DNA of 64,000 nucleotides, taken from positions 3,286,001 through 3,350,000 of the forward strand of contig CP091064.1 in NCBI GenBank assembly GCA_021907015.1. Direction: 5' to 3'. Each line of letters starts with the position of its first letter. Within the stretch, counting starts at the first letter, position 1. Shown here piece after piece: positions 1-64,000 of this stretch. The notes beneath the pieces were generated by a model. That model worked only from the letters and a program-made list of their open reading frames with translations. It was not told the origin of the DNA and did not search any database. The stretch is from Pectobacterium sp. PL152. Its GTDB lineage: Bacteria > Pseudomonadota > Gammaproteobacteria > Enterobacterales > Enterobacteriaceae. Both the position numbers and the translations under genes were made by a program.

Positions 1-1668
1 CAATGTTTCTTGTCGCTGTTTCAACAGCTGATCGTAGAGCTCTGCCAGACTGATTCTGAACTTCTCATCGAGCTCTTCCTCTACGATCATATGGTTCCAT
101 GAAGCCATGGTTTCAAGCTGCTTGCGGTACTTGCTGTCGCGATATTTTTCCAACAGCAGACCCATGTTCATTCCAGGGCTGGCGTTGCAGGTTTTCACCA
201 AATCCTGAAACAGCGATAAACCAGCCACTTTGTCTTCTTCAATCCCTTGCAGCGCAAGGTCAGGAACCTCTACCGCCAGCCTTGGGTTTTGTACTAAAAG
301 TCCTATAAGTATACGCATAGTTGTGACTTTTAGTTGCGGCGGCTGGTAAGGCTGCGCCTGCTCTGCCACTTTAGGCAGTAGCCTGTCCAACTGGCTGTCG
401 TCCAAAATACCCAGCTTGTTGCCGAGCTGCTGGCGCAAATACAGCCGCAGCGTTTCTCCCGGTACCTGACCTATCAGCGGCAGCGCCAGCGTGCTGAGCT
501 TGGTACGGCCATCGGGTGAACTCATATCCACCTGCTGTTGCAGCGTCTCAAACAGAAACTGCGACAGCGGCAGGGCTTGTTCCATGCGCTGTTCAAAGGC
601 GGCTTTGCCTTCTTTACGTACTAGCGTGTCGGGATCTTCACCGTCCGGCAGGAACATAAAGCGTAGCTGACGACCATCGTTCAAATAGGGTAGCGCAGTT
701 TCCAGCGCACGCCATGCCGCTTCGCGTCCGGCACGGTCTCCGTCGTAACAACACACCACCAGATCGGTGGCGCGAAAGAGTAACTGAATGTGATCGGCTG
801 TCGTGGAAGTACCCAGCGACGCCACCGCATAATCAATACCAAACTGCGCCAGCGCCACCACATCCATGTAGCCTTCAACAACCAAGAGTCGCTTTAGCTC
901 AGCGTGGCTTTGCTGCGCTTCATACAGGCCGTACAACTGGCGACCTTTATGAAAAATCTCTGTTTCCGGCGAGTTAAGGTACTTTGGCGTACCGTCGCCT
1001 AATACTCGTCCGCCGAAGGCAATCACTCGCCCCCGTTTGTCGCGGATGGGGAACATCACACGTTCGCGGAAGCGGTCGTACGTTCGGCCCTGATCGTTAG
1101 TCACCAGCATGCCGGCATCGTTCAATGTGCTGCGGTCGTCATTATTGCGGCCAAAGCGCTTTAAAACGTTATCCCAGCCGGGCGGGGCGAAGCCGATCGC
1201 AAAATGGCTGATAACCTCTGCGCTTAAACCGCGCTGTTGCAGATACTGCAACGCTGGCGTACCGACTGATTGGCTAAGTGCTTGTTGATAGAACCCGCTG
1301 AGCTGTCCCATCAATTCGTACAGACTTTGCCGCTGGTGACGCTCTAACTGGGTTGGGCCCGTGCCGCTTTCATAAGGCACTTCGAGGCCGTATTGAGTGG
1401 CCAGTTCTTCAATGGTTTCAACGAATTCGAGACGATCGTAATTCATCAAAAAATCAATGGCGTTGCCGTGTGCGCCACAACCAAAACAGTGGTAGAACTG
1501 TTTGTCACCGTTTACGGTGAATGAGGGGGTTTTTTCGTGATGGAATGGACAGCACGCATGGTAGTTTTTGCCCTGCTTCTTCAGTTTGACACGCGCGTCA
1601 ATGAGATCGACGATGTCGGTACGAGCCAGCAGGTCATTAATAAATACGCGTGGGATTCGTCCAGCCAT
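1..1668 (-). CDS. dnaG: DNA primase (C-terminus cut by window edge)
   Basis: Primase that lays down RNA primers for DnaB-driven replication. My translation from the ATG at 1668 runs without interruption to base 1, about 556 codons. E. coli DnaG has 581, so roughly the last 25 residues lie outside. The N-terminal zinc ribbon has C40, H43, C61 and C64 in place. The TOPRIM catalytic core follows (VVEGYMDV, then a CYDGDRAG motif), then the helicase-binding region. It lies downstream of rpsU on the same strand, as in the macromolecular synthesis operon rpsU-dnaG-rpoD, so rpoD is expected just beyond base 1. No frameshift was found, unlike several other genes here. Confidence 0.97.
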   Translation of the reverse strand, partial: MAGRIPRVFINDLLARTDIVDLIDARVKLKKQGKNYHACCPFHHEKTPSFTVNGDKQFYHCFGCGAHGNAIDFLMNYDRLEFVETIEELATQYGLEVPYESGTGPTQLERHQRQSLYELMGQLSGFYQQALSQSVGTPALQYLQQRGLSAEVISHFAIGFAPPGWDNVLKRFGRNNDDRSTLNDAGMLVTNDQGRTYDRFRERVMFPIRDKRGRVIAFGGRVLGDGTPKYLNSPETEIFHKGRQLYGLYEAQQSHAELKRLLVVEGYMDVVALAQFGIDYAVASLGTSTTADHIQLLFRATDLVVCCYDGDRAGREAAWRALETALPYLNDGRQLRFMFLPDGEDPDTLVRKEGKAAFEQRMEQALPLSQFLFETLQQQVDMSSPDGRTKLSTLALPLIGQVPGETLRLYLRQQLGNKLGILDDSQLDRLLPKVAEQAQPYQPPQLKVTTMRILIGLLVQNPRLAVEVPDLALQGIEEDKVAGLSLFQDLVKTCNASPGMNMGLLLEKYRDSKYRKQLETMASWNHMIVEEELDEKFRISLAELYDQLLKQRQETL

Positions 1669-1800
1669 AAGCCCCTGATGTATATCTTTCTGTAAGGTGG
1701 TTACATTGGATATAGCTTATAAACGACAACAAGCCGCGCTCCCTTACGGAAAGCACGGCCTTCGTATGCAACTGCTAAGTCTGCGGATTAATCACGCGTT

Positions 1801-1815
1801 GGAGGGAAACCCTCC
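1801..1815 (-). terminator. Small hairpin between rpsU and dnaG
   Basis: A perfect 6-bp inverted repeat (GGAGGG / CCCTCC around AAA) lies just after the rpsU stop and before dnaG. In E. coli a partial terminator in this gap keeps dnaG expression below rpsU. This hairpin could do the same, but there is no T-run on the minus strand, so it could also be an mRNA processing structure. Confidence 0.35.
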
Positions 1816-1821
1816 TGAAAA

Positions 1822-2049
<228 letters not shown>

Positions 2050-2104
2050 TCAATAAATTCGGTTTGCCGCTGGCCTTGTGCCAGCCTTTTCAAAATGGTG
2101 CGGA

Positions 2105-2134
2105 ATTCTACTGCAAACGTGACGCCTTTGTAAA
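2105..2134 (-). promoter_or_regulatory. Sigma-70 promoter for rpsU-dnaG
   Basis: On the minus strand a TTTACA box (2129-2134) is followed after 18 bp by TAGAAT (2105-2110), about 70 bp upstream of the rpsU start. Spacing and hexamers fit a sigma-70 promoter. The transcription start is inferred, not shown. Confidence 0.55.
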
Positions 2135-2264
2135 GCATTGTGGTGATCATAAAACACCCAACCACGGCCAGCGCAGAAATCAGGGCGCTTATGGTAGACT
2201 ATCCACAGTTTGAAGCAAGCGGCATTCAACGAGCGCTTGTATCGTCATCAAAGTAGGAACAGCA

Positions 2265-3278
2265 ATGCGCGTATTGGGTATCGAAACATCCTGTGATGAA
2301 ACCGGTGTGGCCATTTATGACACAGAAACCGGTTTGCTTGCCAATCAGTTATACAGCCAGGTGAAATTACATGCCGATTACGGCGGCGTTGTGCCTGAGC
2401 TCGCCTCGCGCGATCACGTGCGTAAAACGGTGCCGCTCATTCAGGCTGCGCTGCGTGAAGCCGGGTTGCAGGCTGGCGATATCGATGGCGTGGCTTACAC
2501 TGCGGGCCCCGGTTTGGTCGGCGCGTTATTGGTGGGCGCGACAATCGGCCGCTCTCTGGCGTTTGCCTGGGATGTGCCGGCGATTCCTGTGCACCATATG
2601 GAAGGGCATTTGCTGGCACCGATGCTGGAAGATAATCCACCGGCGTTTCCCTTCGTGGCGCTGCTGGTTTCTGGTGGACATACGCAGCTCATCAGCGTGA
2701 CGGGCATTGGTGAATACCGCTTGCTGGGCGAGTCGATTGATGACGCGGCGGGTGAAGCGTTCGATAAAACGGCGAAGCTGCTGGGGCTGGATTATCCCGG
2801 TGGGCCGATGCTGTCGAAAATGGCGCAGGCGGGTGATTCGCAGCGCTTTACGTTTCCGCGCCCAATGACCGATCGTCCCGGTCTGGATTTCAGCTTCTCT
2901 GGGCTAAAAACGTTTGCTGCCAATACGATTCGTAGCAATGGCGATGACGATCAAACACGTGCCGACATTGCTCGCGCATTTGAAGATGCCGTTGTGGATA
3001 CTTTGGCTATCAAGTGTCGTCGTGCGCTGGATGAAACGGGCTTTAAGCGACTGGTCATGGCAGGGGGCGTGAGTGCAAACCGGACGCTGCGTCAGCGCTT
3101 AGGCGACGTGATGGCGAAGTGTGGTGGTGAAGTGTTTTATGCGCGTCCTGAATTCTGTACGGATAATGGTGCGATGATTGCCTATGCGGGCAGTGTACGT
3201 CTGGCGCATGGCGCCAGTCAGACGCTGGGTGTATCCGTTCGACCACGTTGGCCGTTGGCTGAACTGCCTGCGGTATGA
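2265..3278 (+). CDS. tsaD: tRNA N6-threonylcarbamoyladenosine synthase subunit TsaD
   Basis: 337-residue Kae1/Qri7-family protein. With TsaB and TsaE it transfers threonylcarbamoyl from TC-AMP to A37 of ANN-decoding tRNAs. The metal-binding HxxxH motif is at H111/H115 (HHMEGH). The ASKHA-fold ATP-site glycines ([10 protein letters not shown]) and the C-terminal AGGVSANR and [10 protein letters not shown] motifs are present. Length equals that of the E. coli protein. It is divergent from rpsU, sharing the 2038-2264 intergenic region, and convergent with argR. Older names are gcp and ygjD. Confidence 0.97.
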
Positions 3279-3295
3279 GTGTTTTGGTAATAATC

Positions 3296-3322
3296 GCTAC
3301 GTGTGGCGTGCCTACACGTAGC
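3296..3322. terminator. Hairpin between convergent tsaD and argR
   Basis: A perfect 9-bp stem (GCTACGTGT / ACACGTAGC) with a 9-nt loop lies 17 bp after the tsaD stop. No long T-run follows on either strand, so intrinsic termination is plausible for the convergent pair but not assured. Confidence 0.4.
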
Positions 3323-3386
3323 AAAGAAAACGTAGCGAAAATACTCAGTAAAGAACGAGTAATTAAACGGTAGCGGATAAGGGGAG

Positions 3387-5266
<1,880 letters not shown>

Positions 5267-5300
5267 TCATTGAGATTCTTGTAATACGTGACGTTGAATA

Positions 5301-5338
5301 AAAAGCCGGAGATGTCGATCTCCGGCTTTTCTTTTTTA
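5301..5338 (+). terminator. Rho-independent terminator of mdh
   Basis: A 12-bp stem (AAAAGCCGGAGA with its complement) and a 6-nt loop are followed by a T-rich tail. It lies between convergent mdh and sfsB and its A/T flanks could serve both strands. Confidence 0.85.
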
Positions 5339-5599
5339 ATCGGGACGGATGAGTTTTTTTCTGTCGATAAGCTCATTGGTTTCCGGATCGTAGTACCGGC
5401 TGGGCCAAATCTCTGATGGGTGAATACTCAGCGCATCGGCAATAAGCCATTCCCCTTTGGGCCAGGGGCGTGAGAGCGCGTTAGCTAACGTAGATGAGCT
5501 TAATCCGGCCGCTCGCGATACCGCCGCCAGCGTCGTGTTTTTCTTGCGCAGTGCAGCAATGATATCAGCGGGATGCCAGTCTTGTTTCCTTAAAATCAT
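5336..5599 (-). CDS. sfsB: Ner-like DNA-binding regulator (SfsB/Nlp family)
   Basis: 87-residue protein of the Ner/Nlp family, named for the negative regulator of phage Mu and its chromosomal relative SfsB, which affects maltose gene expression with CRP in E. coli. A helix-turn-helix is visible around residues 20-45 (TTLAAVSRAAGLSSSTLANA), followed by the family's WPKGEWLIADAL and HPSEIWPSRYYD segments. In E. coli sfsB also neighbours ispB. Here it is followed by two Mu-type HTH genes on the opposite strand. The function in this organism is inferred only from family. Confidence 0.85.
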   Translation of the reverse strand: MILRKQDWHPADIIAALRKKNTTLAAVSRAAGLSSSTLANALSRPWPKGEWLIADALSIHPSEIWPSRYYDPETNELIDRKKLIRPD

Positions 5600-5786
5600 A
5601 TTCCTTCCCTTATTTGCTATAAGACGACTGTGGATTAGTGGTATAAATAACGGATGTTAGTTATATGCCGAGCTAACATGACATTATTATTTGGAAATAA
5701 TATAGCATTAATTTTCCTTAAAATTCTCAATTAATTTCCAAATGAGCGCGTTTTTGTTAGGGATGGCACTATCAGGATGAAAGGCA

Positions 5787-6173
5787 ATGAAAAAAGAGTG
5801 GTTTGCTACCAGCGATTTGGTTGGAGTCGGCGGCCTTCCGAAATCAAGACAAGGATTGAATAAGCGCGCCCGTGAGGATGGATGGGAGAAGCGTCGCCGT
5901 AAAGGCGTCCAGGGAAGAGGAGTGGAGTACTCAATTCACAGCTTACCGGATACGGTAAAAAAATCCCTATTACTCGAAATCGAGCCTTCCGCCTACTCGG
6001 CGAAGCAGCCTGCGGCATTAGCGGTATGGATGCAGATTTATCAGCAACTATCTGAAAAAGAAAGGGATGAGCTAATCGCTTATATTCTTCGCGTCGGCGT
6101 GTCGTCTACGCTGAGCCAGTTGGGTATTACGCCGTCGGACGAGGAACCTATCTCATCAATGGAGATTGACTGA
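5787..6173 (+). CDS. Mu-type HTH domain protein, copy 1
   Basis: 128-residue protein. Residues 1-60 (KEWFATSDLVGVGGLPKS, then a basic RRRKGVQGRG stretch) resemble the winged-helix DNA-binding domain at the N-terminus of Mu transposase A and the Mu repressor (HTH_Tnp_Mu_1). The remainder has a helical WMQIYQQLSEKERDEL segment and an acidic tail. There is no transposase catalytic domain, so this is probably a regulator derived from Mu-like phage rather than a transposase. It is a paralogue of the next gene, nearly identical over the first 60 residues and much less so afterwards. The ATG at 5787 follows a plausible AAAGGCA ribosome site. Target and role are unknown. Confidence 0.75.
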   Translation: MKKEWFATSDLVGVGGLPKSRQGLNKRAREDGWEKRRRKGVQGRGVEYSIHSLPDTVKKSLLLEIEPSAYSAKQPAALAVWMQIYQQLSEKERDELIAYILRVGVSSTLSQLGITPSDEEPISSMEID

Positions 6174-6410
6174 GCCATCGAAAGCGGGTTCTCCAATTGC
6201 CAATCTGTGGTGAAGAAGGAACCTGCATTTTCTTTCGGTTTACCGTATTACTCTGGTTGCGATGTTTTAGCATCGCACTGGATTTAATCATTTCTTTATT
6301 ACTTAGGTGTGCCGGTAACGTGTAAAAGTTAGCGGTTTAGGTAATTATAGTCTATTATATGGAAACTTTTGGGCGAGTTGACGTAATGCCTGTTCAAAAC
6401 AAACAAGGGA

Positions 6411-6794
6411 GTGACGAGTATGGACAAAGAATGGTTTGCAACAAGTGAGCTGGTTGGCGTAGGTGGATTGCCGAAGTCACCGCAGGGGCTGAACAAACGG
6501 GCGCGAGACGACGGTTGGGAAAAGCGCAGGCGGAAAGGGGTTCAAGGGCGCGGTGTCGAATATTCGATTCGCAGTTTGCCGAACGAGGTCAGGAATTCTC
6601 TGCTCGTAAAAGAGAACCCGCCAACAGAATATTATCGTATCGATAATGAGCCGACCCTGCTGTCATCGTGGGTGCATATTTTCCATCAACTTTCCGTTGA
6701 TGAACGAACCCGGCTGATCAATTTCATCTTGCGTGAAGGAACGATAGCGATGTTGTCTCGGCTGGATGATGTCCCCATCGACCAGACTGCCTAG
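6411..6794 (+). CDS. Mu-type HTH domain protein, copy 2
   Basis: 127-residue paralogue of the gene at 5787, sharing the KEWFATSxLVGVGGLPKS start, the RRRKGVQGRGVEYSI segment and a similar C-terminal helix. Translation may start at the ATG at 6411 or at 6420 (MDKEWF), which matches copy 1 better and sits behind GGGAG. The 237-bp gap before it has its own likely promoter, so the copies may be expressed separately. It has no catalytic domain. It may compete with or complement copy 1, but nothing in the sequence settles that. Confidence 0.75.
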   Translation: MTSMDKEWFATSELVGVGGLPKSPQGLNKRARDDGWEKRRRKGVQGRGVEYSIRSLPNEVRNSLLVKENPPTEYYRIDNEPTLLSSWVHIFHQLSVDERTRLINFILREGTIAMLSRLDDVPIDQTA

Positions 6795-6863
6795 TCTGCG
6801 AACGAGTAGCGCTGCAAGGCAGCGCTACTTACGATTGAATCAGATAAGTACCTCACACCACGA

Positions 6864-7835
6864 TTAGAAATCGCGCTGTACGGCTAAGTGGGCAAGGCCT
6901 TCGAGCGCCATACGGTATGGCGTTTCCGGTAGCTGCTGTAGTGCGCTAATCGCTTTATCTGCCTCTTCTTCGGCACGCTGGCGCGTATAATCAAGCGAAC
7001 CACATTGCTGCATGGCGGCAAGCACTGGTTCCAACAGATGACGCCCGTTTCCTTCTTCAATTGCCTGACGAATCAGCGAACTCTGTTCTGCATTGCCATT
7101 ACGCATAGCGTGCAGCAGTGGCAGCGTTGGTTTGCCTTCATTGAGGTCGTCGCCTGTATTCTTGCCCAGCGTTTTGCCGTCTGCGCTGTAATCAAGCAGA
7201 TCGTCAATTAACTGGAACGCGGTGCCCAGGTAGCGGCCGTAGTCCTGAAGCGCTTTTTCTTGCTCTGGTGTCGCGCCCGCAAGGATGGATGAAGATTGCG
7301 CGGCGGCTTCAAATAAACGTGCCGTTTTGCTGTAAATGACGCGCATATAGCTTTCTTCAGTAATATCCGGGTCGTTGCAGTTCATTAGCTGCAAGACTTC
7401 GCCTTCGGCAATTACGTTTACTGCTTCTGACATCAGCGCCAGCACGCGTAACGATTCAAGGCTGGTCATCATCTGGAAGGCGCGGGTATAGATGAAATCC
7501 CCAACCAGCACGCTTGCAGCATTGCCAAAAGCGGCATTGGCCGTTGCTTTACCCCGACGCATGTCAGATTCGTCTACCACGTCATCATGCAATAGCGTTG
7601 CGGTATGAATAAATTCGATCAATGCAGCCACGGTGACATGTTTATCACCGCTATAGTCGAGGGCTCTGGCGGCTAGCACAGCAATCATCGGGCGTATACG
7701 TTTTCCACCGCCGCTGATGATATAATGTCCAAGCTGGTTGATCAAAACGACGTCGGAATTCAGTTGTTCAAGAATGACGTTATTAACAGCTGCCATATCC
7801 TGTGCGGTTAATGTTGTAATTTGTTCTAGATTCAT
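6864..7835 (-). CDS. ispB: Octaprenyl diphosphate synthase
   Basis: Trans-prenyltransferase that elongates FPP with IPP to the C40 side chain of ubiquinone and menaquinone. Essential in E. coli. Both aspartate-rich motifs are present: LLHDDVVDESD (first) and LIDDLLDY (second), with the GGGKRIRP motif near residue 45. The start at 7835 (MNLEQIT) matches the E. coli N-terminus and gives 323 residues. An upstream in-frame ATG at 7847 would add four residues. It is divergent from rplU, as in E. coli. Confidence 0.97.
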   Translation of the reverse strand: MNLEQITTLTAQDMAAVNNVILEQLNSDVVLINQLGHYIISGGGKRIRPMIAVLAARALDYSGDKHVTVAALIEFIHTATLLHDDVVDESDMRRGKATANAAFGNAASVLVGDFIYTRAFQMMTSLESLRVLALMSEAVNVIAEGEVLQLMNCNDPDITEESYMRVIYSKTARLFEAAAQSSSILAGATPEQEKALQDYGRYLGTAFQLIDDLLDYSADGKTLGKNTGDDLNEGKPTLPLLHAMRNGNAEQSSLIRQAIEEGNGRHLLEPVLAAMQQCGSLDYTRQRAEEEADKAISALQQLPETPYRMALEGLAHLAVQRDF

Positions 7836-7990
7836 GGTTTGTGCCAACGTATGTCTTCAACACTGCCGTAAGATTGCTGTTGCATATCGGCAAGACGGAA
7901 CTTATTGCGCCGATTGTACTTGAAAAATGAGAGAGATAAACGGCAGTTCATACGTTGTATTCTTTTTCTTCACATCCTTTGATTATGCAC

Positions 7991-8019
7991 TTGTCATCCG
8001 CAGTATTTTTGCGTAGAAT
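7991..8019 (+). promoter_or_regulatory. Sigma-70 promoter for rplU-rpmA
   Basis: TTGTCA (7991-7996) and TAGAAT (8014-8019) are separated by exactly 17 bp, about 70 bp before rplU. This is the likely main promoter of the ribosomal protein genes. Confidence 0.7.
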
Positions 8020-8045
8020 TCGCGCCCTATTATGAATATTTATAG

Positions 8046-8402
<357 letters not shown>

Positions 8403-8421
8403 GATTAGGAGAGCGGATTAA

Positions 8422-8679
8422 ATGGCACACAAAAAAGCTGGCGGCTCAACCCGTAACGGTCGTGACTCCAATGCACAACGTCTGGGCGTAAAACGTTTTG
8501 GCGGTGAAAGTGTACTGGCTGGTAACATCATCGTTCGTCAACGTGGCACCAAATTCCACGCAGGAACTAACGTTGGTTGCGGGAAAGACCACACTCTGTT
8601 TGCTTTAACTGATGGTAAAGTTCAGTTTGAAGTTAAAGGCCCGAAAAACCGTAAATATATCAGCATCGTTGCTGAATAA
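8422..8679 (+). CDS. rpmA: 50S ribosomal protein bL27
   Basis: 85-residue bL27, whose N-terminus reaches the peptidyl transferase centre. [16 protein letters not shown] is the conserved start, without the cleavable extension seen in Firmicutes. It is co-transcribed with rplU, and a hairpin terminator follows. Confidence 0.98.
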
Positions 8680-8705
8680 TTTTTCGCGTTAGGTCTTACG
8701 GATTC

Positions 8706-8735
8706 AAGCCCTGCAATTCTTTGCGGGGCTTTTTA
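8706..8735 (+). terminator. Terminator after rpmA
   Basis: An imperfect AAGCCCTGCA / TGCGGGGCTT stem with a 6-nt loop is followed by a T-run, 27 bp after the rpmA stop. Read-through into yhbE and obgE is likely, as in E. coli. Confidence 0.75.
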
Positions 8736-8768
8736 CATTCTGATTCTGAGTAAACCATCTGGATAAGT

Positions 8769-9731
8769 ATGAATACTAAACAGCAGACGGGGATCGGTCT
8801 TTGTCTGGCGCTGACTACGGCAGTTTGCTGGGGTGCGTTACCGATAGCCATGAAACAGGTTCTGGTGGTGATGGAACCTTATACGATTGTTTGGTATCGC
8901 TTTATTATCGCTTCGATTGGACTCGGCATTATTCTGTCATACCGTAAGAATTTACCGCCAATGCGGGTTTTCCGGCATCGGCGTTGGTGGGTTTTGCTAC
9001 TGATTGCAACAGCTGGGTTATTAGGCAATTTTGTTTTCTTTAGCTCGTCTCTGCAATATCTGAGTCCGACGGCGTCTCAGGTTATCGGGCAGCTTTCTCC
9101 TGTTGGTATGATGTTCGCCAGCGTACTTATCCTAAAGGAAAAGATGCGTGGCACGCAGGTCATTGGTGCGATCATGCTGATCTGTGGCCTGATTTTGTTC
9201 TTTAATACCAGCCTGATTGAGATCTTTACCCGACTGACGGACTACACGCTGGGTGTACTGCTTGGCGTTTGCGCCTCGGCGGTATGGGTATCCTATGGCG
9301 TAGCGCAGAAGGTGCTGCTGCGGCGTCTAACCTCACAGCAAATTCTGTTTCTGCTGTACGTGCTGTGTGTCGTCTTCATCACGCCCTTTACCAAGCTTGA
9401 AGCTATCTTCCAACTGAGCAACTGGCAGCTTATCTGCCTGCTATTCTGCGGCGCAAATACATTAATTGGGTATGGCGCGTTGGCGGAGGCGATGGCGCGC
9501 TGGCAGGCATCGCAGGTTAGCGCGGTCATTACGTTGACACCGCTATTTACGCTGTTGTTTTCCGATCTTCTGGCGTTAGGGTGGCCGACTTTCTTTGCTG
9601 CCCCCGTGCTGAACTGGGTTGGCTATCTGGGCGCCTTTGTCGTGGTTGCTGGTGCTATGTTTTCTGCTATCGGCCATCGCTTCTTTCCTGGCAAGAAAGA
9701 ACCTGTGCCGCCATTGATGGTGCAGAAGTAG
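8769..9731 (+). CDS. yhbE: EamA/DMT-family inner-membrane transporter (YhbE)
   Basis: 320-residue integral membrane protein with about ten hydrophobic segments in two homologous EamA halves (for example TAVCWGALPIAMKQ near the N-terminus and a second repeat from about residue 160). The drug/metabolite transporter superfamily exports amino acids or other small metabolites, but the substrate of YhbE is not established. It keeps the E. coli position between rpmA and obgE. Expression is probably by read-through from rplU-rpmA. Confidence 0.85.
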   Translation: MNTKQQTGIGLCLALTTAVCWGALPIAMKQVLVVMEPYTIVWYRFIIASIGLGIILSYRKNLPPMRVFRHRRWWVLLLIATAGLLGNFVFFSSSLQYLSPTASQVIGQLSPVGMMFASVLILKEKMRGTQVIGAIMLICGLILFFNTSLIEIFTRLTDYTLGVLLGVCASAVWVSYGVAQKVLLRRLTSQQILFLLYVLCVVFITPFTKLEAIFQLSNWQLICLLFCGANTLIGYGALAEAMARWQASQVSAVITLTPLFTLLFSDLLALGWPTFFAAPVLNWVGYLGAFVVVAGAMFSAIGHRFFPGKKEPVPPLMVQK

Positions 9732-9993
9732 CCTGAAAAAACACGTATTGCAGCAGGTCGCGGTCGCCTTTTGACATTCTGCATGTGTTGCTTATTTTTA
9801 ATACAGATGAAATTATTGGAGCAGGCAGGTACAATCCGCTCCTTTGCTGGAATGCGTTCTGGTGCGTCAGTTTTTTTTAATGGTGGGTAGAATTACGCTA
9901 CATGCCGTAAAATCAAAAAGTTACGCCAAGAAGAACCAATAACAAGCCTAAAACACGTAGATATTCTCTATTGGTTTTTTGCGGAGAGAATCA

Positions 9994-11164
<1,171 letters not shown>

Positions 11165-11196
11165 TTCGTTCTTCTGCTAGTTAATTCTCGCTTATT

Positions 11197-11240
11197 GCGG
11201 CCTTATCCCATCAGGGTAAGGCCGCATTCTTATTTTAGTT
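11197..11240. terminator. Bidirectional terminator between obgE and dacB
   Basis: A 12-13-bp stem (GCGGCCTTATCCC / GGGTAAGGCCGC) with a short loop lies between the convergent genes, with T-rich sequence on the plus side and A-rich sequence on the other. Confidence 0.8.
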
Positions 11241-12668
11241 GCTCTGATAAATGTCTTTGTAGAGGCGACTTTCAAATCTCACCAGAGGGACACGGCGCGC
11301 GCGTTGGTCTTCTGGCGGCACGGCATAACCGGACAGGAACTGAACGAATGCCATACGCTGGCCGCTCGCGGTGGTAATGAACCCTGCCAAATTGTATACA
11401 CCCTGCAGTGCCCCTGTTTTCGCCGAAACCTTGCCATCAACGCCAGCTTCATGCAGACCGCCACGATAACGCAGCGTGCCGTCATAGCCAGAAAGTGGAA
11501 GCATGGTGATGTAATTCAGTTCATTATCGTGCTGTGCGATGTACTGCAATACCTGCATCATCGTTTCTGGCGAGATCAGGTTGTGTCGTGACAGGCCTGA
11601 ACCATCGACAACAATGCTGTTTCCTAAATCTACACCAGCTTTTTGACGCAGGATCTGGCGTACGGCATCCGCACCTGCGCGCCATGTACCCGGCACGCTA
11701 AAACGCTCATGTCCAATGGTACGAAAAACCGTATCGGCAATCATGTTGTCCGATTTTTTCAGCATGATAGTGAGCAGGTCGTGCAGTGGAGCAGACTGTG
11801 TCTGAGCCAGCACGCTCCCCGCTGCCCCTGGCTGCGTCTGACGACGAAGACTGCCTTTTATGCGTATATCTGCCTGCTGTAGCTCATCTTTAACAATAGC
11901 GCCGGCATAGCTGGCGCCATCCTGAATGGCGAACGCCAGCGGAAGCGGCTCTGTGCGCTGAGTCAAACAGCCTGTAAGCGTAAAGCGATTTAGTTCTCCA
12001 GGCACCACATCCAGCTCGCAGTATTGCGCATCAGATGAGCCCTTAGCCAGCGTACGGACCTCGCTGAACATTTGCACCGGATAATAGGAGGCGACGCGGA
12101 TAAACGCATTATCACCCGCTTTAGGCGCGCTGTAGAGTGAGACAGAGAAACAGTTACGATCAACAATCGCGGCGCCCGGAGGGGCGCTGAAGCATTGCGT
12201 CATGTCGTTCCACGGCCAGCCCGGTGCTTTATCGTGACTGGCGAATACCGACGTGTCGATCAACACATCCCCGGCGATTTCCTTTATCCCGCGCTTTCTT
12301 AATTCCTGCACCATGTTCCGTATTTGCTGGCGCTTAAGCGTTGGATCGCCGCTAAACCGTACGATGAGGTTACCGTTCAGAATACCGCTAGTGACAGGGC
12401 CATGGCTTTCCATCGTAGTGATGAATCGATAGTCTGGACCCAATTGCAGTAATGCAGCTAATGCGGTTATCACCTTTTGTGTGCTGGCGGGAAGCGCCAT
12501 TTGCTGGCTATTGAAGGCCATGCTGGGTGTTGTTGAGCCAACTTTTTGTACCAATAGCGCCAGATTGGCACCGTCTGGTAAATATTGGCGATGATCCTCA
12601 ACAGAAGCTGCATTGGCATGCAGAACAAAAGCGCAGGCAAGTCCGGTAACAATCGATGAAAAACGCAT
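11235..12668 (-). CDS. dacB: Penicillin-binding protein 4 (DD-carboxypeptidase/endopeptidase)
   Basis: 477-residue class C low-molecular-weight PBP of the periplasm that trims and cleaves peptidoglycan cross-links. The N-terminus has a signal peptide (hydrophobic residues 5-17, cleavage after ANA about residue 20). The active-site SxxK is S62-K65 (STQK), with SDN in KKSDNM and the KTG box in SAKTGAL. The large insert between SxxK and SxN is typical of PBP4. It is divergent from greA and convergent with obgE, as in E. coli. Confidence 0.96.
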   Translation of the reverse strand: MRFSSIVTGLACAFVLHANAASVEDHRQYLPDGANLALLVQKVGSTTPSMAFNSQQMALPASTQKVITALAALLQLGPDYRFITTMESHGPVTSGILNGNLIVRFSGDPTLKRQQIRNMVQELRKRGIKEIAGDVLIDTSVFASHDKAPGWPWNDMTQCFSAPPGAAIVDRNCFSVSLYSAPKAGDNAFIRVASYYPVQMFSEVRTLAKGSSDAQYCELDVVPGELNRFTLTGCLTQRTEPLPLAFAIQDGASYAGAIVKDELQQADIRIKGSLRRQTQPGAAGSVLAQTQSAPLHDLLTIMLKKSDNMIADTVFRTIGHERFSVPGTWRAGADAVRQILRQKAGVDLGNSIVVDGSGLSRHNLISPETMMQVLQYIAQHDNELNYITMLPLSGYDGTLRYRGGLHEAGVDGKVSAKTGALQGVYNLAGFITTASGQRMAFVQFLSGYAVPPEDQRARRVPLVRFESRLYKDIYQSN

Positions 12669-12936
12669 AATCTCAGCTAAGAACGGGGTAACGTGTGGTC
12701 ATACTACGGCGCAACAAGGTCTAAAGTAAACGATGACCCTCATTGAACTCTGGGGTAAAATACGTATCAAAATGCAAAACCGCTGCCAGCCTGGAAATTT
12801 TGTTCCGGGGCTGGTTGCTTTTGCTTTATGTCCAGTGAGGACTGGCACGTTGCAGAGACTCCGTCGCCTTTGATTTTTAGCGCGTCAGGATGACGATTAT
12901 TTGAGTCTTACGGACTTTTTTAGAGGTATAGACAAT

Positions 12937-13413
12937 ATGAAACAATTTCCGATGACCCTGCGTGGTGCTGAAAAATTGCGCGAAGAGCTTGACCACCTGA
13001 AATCTGTGCGTCGACCTGAAATTATTGCGGCCATTGCCGAAGCGCGTGAGCACGGCGATCTGAAAGAAAATGCGGAATACCACGCCGCACGTGAGCAGCA
13101 AGGCTTTTGTGAAGGACGCATTCAAGACATTGAAGCTAAGCTGTCTAACGCACAGGTTATCGATGTCACGAAGATGACGGCGAACGGGCGTGTTATTTTT
13201 GGCGCCACTGTGACCGTGATGAATCTGGATAATGAGGAAGAACAAACCTACCGGATCGTTGGCGATGACGAGGCGGATTTTAAGCAGAATCTGATCTCTG
13301 TAAATTCCCCGATCGCGCGTGGTCTGATCGGCAAAGAGGAAGATGACGTTGTGGTCATCCGTACGCCGGGCGGCGACGTGGAATATGAGATCCTGAAGGT
13401 CGAATATCTATAA
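12937..13413 (+). CDS. greA: Transcript cleavage factor GreA
   Basis: 158-residue factor that rescues backtracked RNA polymerase by stimulating cleavage of the nascent RNA 3' end. The N-terminal antiparallel coiled coil (residues 1-75) carries the conserved acidic tip ([13 protein letters not shown]). The C-terminal domain binds polymerase ([14 protein letters not shown]). The start at 12937 ([14 protein letters not shown]) matches the family. An upstream open extension from 12901 is not conserved. Confidence 0.98.
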
Positions 13414-13450
13414 ATTTTGCTGGGTTGTTGATTAAAACAGCAAAAATTGT

Positions 13451-13483
13451 AAAAAAAAAAAAAAGGCCGCTTGCGGCCTTTTC
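13451..13483. terminator. greA/yhbY terminator with a long A tract
   Basis: A run of fourteen A (13451-13464) is followed by a compact AAGGCCGC-TT-GCGGCCTT hairpin and a T tail. It serves greA on the plus strand. For yhbY on the minus strand the A tract becomes a 14-T terminator tail. Confidence 0.85.
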
Positions 13484-13541
13484 TCTAACCGAGAGGCATG
13501 GCACCTTTCCGTTAAAACTGAGTATCCTGAAATAAAAAGTG

Positions 13542-13835
13542 TTATCGTGGTAACACAATTTTACGTTCTTTCGCAGGACGGTAGAGCACCAGCGTGTGGC
13601 CGATGACCTGAACGTTAGCGGCACCCGTTTCACGAACAATTGCCTCGACAATCAAGGCTTTGGTTTCGCGATCTTCTGTCGCTACTTTTATCTTGATCAG
13701 TTCGTGATGCGCCAATGCTTGTTCGATCTCAGCCAAAACACCTTCGGTGAGACCGTTATTGCCCAGCATGACAACCGGTTTTAGCGGATGTGCCAAGCCT
13801 TTCAGGTGTTGTTTTTGTTTATTACTTAGGTTCAT
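13542..13835 (-). CDS. yhbY: Ribosome-associated RNA-binding protein YhbY (CRS1-YhbY domain)
   Basis: 97-residue protein with a single CRS1/YhbY (CRM) domain, which associates with pre-50S particles. Visible motifs are the basic N-terminus MNLSNKQKQHLKGLAH, the loop VMLGNNGLTEGV (GxxG-type) and a C-terminal GHTLVLYRPAKE. It is divergent from rlmE, as in E. coli. Confidence 0.95.
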   Translation of the reverse strand: MNLSNKQKQHLKGLAHPLKPVVMLGNNGLTEGVLAEIEQALAHHELIKIKVATEDRETKALIVEAIVRETGAANVQVIGHTLVLYRPAKERKIVLPR

Positions 13836-13857
13836 TGTCTTTTTTACTTAGGTTGGG

Positions 13858-13886
13858 ATTGAAAACGGGTCATTCTACCGCCATCT
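13858..13886 (+). promoter_or_regulatory. Putative heat-shock (sigma-32) promoter for rlmE-ftsH
   Basis: ATTGAAA (13858-13864) and CGCCATCT (13879-13886) are separated by 14 bp. The sigma-32 consensus is CTTGAAA, 13-15 bp, CCCCATNT. They match 6 of 7 and 7 of 8 positions. The E. coli rrmJ-ftsH operon is known to be heat-shock controlled, which fits. Confidence 0.65.
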
Positions 13887-13978
13887 CATGATTATAACCA
13901 ATTTGACTGTTCTGATTGGTAATATGTGAGAAGTTTCTCCCCACCACGAGCGTGTTACTGAGAATAGTTGGAAAATCG

Positions 13979-14608
13979 ATGGCGAATAAAAAGCGTTCTG
14001 CAAGTTCCAGTCGCTGGTTGCAGGAACACTTTAGCGATAAATATGTGCAGCAGGCCCAGAAAAAAGGGCTGCGCTCGCGTGCTTGGTTTAAACTTGACGA
14101 AATACAGCAGAGCGACAAACTGTTTAAACCCGGTATGACGGTTGTGGATTTAGGCGCTGCACCTGGCGGTTGGTCACAGTATGTGGTCACGCAAATCGGT
14201 GGAAATGGTCGAATTATCGCGTGCGATATTTTACCGATGGATCCGATTGTCGGCGTCGATTTCCTGCAAGGGGACTTTCGTGATGAACTGGTCCTCAAAG
14301 CCTTGCTCGAAAGGGTTGGCGATAGCAAAGTTCAGGTGGTGATGTCTGACATGGCCCCTAACATGAGTGGTACACCAGCCGTTGATATTCCGAAGTCGAT
14401 GTATCTGGTTGAATTAGCACTTGGTATGTGTCGGGATGTATTAGCGCCAGGCGGAAGTTTCCTGGTGAAAGTGTTTCAGGGAGAAGGCTTTGATGAATAC
14501 CTGCGGGAAATTCGCTCCCTGTTTACGAAAGTGAAAATTCGTAAACCAGACGCCTCACGTGCCCGGTCTCGTGAAGTGTATATTGTAGCGACAGGGCGGA
14601 AACTGTAG
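13979..14608 (+). CDS. rlmE: 23S rRNA 2'-O-methyltransferase (Um2552)
   Basis: 209-residue SAM-dependent methyltransferase (FtsJ/RrmJ) that modifies U2552 in the A-loop of 23S rRNA late in 50S assembly. The SAM motif [13 protein letters not shown] is at about residues 55-67. The K-D-K-E catalytic residues fall in [28 protein letters not shown] and SREVYIVA. The start at 13979 ([13 protein letters not shown]) is conserved; the longer open frame from 13916 is not. It forms an operon with ftsH. Confidence 0.97.
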
Positions 14609-14655
14609 TACCCTAACGCTGTTTTTTAACACAGTTGTAATATGAGGTTAATCCC

Positions 14656-16605
14656 TTGAGTGACATGGCGAAAAACCTAATTCTCTGGTTAGTCATCGCA
14701 GTGGTGCTGATGTCTGTTTTCCAGAGCTTTGGGCCCAGCGAGTCGAATGGCCGTAGGGTGGATTATTCAACCTTCTTGACTGAAGTGAATCAGGATCAGG
14801 TCCGTGAAGCACGTATTAACGGGCGTGAGATCAGTGTTATCAAAAAAGACAGCAATAGATACACGACTTACATTCCTGTCAATGACCCCAAGCTACTGGA
14901 TAACCTGCTAACGAAGAATGTGAAAGTCGTTGGTGAGCCACCGGAAGAGCCGAGCTTACTGGCTTCTATCTTTATTTCCTGGTTCCCGATGCTGTTACTG
15001 ATTGGTGTCTGGATCTTCTTCATGCGCCAAATGCAAGGCGGCGGTGGTAAAGGTGCCATGTCCTTCGGCAAGAGCAAAGCGCGTATGTTGACTGAAGATC
15101 AGATCAAGACGACGTTTGCGGATGTAGCCGGTTGCGATGAAGCGAAGGAAGAGGTTAGCGAACTGGTCGAGTATCTGCGTGAACCTAGCCGTTTCCAGAA
15201 ACTGGGCGGTAAGATTCCGAAAGGCATTCTGATGGTCGGCCCACCGGGAACGGGTAAAACGCTGCTGGCGAAAGCGATCGCTGGTGAAGCGAAAGTGCCT
15301 TTCTTTACGATTTCCGGTTCTGACTTCGTTGAAATGTTTGTGGGTGTCGGTGCTTCTCGCGTCCGTGACATGTTCGAGCAGGCGAAGAAAGCCGCACCTT
15401 GTATCATCTTTATCGATGAAATCGACGCCGTTGGCCGTCAGCGTGGCGCAGGTTTAGGCGGCGGTCACGATGAACGTGAGCAAACGCTAAACCAGATGCT
15501 GGTTGAAATGGACGGCTTTGAAGGCAACGAAGGCATTATTGTTATCGCGGCGACGAACCGTCCCGATGTGCTTGACCCTGCGTTGCTGCGTCCAGGTCGT
15601 TTTGACCGCCAGGTTGTGGTTGGCCTGCCAGATGTTCGTGGCCGTGAGCAGATTCTGAAAGTCCACATGCGTCGCGTACCGCTGTCTCCAGATATCGATG
15701 CGTCAGTGATTGCACGTGGTACGCCAGGTTTCTCTGGTGCGGATTTGGCTAACCTGGTTAACGAAGCCGCATTGTTCTCTGCTCGTGGCAACAAACGCGT
15801 TGTTTCGATGGTTGAATTCGAGAAAGCGAAAGACAAAATCATGATGGGTGCCGAGCGCCGTTCCATGGTTATGACTGAAAAGCAGAAAGAATCGACGGCC
15901 TATCATGAAGCGGGGCACGCTATCATCGGTCGTCTGGTGCCAGAGCACGATCCGGTCCATAAAGTGACGATCATTCCACGTGGTCGCGCGCTGGGCGTGA
16001 CGTTCTTCCTGCCTGAAGGTGATGCGATCAGCGCCAGCCGTCAGAAACTGGAAAGCCAGATCTCTACACTGTACGGTGGTCGACTGGCCGAAGAAATCAT
16101 TTACGGCGTGGAGCATGTTTCGACTGGTGCGTCCAATGACATCAAAGTCGCCACGTCGATTGCTCGTAACATGGTGACGCAATGGGGTTTCTCTGAAAAA
16201 CTGGGTCCATTGCTTTATGCGGAAGAAGAGGGCGAAGTATTCCTCGGCCGCTCTGTAGCAAAAGCCAAGCACATGTCAGATGAAACGGCGCGTATCATCG
16301 ATCAGGAAGTGAAATCGCTGATTGAACGCAACTACGTGCGTGCTCGTGAGCTGTTGATGGCTAATATGGACATCCTTCACTCAATGAAAGATGCGTTGAT
16401 GAAGTATGAAACCATTGATGCGCCGCAGATTGACGATTTGATGGGGCGTAAGAAAGAGGTGCGTCCGCCAGCGGGTTGGGAAGCGTCTCGTTCTGACAAC
16501 GATTCCGGCAACAGCGGTGGGACGCCTAAAGCTCCTACGCCAGTGGATGAGCCGCAAACGCCTAATCCTGGTAACACCATGTCTGAGCAAGCGGACGACA
16601 AATAA
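14656..16605 (+). CDS. ftsH: ATP-dependent zinc metalloprotease FtsH
   Basis: Membrane-anchored AAA+ protease that degrades misfolded membrane proteins, sigma-32 and LpxC. Two transmembrane helices (about residues 8-24 and 100-120) flank a periplasmic domain. The AAA module has Walker A GPPGTGKT and Walker [10 protein letters not shown] with the pore FVG motif. The zinc site is HEAGH, about residue 420. 649 residues from a TTG at 14656. The E. coli-like start MAKNLILW is the ATG at 14665, and the choice between them is open. Membrane placement means the catalytic part is cytoplasmic. Confidence 0.98.
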
Positions 16606-16636
16606 TTCGCCTGCAATTGATATCGGTAACTCACGA

Positions 16637-16662
16637 AACCCCAGCTCAGGCTGGGGTTTTTT
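16637..16662 (+). terminator. Terminator between ftsH and folP
   Basis: An AAACCCCAGC stem with its complement GCTGGGGTTT and a T tail lies about 35 bp after the ftsH stop. Confidence 0.85.
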
Positions 16663-16722
16663 ACTGGGAATGCTCTTCGAATCACATTTCATGCTAACCA
16701 CACCAGAATGCGGAGGTAAATC

Positions 16723-17556
16723 ATGCAACTGGTTGCCAGAGACTCAACGCTGGATCTTTCCTGCCCACACGTTATGGGCATTCTTAACGTTACACCTGAC
16801 TCTTTTTCCGATGGCGGCAAACACAACAAGCTCGATGCTGCACTACTGCACGTTCAGGAGATGGTGACCGCTGGCGCGACCCTGATCGATATCGGCGGTG
16901 AATCAACGCGCCCTGGGGCGGATGAGGTGAGTACGGAAGAAGAGCTGGAACGTGTGGTTCCGGTCGTTGAAGCCATCGCTAAGCGGTTTGACGTCTGGAT
17001 CTCGGTTGATACCTCGAAGCCGGAAGTGATGACTGCGTCAGCGCAGGCAGGCGCACATCTGATTAATGATATTCGCGCTTTGCAAGAGCCCGGCGCTCTG
17101 GAAGCGGCGGCGGCAACAGGTTTGCCGGTATGCCTGATGCACATGCAGGGAATGCCGAGAACTATGCAGCACAAACCGCATTATGATGACCTGATGCAAG
17201 ACATCGGAAATTTCTTGCAACAGCAAATCGATCGCTGTGTGAACGCCAATATTCCGAAAAGTAAGCTATTGCTGGATCCTGGGTTCGGATTCGGTAAGAA
17301 TCTTGCCCATAATTATGCGCTTCTGACTCGCCTGAGCGAGTTACATCGTTTTGAACTGCCTCTTCTGGTGGGGATGTCGAGGAAATCCATGATTGGACAA
17401 CTCCTCAATGTGCCACCTGCGCAGCGTGTTCATGGCAGCGTCGCCTGCGCAGTGATCGCGGCAATGCAGGGAGCACAGATTATTCGCGTGCACGATGTTA
17501 AAGAAACGGCTGATGCCATGCGCATTGTTGAGGCCACCCTTTCTGCGAAGGAATAA
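16723..17556 (+). CDS. folP: Dihydropteroate synthase
   Basis: 277-residue TIM-barrel enzyme that condenses p-aminobenzoate with dihydropterin diphosphate in folate synthesis; the sulfonamide target. The family signatures GILNVTPDSFSDGG near residue 22 and IGGESTRPGA near residue 60 are present, as is the LLDPGFGFGK motif. The start is the ATG at 16723 behind GGAGG. It lies 6 bp before glmM, indicating co-transcription. Confidence 0.97.
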   Translation: MQLVARDSTLDLSCPHVMGILNVTPDSFSDGGKHNKLDAALLHVQEMVTAGATLIDIGGESTRPGADEVSTEEELERVVPVVEAIAKRFDVWISVDTSKPEVMTASAQAGAHLINDIRALQEPGALEAAAATGLPVCLMHMQGMPRTMQHKPHYDDLMQDIGNFLQQQIDRCVNANIPKSKLLLDPGFGFGKNLAHNYALLTRLSELHRFELPLLVGMSRKSMIGQLLNVPPAQRVHGSVACAVIAAMQGAQIIRVHDVKETADAMRIVEATLSAKE

Positions 17557-17562
17557 AAAGAG

Positions 17563-18898
17563 ATGAGTAACCGCAAATATTTTGGTACCGATGGCGTACG
17601 TGGCAAGGTTGGCGATACGCCGATTACACCTGACTTTGTGCTTAAACTGGGTTGGGCCGCTGGGAAAGTGCTCGCACGACATGGTTCTCGTAAGATTATT
17701 ATCGGCAAAGATACCCGCATTTCTGGTTACATGCTGGAGTCTGCGCTGGAAGCTGGGCTGGCTGCTGCGGGTTTGTCGGCTTCTTTTACTGGCCCGATGC
17801 CGACGCCTGCGGTTGCTTATCTCACCCGCACGTTCCGTGCAGAAGCGGGTATCGTTATTTCTGCTTCTCATAACCCGTATTACGACAACGGGATTAAATT
17901 CTTCTCAATTGACGGTACCAAGCTGCCAGATGACGTAGAAGAAGCGATAGAAGCTGAACTGGAAAAACCGCTGACGTGCGTTGAGTCTGCTGAATTAGGC
18001 AAAGCCAGCCGCATTGTTGACGCTGCCGGACGCTACATCGAGTTTTGTAAGGGGACGTTCCCGAGTGAACTGAGCCTCAATGGTTTAAAGATTGTCGTCG
18101 ATTGCGCCAATGGCGCTACCTATCATATCGCCCCCAGCGTATTGCGCGAGCTTGGTGCTAAAGTCATTGCGATTGGCTGTGAACCGGATGGCATGAATAT
18201 CAATGAAGAGTGCGGGGCGACCGACGTCAGGCAGCTACAAGCTCGCGTACTGGCTGAAAAAGCGGACGTTGGGCTGGCCTTTGACGGCGATGGCGATCGG
18301 CTCATCATGGTCGACCATTTGGGCAACAAAGTGGATGGCGACCAGATTCTGTATATCATCGCCCGTGAGGGCTTACGCCAAGGGCAACTGCGCGGCGGTG
18401 CGGTGGGCACGCTGATGAGTAACATGGGGCTTGAAGTTGCATTAAAACAACTCGGCATCCCGTTTGCTCGCGCCAAGGTGGGCGACCGCTATGTATTAGA
18501 AATGATGCAGGCAAAGGGTGGCGCATTGGTGCAGAAAACTCCGGCCATGTGATCCTGCTGGACAAAACGACGACGGGCGACGGTGTAATTGCCGGTTTGC
18601 AAGTACTTACCGCGATAGTGAGAAACCATATGAGCCTGCATGATTTATGCAGCGGTATGAAGCTGTTTCCACAGATCCTGGTCAACGTACGGTTTACGGG
18701 TGAAAACGATCCGCTGGAAGACAAAAATGTGCAGCAGATTACGCAGGATGTGGAAAAGAATTGGCCGGACGCGGGCGGGTACTGCTGCGTAAATCCGGTA
18801 CTGAGCCGCTTATCCGCGTCATGGTTGAGGGTGAACACGAAGAGACCGTCATCGCGCTGGCAAACCGTATTGCCGATGCGGTGAAAGCTGTCAGCTGA
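17563..18898 (+). CDS. glmM: Phosphoglucosamine mutase, frame broken by two single-base deletions
   Basis: Essential enzyme converting glucosamine-6-phosphate to glucosamine-1-phosphate for UDP-GlcNAc. The phospho-serine loop ISASHNP puts the catalytic Ser at residue 102. The metal loop DGDGDR and the C-terminal phosphate-binding [12 protein letters not shown] are visible in successive frames. One base is missing near 18519 (GGGTGG where GGGTTGG is expected) and another near 18758 (AAGAATTG where AAGGAATTG is expected). Restoring both gives a continuous protein of about 445 residues, the normal length. Essentiality argues for sequencing errors. Confidence 0.94.
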
Positions 18899-18929
18899 GG
18901 GCTTTTTGATTCACCAATCAGGTAGATAA

Positions 18930-18972
18930 GGCTTTCGATAGGTGTCTCGTGTCGAAAGCCGCTGTTTTTTTC
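18930..18972 (+). terminator. Terminator after glmM
   Basis: A 9-bp stem (GGCTTTCGA / TCGAAAGCC) with a 13-nt loop is followed by a T-rich tail, 32 bp past the glmM stop. Confidence 0.8.
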
Positions 18973-19147
18973 TGCAATCAACCTGCTGTGACCAAATTAC
19001 CCTTGCGTACGTTACATCCTTTAGTTAGTATTCAGACCCGCTTGATAAGGGATGTTCGAGACATCTGACTTGCGGAATGACGCGCGGTTTACCGCCAGAA
19101 TATAGCATTCTCCATGAGACATGGGGAAACGGTTAACAGGTACGACT

Positions 19148-19480
19148 ATGTACGAAGCTCTATTAGTGATTTTCCTGTTAGTATCGATCGGGCTGGTTGC
19201 CTTGATCATGCTTCAGCAGGGTAAAGGTGCTGATATGGGAGCGTCGTTCGGAGCAGGTGCTTCTGCCACTTTGTTCGGTTCGAGCGGCTCTGGTAATTTC
19301 ATGACCCGCATGACGGCGATACTGGCGACTCTGTTCTTCATTATCAGCCTCGTACTGGGCAACCTGAGCTCGCTGCAGAAAAAAGGCGGCGCTTGGGACA
19401 ACCTGAGCCAGCCTGAAAAAGCCGAGCAGACGACGACGCCTGCTGCGCCTTCAACGCCGGCGAGTGACATTCCGAAGTAA
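19148..19480 (+). CDS. secG: Preprotein translocase subunit SecG
   Basis: 110-residue inner-membrane subunit of the SecYEG channel. Two hydrophobic helices (about residues 2-22 and 55-72) flank the conserved cytoplasmic loop LQQGKGADMGASFG. A Pro/Thr/Ala-rich tail follows. The start is MYEALLV at 19148; the longer open frame from 19121 is not conserved. It is followed directly by tRNA-Leu, as in E. coli. Confidence 0.96.
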   Translation: MYEALLVIFLLVSIGLVALIMLQQGKGADMGASFGAGASATLFGSSGSGNFMTRMTAILATLFFIISLVLGNLSSLQKKGGAWDNLSQPEKAEQTTTPAAPSTPASDIPK

Positions 19481-19504
19481 GTGTTTTAAAGTAGTAATTG
19501 TGAT

Positions 19505-19591
19505 GCCGTGGTGGTGGAATTGGTAGACACGCTACCTTGAGGTGGTAGTGCCCGATTGGGCTTACGGGTTCAAGTCCCGTCCTCGGTACCA
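19505..19591 (+). tRNA. leuU: tRNA-Leu (anticodon GAG)
   Basis: 87-nt class II tRNA with encoded CCA. The anticodon loop reads CTTGAGG, the variable arm is long (GTGCCCGATTGGGC), and the T-loop TTCAAGTC is standard. It decodes CUC and CUU. Oddity: acceptor position 5 is T, opposite T68, so that pair is a T-T mismatch. E. coli leuU as I recall it has A5-U68. It lies 24 bp after secG and marks the left border of the accessory island. Confidence 0.96.
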
Positions 19592-19601
19592 ACATAAAAA
19601 A

Positions 19602-19632
19602 TAGACGTCAATGGACGTCTATTTTTTTTGTC
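19602..19632 (+). terminator. Terminator after tRNA-Leu
   Basis: An AATAGACGTC / GACGTCTATT stem with a 4-nt loop and an eight-T tail follows immediately after the tRNA. Confidence 0.9.
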
Positions 19633-19652
19633 TTTAATTTCTGGTCTCAGCC

Positions 19653-20664
19653 TTACAGACGCACCAGTTGCTTGCCAAAGTGTTTGCTGTCCAATAAGTC
19701 GATAAAGGCTTGGGGCGCATTCTCTATTCCCTCAATAATGTTCTCGCGATATTTTAATCTCCCTTTCTCCACGGCATCGAGTAGCCAAATGTCCGCTTCT
19801 GCGTAGTCTTTGAACCACTCGGTGACGAGAAAAAGCGGCTCAGAGGGGCTTCGGGTAAAGAAGAGAAAAATGCCACCGGGCTTGAGGCGTCAACCTCATT
19901 TCCTTGATTATAGATCGCCGCGCTGCCACAAACGGGGACTCTTGCGCCTTCGTTGAGCAGTTTGGCCACGAAAAGTGAGACTCTGCCGCCAACGTTTTCA
20001 AAATAGATATCAATCCCGTTAGGCAGGCGGCCCGCAAGGCTTGGTTTAAGTCATCTGCTTTATAATTAATGCAGGCGTCAAAGCCTAATGTGTCAACGAC
20101 ATAGCGACACTTTTCTTCGCTACCAGCCAGACCGACAACCCGGCACCCAGCCTGTTTACCGAGTTGACCGACGACGGATCCGACCCCCTGAGGCTGCCGA
20201 TACCACCAGCGTTTCTCCCGCTTTGGGTCTGGCTATTTTATTCAGACCAAAATAAGCGGAACGTCCCGGTGTTCCGACTACGCTGAAAAAATCGAAGGTG
20301 ACAGCGTCGTTGACGGTAGACGATGAGTAATAAAATCCTGCGGCGTACCGACATAATATTTCTGCCAGCCTGAAAAAGTGAACACGCAGTCCCCAACCTG
20401 AAAGTGTGGATTCTTCGTTGCTACAACGTAGCCTATCGTTTCACCTTGAATGACCTCGCCCTGTTTGATCGGGCTTACATAGGCCGTATTCTTGTTAAGC
20501 CGTGGACGCGTATAAAGATCAATGGATAACCATTTGTTTTCAATTAGATATTCTCCAGGTTGTAGTGCATTAATATGGCGTTCTTCGAACCTGAAATGCT
20601 CTAGCTGCACAGGGCCATCAGGATGGTGATCCAGTACAATCAGCTTGTTTTCTAACGGACTCAT
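19653..20664 (-). CDS. CurA-like NADPH-dependent oxidoreductase, frame disrupted
   Basis: Medium-chain dehydrogenase/reductase of the CurA / leukotriene B4 dehydrogenase type, which reduces activated C=C bonds with NADPH. Starting from MSPLENK at 20664, pieces in three frames join into the family order: an N-terminal domain (TIGYVVATKNPHFQVGD), the nucleotide-binding segment (VVSAASGG then VVGQLGKQAGCRVVG), DIYFENVGG, and the C-terminal EWFKDYAEADIW and HFGKQLVRL. At least three indels break the frame (near 20190, 20035 and 19880), so it is either a pseudogene or miscalled sequence. It lies 52 bp downstream of the membrane protein gene on the same strand, so it may belong to the NRPS-PKS operon. 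Confidence 0.75.
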
Positions 20665-20716
20665 AATATTCCCTATATTTATCATTTATTCGGTGATGCA
20701 CTACCTGTTGAGTGAC

Positions 20717-21343
20717 TCAGGAAGCGTTATCATGTGCGTGCGAGGTCCAACGATGCTTTGGCCACCGGAAACTGAAAATCACCAGCAGTAGCGTAAGCGG
20801 CCATCCGCTGATGAGGACAAGGGTATCCATCGGTAATCCGGGCTGGCGTGAAAGCAGGTAAATGATGATGGCTTTCACCAAGTAGACGAGAATCCAGACC
20901 AGTGACACTTCATTCCAGACTCTGACATACTGCGGCGTGCCATAAACGGGGAGCGTCTTAAGGTCTGGCGTAGCTTGTTCCGCCAGAATTTGTATGACCG
21001 GACGTCCCTTGATGCTGTAAATGGTAAAAATAATCACGGTGGAAAGTGCACCGCTGATCGATAAAAAGACACTCTCCTGATGGATACCAAGCAGCATTAT
21101 TCCTTCGAGATAAAGGTAGTGACTAAGCCCCGAAACCAGAATGAGTGCAATGATTGGCAGATAGCCCTGCCAACGGCTGAATAATTGCAGGATACCGGAA
21201 TAGATCGCGGTAATTAACAGCGCGCTGCCCGCCCCCGATTGTAAGAATGCGATGTTGTAAATAATGACCGGTATGATAATGGTCAGAAGCGCATCGCGTG
21301 ATATCAGATATCGCCAAACGGTTAACGACGGGGGATGGCCCAT
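20717..21343 (-). CDS. Polytopic membrane protein (VC0807-like), end of NRPS-PKS operon
   Basis: 208-residue protein with about six hydrophobic segments (roughly residues 15-35, 40-55, 62-82, 90-112, 148-168 and 175-195). The central IKGRPVIQILAEQATPD segment and the following aromatic-rich stretch resemble the VC0807 family of uncharacterised inner-membrane proteins. It lies 64 bp downstream of the C-A-T-TE NRPS on the same strand, so export or self-protection for the product is possible, but nothing here proves it. A strong hairpin lies between the two genes. Confidence 0.6.
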   Translation of the reverse strand: MGHPPSLTVWRYLISRDALLTIIIPVIIYNIAFLQSGAGSALLITAIYSGILQLFSRWQGYLPIIALILVSGLSHYLYLEGIMLLGIHQESVFLSISGALSTVIIFTIYSIKGRPVIQILAEQATPDLKTLPVYGTPQYVRVWNEVSLVWILVYLVKAIIIYLLSRQPGLPMDTLVLISGWPLTLLLVIFSFRWPKHRWTSHAHDNAS

Positions 21344-21369
21344 GTTTTCTCCTCGCTTACGTCATAAAG

Positions 21370-21402
21370 CCGCCGTTCTGGGTTTGAAACCACAGACGGC
21401 GG
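21370..21402 (-). repeat. Hairpin between terminal NRPS and membrane protein gene
   Basis: A near-perfect fold-back: CCGCCGT pairs with ACGGCGG around an inner GGTTT/AAACC stem. It lies just after the NRPS stop (21408). There is no T-run, so it may protect the upstream mRNA or attenuate the downstream genes. Confidence 0.6.
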
Positions 21403-21407
21403 ATGTG

Positions 21408-24400
21408 TTATCGCAATACTTTCTTGAGCTGTTCGGCTATACGCGAAATATGTGGGGCGTTCATCATTGAAATATGGTCGCCGGATGTCGGCAGTACCGT
21501 CAGGCAGCCTGACGTAAAGCGACTCCACCCCAGACCAGACTCCGGCAGGCGGATGCGGCCGGGCAAAATATCCTCCGCCTCGACGACCAGTACATCACCT
21601 GAGTAGGGCTCACTACGGTAAGCGTCCGTTGCATAGATATGGGTTTGCAGGATAGTGAGAAAATCTTGAAACGCTTTGGGTCCAATTGACTCAGGAACCA
21701 GCCCCGCCCGTTTAAATTCAGCCAGAAAGCGTGACGTGCGTTGTGCGTTGCTCATGTCTGCAAGTGACTGCTCTGACAGATCGAAAGACGTTCCGGTAAA
21801 CAGAGCCACTTTATGCGCAAAGTACGCCAGACGTTCAGTCTCGTGCATGTCTGCTGAACCGTCGATGTTGATCTCTGGAGCAGGTTGATCCAGGACTAAT
21901 ACCGTGGGGGTTATGCCTTTTGCCGCGAGTTGTTGTGACATTTCAAAGGCAATGGTTGCGCCGAGAGACCACCCACCCAGAACCAAACGAGAGTGATGAA
22001 CGATGTCGCCTGCCTGTGAGAGGTAGAACGCGGCAAGTGCTTTGATATCGGCGTTATAAGGCTGGTTGACGCTGAAATCAGGCACCTGAATACCGTAGAC
22101 GGGGTAGCTCTCGCCCAATTCACGCGCCAGCGCGGAATAGCACAGCACGTTACCGCCAGCTGGGTGGATCAAAAGCAACGTGGGTTTATTTTCTGGCTGA
22201 CCACGGTTGATTGTCACCCTTGCGGCTTGAGTCTGGGTTCCTTTTTCGTCAATCACACGCGCCAACTGCGCAATGCTGCTGTTTTCGAACAGTTGCCCCA
22301 GAGACAGAGAGGTGCCGAAGTGCTGATTAATGTTCAGGATGAGCTTTAATGCACTGAGAGAATTCCCGCCAAGCGTGAAGAAACTCTCCTGCGTATCAAT
22401 GGCATCGTTTTGTAAAATATCACGGTAAATGTCATGCAGGTCGCGTTCGCGCTGATTCTCTGGGGTATGAAGCGATTCGCGCTTTTCCGCTGAGGGCAGA
22501 GGTAACGCGGCATAGTTTATCTTACCGCTGGCGGTTAATGGCATCGCCTCTAGCCATACCCAGCGTTCGGGCTGCATATAGTCTGGCAGTTTCTTTTGCA
22601 GTGCTGCTTTTACCTCGGTCTGATGAGCGTCGGTAATACCGCACACATAGGCGGTTAAAACGGCTTCTCCGTGGGGAAGCGTGTTTTGTTTAATCGCTAC
22701 GTGAGTCGCATTAGCGACCTGTTGTAATGCCTGTTCGATCTCTGCCAGCTCAACGCGGTAGCCGCGCACTTTAACCTGGCGATCCAAACGGCCCATAAAT
22801 TCAAGATTGCCGTCAGGCAGGAAGCGACCTTTGTCACCGCTACGATAAAGCCGCTCACCCTCAAGGTAAGGGTGGGGGATAAAGCGTGTGTGATTTTGCT
22901 CCGGTAGGCCGATGTATCCTTCCGCCACATGTGAACCACCCAGATAAATTTCACCCGGCAGACCGGCAGGAACTAACTGGTGATAAGGATCGAGCAGCAG
23001 GACATGGCTATCGGACAGGGGTTTACCGATGGGTAAGTAGTCACCGGAGAGCGCGCTAAGATCCTCTGGTACCGGATAGGTAGTGACACCGACCGTACAC
23101 TCGGTTGGGCCATAATGGTTCAGAATGCGGCAAGGAGGATGGAACTCACGTACGCGTTTGATGAGCGACAGAGGAACGCGTTCTCCGCCGATGACCAACA
23201 ACTGACGAGGTAATAACGCCTCGGCCTGCGGTGACGTCAGTAATGTCGCTAAATGGGACGGTGTGATCTTGATACAATCGACGGGATAGTGCGCCAGATA
23301 AGCGAATAGTTTCTGTGGATCGCGGAGTAACTCCGTCGTGATTACGTCCAATTGGCCCTGATGGATCAGTGCGGGGAAGAGCACCGTGTGTGCCAAATCG
23401 GTGGTGAAGGATGAAAACATGCCGTAGCGGGCATCGGACGGTAGGTTGAGCACGGGCTGAATAGCCTGACAGTAGTGGCTTAGCTGTGAGTGTTTGACCT
23501 GAACGCCCTTAGGTTTGCCGGTACTGCCCGAGGTATAAATGATGTAAGCCGGACCATCCGTAATCTGTGGCTGCGATGGGTTGCTTACCGGCATCATACT
23601 GCGATTTTGTCTTACGTAGACGCAGGGGAGTATGTCACCGGGCGTCTGTTCGTCGATGATGACACAGCGGGCGGTAGAGTTTTGCAGGATGAACTCAACC
23701 TGTTGTGCAGGAAGCTCCATATCGACTGGGACATAGCATCCGCCTGCTTTTAACACGGCCAGAATCGCGACGACGTAATACTCGCTTTTAGGCATAAATA
23801 ACGCGACACACTCCCCATGAGCGAGCCCGTCTTTCTGTAGCTGATGAGCCAACTGGTTCGCCCGTTCATTGAGCTGAGCGTAGGTCAGTGTGCGTCCTTC
23901 ACAGCGAACCGCGATAGCATTCGGCCTCTGCTGTGCCTGTTGTTCAAACTGCCGATGAACGGTTGGTGGGAGCGTGTTAGCGGTTGGGCGGCATTGTGCA
24001 ATCGTCGCGCTACGTTCTTCGTCACCTAACAGCGAAATCTCCCGTACGGTGAGCTGCGGTTGGTTAATTAAGGTCTCAAGCATCGTCCGCAAGTCATTCA
24101 GCATGCGTTGGATGGTATTGCTGGAAAATAACGCGCTGCTGTAGTTCATGGTGAACAGTAGGCCGTCGCTATCTTTATCTTCTTCTACCCATAAGTTGAG
24201 ATCCAGTTTGGCCGTGCCGTAATCCACTTTTAACGGTTTATATTTGAACCCGCCATGGCTGCTGTGAAAATGGGGAAAGACCTGATACGTCAAGATTGCC
24301 TGGAAGATTGGATTGATCTGGGGATTACGCACATAGGTAATCTCATCCAGAATATAGTTGAACGGCACATCCTGGTATCTCAGGGTTTCTTCGCATTCGA

Positions 24401-25480
24401 CGCGTACGTCTTCAATCAGCGAAGCGATACTGGCATCAGGATCGATATCAAAACGTAGTGGTAGGGTATTCATGAATAGCCCCATCATGTTTTGCGTGGC
24501 AGATAAATTGCGGTTGGCAAACGGTGCGCCGATGATGATTTCCTGCTGCCCGCTATATTTATGCAGCAGGAGTTGGTATGCCGTGAGGATAACGTGGAAT
24601 TGCGTTGCCTGATGCCGTGCCGCACAGTTTTGCAAACGCTGGCAGAAAGAGGAGTCAAAGAACTGGCTTATGATGCCGCCTGCGGTGCTCATTTTAGCTG
24701 GACGAGGGAGTCCGTTGCCAGCTCTAACTGCCCCGTGATGCCGTCCAGCTTCTTCGCCCAGTAGGCAAGACCGGTTTGGTATTCGCCCTCGCTATACCAC
24801 CGATCTTCCGCCAGTGCGTAATCGGCAAACTGGAGCGTTTTCTCGATAGGTAATGTCCCTCCTTGCAACAAACGAAAATAGTTTTCCATCAGCATTTTGA
24901 AGAACACATTGACCGTCCATCCATCGGAAATAATGTGATGAAAAGTCAGGAACAGGACATAATCGTGCTGATGGGTTTTGGTCATATGGAGATAAACCAA
25001 TGGGCCATTCTCCAGATCAAAAACAATATTTCCTTTCGCTTTGGCCGTTTCTGAAACGTATTTTTCAATATCTTCTTCGCTGAACGCGGAGATATCCTCG
25101 AAGCTAAACGGAAAAGACATATCGTTGGCGATGTGTTGGCACACATCGTTATCGACCAGCCGGAATGTCGTACGCAGAATGTCATATTGTTGCATCAGAT
25201 AGTCGAGCGTTTGCTGTACGCGCCGCGGCTCCATGTCGTGCTCGATTCTGCAGGCAAGCACATACGGATTATTATAGACCAGGCTATCGTCAAGGTATTG
25301 GGAGAGCATCCAGATACGCTTCTGCGCGCTGGTCATGGGGAAATGGACTCTTCCTGGAGTTGCGTGCGGAGTAATGGTTTTACTTGAGGATGTATGGCTC
25401 GTTTTCTTCTTTTCTCTTGCCAGCTTTTTGAGTTCATCCAGGCTAAGCGAGGTCAGTTTTGCGGTGGGAAGCTGCGTCAT
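21408..25480 (-). CDS. Terminal NRPS, C-A-T-TE, Asp-type adenylation domain
   Basis: About 1358 residues once one lost base near 24708 is restored. The N-terminal helix has LSLDELKKLARE. The condensation domain has HHIISDG at residues 181-187. The adenylation domain has core motif YTSGSTGKPKG and later YRSGDKG and GYRVELAEIE. The carrier domain has LGGNSLSA. The thioesterase has GGWSLGA with its nucleophile Ser. Pocket residues by alignment to GrsA are D235 L236 T239 K278 V299 G301 H322 V330 plus the invariant Lys. This is close to the Asp code DLTKVGHIGK as I remember it. It should add Asp to the PKS-bound intermediate and release the product by hydrolysis or cyclisation. It starts 78 bp after the PKS. 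Confidence 0.88.
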
Positions 25481-25519
25481 TATCGAGTCTCATTTTGTGA
25501 CATTCGGTTTTTACAGCAG

Positions 25520-25553
25520 CGGCCGCCTTCGAGATACATACCGAAGGCGGCCG
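25520..25553 (-). repeat. Perfect 12-bp hairpin between PKS and terminal NRPS
   Basis: CGGCCGCCTTCG and its exact complement flank a 10-nt loop, between the PKS stop (25559) and the NRPS start (25480). There is no T tail. It is a candidate mRNA-stabilising or attenuating structure inside the operon. Confidence 0.7.
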
Positions 25554-25558
25554 TGCGC

Positions 25559-28500
25559 TTATTCCTGCAATAAGGTTTCCAGTTCAGTAAGGATCAGCGC
25601 TGCTAACCCTTGCACGGTCTGGTTCTGGTAAAACAGATCAACGCGGATATCGATTTCAAAGATGCCGGAAACGGTAGAAACGACCTGTACTGCCAGTAGT
25701 GAGTTACCGCCCAGTTCAGTAAAGCTGTCATTAACGCCGATACCCGAAATCCCCAGAATGGACTGCCAGACTTTGACGATCTCTTTCTCAATGTCATTTT
25801 CTGGCGCAACGTAATCCACAGAGAGAGCGGGTCTGGCATACCCTTCCGTAGCATCGCTATCCTGCAAGATGAATTCAGGCGTTTCCTGCTCAGGGATCGA
25901 CTCATAAATGAGCTGGTCCAGATCGCTGGTAACGACGACTAACTGTTCAAATTCCAGATGTGCGAGCTGGCGTTTTATTGCATCCAGCCCTTCTGGCAAC
26001 AGAATGTCTTTATCTGCCAGATTCACTTTTACTGCGGCTATCGCTGCCGTTGATGTGTTTTCGGATGTCGCGAGCTGGTTGCCCATCGTCATCTTCATCA
26101 GCGTGTAGTTTTCCAGTACCAGCAGCGGAACGCCCTCTGGTGAAAGGAACGTGATATCCATGACGATGGCGTTATCCTGCGGCTGATAAGCCTGCTTGAG
26201 CCTGGCGTGGACGTAGCACTCTTTCCCCAGTGGCGATAAGAAGGTCATCTTGCCATAGCTGATAGGCAGGAAATTCTCCTGTGTAATCAATGACAGGCAG
26301 GATATTGCCGTGGCATCAATCACTGCGGGATGGTACGGGTAGCGGGTAAGGTCGTGCGTATAGTCGTCCTTCAGCACTTTGTGTATCAGCCATTCGTTAT
26401 GGCCCTGAACGATCTCGCGGTGGTTGTTCCAGCGCTGGCTGAACGACAGGAAATTTTCGCCCGTGTTGGCATTATCCAGCTCAGTGATAAACGGCGCGTA
26501 GGGAACCTGCGTGGTGCAGCGTTGTTTAATGGCGTCAATCGATTGTGGTGTAAGGTCAGCCGTTGGGGCGCCGTGGCCGATTCCCCGAACGCGTGCTCTT
26601 GCCATGCCAGTTCAAGTACACCCCGAGTCTTGAGGCTGAATTTATAGCCTTTCCCTTCTGATGTGATGAATAGCCTCATCTGTCGTGGCCAGGTATCGGT
26701 ATAGATAACGGGCTTAGTCAGCATCAGATTTTTGACCTGAAGGCTTTCCTGAGGCTTAAAGCACGTCATGAACTCATGCAGCAGCGATAAGATTGTCGCG
26801 CCCACCAGTGAGGGCTGCTTCGCGAGGCGGTGCTCATCGATGACCCAGTCTTGCACGGTGAGATTGACCTGATAGCTTTCCTGCATGCCTTCGCGCTCAA
26901 GATAGGTCAGCAGGCTTCCTTTGGTTTCCTCAACAGCAGCCTGCTTGCTGTTTTTCTTCTCCTGTAACTGCTTGTCCCAACGGGCAGCCATTCCCACATC
27001 GCCCCATTTTCCCCAGTTCAGCGAAACGGTACGTCCGCGCCGGTGCTGGTTGCGGTAATGCGCAAACGCATCCATAAACGCATTACCCGAGCAATAATCA
27101 ATGCGGGCTTCGTCGCCGACAATGGAGGTGATGGAAGAGAATAAAATAAAGAAGTCAGGCTGTTTGTCCTGTAGCAGTTCATCCAAAATGAGCGAACCTG
27201 CGACTTTGGGATCGAGCACGTTGGCGCAATCGGCGTCATTTTTCAGCGGAATGATGCCGCCGCCGGCTACACCTGCGGTGTGGAACACCCCGTCGACCTG
27301 CGGGAATGCGGATAACATGTCACGCATACCGTGATAGTCATTCACGTCGACCTGTGCCAGATGTATCGTGTTACCACGGTCTTCCAGACGTAAAACGCTC
27401 GCCAGTTTCTCACTGATAGGATCGTCAACCGGATGCTGTTGGATCCAGGCTTGCCACTCTTCACGCGGCGGTAATGCGGCACGGTAGGTCAGAATGATCG
27501 TAGCACGACTTTTTCTGACAGATGATTGGCGAGTAGTAACCCTAATCCGCCGAGGCCGCCGGTGATGAGGTAGACGCCGTCGTCTTTCAAGTCCGCAGGT
27601 AAACCGAGATCGTCCTGTTTCAGATGGACGGCCTGATAACTTTCTTCCCAGCGCTGATTGCTGCGGTAGGCCACCAGATTACCGTGTGTTGCAATATGGC
27701 TTTCTGCTATCAGGCTGTGGGCAAATTCATCAAGCTGTACGGCGTTTTGTTTAAGATCGATATCCACCAGATGGCATTGGACTTCAGGGTATTCGTGATA
27801 GAACACGCGTGAAGGCCCTACCAGCAGCGCATTCTCTGGGGAAGCGATGCGCTCGCCCATTACGCTGAATGTGTTGCTGGTGGCGAAAGTGATATGTAGA
27901 TCGTCCAGCAAATTCTCATTCACCAGTGCCTGCTGGAGATAGAGCGCAGGGTAGAACGTATTCAGCGGTGAGGAGAGATAGGTGTGCTCAAGCGGCTGTA
28001 CCTGTTCTTCTGCCGTCAGGTTCCATAAATACAGGATACGCGATGGACGTAGCCCTTGCTCCGTCAGGCTTTTCAGTAACCGGACATAGTCGGCGCGTGA
28101 AGCTACGTTGAGGGTATATCGGTCTTCGGAAAGCGCTTCCTGATACTGCGTTCCCGGGCTGACGAAAAGACCTTATGCCCATCCTTTTCCAGTATCTGTT
28201 TCGTGCGTTCGGCGATGCCTTGTGTATCCGTCAGGAGCAACCAGCAGGTGTTCTCGGTTTCAACGCGTTTACCCGCCATGTATTTCGCTGGAATGGTTTT
28301 TTCCAGGTCGGCATATAGAACCAGTCACCGATATCGGCATGTTTCCGCTTTTTAGCCTTAACGGATTGTTCACTCTGCGCGTCAGAGCTGGCTGACGACA
28401 GCGCCGGCAGGGCGAAGCGTTTACGTTCGAAAGGATAGCCGGGCAGCGGGATGCGGCGACGGTGCTGTTCTGAATGACGCAGATGCCAGGGAACGTCTAC

Positions 28501-31054
28501 ACCACCAGCCCAAAGCGCACCAAGCGTTGAGAGGAGATGCTCGCCGGATAACGCAACATCTTTTGCCGTGGGTAATGAGGCATAAATCAAGGCACCGTCT
28601 TCCGCGCTGAAATGCTGCTTGGCGGACGACTCCAGTGAACGCCCCGGTCCAACTTCAAGGAACACGAAGTCATGATGCTCGTCAGCCATCAGCGTTTTGA
28701 AGCCATGAGAGAACAGAACGGTGTGGCGAACGTGTCCAACCCAATAATCGCTGCTTTTAGCGATGTCTTCACTCATCCATTCGCCGTTGACGGTCGAGAC
28801 AATAGGGATTTTCGGCGCATGGAGCTCGATGCTGTCGATGACCTTTTTGAAGGCAGGGAGCATCGGTTCCATCATGTGTGAGTGGAACGCGTGCGAGGTA
28901 TCCAGGTGTTTACAGAAAATATTGCTGTCTTCCAACTGCTGTTGAAAACGGGCGATATCGTTTGAAGCACCGGCGATGACGCAGAGTCCAGGATAGTTAA
29001 CCGCGGCAATTTCCAGTTTGCTGCCGTGAAGTTTTGCCTTCAGGCTTTCTTCATCAAGCAGAACCGCAAGCATGTCCCCTGCGGGCAATGCCTGTACCAT
29101 TTTGCCCCGCAGCGCTACAGCTTTCAGCGCATCTTCCAGTGAGAATACACCGGACAAACACGCCGCTACGTATTCCCCACGCTGTGCCCAATCATGACAT
29201 CCGGCTGAATGCCCCATGACATCCACAGTTTTGCCAGACTGTACTCCACCACGAACAAGGACGGTTGGGTAAACTGGGTTTCATTGATACGGGACTCGGC
29301 GGTATCGTCGCCGTCCTGAAAGATAATAGATGTCAGGTTGACGTCCAGAATCGGTTCCAGGTAGTCACAGCATTGATCCATGCTCGCGCGGAAGACGTCG
29401 TAGGTGTCGTACAACTCACGCGCCATATTGACATACTGGTTGCCCTGTCCTGGGAACATAAACACGACGGACTTTTGCTTTTACTCTGCTGGGTCACGAC
29501 CAGTGACGGCTGATCCAGCTTGGCCAGCAGGGAATCACGATCCTTCCCGATAATGGCCGTGCTGTGTGAGAACTTTTGTCTCCCAACCTGTAGGGTGTAG
29601 GCGATATCTGCCAGATTGGCATCGTCATGCGTACTGAGGTAATCGCGCAGGCGGCGTTTCATGTCTTCCAGCGCCGTGCGACTTTTGGCGGAGAAAGGCA
29701 AAACCAGCAGGCTGCCGTCATGGGTATCGCCCGATTTTAGCCGCGGGGCGGCTTCCAGAATGACGCAGGCATTGGTGCCACCGACGCCGAAAGAGTTCAC
29801 TAGTGCACGGTGTGGTGTCTCTGACGGTTCCAGCTCGCTGAGCTCGGTATTCATGATGAACGGGCTGGTTTCAAACTCAATGTTAGGGTTTGGTGATTCA
29901 AAATGGAGTGAGGCTGGCAGTTTGCCGGTTTCCAGCGCCAGTGAGGCTTTGATGAGGCTGGCCATGCCTGATGCCGCGTCCGTATGGCCGATGTTGGTTT
30001 TCACCGAGCCCAGACGGCAATACTGGGTTTTGTCCGTATATTCCTGAAATGTTTGTGTCAGCGAGGTGAACTCAATCGGATCGCCCAGCGCCGTCGCGGT
30101 GCCGTGGGCTTCAACAAAATTGATCGTGGCGGGATCAAGTTGCGCATTGGTGATTGCCTGTTTGGCAACGGCGATCTGCCCGTCGATGCTCGGCGCGGTA
30201 AAACCGGCTTTCAGGTTGCCGTCATTATTTACTGCGCCGCCTTTCAGCACGGCGTAAATATGGTCGCCGTCGCGCACGGCGTCGTTCAGGCGTTTTAGTA
30301 ACACGACGCCAGCTCCGCGGCTGAACACGGTGCCGTTGGCGCGGGAGTCAAAGGCATAGCAGCGGCCATCTGCGGATTCCATACCGCCTTGCATATAAGG
30401 ATAGCCCCGACGTTCTGGCGTATCTACGGAAACACCGCCTGCAACGATCAAGTCACTTTCCCCGTTCAACAGGCTATTCATGCCCATCACGACGGCGACC
30501 ATCGCAGTTGAACAGGCGGTCTGTACGTTAACACTTGGCCCTTTGAGGTTGAGCTTGTAAGAAACCCGGGTCGTTACGTAATCTTTATCATTGTTGGTGA
30601 CGACCGATGCGCCGCTGGCATACTTCTGTACTTCAGGGTGGGCGTTAACTTTACTCAAATGCCAGGCGGTTCCTGTTCCGCCGAAGATGCCAACCTTACC
30701 GGGGTAGGTGGCTGGGACGTAGCCAGCATCTTCAAACGCGTGCCAGCAGCATTCCAAAAAGACGCGATGCTGGGGATCCATAATTTCAGCATCGCGCGGT
30801 GTGATATCAAAGAAATTAGCGTCAAAGTGCTGTGCGTTACCCAAAATTCCCCGACGGCGAATATAGTTGGGCGAGGCGATCATCTCTTCTTCAATGCCTG
30901 ACTCCCTCAGTTCTTCTTCACTGAATGTGCTGATCGTCTCCACGCCGTCCAACAGGTTTTGCCAAAATATCGCGGTATCTTCCGCACCGGGAAAGCGGGC
31001 CGACATTCCTACAATAGCAATATCCTTATCGCGGAACTGTTCTTGCTGTTTCAT
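25559..31054 (-). CDS. Single-module type I PKS, KS-AT-KR-DH-ACP, multiply frameshifted
   Basis: About 1834 residues if six indels are repaired (near 29480, 29175, 28300, 28150, 27505 and 26565, several in A or G runs). The ketosynthase is complete, with C181 in TACSTA, H317 in EAHGTA and H357 in NIGHTDA. The acyltransferase has GHSVG and the HAFHS motif expected for malonyl-CoA. The ketoreductase has ITGGLGGLG and the S-Y-N active site (SSITS, DYCSGNAF). The dehydratase-like fold has WVIDEHRLAK and HPAVIDATA. The carrier has LGGNSLLA. The KR-before-DH order is not that of standard modules. It adds one malonyl unit and probably leaves an alkene. Both sides of every break are conserved, so errors are likelier than decay. 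Confidence 0.87.
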
Positions 31055-31066
31055 TTCATTACCTCA

Positions 31067-31166
31067 CCGTGAATATATTCGCCTCCTTTCACGGCGCAGG
31101 CCGTTAACCTTCTCTCGCTGAATATTTCCAGAGAAAGAAAGGTCGACGTCCTACGCCGTGAATATA
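31067..31166. repeat. Direct repeats and nested inverted repeat upstream of the PKS
   Basis: CCGTGAATATA occurs at 31067-31077 and 31156-31166. Between them TTCACGGCG and CGCCGTGAA form an outer inverted repeat around an inner TTCTCT/AGAGAA. This fills the gap between the small ORF and the PKS and could be an operator or an mRNA structure. Confidence 0.4.
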
Positions 31167-31181
31167 GAAGGGACAACTAAA

Positions 31182-31460
31182 TTAAACGTGAATTACTTTT
31201 GCTACCCGCGATTTCAGCAGTAATCCGGCTGATGATACTTTGCAGGCCAGATGCTGACGGATGTTGCAATGATGCTTTGATTGAAACAGGAATAGCAGGA
31301 ACAGACTTTGTCCCCAATATTTTCTGACATAAGGGAGGACTTTCTGGCCAATCGCATAATAGTTAGCGGGCTTGGATGAATTTTGGTGACTCAGTACAAC
31401 TTTAATTGCCGAAGCCACCTTCGCTTTTACTGCTGCGGAATTCAATTGATTTGCAGACAT
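31182..31460 (-). CDS. Small basic protein of unknown family, upstream of the PKS
   Basis: Starts MSANQLNSAAVKAKV at 31460 behind AGGTGG; an extension to 31505 lacks support. The open frame gives 92 residues, but the second half after VRKYWG is hydrophobic then Cys/His-rich and looks unnatural. The next frame instead reads LGTKSVPAIPVSIKAS and ends at 31177 in a Ser/Lys-rich tail, which looks more protein-like. A one-base error near 31320 is possible. I do not recognise the family: it is not MbtH-like and has no carrier-protein Ser motif. Its position directly before the PKS suggests an accessory role or a docking partner. Confidence 0.5.
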   Translation of the reverse strand: MSANQLNSAAVKAKVASAIKVVLSHQNSSKPANYYAIGQKVLPYVRKYWGQSLFLLFLFQSKHHCNIRQHLACKVSSAGLLLKSRVAKVIHV

Positions 31461-31537
31461 GGTATTACCACCTATTATCAGTGAAATAAGGATGATGAAA
31501 TGCATTACCCATTACAGGGCGGTTATTCCCCTGGAGC

Positions 31538-31665
<128 letters not shown>

Positions 31666-31684
31666 GATACGCTTTTTGGCGTAA

Positions 31685-33474
31685 TTACTTCTTGCTGCTT
31701 GATTTCCCAGCGTGTATTTCGCTAATACGTTTGCTTAGCATCTGTACCGTTGGGTATTGGAATAAATCAACAATAGAGATCGGTGACTCTATTTTTTTTT
31801 TATTTCGCGATAAACCTTGGACATCAACAGGGAGTTTCCTCCTGCATCGAAGAAATTCTCTTGAATGGAGACCTTCGGATTATTGAGTACGGTCCGCCAG
31901 ATAGAAATAATATTTTTTCTATCTCGGAAGGTAATATTGCTTTGTCATTTGACATTTTTCACCATTAGTTATTTGCATAGGAACACAGTTTGATTTATCA
32001 ATTTTTCCATTGGGATGCGTGGGCATTTTTTCCAACGCGACGAAATGGGAAGGCACCATGAAGAAAGGCAGCATCTTGGCAAGGTGTGCTTTTATCTCCT
32101 GAATATCGATGCGCTTTTGATGCCGTAGTACATAAAACGCGGAGAGCGATGGCGCTGCGCTTTCCGGGCGTTTTTCGAGAATAACGGCGGCGTGGTTAAT
32201 TTGTGGCAGCGCCTGCAAGTGCGTTTCTATTTCCGCCAGCTCAATACGGTGTCCGCGTAATTTAACCTGACTGTCTATGCGGCCAATGAACTCCAGCACG
32301 CCATCGGCCCGCTGCTTAACCCAGTCACCGGTTTTATACATTTTTGCCCAGACTGATGGCTAAACGGATCATCGACAAATCGTTCCTGTGTCAACTTTTC
32401 CGCATGCAGATAGCCTTTGGCCAGAATATCTCCTGCCAGATAGAGCTCGCCGCTTTCTCCGACATCGACAGGCTGCTGCGCTTCATCCAGCACATAGGCG
32501 ATGGCGTGCGGGATTGGTCTGCCAATCGGGGCGATTTTTTCTTCTGCTTCCGGTTGGCAGAGCCAGTGGCAGGCAAATATTGTGGCCTCGGTTGGGCCGT
32601 AGAGGTTGTGGATTTTCCCTGGATATTGCAGGGAAAGATCGTTAACCAGCGTTTGATCGAGCACTTCGCCGCCAGAAAAGATATGGCATAGGGATGTGCA
32701 GCGGGATAGCACGTGCGCATCAACAATGACGCGCAGTGCCGTCGGTACGAACTGCGCCACCGTGACCTGATGGCGGCACATAAATTCTGCCAGTAACAGC
32801 GGATCGTACTTGGCGTCCTCGGTGATCACCGCACAGCTGGCACCAGCGATCAGCGGCCAGAAAATTTCCCACACCGAGACGTCAAAACTGAACGTGGATT
32901 GATTAAGGACAACGTCTTCGTGATGCAGTCCGAAGGCGTTTTGCATCCACACCAGGTAATTGATCACCGTGCGATGGCTGACCATGACGCCCTTTGGCGT
33001 TCCGGTAGAACCGGAGGTATACATCACGTAGCACAGGTCTTCCTCGCTGACGGTGGGAAGCGCTGGGGTAGCCTGTGTGCTCAGATCGAGCTGGTTGATG
33101 TCAACGATCTCACGGTGGCCCGGTGCCAGCTTAAGCGCGTGTTCATCGTCAGTGATCACCAGACGTGCATCGGCATGATTGACCATATAATCCAGACGTT
33201 CGTGTGGATAGTAAGGATCAAGCGGTAAATAGCATGCTCCGGCTTTCAATACGCCGAGCAGGCTGACGATCAGATTCGGGCTTTTATTCAAATAAATACC
33301 GACAACATCCTGTGGCTTTACGCCCCGTTGCAACAGCGCGCTCGCCATGGCGTTCGCACGCTGCTCCAATTGCCGATAGGTCAATGTTTCGGTATCGCTT
33401 CTCAGGGCGATGGCGTCCGGCGTCTGATGCCACTGCTGTTCAAATAAGGTATGGAGCACTCTTGCCGATGCCAT
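31685..33474 (-). CDS. Two-domain NRPS, A-T, frameshifted
   Basis: About 597 residues after repair. Start MASARVLHTLFEQ at 33474. The adenylation domain has YTSGSTGTPKG, YGPTEAT, YKTGDW and the catalytic PNGKIDK. The carrier domain, found in another frame, has FFDAGGNSLLMS and ends at 31685. Indels are near 32341 (A run) and two around 31915-31935. Pocket residues by alignment are D235 V236 W239 Q278 F299 G301 L322 I330. This is nearest in memory to a Gln-type code (DAWQFGLIDK) but not a firm match. It has no condensation domain of its own, so the divergent A-T-C protein could supply it, or this could be the loading module. It lies 102 bp downstream of the DUF2589 gene. Confidence 0.83.
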
Positions 33475-33576
33475 GGTCTGATCCTCTGGTGATGCCAGGG
33501 AGTCACGCCGGGCATCCTTTTACGCGTTATGCAGGTACGGCACACATGGGCTATGCCGCTGAATAATGTTCTTTGC

Positions 33577-34218
33577 TTATGATGACGCTTCTTGCTGCTC
33601 CGCAGACGCAGGTGGGGTGGCGTTTTCCGCAGCTTGTGGCGTGCTTTCCCCATTGGGAATACTGGGCCTGATTGCGGCATCGGTCAGAAAATCGATGACG
33701 CGCATGAGCGCCTCAGGCGCAGGTTGACGTTTTACCTGCGTGTGAATGCTGTATTTGGCACGCGTGTCCGTCGCTCGGGTTTGCGCTGACTTGTGTGATA
33801 CCCGACCGGCCATTTTGACCTTGAAAGCTCCCCATCCCAGTGAAGCCGCCAGATTGCCGTCTTCTCCGGTGTCATCGGATGACGATTCACTCTGCGTTAC
33901 CTCAAGCTCGAAATCGATTGTCCCTTCTTCAATAGAAATAATCGGATGGGTAATGGCGGCAATGAGCGGTATGCGCATCGTTTTTGTCACCGCGCCTTTT
34001 GCGACTCCGCTTTCATCAATAAGCGTTTCGTCATAATCAAATTGAATAGCGACCGCTTTATTATTCTGAATGCATACGGATAATAAAAAATCCGTATAGG
34101 CTTTGCTGGCTTGAACCTGTGCGTTAATCATTGCCTGTAAAGGCCCGCTAATCATATTTTCCAGCGGTAACGCATTAATAACCGAACCGATAAATTGTGA
34201 ATCCATCGGAACCTCCAA
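33577..34218 (-). CDS. DUF2589-type protein, first gene of the minus-strand operon
   Basis: 213 residues from 34218, or 209 from MDSQFIGS at 34206. The N-terminal PLENMISGPLQAMINAQ and the mid-protein IPLIAAITHPIISIEEG segment fit DUF2589, a family of unknown function predicted to form a beta-rich domain after an amphipathic helix. A low-complexity Ser/Asp/Glu stretch follows near residue 115, then a basic region and a Pro/Ala/Glu tail. There is no signal peptide. A second protein of the same type lies at 38843-39407 beside lysozyme and holin-like genes, tying both flanks of the NRPS genes together. Function unknown. Confidence 0.72.
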   Translation of the reverse strand: MEVPMDSQFIGSVINALPLENMISGPLQAMINAQVQASKAYTDFLLSVCIQNNKAVAIQFDYDETLIDESGVAKGAVTKTMRIPLIAAITHPIISIEEGTIDFELEVTQSESSSDDTGEDGNLAASLGWGAFKVKMAGRVSHKSAQTRATDTRAKYSIHTQVKRQPAPEALMRVIDFLTDAAIRPSIPNGESTPQAAENATPPASAEQQEASS

Positions 34219-34531
34219 TTATCTGCGAATAGGGTGTGATGCACTGTCAATAAAAAATAGCAAAGGGAAGGGAAAAAAATACCCGTCAGGGTACGAGGGG
34301 ACTTTCGCATTCTGGCATAGTCCCTTTGGTATATAGGCAATAATGTCTTTTATTTGTTAAACCCATACTCAGGCATGCGCGTTATTTTATGTGTCTTTCC
34401 TGGTATTAGCATGACGAACCCATCGTTACGTGTTCTCATTTTTACAGCATTCATTTTTCACCGTGTGAGATACCGGACGTCGCGTTAGAACCATTCCCGC
34501 AAAAAGCATCCTTTTACAATATGGAAGGAAA
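34219..34531. promoter_or_regulatory. Divergent promoter region of the NRPS-PKS cluster
   Basis: 313 bp between the DUF2589 gene (minus) and the A-T-C NRPS (plus). It is AT-rich and must hold both promoters. An AAGGAAA ribosome site precedes the ATG at 34532. I could not assign specific hexamers or an operator with confidence, and there is no gene in it. Confidence 0.5.
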
Positions 34532-37500
34532 ATGATGAAGAATAGAAAAACGATCGTTGAAATTATCTCTGAATGGTCACTGAAAAGCCCCGATAGGACG
34601 GCGGTGGAATTTAATGGCGACAGGCTGAACTATCAACAAGTCGAATCACAGTCACGTCTTTTGGCCGACTATCTGTTATCACACTACCCGAATAATAAAC
34701 GTGGCAGAATTGCCGTCTATCTGGAACCTGGGGTCATGATGCCCGTGGTCTTACTGGCTATTTTAAAAGCTGGGTATACCTATGTTCCGCTCTCACATTT
34801 TCATCCGTCAGAAAGAATCATTCAGATCCTTGATGACTCGTCGGCATTTTTACTTATTTCCACGCGTTCGATGGTAAATAAAACGGCTATCGATAACGTT
34901 TTTTCCTCTACGCTCGTACTAGAGGATATTCATTATCCGGTTGAACCGGTCGCTGTGCTGCCACCCGTTTGTGAAAACGATCTCGCCTATATTCTCTATA
35001 CCTCCGGCTCTACCGGGAAGCCAAAAGGGGTGGCCATTGAGCACCGGAACCTGAGTTATTATCTGAACTGGTTTAATGAGGATGTGTGGCCAGCGACGCG
35101 AGCGACGCTCCCTCTGACATCGTCACTCAGTTTTGCCGCCGCCGTGACACAGCTTTATGCGCCTTTATTACGTGGCGACACCCTGTTTATTTTGCCCGCC
35201 GATAGTTTGAATGAACCGGACGTTTTATTACGCTGGCACCAACAGCATCCGGATGGCGCCATTTACTGCGTGCCGACCGTTTGGGATGAACTGCTGCGCT
35301 ATCAGGCGACCTCTTCTCACGCGTGGGCGTTACCCAAAACCGTTTTCTCTCTGGCGAACCCGTCTCTTTTGATTTAAAAGAGCGCACGTTCCAGCAGATC
35401 CCGGATGTCAGGCTTTTTTAATCTGTATGGCCCGACGGAAACAACGGCCAACTGCTCGTTCACCGAATTGGTACCGGGAAAAGGTGTAACGCTCGGTAAA
35501 GCGCTGCGTGGTAGCGAAATTCTGATTGTGGATGAGAATCTGCGTCCCGTGGCTGAAGGGGAAGAAGGGGAAATTTGTGCCTTTGGGAAGGTGTCGCCCG
35601 TGGCTACATTAATCGCGACGAATTAACGCAGCAGCGTTTTTTCAGCCATGTGCGAGCCGGTAAAAGCGACTGGGGACATCGCACCGGCGATCTGGGAAAA
35701 AGGACGCCGGATGGGGAGATCGTGTATCTGGGGCGTATCGATCGCCAGATTAAGATTAATGGTATTCGTATCGAGCCCGAAGAGATCGAAATCGCGTTAC
35801 GTCAGCATGGCGATATCGACAAAGCGCTGGTGCGGCCGATGCAGGAAAATGGGCGTCAGCGTCTGGTGGCCTATCTGGTCAGTCGTAACCCGTCGCTTGC
35901 CGCGAACGATCTGCGCCGCTTCTTGCAGAACAAACTGCCGCGAGCGATGCATCCGTCCCATTTTATTATGCTGGAAACTCTACCCAAACTGCCTAACGGG
36001 AAATTGGATGTGAGCCGGCTGCCTGCGCCTTGTCCGCAGCGCCCTGAGTTAGGATATCCGGTTAAAACCGCAGGCAATGAGCTGGAACAGGAACTGATTG
36101 ATATCTGGCAGGAAGTGCTTGGTTTTCGTGAACTCGGTGCCAACGATAACTTTTTCGATTTAGGGGGCGATTCGCTTCAGGCGATGAACGCCAGGCTACT
36201 GATTCGAAAACGACTGTTTAGCGACATTGATTACCCGTTGTTTTTCAACAACGCAACGCCCCATCTGTTGGCTTTCATCGTCCCTTACTATGTTAACGAT
36301 GACGATCCCACGTTTGACGAGGGGACAACGGAGATTGAGGCGCTCACTCCGTCATCGCAGCAGCGTTATTTCCTGACGCTGGATCAGCTCAGTCCAGAGC
36401 CGTCGGTCTATCAATTGGCTTTTCGCCTGACGATAGACGGTACACTGGATGAATCTGCCGTGGAATGGAGTCTTGGGCGTATTCTGGAAGGCAATCCGGT
36501 ATTGCGGACGCGTTTCGATCTGGATCGTCTGCAATGCCTTGAGGGGGATTATCCAATCGGAGCGATCCCGATTGAACGACTGACGGCTTTCTCTCCCGGT
36601 GGGCTGGCGACGACGCTGAGCGACCGACAGCTGCTGGAGCTGGTCAATACGCCAGAGATGGATTTAGAACATTCGCCGCTCATCTGTTTTCATCTGATTT
36701 CGCTGACGGCGCAGCGACATATTCTGCTGGGACGTGTGCACCATACGGTATTCGATCATGATGCCATTGGCTTGTTTTTCAATCAGTTTATTGATTACGT
36801 CCGTGCTTATAGTGCCGGCGATCGCAGCTATCGAATAGGCAGTGAGGAGCGCTATCTGCGCTATCGTCAACAGCAACGGCGTACCAACGATCAGTGCTAC
36901 CCAAGAGAGCGGCAGTTCTGGCTGGATAAAATGGAGGATTACCTGACGGCGGGTGCCGATGCGACGGCGTTTCCTCTTAGTGAAAGTCAGGAGGGAGAAA
37001 ATTATTGGTGTATTTTGTCTGATTCGTTAACGCAGGCGATCAAGCACTATGCCCAGCAGCATCGCACAACGCCATTTGTCTGCATGCTGACCGCTTTTAC
37101 TCTGCTGCTCAAAACCACAAACTACCGCCATGTGCCCATCGGTATTCCGGTGTCGAACCGTATGCTGGCGGACAACGCTACCACGATAGGCTGTTTCGTT
37201 AACATGGTGACGTACTACGATGATGCACCCGCGCAGGCGTCTTTCAGCACGCTTTTGGCCCGTAGCCAGAGTAAGATCCATGCCATTTTGGACAATCAGA
37301 CGCTGCCCTATGATGTGTTAATGACCGACGTTCGGGCTAAAGGATGGTCTGATAAGCTGCGTTTCCCCGTCAGTTTTAACTATCTGACCGCTATGCCGCC
37401 GGCCGTGCAGGTCAATGAGACTGAATATCAGATCGCGGATATTGCCAATCATCAGGCCCGGCTGGATTTGACGCTCTCTGTTTATGACGATGACGCACTG

Positions 37501-37629
37501 ACGCTGTGTTTTAATTATCAGCAGGCGGCGTTTAACGCGGAAGAGATTACCGCGCTGTCTCAGCAGTACCATCACATCCTCATGGATATCGTACAGCCAA
37601 ACGCAACGCCCTTGTACGGCAACCCGTAG
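34532..37629 (+). CDS. NRPS A-T-C with atypical adenylation domain, frameshifted
   Basis: About 1032 residues after repair of three indels (a loss near 35355, an extra T in the run at 35414-35419, a lost G near 35588). The adenylation domain has YTSGSTGKPKG, LYGPTETT and PNGKLD. In the pocket the residue at GrsA position 235 is Ala (SLSFAAAVTQ) instead of the Asp that binds the alpha-amino group, so the substrate may not be an ordinary alpha-amino acid. The carrier has LGGDSLQA. The C-terminal condensation domain has HHTVFDHDA in place of HHxxxDG, keeping both His and the Asp. It would couple its own tethered unit to the amino acid on another carrier, plausibly the A-T protein. It is divergent from the main operon. 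Confidence 0.85.
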
Positions 37630-37640
37630 ATAATGCTAGC

Positions 37641-37670
37641 GAAGGCGCCTGAACAGCGGCGCCTTCTCTG
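37641..37670 (+). terminator. Hairpin after the A-T-C NRPS
   Basis: A perfect 9-bp stem (GAAGGCGCC / GGCGCCTTC) with an 8-nt loop lies 11 bp after the stop codon. It lacks a strong T tail but is likely the transcript end. Confidence 0.6.
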
Positions 37671-37874
37671 AAAGGGCTGACACGTAGACGTTGGTTTGAT
37701 TAGTCATGCATTGATGAGGTACTTGAACTCGTCGGAAGGATAAAGCGGTAGCGGGAAGGCCGCGAGGTGCCTTCCTGCTATATGAGCGACTTACGGCTGA
37801 GAACCGGTATTCTTGAGAACGTTGACTGGCGAGACTAATTGCTGATGAGAATAGCTCTTGGTGAGAACCATGCG

Positions 37875-38306
37875 CTAATGGTCTGACGGGGTCTTGTCAT
37901 CGGGTGTTTTTTCCCGAGCCTCATTGATCGAATGCACGCCTTTTGTCGCCTGCTTGATTTCCGACGCGACATCCAGGATGTCGTTATTCTCCCGATAGCT
38001 GAAGAAATTTGCCAGCAGCGTAACCAGGCCTACGCTAATCGCACCAACCAGATAACCTAATCCTATTGCATTCTCCACTTTATTGATGTTTACGTGCAGT
38101 AATTCGGCAATAATACCGACCAATGAGAAAGCCGCTGAAATACTGATGGTGATGATAATTAATATAGCGACAAATTTGTCATAATTATTCAGTTTCTGCG
38201 GGCGCCAAAAGAAGGAGATACTGAGGCCACCGAATAATCCTGAAATTGATGCAATAATGTCGCTGATCAAAATGCCATAGATAAGAGGATATGTTGAAAG
38301 ATCCAT
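37875..38306 (-). CDS. Three-TM holin-like membrane protein
   Basis: 143 residues with three hydrophobic helices (about residues 6-32, 45-69 and 79-103) and a charged C-terminal tail (YRENNDILDVASEIKQ and onward). This topology matches class I holins. No family signature is recognised, so the holin call rests on topology, size and adjacency. The gene lies 57 bp downstream of a lysozyme gene on the same strand. A holin could release that signal-less enzyme across the inner membrane. Other small membrane proteins remain possible. Confidence 0.5.
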   Translation of the reverse strand: MDLSTYPLIYGILISDIIASISGLFGGLSISFFWRPQKLNNYDKFVAILIIITISISAAFSLVGIIAELLHVNINKVENAIGLGYLVGAISVGLVTLLANFFSYRENNDILDVASEIKQATKGVHSINEAREKTPDDKTPSDH

Positions 38307-38362
38307 AATGTGTCCATGATGATATTTTCTATGAGATGATTATTTTCGCGTTTTGTTGGATA

Positions 38363-38824
38363 TTAGTTCGGTGTGACAGGTGTTAGGAACAGTGTTCTTT
38401 CTGCTTCTCTGCGGCGCAGAAGTCCTTCTACAACTTGTTCGCCATCTTTATCCCAGCGTGGAAATTGATCGGCAGCTGCACCATAGTTACCCTGATTTAG
38501 CAGGCGTAATAATGTCGATGTTTCCAGATTTTCTACGCCGAGGTTGTAGGTAAATGACGTTAGTGCACCAAATTGGTTTCCGTTGAGATCCACGTTCACA
38601 TAATGCTGTACACCGGTTTCCGCCGTCTTTAAGTCCTGACGTAACAGTAAGTCGGCTTCCTGAAGAGTAATACCGTTATCAAAATTTTCATCTGGAAGTA
38701 TTAAATGTCCATACCCAATGGTCCATCTGCCTGCGGTATCGAGATACTTTGTTAATTTCAGTCCTTCAAAGCTCTTAATGAGATCGAGACCAGCTTCATT
38801 GATCGTTTCAGGAATGTTAGCCAT
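38363..38824 (-). CDS. T4-type (GH24) lysozyme / endolysin
   Basis: 153-residue muramidase that cleaves the MurNAc-GlcNAc bond of peptidoglycan. The E-8-D-5-T catalytic triad is exact: E20, D29 and T35 (SFEG, YLDTAG, RWTIGYGH). There is no signal peptide or signal-anchor at the N-terminus, so it needs a holin-like path to the wall. The neighbouring three-TM protein could supply this. No other phage structural genes are nearby, so it is not part of an intact prophage. It is followed upstream by a DUF2589-type gene. Confidence 0.88.
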   Translation of the reverse strand: MANIPETINEAGLDLIKSFEGLKLTKYLDTAGRWTIGYGHLILPDENFDNGITLQEADLLLRQDLKTAETGVQHYVNVDLNGNQFGALTSFTYNLGVENLETSTLLRLLNQGNYGAAADQFPRWDKDGEQVVEGLLRRREAERTLFLTPVTPN

Positions 38825-38842
38825 TATTTTTTTCCTCTTGTG

Positions 38843-39407
38843 TTATTTGGGGAGAACGAGATTGGTATAGTCATCAATTAATCGCATGAGGCTTTCCGGA
38901 GGTTCGAGCGCAGTGAACTGCATTTCTATATCGACGTGCTGACTATTTCTGCCTTTTTGTTTTTGCCTGAAGGCGACATACTGACGTGAAAATTACTGAT
39001 GTTATAATCGTCTAAAGGTGAGGCTATTTCGTCCTTACTTACCGCATCGGTTCTCACCGTCATTTGCACTTTCATTTTTCCAGCATCAACCCCTTGGGGT
39101 GGAAAGGGCAACCAGCGGCAGTTCGACGTGGTGTCGGGAATCGAGTTGAATAGAAATTGTCTTTGGGGTTAACGCGCCATCAGCACCACGTTCAAAAAAA
39201 AGGATCGAGCGTTTGCTGGTATTGGTGAGCGATAAATTGATTGGCAGCGGTAGCGGCATGCTGCATGCCGCGAGCGATATCTGCTAATGTTAACGCCTTT
39301 GATGATGACGTCACTTTATCGTTTAACGTGGAATGCGGATTTTCCCTTGGGAGGGATCGACATTCTCTGGTTTTTATTTTTCCCGTTATCCAATTTTTGA
39401 ATGACAT
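38843..39407 (-). CDS. Second DUF2589-type protein, frameshifted
   Basis: About 188 residues across three frame changes. Start MSFKNWITGKIKTRE at 39407, then LTLADIARGMQHAATAANQF (helix). In the next frame come FERGADGALTPKTISI and VELPLVAL, then GVDAGKMKVQMTV, and finally DIEMQFTALEPPESLMRLID. This order matches the protein at 33577-34218 (GPLQAMINAQVQ, IPLIAAI, PEALMRVID). One break is an extra base in an eight-A run (39194-39201). It lies just upstream of the lysozyme and is probably co-transcribed with it. Function unknown. Confidence 0.6.
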
Positions 39408-39839
39408 ACTTTTTCCTTATCTTATTTCCCGGGTGATAAAAATAAAATCATGAAGGGAAATAAATGACGATTTGGGAAAACGTTAACAGTTAAGGAGAGT
39501 GAAATACATCAGTCATTTTGTTAGCGATGTCATGTAATATGACATAGGCCATTTATTTCTTTTTTAAAATCCATTGCGCTAAATATTTTATGCACTCATG
39601 AAATCATTACTCCATCAGATCTTATTTTAAGATAATATTTCATTGCTAATGATATTCCTCTTTGAGGGTTTTTGACTGAAGTTATTATGTCAGTATGTTC
39701 GAGTAAATATAGATGTGTCTATAAGGTAAACGGCATATGCCAAATGGCGTGACATCATATCTTTCAAGATAGGCTAAAACTTCTTAGAGGGCATTTTTAA
39801 ATATGGCATTTTAAAATAAAGGTAAATGGAGATTGCACA
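39408..39839. promoter_or_regulatory. AT-rich intergenic region before the LuxR-type gene
   Basis: 432 bp, strongly AT-rich, between the divergent DUF2589-lysozyme genes and the regulator. It must hold promoters for both directions. I see no coding sequence, RNA or clear repeat. A TTGACT at about 39672 is a possible -35 for the regulator without a clear -10. Confidence 0.4.
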
Positions 39840-40454
39840 GTGAATGTTCTTATTATTGACAAATCCCCTGTTTTCATTCAGGGCTTATCTGTTGGGCTGA
39901 ATGATTTTATGCACGATGTCAATATTGTTGGCGTAAAGGAAATTGACGATGTATGGCCTTGCCTTGAGAGGATGAAAAACGCTTTTATTTTACTAAATTG
40001 TAATAAAGAAAATGGAGAGTACAGTTTTTTCCTGGAAACTCTGCATGAGAAATATATTGGCGTCAGTGTGATTATTATGGTTGATTCTATTGAAAGACAT
40101 ATTTTGAATAACTATCTGAAACACCATGTTATGGGGGTCGTTCTTAAAACATCGCCCGTTGATTCTATTGCTCAGGCATTAAAAACCGTGTCGATGGGTA
40201 TGGTCTGTTTACCGGATGATGGCGTGATCTATGAAGGGTGGAGTGTTGATAACAGTGTAAAAGGAAAACTGAGTGAGAGGCAGCATGAGGTTCTGCAACT
40301 GATTGCATTAGGCGCTTCTAATAAACAAATTAGTCGGACATTAAACATCAGTGCAGGAACCGTGAAGTCGCATTTGGAGTCGATTTTCAGGCGACTTAAT
40401 GTGCGTAACAGAACACAGGCTGCGATCGTACTATTAGAAGAAGAACGAAGATAA
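39840..40454 (+). CDS. LuxR-family regulator with degenerate receiver domain
   Basis: 204 residues from an ATA-free frame whose start codon is GTG at 39840. The N-terminal 120 residues have a receiver fold (MNVLIIDKSPVF). The phospho-acceptor position is Asn (N53 in ILLNCN) where Asp is expected, while the conserved Lys (VVLKTS) is kept. The C-terminal LuxR/GerE helix-turn-helix has LSERQHEVLQLIALGASNKQ and AGTVKSHLESIFRRL. It probably works without phosphorylation, for example by constitutive dimerisation or ligand binding. Position at the right edge of the island makes it the best candidate regulator of the NRPS-PKS and lysozyme genes, by inference only. Confidence 0.82.
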   Translation: MNVLIIDKSPVFIQGLSVGLNDFMHDVNIVGVKEIDDVWPCLERMKNAFILLNCNKENGEYSFFLETLHEKYIGVSVIIMVDSIERHILNNYLKHHVMGVVLKTSPVDSIAQALKTVSMGMVCLPDDGVIYEGWSVDNSVKGKLSERQHEVLQLIALGASNKQISRTLNISAGTVKSHLESIFRRLNVRNRTQAAIVLLEEERR

Positions 40455-40759
40455 GTTTCGTCCTATTACATTATTTAGCTGTTGTGTTATTAAAGCATCA
40501 GGGAATCCCCACTGCGTCATCTTTTTCCGCCATTTCAGGTACCCGTGCCTTTCTTCGACGGTTGGCCTGCTTTGCGGCTGGCATGACGACACAAAATCGG
40601 TTTATAAAAGTAAAAGGCCCATCGCCGTGAGCTGCCTCTTGGTGGCCGATGATTCTTGACAAAGATGCGCATTGCGCGTATAAGAATCGCCTTCGAACCA
40701 ATCCTATGGATGACTTGCATTTCTGGAGTTGTCAGCGTAGTATTTGCCACGTTTTCGGA
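40455..40759. promoter_or_regulatory. Region upstream of metY
   Basis: 305 bp with no convincing gene. At 40656-40684 TTGACA and TATAAG are separated by exactly 17 bp, a strong sigma-70 promoter about 75 bp before tRNA-Met. It drives the metY-rimP-nusA-infB operon. Short open frames on the minus strand here look spurious. Confidence 0.75.
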
Positions 40760-40836
<77 letters not shown>

Positions 40837-40969
40837 CTTAACTTCCAGTAAAGTGTTTTTTCAAATACGTTCTTCACTCAATTTCTATCTCTTTTTGCAG
40901 TGATTTTTGAAAAAATCCTTCACCGAAAGTTATGCCGCGCTGGTTTGCGGTATTAGGGTCCAGTTGCAT

Positions 40970-40997
40970 AAAGCCCCGATTTTTCGGGGTTTTTTGT
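40970..40997 (+). terminator. Terminator between metY and rimP
   Basis: An AAGCCCCGA/TCGGGG stem with a short T loop and a six-T tail. It lets the tRNA be made in excess over the protein genes downstream. Confidence 0.85.
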
Positions 40998-41054
40998 TAT
41001 TTGGCAACAAACAACTGGGCTATTAGGCCCTTTTTTTATGTCTTGGGGGTGGGC

Positions 41055-41507
41055 TTGTCCACATTAGAGCAAAAATTAACAGAGATGATTTCAGCACCCG
41101 TGGCCGCATTAGGCTACGAATTAGTTGGGATTGAGTTCATCCGCAGTCGCCAATCGACACTGCGTATCTATATTGATAGTGAAGATGGCATCACTGTTGA
41201 TGATTGTGCTGATGTCAGCCACCAGGTCAGTGCGGTATTGGACGTCGAAGATCCAATCACTGTAGCCTATAACCTGGAAGTGTCGTCTCCAGGGCTTGAG
41301 CGTCCCTTGTTCACGGCAGAACACTATCTGCGTTTCATCGGTGAAGAGGTGACAGTGGTACTGCGTATGGCAGTCCAGAATCGCCGTAAATGGTTGGGTG
41401 TAATCAAAGCTGTTGACGGCGAAATGATCACCATAACAGTGGAAGGCAAAGATGAAGTATTCGCGCTGAGCAACATCCAGAAAGCGAATCTTGTACCCCA
41501 CTTTTAA
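41055..41507 (+). CDS. rimP: Ribosome maturation factor RimP
   Basis: 150-residue protein needed for 30S subunit maturation. [15 protein letters not shown] at the start and the C-terminal SH3-like domain ([15 protein letters not shown]) are conserved. The TTG at 41055 gives the E. coli-length protein. GTG at 41049 would add two residues, and the longer frame to 40932 runs through the terminator and is not real. It lies 21 bp before nusA. Confidence 0.95.
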
Positions 41508-41528
41508 AGTTTGGATGAGGCAACTAGG

Positions 41529-43058
41529 ATGAACAAAGAGATTCTGGCTGTTGTTGAAGCAGTTTCCAATGAGAAAGCCGTCCCGCGCGAGAAGATTTTT
41601 GAAGCGCTGGAAACCGCACTGGCGACAGCGACCAAGAAAAAATACGAGCAGGAAATTGATGTTCGCGTCAGTATCGATCGCAAAACGGGCGATTTTGATA
41701 CCTTCCGTCGTTGGTTGGTGGTAAATGAAGTCACTCAGCCAACGCGCGAAATTACGCTTGAAGCCGCGCAGTTCGAAGATCCTGCCCTTGATGTTGGCGG
41801 TTACGTTGAAGATCAGATTGAATCTGTAACCTTTGACCGCATTACGACGCAAACGGCAAAACAGGTTATCGTACAGAAGGTTCGTGAAGCCGAACGTGCG
41901 ATGGTTGTTGATCAGTTCCGTGAGCAAGAAGGCGAGATTATCACCGGTGTCGTGAAGAAGGTGAACCGTGATAATATTTCGCTTGAAGTCAGACCAATCG
42001 ATGGCTCTAACACCAGCGCAGAAGCGGTAATCGGCCGCGAAGATATGCTGCCTCGTGAGAATTTCCGCCCTGGCGACCGTATTCGTGGCGTACTGTATTC
42101 TGTTCGTCCTGAAGCTCGCGGTGCTCAACTGTTTGTCAGCCGTTCCCGTCCGGAAATGCTGGTTGAACTCTTCCGCATTGAAGTGCCAGAAATCGGTGAA
42201 GAAGTTATCGAGATTAAGGCTGCGGCCCGCGATCCGGGTTCACGTGCGAAAATTGCAGTGAAGACGAATGACAAGCGTATCGATCCTGTCGGTGCTTGTG
42301 TTGGTATGCGTGGCGCACGCGTGCAGGCTGTTTCCAGTGAACTGGGCGGCGAGCGTATTGACATCATTCTGTGGGATGACAATCCTGCACAGTTTGTGAT
42401 CAATGCCATGGCGCCTGCCGATGTCGTCTCGATCGTGGTTGATGAAGATACCTGCACGATGGATATCGCCGTTGAGTCGAGCAACCTGGCTCAGGCTATT
42501 GGTCGTAACGGGCAAAACGTGCGTTTGGCTTCTCAACTGCTGAAACAGCATCGTTCAGACGACCGTTGGGAACTGAACGTGATGACAGTGGAAGATCTTC
42601 AGGCCAAACATCAGGCTGAAGCACATGCTGCAATCGACGTCTTTACCAAGCACCTTGATATTGATGACGAGTTTGCCACCGTGCTGGTTGAAGAAGGTTT
42701 CTCCTCACTTGAAGAACTGGCCTACGTGCCAATCAAGGAACTGCTGGCTATCGAAGGCCTTGATGAAGAAACCGTTGAAGCATTGCGTGAGCGTGCTAAA
42801 GCCGCATTAACAACGCTGGCACTGGCGCATGAAGAAAGCCTTGGTGACGGTCAACCTGCTGAAGACTTGCTTAGCTTGCCTGGGCTGTCGCGTGAGTTGG
42901 CGTTCAAGCTTGCTGCGATCGGTGTTTGTACGCTGGAAGATCTTGCTGAACAGGGCGTTGACGACCTGACAGATATTGAAGAGCTCAATGATGAGCAAGC
43001 GGGCGAATTGATTATGGCCGCACGTAATATCTGTTGGTTTGGCGACGACAACGAATAA
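41529..43058 (+). CDS. nusA: Transcription termination/antitermination factor NusA
   Basis: 509-residue polymerase-binding factor that promotes pausing, intrinsic termination and rRNA antitermination. N-terminal polymerase-binding domain ([17 protein letters not shown]), an S1 domain (about 135-200), KH1 and KH2 domains ([13 protein letters not shown] and [12 protein letters not shown]), and two C-terminal acidic repeats that bind the alpha CTD and lambda N. Start at 41529; an open extension from 41511 is not conserved. The spacing to infB is 25 bp. Confidence 0.98.
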
Positions 43059-43083
43059 CGAACTGTAGCAGGAAAGGAACAGC

Positions 43084-45783
43084 ATGACAGATGTAACCGT
43101 AAAATCGCTGGCCGCAGAGATTCAAACTCCGGTTGACCGCCTGATACAGCAGTTTGCTGATGCGGGAATGACCAAGTCTGCATCGGACTCTGTGACCCAG
43201 CATGAAAAAGAAACATTATTGGCGCACCTGAACCGCGATCGCGGTAATGCGCAGGGTAAACTGACGCTGCAACGTAAAACGCGCAGCACGTTAAATGTCC
43301 CTAGCACTGGCGGTAAAAGTAAGTCGGTGCAGATCGAAGTCCGCAAGACACGCACTTATGTAAAACGCGATCCGATTGATGCCCAACAGGCGGAAGAGGA
43401 AGAGCAGGCACGGCGTGAAGCGGAAGAACAGGCACAACGTGCCGCTGAAGAGCAGGCTAAACGCGAAGCTGAACTGCGTGAAGCTGCTGAGAAAGCGAAG
43501 CGTGCTGCCGACGAGCAAGCCAAACGTGAAGCCGCTGAAAAAGCTAAGCGTGATGTAGCGGAAAAAGAAAAAGTGACGAACCAACAAAACGAAAATATGA
43601 CCAAGCCGGCCCAGGCCGAGAAAGCGAAGCGCGAAGCGGAAGCTGCCGAACTTAAGCGTAAAGCGGAAGAAGCGGCACGTCTGAAAGTTGAAGAAGAAGC
43701 CCGTCGCATTGCTGAAGAAGCCCGTCGTATGGCCGAAGAGAATGCAGGTCGTTGGGAAGCGGAAAGCGCTAAACCTGAAGAGTCTGCCGATTATCATGTG
43801 ACGACGTCTCATCATGCCCGTGAAGCGGAAGATGAAAATGACCGTCAGGTTGAAGGCGAACGCCGCAGCCGCAGCCGCGCTGGCAAAGTAACCAAGCAGA
43901 AGAAAGGCAATCGCCAGTCTGAGTCTAAAGCTGACCGTGAAGAAGCGCGTGCCGTTACCCGCGGTGGCAAAGGCAAGCGTAAGCCAAGCTCGCTGCAGCA
44001 GAGCTTCAATAAGCCTGTTCAGGCGGTTAACCGTGATGTTGTGATTGGTGAAACCGTTACCGTTGCTGAACTGGCTAACAAAATGGCCGTTAAAGGCTCT
44101 CAGGTCATCAAAGTGATGATGAAACTGGGCGCGATGGCAACGATCAACCAGGTTATCGACCAGGAAACCGCGCAACTTGTTGCGGAAGAGATGGGCCATA
44201 AAGTCATCCTGCGTCGTGAGAACGAGCTGGAAGAAGCGGTAATGAGCGACCGTGATACGGGTGTTGCAGCGGAAGCGCGCGCACCGGTCGTGACCATCAT
44301 GGGTCACGTTGACCACGGTAAAACCTCTCTGCTTGACTATATTCGTTCAACCAAGGTCGCAGCGGGTGAAGCGGGTGGTATTACCCAGCACATCGGTGCT
44401 TACCACGTTGAAACCGACAACGGTATGATTACGTTCCTGGATACACCGGGACACGCCGCGTTTACCGCAATGCGTGCTCGTGGTGCTCAGGCAACGGATA
44501 TCGTCGTACTGGTTGTGGCAGCTGATGATGGCGTGATGCCTCAGACCATCGAAGCTATCCAGCACGCGAAAGCTGCTCAGGTTCCGGTTGTTGTTGCAGT
44601 CAACAAAATCGATAAGCCTGAAGCCGATCCCGATCGTGTGAAAACCGAACTGTCTCAGTACGGCGTTATGCCGGAAGAGTGGGGCGGCGAATCCCAGTTT
44701 GTCCACGTATCCGCTAAAGCCGGTACGGGCATCGACGAACTGCTGGATGCGATTCTGTTGCAGGCCGAAGTTCTGGAACTGAAAGCCGTTCGTAGCGGCA
44801 TGGCAAACGGTGTAGTGATCGAATCCTTCCTGGATAAAGGTCGTGGCCCGGTTGCAACCGTACTGGTTCGCGAAGGTACGCTGAATAAAGGCGACATCGT
44901 TCTGTGCGGCTTCGAATATGGCCGTGTCCGTGCGATGCGTGATGAGTTAGGTCGTGAAATTACGTCCGCTGGCCCTTCTATTCCTGTTGAAATTCTCGGT
45001 ATGTCCGGTGTGCCTGCCGCAGGTGATGAAGCGACGGTTGTTCGTGACGAGAAGAAAGCGCGTGAAGTGGCTTTGTATCGTCAGGGTAAATTCCGTGAAG
45101 TCAAACTGGCTCGTCAGCAGAAATCTAAACTGGAAAACATGTTTGCCAACATGACAGAAGGTGAAGTTTCTGAGCTGAATATCGTATTGAAATCTGACGT
45201 TCAGGGTTCTTGTGAAGCGATTTCCGATTCACTGCAGAAACTGTCTACTGATGAAGTGAAAGTGAAGATCGTGGGCTCCGGTGTGGGCGGTATCACAGAA
45301 ACGGACGCCACGCTGGCAGCCGCTTCGAATGCGATTATCCTTGGCTTTAACGTTCGTGCAGATGCATCAGCACGCCGCATCGTTGAATCAGAAAGCCTGG
45401 ATCTGCGTTATTACTCCGTCATTTATGACTTGCTTGACGAAGTGAAACAGGCGATGAGCGGTATGTTGGCGCCAGAATACAAGCAAGAGATCATCGGTCT
45501 GGCCGAAGTACGTGATGTCTTTAAATCACCGAAATTTGGCGCTATCGCCGGTTGTATGGTGACGGAAGGTATCGTTAAGCGTCACAACAAGATCCGCGTA
45601 CTGCGTGACAACGTGGTGATCTACGAAGGTGAGCTGGAATCTCTGCGCCGCTTCAAAGATGACGTTAACGAAGTCCGTAACGGCATGGAATGTGGTATCG
45701 GCGTGAAGAACTACAACGACGTTCGCCCTGGCGATATGATCGAAGTCTTTGAAACGATTGAGATCAAACGTACGATCGCGTAA
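43084..45783 (+). CDS. infB: Translation initiation factor IF-2
   Basis: 899-residue GTPase that brings fMet-tRNA to the 30S subunit. Long, highly charged coiled-coil N-terminus with repeated KREAEE-type blocks (about residues 100-240). The G domain has [17 protein letters not shown] and NKIDKP, and the C-terminal domain binds fMet-tRNA. In-frame GTG (43573, residue 164) and ATG (43597, residue 172) fall in the [12 protein letters not shown] segment. These correspond to the internal starts that give IF2-2 and IF2-3 in E. coli, so shorter isoforms are expected here too. Confidence 0.98.
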
Positions 45784-45816
45784 TCCGTTTTCAGCGACGA
45801 CGTAAGTGATTCGTAA

Positions 45817-45842
45817 GGGGGGCCTAGTGCCCCCCGATTTTT
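45817..45842 (+). terminator. Hairpin between infB and rbfA
   Basis: A GGGGGG/CCCCCC stem with a 7-nt loop and a short T-rich tail. Probably a weak terminator or processing site within the operon. Confidence 0.6.
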
Positions 45843-45857
45843 ACTGGAGAATTTATC

Positions 45858-46256
45858 ATGGCAAAAGAATTCAGCCGCACCCAGCGCGTTGCGCAGGAAA
45901 TGCAAAAAGAAATCGCCATTATCATTCAGCGTGAAGTGAAAGATCCGCGTATCGGCATGGCGACCGTATCCGGTGTAGAAGTGTCTCGCGATCTGGCGTA
46001 TGCCAAAGGTTTTGTGACCTTCCTGAATGATAACGAACCAGAGCAAGTTCAAACGGCAATTAAAGCACTGCAGGATGCTTCTGGCTTTATTCGTACTCTG
46101 GTTGGTAAGGCAATGCGTCTGCGTGTTGTCCCAGCACTGACCTTCGCCTACGACAACTCGTTGGTTGAAGGGATGAGAATGTCCAATCTGGTGACCAATG
46201 TGGTTAGAAACGATACGGAACGTCGTTCTGTTACGGGCGAAGATCAGGAGGATTAA
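45858..46256 (+). CDS. rbfA: Ribosome-binding factor A
   Basis: 132-residue KH-like protein required for 16S rRNA 5'-end processing and cold growth. [16 protein letters not shown] and the [14 protein letters not shown] segment are conserved. Its TAA overlaps the truB ATG by one base (TAATG), so the two are translationally coupled. Confidence 0.97.
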
Positions 46257-47200
46257 TGAGTCGTCCTCGTCGCCGTGGCCGTGATATACACGGCGTATTG
46301 CTATTAGATAAGCCGCAGGGCGTGTCGTCTAATGATGTTTTGCAGAAGGTAAAACGGATTTTTAACGCCAACAGAGCGGGCCATACGGGGGCATTGGATC
46401 CATTAGCCACCGGCATGTTGCCGATTTGCCTTGGGGAAGCGACGAAATTTTCCCAATACCTGCTGGATTCAGATAAACGCTACCGTGTTATTGCTCGCCT
46501 TGGGCAACGAACCGACACCTCCGATGCCGACGGTAATGTGATTGAAGAACGTGCGATTGGTTTTTCTGCTACGGAACTGGAGCAGGCGCTGGAAGGCTTT
46601 CGTGGTACCACGCAGCAAGTGCCATCGATGTACTCTGCGCTGAAATACCAGGGGCGTAAGCTGTATGAATATGCCCGCCAGGGGCTGACGGTTCCGCGTG
46701 AAGCGCGTGAAATTACCGTGTACGAACTGCAGTTCATTCGCTGGGAAGGCGATGAGCTGGAGCTGGAGATCCACTGTTCGAAAGGGACGTACATCCGTAC
46801 CATTATCGATGATTTGGGCGAAAAGCTGGGCTGTGGCGCGCATGTGATTTACCTGCGGCGTTTGCAGGTTGCCACGTATCCTATCGAAAGAATGGTGACG
46901 CTGGAGCAGTTAGCGGCGTTGGTCGAGCAGGCTCAGGCGCAAGAACTCTCGCCTTCACTGAGTCTCGATCCGCTGCTCATGCCGATGGAAAGCCCAGTTA
47001 TTGATTTTCCTGAAGTGAATTTGGCACCCGTTGTCGCCGGTTATTTGAAACTGGGACAGCCTGTTCAGGCCGCGAATGCGCCGCTGAACGGCATGGTGAG
47101 GATTACCGAAGGCGACGCGCGCAAGTTCATCGGTATGGGTGAAATCGACAGCGATGGCCGCGTTGCGCCGCGGCGTCTGGTTGTTGAGTTTCCGGTGTAA
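46256..47200 (+). CDS. truB: tRNA pseudouridine-55 synthase
   Basis: 314-residue enzyme that makes the universal pseudouridine of the T-loop. The catalytic Asp is in [15 protein letters not shown] (about residue 48). The tRNA-binding [15 protein letters not shown] motif and a C-terminal PUA domain (about 250-314) follow. Start overlaps the rbfA stop. Confidence 0.97.
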
Positions 47201-47217
47201 ACCCGCCTGTTGCTGCC

Positions 47218-47246
47218 TTGCTATCGCAGAACGCTGAGGGTAGAAT
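47218..47246 (+). promoter_or_regulatory. Sigma-70 promoter for rpsO-pnp
   Basis: TTGCTA (47218-47223) and TAGAAT (47241-47246) separated by 17 bp, about 75 bp before rpsO. Confidence 0.65.
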
Positions 47247-47321
47247 AGCGCGGCTTGACTATTGGGTGGCTGAATTAGAGATCGGCGCCCGTGTTTTTAT
47301 CTATAATTTTGGAGTATTACA

Positions 47322-47591
47322 ATGTCTCTAAGTGTTGAAGCTAAAGCTAAAATCGTAGCAGACTTCGGTCGTGGCACTAACGATAGTGGTTCTACTGAAG
47401 TTCAGGTTGCTTTGCTGACTGCGCAGATCAACCATCTGCAAGGCCACTTTTCTGAGCACAAAAAAGATCACCACAGCCGTCGTGGTCTGCTGCGTATGGT
47501 TTCTCAGCGTCGTAAGCTGCTGGACTACCTGAAGCGTAAAGATGTAGCACGTTACACCAGCCTGATCGAGCGTCTGGGTCTGCGTCGCTAA
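47322..47591 (+). CDS. rpsO: 30S ribosomal protein uS15
   Basis: 89-residue primary 16S rRNA-binding protein that organises the platform of the 30S subunit. [16 protein letters not shown] and the [21 protein letters not shown] helix are conserved (given in part). In E. coli it represses its own translation through a leader pseudoknot; the 75-bp leader here is consistent but was not modelled. Confidence 0.98.
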
Positions 47592-47611
47592 GTCTTCTGA
47601 GTTTCAGTGGG

Positions 47612-47638
47612 AAGGGGCCTCTTTTGGCCCCTTTCTTC
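47612..47638 (+). terminator. Terminator between rpsO and pnp
   Basis: AAGGGGCC / GGCCCCTT stem with a TCTTTT loop and a T/C-rich tail, 20 bp past the rpsO stop. The rpsO-pnp arrangement allows partial read-through. Confidence 0.85.
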
Positions 47639-47708
47639 TAGGAAGCGTTAGCAAAACAGAGTAGTGTATTGTTGTTAATATGATCTTTCATTACAGAGGT
47701 TCGCGCGG

Positions 47709-47755
47709 CTAATGAGAGGCTTTATCTGCATAAGCAAGATAAGGGTTGTCATTAG
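47709..47755 (+). promoter_or_regulatory. pnp leader stem-loop (RNase III-type site)
   Basis: CTAATGA and TTATCT pair with AGATAA and TCATTAG around a short loop, giving a long imperfect stem about 90 bp before pnp. In E. coli a comparable leader stem is cut by RNase III to start PNPase autoregulation. Homologous position, structure not tested. Confidence 0.6.
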
Positions 47756-47840
47756 TCGTGAGGATGTAGTGTAAAGGTCGGGAGTTCACTGGCGCGTTTA
47801 TCTTGAATACGTGTAGCGCGCCCCAGCTAAGGATATTATT

Positions 47841-49961
47841 TTGCTGAATCCGATCGTTCGTAAGTTTCAATATGGTCAGCATACCGTTACGTTAGAGACC
47901 GGTATGATGGCACGCCAGGCTACCGCCGCTGTGATGGTAAGCATGGATGACACCGCGGTATTCGTTACCGTGGTCGGCGCGAAAAACGCCAAACCCGGTC
48001 AAAGTTTCTTCCCATTAACGGTTAACTATCAGGAGCGTACCTACGCTGCCGGACGTTTCCCTGGTGGTTTTTTCCGTCGTGAAGGCCGTCCAAGCGAAGG
48101 CGAAACGCTGATTTCTCGTCTGATTGACCGTCCAATCCGCCCTCTGTTCCCAGAAGGTTTCCTGAATGAAGTTCAGGTGATTGCGACCGTGGTTTCCGTT
48201 AACCCGCAGGTTAACCCTGACATCGTTGCCATGATTGGTGCCTCTGCGGCGCTGAGCCTGTCTGGTATTCCGTTCAGCGGCCCTATCGGTGCTGCGCGCG
48301 TTGGTTACCTGAACGATCAGTATGTTCTGAACCCAACGACAGATGAGCTGAAAGAAAGCCGTCTGGATCTGGTGGTTGCAGGTACAGAAGGCGCGGTTCT
48401 GATGGTGGAATCCGAAGCCGATCTGCTGAGTGAAGATCAGATGCTGGGCGCAGTGGTATTTGGCCACGATCAACAACAGGTTGTGATCGAAAACATCAAC
48501 GCTCTGGTTGCCGAAGCGGGCAAACCGAAGTGGGACTGGCATGCGCCAGAAGTGAATGTTTCTTTAGAACAGCGTGTACAGGCTCTGTCTGAAGCTCGTT
48601 TGGGCGATGCTTACCGCATCACTGAAAAACAAGAGCGTTATGCACAAGTTGACGTCATCAAAGCTGACGTTGAAGCCGCGTTGCTGGCAGAAGACGACAC
48701 GCTGAACGCAGGTGAGATCCAGGAAATCCTGGGCAACGTCGAGAAAAACGTTGTGCGTAGCCGCGTGCTGGCTGGCGAACCGCGTATCGATGGCCGTGAA
48801 AAAGATATGATTCGTGGTCTGGATGTGCGTACTGGCGTACTGCCACGTACTCACGGTTCTGCGCTGTTCACCCGTGGTGAAACGCAGGCGTTGGTCACCG
48901 CTACGCTGGGTACCGAGCGTGACGCACAGACCATCGACGAACTGACTGGCGAACGTACCGATCGCTTCCTGCTGCACTATAACTTCCCTCCGTACTCTGT
49001 TGGTGAAACCGGTATGGTTGGTTCGCCTAAGCGTCGTGAAATCGGTCACGGTCGTCTGGCTAAGCGCGGCGTGTTGGCTGTTATGCCGAAGGCGAGCGAA
49101 TTCCCGTACACCGTTCGTGTAGTATCTGAAATCACGGAATCCAACGGTTCTTCCTCCATGGCGTCTGTCTGCGGTGCTTCTCTGGCACTGATGGATGCGG
49201 GTGTGCCGATCAAATCAGCCGTTGCGGGTATCGCGATGGGTCTGGTGAAAGAAGGCGACAACTTTGTTGTGCTGTCCGACATTCTGGGTGACGAAGACCA
49301 CCTGGGCGATATGGACTTCAAAGTTGCCGGTAGCCGTGAAGGTATCACCGCGCTGCAGATGGATATCAAGATCGAAGGGATTACCCGTGAGATCATGCAG
49401 GTTGCTCTGAATCAGGCCAAAGGCGCGCGTTTGCACATTCTGGGCGTGATGGAACAGGCAATCAGCACGCCGCGTGGTGATATCTCTGAATTCGCACCAC
49501 GTATTCACACCATCAAGATCAGCACCGATAAGATCAAAGATGTCATTGGTAAAGGTGGCTCTGTGATTCGTGCGCTGACGGAAGAAACCGGCACCACGAT
49601 TGAAATCGAAGACGATGGTACTGTGAAGATCGCTTCAACCGACGGCGAAAAAGCGAAACACGCGATTCGTCGTATTGAAGAGATCACTGCCGAAATCGAA
49701 GTCGGCCGCGTGTATCAGGGTAAAGTTACCCGCATCGTTGACTTTGGTGCTTTCGTCGCCATCGGCGGCGGCAAAGAAGGCCTGGTGCATATTTCTCAGA
49801 TCGCTGACAAGCGCGTAGAGAAAGTGACTGACTACCTGCAAATGGGTCAGGAAGTACCAGTCAAGGTTCTGGAAGTTGATCGTCAGGGCCGCGTGCGCTT
49901 AAGCATCAAAGAAGCAACAGCGCAAACTCAGGAAGCGGCAGCCCCGTCTTCTGAGGAATAA
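47841..49961 (+). CDS. pnp: Polyribonucleotide nucleotidyltransferase (PNPase)
   Basis: 706-residue 3'-5' phosphorolytic exoribonuclease and degradosome component. Two RNase PH-like halves, then a KH domain ([17 protein letters not shown]) and an S1 domain ([18 protein letters not shown]), with a short Ala/Glu-rich tail. TTG start at 47841 ([10 protein letters not shown]), as in E. coli, where the rare start is also used. Preceded by a leader stem-loop. Confidence 0.98.
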
Positions 49962-49984
49962 CGACTGTTAGAAAACGGTCTTAT

Positions 49985-50016
49985 GGCACCTTGTCTGATT
50001 ATCATGGCAAGGTGCC
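49985..50016 (+). repeat. Hairpin after pnp
   Basis: A perfect 9-bp stem (GGCACCTTG / CAAGGTGCC) with a 14-nt loop, 24 bp past the stop. No T-run, so more likely a 3'-end stabiliser than an intrinsic terminator. Confidence 0.55.
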
Positions 50017-50101
50017 ACGTGTATCGTAAGGGTATGGATGTCCTTGCGTTGAGCGGTCCGGGACAGGATGTTCATCCAATGTTTGTCTTCGGGAGTGGGA
50101 A

Positions 50102-50986
50102 ATGAAGCCTTTCTTGCGCTGGTGTTATGTTGCAACAGCACTCATGCTGGCAGGATGCAGCAACACGGATTGGCGTAAAGACGCAGTATTGGCGATTCCG
50201 TTACAGCCTACTTTACAGCAGGAAGTGATTCTGGCGCGCATGGAACAAATCCTTGCAAGCCGGGCATTAACCGATGATGAGCGAGCACAGCTATTATATG
50301 AGCGCGGAGTGCTGTATGATAGTCTCGGGTTACGGGCATTGGCGCGGAATGATTTTTCACAAGCGCTGACGATCCGCCCTGATATTCCAGAAGTTTTTAA
50401 CTATTTGGGTATCTATTTAACGCAGGCAGGCAATTTTGATGCTGCCTATGAAGCGTTTGATTCTGTACTAGAGCTTGATCCAACTTACAATTACGCGCGT
50501 TTAAACCGGGGCATCGCTTTGTATTACGGCGGTCGCTACCTGTTAGCGCAGGATGATCTGCTGGCGTTTTATCGAGACGATCCGAATGATCCTTTCCGTT
50601 CGTTGTGGCTGTATCTTGTGGAGCGAGAAATCAATCCAGAGACGGCCAAAGTTGCGTTGAAGAAACGCTATGACGACGCCAAGAAAGGGCCTTGGGGATG
50701 GAATATTGTCGAATTCTACCTGGGTGGTATCAGTGAAAAAACACTGATGCAACGGTTACAGGAAGAAGCTACGGATAACACTTCGCTCGCTGAGCATCTC
50801 AGTGAAACTGACTTCTATTTAGGTAAGCACTACCTAAGTCTGGGGGACAAGAACACCGCTTTGGCGCTGTTCAAGCTGACGGTTGCCAACAACGTCCATA
50901 ACTTTGTTGAGCACCGCTATGCATTGTTGGAATTGGCGCTATTAGGCCAAGAGCAAGACGACCTATCAGGATCGGACCAGCAATAG
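50102..50986 (+). CDS. nlpI: Outer-membrane lipoprotein NlpI
   Basis: 294-residue TPR lipoprotein that acts as an adaptor for peptidoglycan hydrolases such as MepS with Prc. Signal peptide ends in a LAGC lipobox with C19. TPR helices run from about residue 60 to 150 ([30 protein letters not shown]). The residue after Cys is Ser, consistent with outer-membrane sorting. Sits between pnp and deaD, as in E. coli. Confidence 0.96.
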
Positions 50987-51023
50987 CTGACGAACATCTA
51001 ATCAGCCTGAAAAACTTCGGTTA

Positions 51024-51047
51024 TCACCTTCACGGGTGAGGGCTTTT
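51024..51047 (+). terminator. Terminator/attenuator after nlpI
   Basis: A 5-bp TCACC/GGTGA stem followed by GGCTTTTTT, just before yrbN-deaD. Weak stem, so partial termination is the likelier reading. Confidence 0.45.
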
Positions 51048-51090
51048 TTGTTCGCTTTTTAATCCAATTTGAGCCGGTTCACACTTTTCA

Positions 51091-51168
51091 ATGAAAATGA
51101 CTGAAAATTTTCACGACGAGTTATGTAGACTGGCCGCCATGTGTAATGAGGCACGTGTACATGACTGA
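51091..51168 (+). CDS. yrbN: YrbN-like leader peptide overlapping deaD
   Basis: 25-codon open frame [19 protein letters not shown]... ending RVHD. Its TGA falls 8 bases inside the deaD start region. E. coli has the small protein YrbN in the same place with a similar [10 protein letters not shown] core, as I recall it. The overlap suggests translational coupling to deaD. Too short to be called by length alone; the call rests on position and the remembered core. Confidence 0.7.
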
Positions 51169-53038
51169 TTTAGTAACTTCTTTTGCCGATTTGGGGTTGA
51201 ACACCTCTATCCTTAATGCCCTGACTGATTTGGGCTATGAAAAACCGTCTCCGATTCAGGCGGAATGTATTCCTCACCTGCTGAACGGTCGCGATGTGCT
51301 GGGTATGGCACAGACCGGTAGCGGTAAAACAGCAGCGTTCTCTCTGCCATTACTGAACAACCTGAAACCTGAACTTAAAGCACCACAGATTCTGGTGCTG
51401 GCGCCGACCCGTGAGCTGGCGGTGCAGGTAGCAGAGGCCTGCAATGATTTCTCTAAACATATGCACGGCGTTAACGTCGTCGCACTGTACGGCGGTCAAC
51501 GCTATGACGTGCAACTGCGCGCGCTGCGCCAGGGTGCGCAGATTGTTGTGGGTACGCCGGGTCGTCTGCTCGATCACCTGAAACGCGGTACGCTGGATCT
51601 GTCCAACCTGAGTGGTCTGGTGCTGGACGAAGCCGATGAAATGCTGCGTATGGGCTTCATCGAAGATGTTGAAAACATCATGGCGCAGATCCCTGCTGAG
51701 CATCAGACTGCGCTGTTCTCTGCGACCATGCCAGAAGCGATTCGCCGCATTACGCGCCGTTTCATGAAAGATCCGCAGGAAGTTCGCATTCAATCCAGCA
51801 TTACCACGCGTCCAGACATTAGCCAGAGCTACTGGACTGTGCAGGGTATGCGTAAAAATGAAGCGTTGGTACGCTTCCTGGAAGCGGAAGATTTTGATGC
51901 GGCGATTATTTTCGTTCGTACCAAGAATGCGACGCTGGAAGTGGCTGAAGCTCTGGAGCGTAGCGGTTACAACAGCGCCGCGCTGAACGGTGACATGAAC
52001 CAGGCGTTGCGTGAGCAAACGCTGGAGCGTCTGAAAGATGGCCGTCTTGATATCCTGATCGCGACCGACGTTGCGGCGCGTGGTCTGGACGTTGAACGTA
52101 TCAGCCTGGTCGTCAACTACGATATCCCGATGGATGCCGAGTCTTACGTTCACCGTATTGGCCGTACCGGTCGTGCGGGTCGTGCGGGTCGTGCTCTGCT
52201 GTTTGTTGAAAACCGTGAGCGTCGCCTGCTGCGCAACGTTGAGCGCACAATGAAGCTGACGATTCCTGAAGTGGAATTGCCAAATGCAGAATTGCTGGGT
52301 CAACGTCGTCTGGCCAAGTTTGCTGCTAAAGTACAGCAGCAGCTGGAAAGCAGCGATCTGGATATGTACCGCGCGCTGCTGACGAAGCTGCAACCGCAGG
52401 AAGAGCTGGATATCGAAACGCTGGCTGCTGCATTGCTGAAAATGGCACAGGGCGAACGTCCTCTGATTCTGCCACCAGATCCAGTATTCCGTCCTCGTCG
52501 TGAATTCCGCGAGCGTGATGATTCACGTGGCGAGCGTCGTCGCGATCCGCGCGATTCTCGTGACAGCCGTGACGGTGACCGTCCGCAACGTCGTGAACGT
52601 CGTGATGCAGGCGAGATGGAACTGTATCGTATTGAAGTGGGCCGTGATGACGGTGTTGAAGTTCGTCACATCGTTGGCGCAATCGCCAACGAAGGTGATA
52701 TCAGCAGCCGCTACATCGGTAACATCAAGCTGTTCGCGTCTCACTCGACGATTGAACTGCCGAAAGGTATGCCGGGCGACCTGTTATCACACTTTACCCG
52801 CACGCGTATTCTGAACAAACCGATGAACATGCAATTGCTGGGTGATGCTCAGCCGCATGAACGTCGTGGCGGTGGCCGTCCTGGTGGCGAACGCCGTGAT
52901 GGCGCAGCACCACGTCGCTCTTTCGGTGGTGGTGAACGTCGTGAAGGTAACGGTGGTGAGCGTCGCGAGCGTTCTTTCAACCGTGATAACCGTGACGGTG
53001 CTTCACGCGCGCCACGTCGTCGTCCTGCTGACGCGTAA
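51161..53038 (+). CDS. deaD: ATP-dependent RNA helicase DeaD (CsdA)
   Basis: 625-residue cold-shock DEAD-box helicase that assists 50S assembly and mRNA turnover. Motif I AQTGSGKT, motif II DEAD, motif III SAT and motif [10 protein letters not shown] are present. A DbpA-like RNA-binding domain (about 480-560) is followed by a long Arg/Gly/Asp-rich tail. Start [13 protein letters not shown] at 51161; an upstream ATG at 51146 (MRHVYM) lies inside yrbN and is less likely. In E. coli mtr lies next; it is absent here. Confidence 0.97.
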
Positions 53039-53093
53039 GATTCGCTTCAGCTTGTTTCAATACAGGCTGTCGTAACAAAATCAGCTGTAATGC

Positions 53094-53122
53094 AAAACGA
53101 CCCGTTCAGGGTCGTTTTTTTT
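53094..53122. terminator. Terminator between deaD and yhbW
   Basis: AAACGACCC / GGGTCGTTT stem with a 5-nt loop and a T-run on the plus strand, between convergent genes. Confidence 0.9.
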
Positions 53123-53148
53123 GGTTCAAACAAATCTATCAACGTACG

Positions 53149-54132
53149 TTAAAGTGTTTGCCGCACATCCATCGCAATTTCAAAAGATTGCAGGCGTGCC
53201 TGATGGTCAAATATTTGGCCATTGATCATCACTTCGTCCGCTTGTGTTTCTCGCAACAGACTCTGCAATCCATGGCGCACCTTGGCGCGATCGCCAACAA
53301 TGGACAGCCGTAATGCTTGATCTGCGCCAAACTGCTCGGCAGGTGATCCGACCGTGTCGATGTTTTCTACCGGAGCGGGCAACGGGCCCGGTGTGCCACG
53401 GCGCAGGTTGATGAACTGTTGCTGCATCGAGGTAAAGAGGAAGCGTGCATCCCGATCGCTCTCTGCCGCGACCACATTGACGCAAACCATCGTGTAAGGT
53501 TTGGCGTGGGTGGCTGAAGGAATAAAGTGTTCGCGATAGAGACGGAACGCCTCCAGCAACATATCAGGCGCGAAATGGGCGGCGAAAGCAAAAGGTAGCC
53601 CCAGTCTTGCGGCCAACTGCGCGCTGTACAGGCTCGATCCCAATAGCCAGATCGGAACGTGTAAACCTTGTCCCGGAACGGCTTGCACCGGTTGGCCCGG
53701 CTGCGCATCAGCGAAATAGCGTTGCAGTTCCTGCACATCGCGTGGGAAATCTTCAATATCGGCATTGAGGTGGCGGCGCAGTGCCATCATGGTGCGCTGG
53801 TCGGTGCCGGGTGCACGGCCTAATCCCAAATCGATGCGGCCGGGATACAGCGATTCCAGCGTGCCAAATTGTTCTGCAATGACGAGCGGTGAGTGGTTCG
53901 GCAGCATCACGCCGCCAGAGCCGAGACGGATGCGCGCCGTTCCCGAGGCAAGGTAGCCGAGCAGCACTGATGTTGCTGCGCTGGCTATGCCGGTCATGCT
54001 GTGGTGTTCCGCCAGCCAATAGCGGTGATAGCCCCATTTCTCTGTATGTTGTGCCAGCTCTAGCGAGCGATGGAAGGCGTCACGTGCTGTCGCACCCTGC
54101 GGAATAGGCGCAAGATCGAGGACGGAAAACAC
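53149..54132 (-). CDS. yhbW: Luciferase-like monooxygenase (YhbW)
   Basis: 327-residue TIM-barrel protein of the bacterial luciferase/alkanal monooxygenase-like superfamily, flavin-dependent in characterised members. Typical segments: [42 protein letters not shown] and [13 protein letters not shown]. Substrate unknown. The open frame begins at a GTG (54132). E. coli YhbW has about seven further residues, and an ATG at 54154 would supply them if one base of a CTT run were an insertion error, so the true start may be there. Confidence 0.88.
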
Positions 54133-54318
54133 AGCAGTTTGAGAAGGTGGACATAATATGACTCACTTTGTTGTTCACTGACTCCACCTAAGCGGTGGAT
54201 GCTAATGCCGTCAGTCAATGATGAAAGTCAGATCAGTATGAGGGAATGTCGCAACACCGCGTAGTTCAAAGGTGCGATTGAGGGAAAAGGGCGGCGTGCC
54301 GCCCGGATAGAATGTTGG

Positions 54319-55197
54319 TTATGGGACAAGCTCAAGGCCGGCGACGCGGCGCCAGTAGCCGTTACAATCGGCCTGATTTTCCAGCGCTAACGGTGCAGTG
54401 CCTTGTTCGTTGGCGCGGAATTTATCCAGCATCGCCAGCGTGCCGATATCGTTTGGCGACAGCCGGACAATATCGACCAGATCCCGCATTGACGCCAGCT
54501 CGTTACCGAGGTTGTAGCAATAGCCGCTTTGCGTCTGGATGCCATTCAGGACAAAGACCTGCTGGTTTTCCTGCGACAGCATTTTTCTGCCCTGTGGGTA
54601 GCTAAGGCAGCAGGTTTCACATTCATCTTTTGGCCGATCTTCTGAACGGGCGGTGAAGCAGCGGGCGGAATAGGCTAACGGCAAATGTCCGTAGCTGAGC
54701 ACTTCCACCTCAAACTGGTGGCGAAAGCCAAGCTCGTCACACTGATTCAGCAGGTTTTGCAGCCAGTCACGAGAAAGCTCGACTGGCATACACCAACGCA
54801 CCATGCCTTGTTTGTGCAGCACACGTAGGGTGTATGCGTTGTAGCAGTTGAGCGCGTGTCCGGCGACAAACGGCAGGTTGCGCTCGGCTGCGATATTGAC
54901 GGCACCCAGATCGTTCGCTTCCAGCAAGAACTCGCCATTTTCCACATAGCGCTTCAGTTCCGTAAGTTCAGACGGGGCTTGTAAGAGCGCGAGTGTCGAG
55001 ATCACCACCTGTTTGCCGCTGCTGGCGACTTCACGGGCCACGTTGAACCAGTCCGCCACCTTCATCAGCCGGCGCTTGCTGCACACCGTTTCACCGAGAT
55101 AAATGATATCGGCGCTGCTGTTCACCGCAGCTTGGTAAAACGCCTCGACGTCCTCTTTCGGCCAATAGTAGAGGATATTCCCTAATGCGTATTTCAT
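54319..55197 (-). CDS. ubiV: Oxygen-independent ubiquinone hydroxylation protein UbiV
   Basis: 292-residue U32-peptidase-like protein that works with UbiU (and UbiT) in the oxygen-independent hydroxylation of the ubiquinone ring under anaerobiosis. The four Fe-S cysteines C39, C180, C193 and C197 are in the expected places (ETVCSKR, ARCF, DECETCC). Start MKYALGNI at 55197; an upstream frame from 55266 overlaps ubiU. Only 10 bp after ubiU, so one operon. Old name yhbV. Confidence 0.95.
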   Translation of the reverse strand: MKYALGNILYYWPKEDVEAFYQAAVNSSADIIYLGETVCSKRRLMKVADWFNVAREVASSGKQVVISTLALLQAPSELTELKRYVENGEFLLEANDLGAVNIAAERNLPFVAGHALNCYNAYTLRVLHKQGMVRWCMPVELSRDWLQNLLNQCDELGFRHQFEVEVLSYGHLPLAYSARCFTARSEDRPKDECETCCLSYPQGRKMLSQENQQVFVLNGIQTQSGYCYNLGNELASMRDLVDIVRLSPNDIGTLAMLDKFRANEQGTAPLALENQADCNGYWRRVAGLELVP

Positions 55198-55207
55198 GTG
55201 TTCTCCG

Positions 55208-56203
55208 CTACTGCCATTTACGGTGATAAGCGCCCAGTGTGGTCTGCGTGCCTTCGGCCACTGCACCTAACGCGTCCATCCAGGCCTGCGTTGGTACGAA
55301 TGTCTCAGGATTGGCGCGGCAGCGATCGATGGCCTGTCGCCATACCTGCGTAATTTGGCTGACATAGGCCGGACTACGCTGGCGACCTTCTATCTTCACG
55401 GAGGCAATATTGGCGGCCATCAACTCAGGCAGCAGCTCCAGCGTGTTCAGGCTGGTTGGCTCTTCCAGCGCATGGTAGCGCTGCCCATCGACTAAATAGC
55501 GGCCTTTACACAGTGTAGGGTAACCGGCGTTTTCATCGTCCTGATAGCGGTCGATCAGAATGTTATTCAGCCGCGATTCCATGCCGTTTTCCGTCTGCTG
55601 CCAGCGTACAAATCGCGCTGGCGAGCAGGCACCCACAGTATTCGGTGATTCACCGGTCAGATAAGACGAGAGATAACAGCGGCCTTCCGCCATGATGCAC
55701 AGGCTACCGAAGGCGAAGACTTCGAGCGGCACCGGGCTGGTACGAGCAATTTGCTTTACCTGATGGATGGACAGCACGCGTGGCAGCACAATACGTGAGA
55801 CATCAAAATGACGATGATAAAAACGGATTGCTTCGGTGTTTGTCGCGGAAGCCTGAACCGATACGTGGCGCTCGATGTGGGGGTAGCGTTCGGCGGCATA
55901 CTCCAACATGGCGAGATCGGCGAGGATCAGCACGTCGGCGCCGATTTGTGCCGCCATGTCCACAGCGCGTTGCCAGCGCTGATAGCCGTCTGGGTGAGCA
56001 AACGTATTGATGGCGATATGCAGCTTACGCCGGTGGCGGTGCACGTATTCGCGCGCTTCCTGTAGTTTCTTATCGGTGAAATTCAGCCCGGCAAAATGAC
56101 GTGCGTTGGTGTCGTCCTTCAGGCCGATATAGACCGCATCTGCGCCATTATCGATGGCAGCTTTCAGTGCCGGCAGGTTACCGGCGGGGCAAAGCAGTTC
56201 CAT
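55208..56203 (-). CDS. ubiU: Oxygen-independent ubiquinone hydroxylation protein UbiU
   Basis: 331-residue partner of UbiV, also of the U32 family and carrying a 4Fe-4S cluster. Cys residues in FGSLCIM, EGRCYLS, GACSPARF and TLCKGRY match the four ligands expected. N-terminus MELLCPAGNLPALKAAI. An ATG six bases upstream (56209) is possible. First gene of ubiUV, divergent from ubiT. Old name yhbU. Confidence 0.95.
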   Translation of the reverse strand: MELLCPAGNLPALKAAIDNGADAVYIGLKDDTNARHFAGLNFTDKKLQEAREYVHRHRRKLHIAINTFAHPDGYQRWQRAVDMAAQIGADVLILADLAMLEYAAERYPHIERHVSVQASATNTEAIRFYHRHFDVSRIVLPRVLSIHQVKQIARTSPVPLEVFAFGSLCIMAEGRCYLSSYLTGESPNTVGACSPARFVRWQQTENGMESRLNNILIDRYQDDENAGYPTLCKGRYLVDGQRYHALEEPTSLNTLELLPELMAANIASVKIEGRQRSPAYVSQITQVWRQAIDRCRANPETFVPTQAWMDALGAVAEGTQTTLGAYHRKWQ

Positions 56204-56579
56204 ACACAATCCTTCATTAATCCCTTCGGGGCCGTAGCGGCTCGTACGATCAATGATGTTCAGACTGACGATCGCTGTTGATGACGGCGTTCCGTCGCCA
56301 CCCCTGCGGGCTGTCGCGAGCGATGCTGAAAATCGTTTACGACGATTTTTTATCAGTCGATGAATGTTGTTAACGATTGGGAATCTTAATTAACCCATCA
56401 GATAAGGACTTTGATTTAAGGCAGTTTATGGTGCTAATCGTCGCGCAAGGACAAAATCTGTTGGGCATAATCGGATAACCGACTAAATTATTGACATAGA
56501 CCTCTTCCGCTCGCGGTGGATGTGGCAAAATGTTTGCAGATTATCTGAACAGTCAGATTGCTTTAAGAGGAGTACGCCA
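56204..56579. promoter_or_regulatory. ubiUV/ubiT divergent control region
   Basis: 376 bp holding the promoters of both transcripts. No gene or repeat seen. Anaerobic control by Fnr is known for the E. coli ubiT/UV genes. I found only a TTGAT half-site (about 56412) and no full Fnr dyad, so that link is unproven here. A TTGACA at about 56491 could be part of the ubiT promoter. Confidence 0.45.
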
Positions 56580-57104
56580 GTGTTGGAAAAACTACGAGCG
56601 CAGATTGTGCGTCAGGGGCCGAGCTTATTAGGTAAGCCACTCAAGTTCACCCCCTTTGCGCTACAGCGTCAGGTTTTGGAACAGATGTTGGGCTGGCAGT
56701 TCCGTCAGGCGCTGGAGGAGGGCGATCTGGCATTTCTCGAAAGCCGCTGGCTGAAAATTGAGGTACGTGACGTCGGCTTGCAGTGGTTTATGACGCTGCG
56801 CGATGGCCGTCTGGTGGTGAGCCATGATGAGACGCCGGATGTCAGCTTTAGTGCGGATGCGAACGATCTGATTTTGATCGCCGCGCGTAAAGAAGATCCC
56901 GATACGCTCTTTTTCCAGCGTCGTCTGCGCATTGAAGGCGATACCGAGTTAGGTTTGTATGTGAAGAACCTGATGGACGCCATTGAGCTGGAAGCCATGC
57001 CTGCGCCGCTGCGCATTGGCCTGCTGCAACTGGCAAACTTTGTGGAAGCCGGATTACAGGAGGGCGCAGTGCAACCAGCGAATCACGCGCCAGTATCATG
57101 CTAG
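56580..57104 (+). CDS. ubiT: Ubiquinone biosynthesis accessory factor UbiT (SCP2 domain)
   Basis: 174-residue lipid-binding SCP2 protein required for the oxygen-independent ubiquinone pathway, thought to present quinone intermediates. PFALQRQVLEQMLGWQFRQAL and FFQRRLRIEGDTELGLY segments are typical (given in part). The GTG at 56580 followed by LEKLR aligns with the E. coli start; the open frame to 56520 is not conserved. It overlaps yhbS by 7 bp. Old name yhbT. Confidence 0.93.
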   Translation: MLEKLRAQIVRQGPSLLGKPLKFTPFALQRQVLEQMLGWQFRQALEEGDLAFLESRWLKIEVRDVGLQWFMTLRDGRLVVSHDETPDVSFSADANDLILIAARKEDPDTLFFQRRLRIEGDTELGLYVKNLMDAIELEAMPAPLRIGLLQLANFVEAGLQEGAVQPANHAPVSC

Positions 57105-57639
57105 TTCGGGTGGAAATTCCCGTTGATGCCGCCGGGATCGACAGCTTATTGCGCCGCGCTTTTCCTACGGGCGCGGAAGCGGATCTAGTGCATCAACTGC
57201 GTGAAGACGGTTTATTGACGCTCGGCGTCGTGGCGACCGACGATGAAGGCGGCGTGGTAGGCTACGCGGCATTCAGCCCGGTGCTGATCGAAGGTGAAGA
57301 TCGGCAGTGGGTAGCGCTGGCGCCGTTGGCGGTAGAAGAAAATCTGCGCCGGCAGGGCGTGGGGGAAAACTGGTCTACGAAGGATTGGATGCGCTGAATG
57401 AGTTTGGTTACACCGCTGTCGTAGTCTTGGGTAACCCTGCGTATTACTCCCGTTTTGGCTTTGTTCCGGCGGCAGAGCAGCAGCTACATTGCCGCTGGCC
57501 AGACAGCAAATCGGCTTTTCAGGTCTATCCACTGGCGGATAATCATTTTGTCGGTGAAGGTCGAACTGAGGGGGAAAGCGGCTTTGCAAGCGCGAGCGGG
57601 CTGGTGGAATACGCCGAACCGTTTAACCGCTTTCTCTAG
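57098..57639 (+). CDS. yhbS: GNAT N-acetyltransferase YhbS, one-base frameshift
   Basis: Acetyltransferase with the acetyl-CoA loop RRQGVGGKLV (Q/RxxGxG/A) and the AYYSRFGF segment of the YhbS subfamily. The frame breaks near 57362, where GGGGGAAAA lacks one G. Restored, the protein has about 180 residues and runs to the stop at 57637-57639. Substrate unknown. It is translationally coupled to ubiT by a 7-bp overlap. Confidence 0.87.
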
Positions 57640-57961
57640 CATGATTTGCTAACCGATAGCATATCAATACATCGTGTCTGAAATGCATAGTGTCTGAGGC
57701 TGGTCTTGTACCAGCCTTTCTTTGGCTTTTACTCAACTGCTTAATGCGATATTCCAGCTTGAGTGCGTTTGAGCGATCGCCCGCCAGACAGTGAAACACC
57801 AGCGTCAGCTCCCCTTTGCCCCGTAGTGCTTTCGCCCCTTTTCCCGTTTGATGTTGATCCAGGCGGCGGCTGACATCTGTTGTGATACCCGTATACAGCG
57901 CTCCGGTGACCGTGCGCAGTATGTACAGATACCAACGGGGATGTTCGGCGTGTTCAGTCAT
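57623..57961 (-). CDS. yhbQ: GIY-YIG nuclease-superfamily protein YhbQ, C-terminus probably misread
   Basis: The GIY-YIG domain starts WYLYILRT and has [13 protein letters not shown] and [16 protein letters not shown]. As written it has 112 residues. After KQLSKSQ the frame departs from the family, while another frame reads [13 protein letters not shown] and stops at 57664, giving about 99 residues, close to E. coli YhbQ (100). A two-base error near 57724 would explain this and remove the overlap with yhbS. Related proteins are implicated in DNA repair and catabolism. Confidence 0.88.
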
Positions 57962-58033
57962 GGTCTTGTCTATGGATTATTGTTTGAAAAAGTGATTTGT
58001 CCCAGCTAAACATAAATAGCACGTCCTACTCAT

Positions 58034-58097
58034 CGTATTTCACACCAATCGTATTTCAAACCATTAGTACTTCAAACAGTCAGCATTTCAAATAACT
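58034..58097. repeat. Four degenerate 16-bp tandem repeats
   Basis: Units at 58034, 58050, 58066 and 58082, each 16 bp with core GTATTTCAAAC or close (CGTATTTCACACCAAT, CGTATTTCAAACCATT, AGTACTTCAAACAGTC, AGCATTTCAAATAACT). They lie about 70 bp upstream of the amidohydrolase start. Possible regulator-binding array; not inside any gene. Confidence 0.7.
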
Positions 58098-58164
58098 AGC
58101 ACGGCATCGCATTAATAGCCGTTATTCACCATGATGCACTTCTTTTACGGATAGGGAAAAACGT

Positions 58165-59641
58165 ATGACACTGAAACGATATATACCCCCGCGCTGGCCG
58201 TGGCGTTCTCTTCTTGTTTCCTTTCACTGGGCTATGCCGCTGAACTGGCAGAGAAAGATCGGGAAACGATTGTGAACGCCGTTGCGAACTACTCAACCCA
58301 AATGACAAATGTTGCTCAGCAGATCTGGTCAAAGCCCGAACTGGGTTATTTGGAAACCAATACCTCCCAACTGCTACAGAATGAGCTAAAAGCGGCCGGG
58401 TTCAGCGTTGAAGCGGGCGTCGCGGGCATCCCAACCGCGTTTGTGGCGACGGCGGGGAAATCCGGTGGGCCGGTTATCGGCATTCTGGCAGAGATGGATG
58501 CGCTGCCGGGCTTCTCTCAGGCCGCGACGCCCGAACGTTCTCCGGTTGCTGGCATTGAGGCTGGACATGCCTGCGGGCATCACCTGTTTGGCGCGGGGGC
58601 GGTGGGGGCGGCGATTGCGCTAAAACAGTGGCTGGAGGCGACGGGCAAACCGGGGCAAATCCGAGTTTACGGCACGCCGGCGGAAGAAGGTGGTTCCGGT
58701 AAAGTGTATATGACGCGAGCGGGGCTGTTTAAGGATGTGGATGTGATGCTGCACTGGCATCCAGGCGATGAAAATTCGGCCTCGCAAGATTATTCGCTGG
58801 CGAACGTGAACGGTAAGTTCCGTTTCTATGGTCGCTCCGCGCATGCCGCGATGGCACCAGAGAAAGGGCGCTCGGCGCTGGACGGCGTGGAGGCGCTGAA
58901 TTTTATGGTGAACGCGATGCGGGAACATGTGCCGCAGGAAACGCGTATTCACTATGTGATTACCGATGGCGGCAAAGCGCCGAACGTGGTGCCGGACTTC
59001 GCCGAAGTGTATTACTACGTGCGCCACCCCGATCCGGCCGTGGTCGCCAGCGTGACCGATCGCATTCGCAAAGCGGCGGAAGGTGCCGCGCTGGGAACCG
59101 AAACGCGTTATGAGTTCGAAATTCTCGGCGGCGTGTACAGCCTGTTGCCGAACAACGTGCTGGGAAAAATGATGGATGACAGCCTTAGAAGCGTTGGGGG
59201 CCACAATGGGATAAGGCGGATACGGATTTTGCCACCGCGTTGCAGAAAACGTTAGATCAAGCCAAATTGCCGCCGCTTTCCAGTGCCGGTCAGATCGCGC
59301 CGTATCATTTTGGTGAAACGGGCTATGCGTCGACCGATGTGGGCGATGTCAGTTGGGTGGTGCCGACGGTCGGGCTGGGAACGGCGACCTGGGTCCCCGG
59401 CGTCCCTGCACACAGCTGGCAGGCGGTGGCATCCGGCGGCATGGCGATTGGCTATAAAGGCATGGACGTAGCGGCTAAAACGCTGGCTGTTACAGGGGCC
59501 AAGCTACTGAGCGATCCCGCATTGATTCAACAGGCGAAAGCCGAGTTTGATAAGAGCCGTGGCGAGAACTTCCACTATAAGCCGCTATTAGGCGACCGGG
59601 AACCCGCACTGGATTACCGTAAACCTTCCGCAGGGAAATAA
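58165..59641 (+). CDS. Exported M20-family amidohydrolase (AbgB-like), two frameshifts
   Basis: About 490 residues after repair. Starts MTLKR at 58165. The frame then changes by one base between 58171 and 58187, and the signal peptide continues PALAVAFSSCFLSLGYAAE. Metal-binding and catalytic motifs: AEMDALPG, AGHACGHHLFG, GTPAEEGG and MLHWHPGDEN. A second break is near 59186. The C-terminal part has GYASTDVGDVSW and PVHSW-type AHSWQAVASGG. Closest family is the p-aminobenzoyl-glutamate/indole-amide hydrolase group, but the export signal suggests a periplasmic substrate. The 58034-58097 repeats lie just upstream. Confidence 0.82.
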
Positions 59642-60175
59642 TTTTCCTGCTCTGCCTGCGCTTTCTCTCTGTGGTTAGAGAGAAAGCGCTATGCTTACTA
59701 CATAACACCAACCCGCAGCAGGCGGCTTCCATCCTGCGGGCTATCCGTGGTTGTCACCTTCTTTTTCCCGATTCACATGGATCGTCTGGCCGACAAGGTT
59801 GTCACCTTTAATTCATTGGATGAAATCTTATCTGGAGAAGTATGTGTGACTGAAATCACATATAATCACTACCTATTGCATTTCTCTTACATCAAGTGTG
59901 AATGAATGCACAAAATAGTCCGGCATGGCGTGTTCAAATGTCTGATATGCCCACGTGTATAAAGAGTTTCTTTCGGTATCGTTCTTTCGGTGTTGGAATC
60001 ATCACAGGATGAATTGTAGAGGAAGGCTGATTGCGGTGAGAAGGATCTCGGTGCCGCTACAGGTTGTTTCTCCTGAGCGCTATCTTCAAGGAACCAAGTC
60101 CGCTCGCCAAACGTGCTGGTTTTACACCAGTTTATGTTCAGGCCGGTTAGACCGGCTGACGAGTTGGAGAGTTGT
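59642..60175. promoter_or_regulatory. deo operon control region (CRP, CytR, DeoR sites)
   Basis: 534 bp without a gene. A perfect CRP site TGTGA-N6-TCACA lies at 59845-59860 and a near-perfect TGTGA-N6-GCACA at 59897-59912, centres 52 bp apart, as in the E. coli deoP2 promoter. Between them ATTGCATT (59875-59882) fits the CytR half-site GTTGCATT in 7 of 8 positions. A DeoR-like operator TGTTGGAATCATCACA (59991-60006) matches TGTTAGAATTCTAACA at 12 of 16. Expression should therefore need cAMP-CRP and be lifted by nucleosides. Confidence 0.75.
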
Positions 60176-60955
60176 ATGACCAAGCTGACCACGGCCGCGC
60201 AGCGTGCGCTGGCGCTGATGGATTTAACCACGCTGAATGAGGATGATACGGATGAAAAAGTGACGGCGCTCTGCCGTCAGGCGAACAGCTCGGCAGGGAA
60301 AACTGCTGCTATCTGTATCTATCCCCGTTTTATCCCCCTGGCGAAAAAGATCCTGCGTGAGCAGGGTACGCCGGATATTCGTATTGCGACAGTCACCAAC
60401 TTCCCGCACGGCAATGATGATGTTGACATCGCGGTTGCGGAAACCAGAGCGGCGATCGCTTACGGCGCTGATGAAGTTGATGTCGTCTTCCCTTATCGAG
60501 CACTGATCGCAGGCAATGCGCAAATCGGTTTTGAGCTGGTGCAGGCATGCAAAGCGGTATGTCAGGATGCCAACGTGCTGTTGAAGGTGATCATCGAGAC
60601 GGGCGAGCTGAAACAAGACGCGCTGATCCGTCAGGCGAGCGAGATTGCGATTGATGCGGGTGCGGATTTCATTAAAACCTCAACTGGCAAAGTACCCGTA
60701 AACGCGACGCCAGAGAGCGCGGCGATCATGCTGAAAACGATCCGTGATAAAGGCGTAGGCGAACGTGTTGGCTTTAAAGCAGCGGGTGGCGTACGCAACG
60801 CGGAAGATGCCGCCATCTATCTGCAATTGGCAGACGATATCATGGGCCCCGAATGGGCGACGGCCTCGCATTTTCGCTTTGGCGCATCCAGCCTGCTGGC
60901 AAGCCTGCTGACCACGCTCGGCCACGGAGCAACAGCTCCGCAGGGCGGCTACTAA
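60176..60955 (+). CDS. deoC: Deoxyribose-phosphate aldolase
   Basis: 259-residue TIM-barrel class I aldolase splitting 2-deoxyribose-5-phosphate to acetaldehyde and glyceraldehyde-3-phosphate. The Schiff-base Lys is in DFIKTSTGK (about residue 167). [13 protein letters not shown] holds the second catalytic Lys. Start [12 protein letters not shown] at 60176; an extension from 60113 is not conserved. First gene of deoCABD. Confidence 0.97.
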
Positions 60956-61104
60956 GCAGGCGTACAGGCGCACGACTTCATGTGTGACAACGTTATTCGT
61001 GACCACATTTTTTCATGACAGCATTCTGTTTATTACGGCATTGGCTCACAACAGCAAATGCGCCCGCAGCGACAGGCTGCGGAGCCACATCAGGAGTACA
61101 GACC

Positions 61105-62433
61105 TTGTTTCTGATTCAAGAAATTATTCGTAAGAAGCGTGACGGAAAAGCTCTGAGCGAAGAAGAGATCCGCTTCTTTATCAACGGTATTCGTGACAAT
61201 ACCGTCTCCGAAGGCCAGATTGCGGCGCTGGCGATGACTATTTACTTTCATGACATGTCGATGGACGAGCGCGTGGCGCTGACGTTGGCAATGCGCGACT
61301 CCGGCACAGTGTTGGACTGGAAAAGTCTGAACCTGAACGGCCCGCTGGTGGACAAGCACTCTACCGGCGGCGTGGGTGATGTCACTTCGCTGATGCTGGG
61401 GCCGATGGTCGCTGCCTGCGGGGGCTACGTTCCGATGATTTCCGGGCGCGGCTTAGGCCATACCGGCGGCACGCTAGATAAGCTCGAAGCGATTCCGGGA
61501 TTGGATATTTTCCCTAACGATGACGATTTTCGTCGCATCATCCAGCAGGTCGGCGTCGCAATTATTGGGCAGACTTCCTCGCTGGCTCCGGCGGATAAAC
61601 GCTTTTACGCCACGCGTGACATTACTGCCACGGTCGATTCCATCCCGCTGATCACCGCGTCGATTCTGGCGAAAAAGCTGGCTGAAGGGCTGGATGCGCT
61701 GGTGATGGACGTCAAAGTGGGATCCGGGGCGTTTATGCCGACCTATGAACTGTCCGAGCAGCTGGCGCAGGCGATCGTCGGCGTAGCGAACAACGCGGGA
61801 TGTCGCACCAGTGCGCTGCTGACGGACATGAATCAGGTGCTGGCTTCCAGCGCGGGTAATGCGCTGGAAGTGCGGGAAGCCGTACGTTTCCTGACGGGAG
61901 AGAGCCGCAATCCGCGCCTGTATGATGTTACTATGGCACTCTGTGGCGAGATGCTGCTGGCGGGTGGGCTGGCAAGCTCGGCAGACGACGCGCGTTCACG
62001 CCTGCAAACGGTGTTGGATAACGGCAAAGCCGCTGAAGTCTTTGGTCGCATGGTGGCCGCACAGCGTGGCCCGGGCGATTTTGTCGAACACTACGATCGT
62101 TACCTGCCGGTGGCGACATTAAGTAAGCCGGTGTTCGCGACGCGTGAAGGTATTGTGACGGCGATGGACACCCGCGCGTTGGGCATGGCAGTCGTCTCGC
62201 TGGGCGGCGGACGCCGTCAGGCTACCGATACGATCGATTACAGCGTCGGTCTGGATAACATGATCAGCCTGGGTGAGCGCGTTGACGCGCAGCGCCCGCT
62301 GGCGGTGATCCATGCCAATACGGAAGCGCAATGGCAGCAGGCGGCGAATGAGGTTCGCGCCGCAATCCAACTGGGCGATACGGCGCCAGAAAAGACCCCG
62401 ATGGTCTACCGTCGAGTGAGCGCGGAAGCGTGA
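61105..62433 (+). CDS. deoA: Thymidine phosphorylase
   Basis: 442-residue homodimeric enzyme converting thymidine and phosphate to thymine and deoxyribose-1-phosphate. Family signature [16 protein letters not shown] and the phosphate-binding KHSTGGVGD are present. The TTG at 61105 behind CAGGAG gives an N-terminus ([13 protein letters not shown]) matching E. coli. An upstream ATG at 61015 lacks conservation. 149 bp after deoC. Confidence 0.96.
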
Positions 62434-62521
62434 TTGCCAGAGTGGGTTATTGGCTGTTTTGAATTGATGTTCCCCTTCCGGTAGGCAGGGCGTTAGCGCA
62501 GAACTGCGCAGGAGAAAAAGA

Positions 62522-63745
62522 ATGAAACGTGCATATATTATGGTTCTTGACTCGTTTGGCATCGGCAGCAGCGCGGATGCAGAACGTTTTGGTGATGCGG
62601 GTTCGGATACGCTGGGTCATATCGCTCAGGCGTGTGCAGCGGGAACGGCGGACAAAGGGCGCAGCGGCAAGCTGCATTTGCCGAGCCTGAGCCGTCTGGG
62701 GCTGGGTAAAGCCGCTGAGGCCTCAACGGGAACGTTCCCGGCAGGGCTGGATGAAAATGCAGACATCATCGGTGCTTACGCGCACGCCAGTGAAATCTCT
62801 TCGGGTAAAGATACGCCGTCTGGCCACTGGGAAATTGCCGGTGTGCCTGTCCTGTTCGACTGGGGCTATTTTAAAGATGAAGAAAACAGTTTTCCGCAGG
62901 CGCTGCTGGATAAACTGGTGAAACGTGCCAATCTTCCGGGATATCTGGGCAACTGCCACTCTTCCGGTACGGTGATTCTGGATCAACTGGCAGAAGAGCA
63001 CATGAAAACCGGCAAGCCGATTTTCTACACCTCTGCGGATTCCGTGTTCCAGATTGCCTGCCATGAAGAAACGTTCGGTTTGGATAAGCTGTACGAACTG
63101 TGTGAAATTGCCCGCGAAGAGCTGACCGAAGGGGGCTACAACATCGGGCGTGTGATTGCTCGTCCGTTTATCGGCGACAAACCCGGCCACTTCGAGCGTA
63201 CCGGCAACCGTCACGATCTGGCCGTTGAACCGCCAGCGCCGACCATTCTGAAAAAGATGGTGGATGAAAAAGGCGGTGAAGTGGTTTCCGTCGGTAAAAT
63301 TGCGGATATCTATGCGCAGGTCGGCATCACGAAGAAAGTGAAGGCGACCGGCATTGATGCGCTGTTTGACGCCACGCTGAAAGAAATGGATAACGCGGGC
63401 GACAACACCATCGTATTTACCAACTTTGTTGATTTCGATTCTGCCTACGGCCACCGTCGCGATATTCCGGGTTATGCTGCCGCGCTGGAGCTGTTTGACC
63501 GCCGCCTGCCAGAAATGCTGTCCCGCGTGAAGGGCGATGACATCCTGATTCTGACGGCCGACCACGGCTGTGACCCAAGCTGGCACGGCACCGATCACAC
63601 CCGTGAGAACGTCCCGGTGTTGATCTATGGCCCGAACGTGAAGCCGGGCTCATACGGCCACCGTGAAACCTTCGCCGATATCGGGCAGACCGTTGCAGCC
63701 TACTTTGGCCTGTCGCCTATGGACTACGGTAAATCGATACTGTAA
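62522..63745 (+). CDS. deoB: Phosphopentomutase
   Basis: 407-residue Mn-dependent mutase of the alkaline phosphatase superfamily that interconverts (deoxy)ribose 1- and 5-phosphates. Metal-site motifs LDSFGIGSS near the start, TPSGHWE, and [16 protein letters not shown] near the C-terminus. AGGAG lies before the ATG. Links DeoA and DeoD to DeoC in the pathway. Confidence 0.98.
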
Positions 63746-63775
63746 AACACACCGTTTTTACGTGAACTTGATTAA

Positions 63776-64000
<225 letters not shown>

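What the first reader, a model, noticed from the sequence alone, without database searches (positions are those of the whole stretch)
19653..40454. Compact hybrid NRPS-PKS island between tRNA-Leu and initiator tRNA-Met
About 21 kb between leuU and metY holds three NRPS proteins (A-T-C, A-T, C-A-T-TE), a one-module PKS, two DUF2589-type proteins, a small unknown protein, a holin-like and a lysozyme gene and a LuxR-type regulator. E. coli has argG and yhbX here. I do not recognise the gene set as a described pathway (not coronafacic acid, zeamine, oocydin or carbapenem). It is bounded by tRNA genes but I see no integrase or att repeats.
Basis: partly seen in the sequence, partly recalled or inferred. 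Interest (0 to 1): 0.8.

Follow-up and report, generated by a model that had tools for sequence, protein, structure and literature searches.

The report
Antibiotic-type gene cluster beside a lysis-like cassette
A soft-rot bacterium carries a gene cluster, undescribed as far as we could find, for a small peptide-polyketide compound, interleaved with a conserved cell-wall-cutting cassette that in relatives sits beside quite different toxin-like products, which suggests an exchangeable release system.

Summary
The island is real. Between tRNA-Leu (19505-19591) and tRNA-Met (40760-40836) lie two separable modules.

(1) An NRPS-PKS core: A-T-C; free A; free T; KS-AT-KR-DH-T; C-A-T-TE; a membrane protein. 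It recurs in Brenneria, Xenorhabdus, Prodigiosinella, a Serratia MAG, Vibrio, Marinomonas and Shewanella with nearly invariant substrate codes. I found no description in the papers searched.

(2) A cassette of LuxR, DUF2589 pair, phage-type lysozyme and three-TM protein. Its DUF2589a gene is in all 13 NRPS islands found among 25 Pectobacterium genomes; the full cassette was read in three of these and in named relatives. At the same site in two others it accompanies a streptolysin-S-like TOMM operon; elsewhere, an RNase-A-like protein.

My reading: a T10SS-like, exchangeable release cassette. Modularity is shown; release is inferred; no spanin was recognised and the holin is unproven.

Here 8 of 13 island genes are frame-broken. 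Most breaks are one-base deletions at homopolymers, also seen in flanking essential genes, as in sequencing error; their excess in the island leaves real decay possible. Intact copies elsewhere are under purifying selection.

The parts
19505..19591 (+). tRNA-Leu (gag), left border; similarity to five relatives with a short site ends within 50-200 bases after it
19656..20685 (-). ADH_N_2 / zinc-type oxidoreductase, 345 aa in relatives; frame-broken here
20717..21343 (-). 208-aa membrane protein, VC0807-family match far below the cut-off; found with the core in most of the other loci; intact
21408..25480 (-). NRPS C-A-T-TE (about 1357 aa in relatives), A-domain code of the Asp/Asn type (key recalled); two ORFs here
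25559..31054 (-). type I PKS KS-AT-KR-DH-T (1833 aa in relatives), malonyl-type AT motif; six frame changes here
31182..31505 (-). small carrier-like protein without the phosphopantetheine serine (90-120 aa in relatives); frame-broken here
31690..31955 (-). stand-alone carrier (T) protein, 90 aa in relatives; frame-broken here; low end approximate, inferred from relatives
31991..33474 (-). stand-alone adenylation domain (503 aa in relatives), Gln-like code (key recalled); frame-broken here; range of the aligned pieces
33577..34218 (-). DUF2589 protein a (213 aa), intact
34532..37629 (+). NRPS A-T-C (1032 aa in relatives); A domain lacks the Asp that binds an alpha-amino group; frame-broken here
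37875..38306 (-). three-TM protein (143 aa), holin-like by topology only; intact
38363..38824 (-). phage-type lysozyme (153 aa) without a hydrophobic segment; the only PF00959 match in this genome; intact
38817..39407 (-). DUF2589 protein b (197 aa in relatives, where its end overlaps the lysozyme start by 8 nt); frame-broken here; low end inferred from relatives
39840..40454 (+). LuxR-type (NarL/FixJ-like) regulator, 204 aa; intact
40760..40836 (+). tRNA-Met (cat), right border

Best explanation
Two modules share the leuU-metY site. Module 1 is an undescribed hybrid NRPS-PKS assembly line. Inferred order: the A-T-C protein loads a starter without an alpha-amino group; its C domain joins it to an amino acid (Gln-like code) loaded by the stand-alone A onto the stand-alone T; the PKS adds one malonate and reduces (and perhaps dehydrates) it; C-A-T-TE adds Asp/Asn and releases a short peptide with a gamma-amino acid in the middle. 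Module 2 is a regulated release cassette: a LuxR regulator, a DUF2589 pair, a signal-less phage-type lysozyme and a three-TM protein. By analogy with type 10 secretion, the three-TM protein lets the lysozyme reach the wall, so that the cell, or a subset of cells, releases the product; the DUF2589 pair is a constant but unexplained partner. Shown: gene content, modularity, different cargos beside related cassettes, purifying selection. Inferred: the product, the exchange of cargo, and the release step.
For: Core conserved in order and substrate code across genera. The 12 other Pectobacterium islands have C-A-T-TE open frames of 1359-1368 codons, and dN/dS is low in six named relatives. Of 9 genomes searched that hold the core, both Brenneria have DUF2589 and 0 of the 7 others do; an MFS-type gene was seen in the six of those 7 whose loci were listed. 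DUF2589a accompanies the NRPS-PKS in 13 of 25 Pectobacterium and a TOMM at the same site in 2 of 25; related cassettes accompany an RNase-A-like protein in G023, G132 and G167. The two TOMM cassettes group together (100/98) inside the Pectobacterium clade, with the Brenneria NRPS cassette outside it. In 15 chosen DUF2589-bearing genomes, all 11 that have a Phage_lysozyme gene have one within about 5 kb of DUF2589, and in 5 it is the genome's only one. DUF2589b and lysozyme ORFs overlap by 8 nt in 9 of 9 NRPS/TOMM cassettes. The lysozyme has no hydrophobic segment. Holin/endolysin/spanin release of toxins and chitinases is reported for Yersinia and Serratia (PMC10847048, passages).
Against: No holin-family match for the three-TM protein and no spanin recognised. 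Cassette and NRPS may be mere neighbours at an insertion hot spot; in other genera the cassette stands without a biosynthetic cluster within the stretch read. A small metabolite should not need wall lysis to leave the cell, and the core keeps its own membrane protein. The DH motif is atypical. Of 21 non-island DUF2589 loci fetched, 13 showed neither lysozyme nor pesticin in the searches made, which were not exhaustive. In the cassette tree the NRPS cassettes do not form a clade of their own, the root is by midpoint and long branches are flagged. In this genome most of module 1 and DUF2589b are broken as sequenced.
Confidence: 0.42

Rival explanations
1. Hot-spot neighbours: leuU-metY is an insertion hot spot, and the NRPS-PKS and the DUF2589/lysozyme cassette are independent passengers with no functional link.
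For: The site holds unrelated content in other strains: a VgrG-like region in G003 (by eye), an integrase-like fragment (by eye) and acyltransferase/thioesterase fragments in G021, a rearrangement in G012, and short sites in 5 of 25. Related cassettes stand alone in other genera.
Against: In Pectobacterium DUF2589a at this site was never seen without a biosynthetic cluster (15 of 15); it lies between A-T-C and A; the two TOMM cassettes group together although their hosts' rimP genes differ in identity to this genome (99% and 95%); cassette, A-T-C, DUF2589a, A and T sit together beside metY in Brenneria salicis, up to a contig end.
Confidence: 0.3
2. The cassette is an antibacterial effector set of its own (lysozyme and, elsewhere, RNase with their immunity proteins), delivered by DUF2589 proteins; the NRPS-PKS merely adds another weapon.
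For: RNAse_A_bac matches, over the Pfam cut-off in G132 and G167 and below it in G023, with small TM or signal-bearing partners in the same cassettes; pesticin-type lysozyme beside DUF2589 in two other loci; a C39-peptidase ABC exporter beside a DUF2589 pair on Vibrio plasmid pVDT1.
Against: No lysozyme-inhibitor domain among the island ORFs scanned with Pfam; the lysozyme lacks a hydrophobic segment; no match to a known delivery or defence system in the libraries tried.
Confidence: 0.2
3. In this particular strain the island is decaying and makes nothing.
For: 8 of 13 genes frame-broken; frameshifting gaps 26 in 18.9 kb of island coding DNA against 9 in 28.6 kb of flank (binomial p 4e-5); 9 in-frame stops inside aligned island pieces (5805 codons) against 2 in the flanks (9299 codons), and dN/dS of the island pieces 0.113, a little above the 0.08-0.09 of the synthetases among intact relatives; a decayed copy exists in G006.
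Against: 33 of 35 gaps are single-base, 33 of 35 are deletions and 28 of 35 lie near a homopolymer of 4 or more (background 12%), and gaps also occur in 6 of 31 flank genes, glmM- and obgE-like genes among the broken ones: the signature of sequencing error. Intact copies elsewhere are under purifying selection.
Confidence: 0.3

Closest known systems
Type 10 secretion systems (holin/endolysin/spanin lytic cassettes of Serratia and Yersinia; PMC10847048 passages, PMC9527704 abstract)
   Same: Small regulated cassette with a phage-type peptidoglycan hydrolase without a hydrophobic segment and a small multi-TM protein, next to toxin-like cargo.
   Different: No spanin recognised, three-TM protein has no holin match, a DUF2589 pair is constant, cargo includes small-molecule clusters.
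Hybrid cis-AT NRPS-PKS clusters that make gamma-amino (vinylogous) residues, such as syringolin/glidobactin (recalled, not tested against sequences)
   Same: A-T feeding a KS-AT-KR-DH-T module, release by TE, LuxR-type regulator nearby.
   Different: Separate A-T-C, free A, free T and C-A-T-TE proteins; no desaturase seen; Asp/Asn-type last module.
Solanimycin cluster of Dickeya (PMC9765074, abstract and passages)
   Same: Hybrid PKS/NRPS of a soft-rot enterobacterium, reported to spread by horizontal transfer.
   Different: Trans-AT SolA with four KS domains, SolE acyltransferase, P450, 40.3 kb; this one is a single-module cis-AT PKS.
Streptolysin-S-type TOMM clusters
   Same: Comparator only: G007 carries SagB, SagC-like, YcaO and a Cys-rich precursor beside the cassette; G011 a similar operon.
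   Different: Not present in this window.

Membership tests
Hybrid NRPS / cis-AT type I PKS cluster | A, C, T, KS, AT, ACP and TE domains in one cluster | tested here: met
   Pfam on intact relative L048; pieces in the window
Hybrid NRPS / cis-AT type I PKS cluster | Open reading frames in this genome | tested here: not met
   8 of 13 genes broken as sequenced; artefact likely but not proven
Type 10 secretion system | Peptidoglycan hydrolase without a Sec signal | tested here: met
   Phage_lysozyme E 1.4e-43, PHROG endolysin, no hydrophobic segment by hydropathy
Type 10 secretion system | Holin | tested here: inconclusive
   Three hydrophobic segments in 143 aa; only a weak PHROG of unknown function (E 0.024)
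Type 10 secretion system | Spanin pair | tested here: inconclusive
   No cassette protein scanned matched one; small or embedded ORFs were not scanned
Type 10 secretion system | Cassette-dependent release of cargo | not testable with these tools
   Needs mutants
Solanimycin-type cluster | Trans-AT multimodular PKS with free acyltransferase | tested here: not met
   AT is inside the single-module PKS; sol architecture read in passages
Integrative element at a tRNA | Integrase gene and att repeats | tested here: not met
   No integrase domain in the ORFs scanned, no repeat joining the ends; integrase-like fragments by eye in G003 and G021
Known anti-phage defence system | Match to PADLOC models | tested here: not met
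   Of 10 proteins, only matches in the helix-turn-helix part of the LuxR protein and one marginal match of the carrier-like protein (E 0.0018)
Syringolin/glidobactin family | NRPS-PKS proteins homologous to SylC/SylD and a desaturase | not tested
   Reference proteins not fetched; comparison is recalled

The most novel reading that the evidence does not exclude
The LuxR/DUF2589-pair/muramidase/three-TM cassette is an undescribed bacterial release or delivery system whose constant part is the DUF2589 heteropair and whose cargo is exchanged between chemically unrelated weapons: a nonribosomal peptide-polyketide, a streptolysin-S-like ribosomal peptide and a secreted RNase.
Probability: 0.35. Interest if true: 0.82.

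Novelty: new variant of a known kind. Interest (0 to 1): 0.62.

Why it matters
DUF2589 is a family without a known function: one paper of the library names it, in passing. Linking it to muramidases and to differing weapon-like cargos makes its function directly testable. It would also join small-molecule clusters to lysis-type release, which the papers seen here describe for proteins. Separately, a hybrid NRPS-PKS with nearly invariant substrate codes in eight genera (Pectobacterium, Brenneria, a Serratia MAG, Prodigiosinella, Xenorhabdus, Vibrio, Marinomonas, Shewanella) and no product I could find in print is a good target for discovery.

Tried and rejected
Solanimycin: rejected by architecture. 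Att repeats: none joining the ends; a typed generic tRNA-Leu 3'-end pattern gave no match and does not fit this tRNA's end, so it was dropped. Phage origin of the cassette: DUF2589 had one weak match (E 5e-4) among 50,697 phage records and the three-TM protein none. Defence system: PADLOC gave nothing specific. DUF2589 in solved structures: only chance-level matches. Plasmid-borne relatives of DUF2589a: 4 records; the nearest, Burkholderia stagnalis (71.6%), sits on a 3.2-Mb replicon with no annotation in the stretch, and its ORF list showed a DUF2589b relative but no lysozyme, LuxR or three-TM match. The reading 'frameshifts are as frequent in the flanks' was not excluded by frame-change counts (11 against 8, p 0.10) but is by gap counts (26 against 9, p 4e-5), so I dropped it. 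The reading 'every cassette groups with its cargo' holds for the TOMM and RNase types only.
Full report
WHAT IS THERE. ARAGORN finds tRNA-Leu(gag) at 19505-19591 and tRNA-Met(cat) at 40760-40836. Pfam on separate ORFs of the window gives condensation, AMP-binding, carrier, thioesterase, ketosynthase, acyltransferase, KR and DH pieces, an oxidoreductase N-terminus, DUF2589, phage lysozyme and a LuxR-type regulator. The window lies in a one-contig genome of 5,019,495 bases. The same interval in two relatives where all 13 frames are open (G004 and G024) gives the intact gene order from metY to leuU: LuxR 204-217 aa, DUF2589b 197, lysozyme 153, three-TM 143, A-T-C 1032 (opposite strand), DUF2589a 213, A 501-503, T 90, small protein 90-105, PKS 1833, C-A-T-TE 1357-1358, membrane protein 208, oxidoreductase 345 (domains).

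DISTRIBUTION IN THE GENUS. Of 25 genomes of the genus searched, 13, this one included, carry the C-A-T-TE protein at 85% identity or more. From the positions of the flanking genes all 13 lie between leuU and metY. The other 12: G007 and G011 hold the cassette with a different operon; G006 holds decayed remnants of the island; G003 holds a VgrG-like region (by eye) and G021 acyltransferase/thioesterase fragments, each with an integrase-like fragment by eye; G015, G018, G019, G022 and G023 are short (about 1.9-2.3 kb from secG to rimP); G012 is rearranged (44 kb, flanks in opposite orientation); G014 ends in contig breaks. Island content does not follow the flanks: G011 is 99% identical to this genome at rimP but has the other cargo, and G020 is 99% at rimP but 91% in C-A-T-TE, against 97% and 95% for G004. 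In Brenneria salicis the cassette, A-T-C, DUF2589a, A and T lie beside metY up to a contig end, and the PKS part is on another contig (L027).

THE CORE CLUSTER IS WIDESPREAD. A scan of named genomes with the KS piece returned 26 loci. Of these, 22 are in Pectobacterium, Brenneria, a Serratia MAG, Xenorhabdus, Prodigiosinella, Vibrio, Marinomonas and Shewanella. The PKS protein is 59-79% identical outside Pectobacterium, and A-T-C, A, T, PKS and C-A-T-TE keep their order, A-T-C being inverted in Pectobacterium and Brenneria; L027 is cut at a contig end. A match to the 208-aa membrane protein was found in 19 of the 22, often cut by the end of the locus. The other four loci (Planctomycete, Myxococcales, Verrucomicrobial and Thermoanaerobaculia MAGs) are distant and lack that order. 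In six non-Brenneria loci outside Pectobacterium whose ORFs were listed, an MFS-type gene of about 530 aa follows C-A-T-TE (Pfam on one). Of nine core-bearing genomes searched for DUF2589, both Brenneria have it and the seven others do not.

PREDICTED CHEMISTRY. A-domain codes, read by motif anchors with the key recalled, are almost the same in all genera examined. A-T-C lacks the aspartate that binds an alpha-amino group in 21 of 21. The free A reads DVWQFGLIF or DIWQFGLIF in 20 of 20 read. C-A-T-TE reads DLTK[V/I]GH[V/I]G in 21 of 22, with one Shewanella exception. I read these as a starter without alpha-amine, a Gln-like residue, and Asp/Asn. The AT has a malonyl-type motif; the DH motif departs from the textbook form although the His and Asp appear by eye to be kept. 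The likely product is a starter acyl group joined to a gamma-amino acid and then Asp/Asn; this is inference. The small protein between T and PKS is related to carrier proteins (profile comparison probability 92%, E 8e-7) but has no serine at the attachment site, and it has the highest dN/dS of the 13 genes.

IS IT ALIVE? Among six named Pectobacterium with intact copies every island gene has mean pairwise dN/dS between 0.03 and 0.31; the synthetases lie at 0.08-0.09 (15 pairs per gene, 10 for the small protein). In this genome ADH, C-A-T-TE, PKS, small protein, T, A, A-T-C and DUF2589b are frame-broken, 8 of 13. Against the intact relative I counted 26 frameshifting gaps in 18.9 kb of island coding DNA (7 of 12 genes) and 9 in 28.6 kb of flank (6 of 31 genes); 33 of 35 are one base long, 33 of 35 are deletions and 28 of 35 lie near a homopolymer of four or more, where chance gives 12%. 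The flank breaks include glmM- and obgE-like genes, named by eye and essential by general knowledge. That is the signature of sequencing error. Against it stand the island's excess (p 4e-5), the nine in-frame stops inside aligned island pieces against two in the flanks, and a dN/dS of 0.113 for the island pieces (0.034 for the flanks). Island homopolymer density is only slightly higher. I leave the state of this copy undecided and say only that intact copies exist.

THE SECOND MODULE. DUF2589a at 89% identity or more is in 15 of 25 genomes: the 13 NRPS islands, G007 and G011. I read the full cassette in this genome, G004 and G024 of the 13, in the named Pectobacterium and Brenneria loci, and in G007 and G011. 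In G007 a TOMM operon follows: SagD/YcaO and SagB over their NCBIfam cut-offs, a SagC-like protein below its family cut-off but with a leader-binding domain over the cut-off, an AvrRpt2-type protease-like protein, and a precursor whose streptolysin-S match is weak (E 0.0097, below the cut-off) but which ends in a Cys-rich stretch. G011 has ORFs of like size and order; its YcaO match is 86% identical but is flagged with two stops. YcaO of this kind occurs in these 2 of 25 only. In G023 a more distant cassette (DUF2589a 71% identical) lies between sucD- and cydA-like genes (by eye), with an RNase-A-like protein (Pfam below cut-off, but E 7e-37 to that of G132), a small TM protein and a signal-bearing protein. 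The same set occurs in two other genera (G132, G167; RNAse_A_bac over the cut-off in both), and a related cassette in G096 lies beside a tRNA-Leu, with the three-TM gene truncated. A tree of concatenated cassette proteins (12 rows) puts the RNase-type cassettes in one clade (100/100), the two TOMM cassettes together (100/98), and the Brenneria NRPS cassette outside the Pectobacterium ones (96/99). The simplest reading is that the TOMM replaced the NRPS-PKS beside a cassette that stayed. The root is by midpoint, the NRPS cassettes do not form one clade, some forks are weak and long branches are flagged.

DUF2589 AND MURAMIDASES. DUF2589 occurs in 6 of 149 genomes of the family and 19 of 295 of the order, this genome counted in both. 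The five others of the family sample carry two matches each. Twelve of the 18 others of the order sample have two or more adjacent DUF2589 genes; five of the remaining six have beside it a member of a second family, in one only weakly (E 1e-4), and the sixth was not fetched. Of 21 non-island DUF2589 loci fetched, 8 have a phage-type or pesticin-type lysozyme nearby; the other 13 showed none, but they were not scanned exhaustively. In 15 DUF2589-bearing genomes that I chose, partly because a lysozyme had been seen, 11 have a Phage_lysozyme gene and all 11 have one within about 5 kb of DUF2589; in five it is the only one in the genome. DUF2589b and lysozyme ORFs overlap by 8 nt in 9 of 9 NRPS or TOMM cassettes; in the three RNase-type ones the overlaps by longest ORF are 62, 62 and -3 nt. 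On Vibrio plasmid pVDT1 a DUF2589 pair lies beside a C39-peptidase ABC exporter. DUF2589a and the three-TM protein have almost no phage relatives.

HOW IT MAY WORK. Type 10 secretion uses a holin, an endolysin and a spanin to release toxins by lysis of specialised cells (PMC10847048, passages read), and non-lytic holin transport is also discussed (PMC9527704, abstract and outline). The cassette has the endolysin-like part and a possible holin, an own regulator, and varied weapon-like cargo; spanins were not recognised and the DUF2589 pair is extra. I therefore say it works like a T10SS but do not file it as one.

LITERATURE. DUF2589 is named in one paper of the library, in passing (passage). 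Searches for the cluster in Pectobacterium, Brenneria, Xenorhabdus and Vibrio showed no description in their listings (TOMM search). The passages shown of a Pectobacterium antimicrobial survey (PMC6963963), a Pectobacterium pangenome (PMC8045196), a marine genome-mining paper (PMC4359443) and a Vibrio europaeus pangenome (PMC13249269), which says the ecological role of its PKS-NRP hybrid families must be elucidated, do not identify this cluster. Supplementary files and most subscription journals were not searched, so a prior description cannot be excluded.

Noticed in passing
window 9979-11161 and 17459-18889: obgE-like and glmM-like genes (named by eye), essential by general knowledge, are frame-broken in this assembly, so other frameshifts of the genome should be treated with caution.
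   Followed up: partly
window 31182-31505; L022:9544-9861: A carrier-like protein without the phosphopantetheine serine lies between T and PKS; full matches were seen only in Pectobacterium and Brenneria. It may be a decayed duplicate or a non-catalytic scaffold.
   Followed up: partly
L058 and L059: A streptolysin-S-like TOMM operon stands in place of the NRPS-PKS at the same site in two Pectobacterium genomes; the one listing searched showed no paper on it.
   Followed up: partly
L143 (Vibrio sp. 16 plasmid pVDT1): A DUF2589 pair and a 91-aa partner sit beside a C39-peptidase ABC exporter and a HlyD-type protein.
   Followed up: partly
L083, L084, L117-L132: DUF2589 genes of other kinds come with an 83-124-aa partner family or a 226-279-aa partner family, sometimes with pesticin-type lysozyme.
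   Followed up: partly
L057 (G003): The leuU-metY site of another Pectobacterium holds a VgrG-like region and an integrase-like fragment, both by eye.
   Followed up: no
L060 and L061 (G012): The secG-leuU and rimP flanks lie 44 kb apart in opposite orientation, suggesting an inversion with an end at this site.
   Followed up: no
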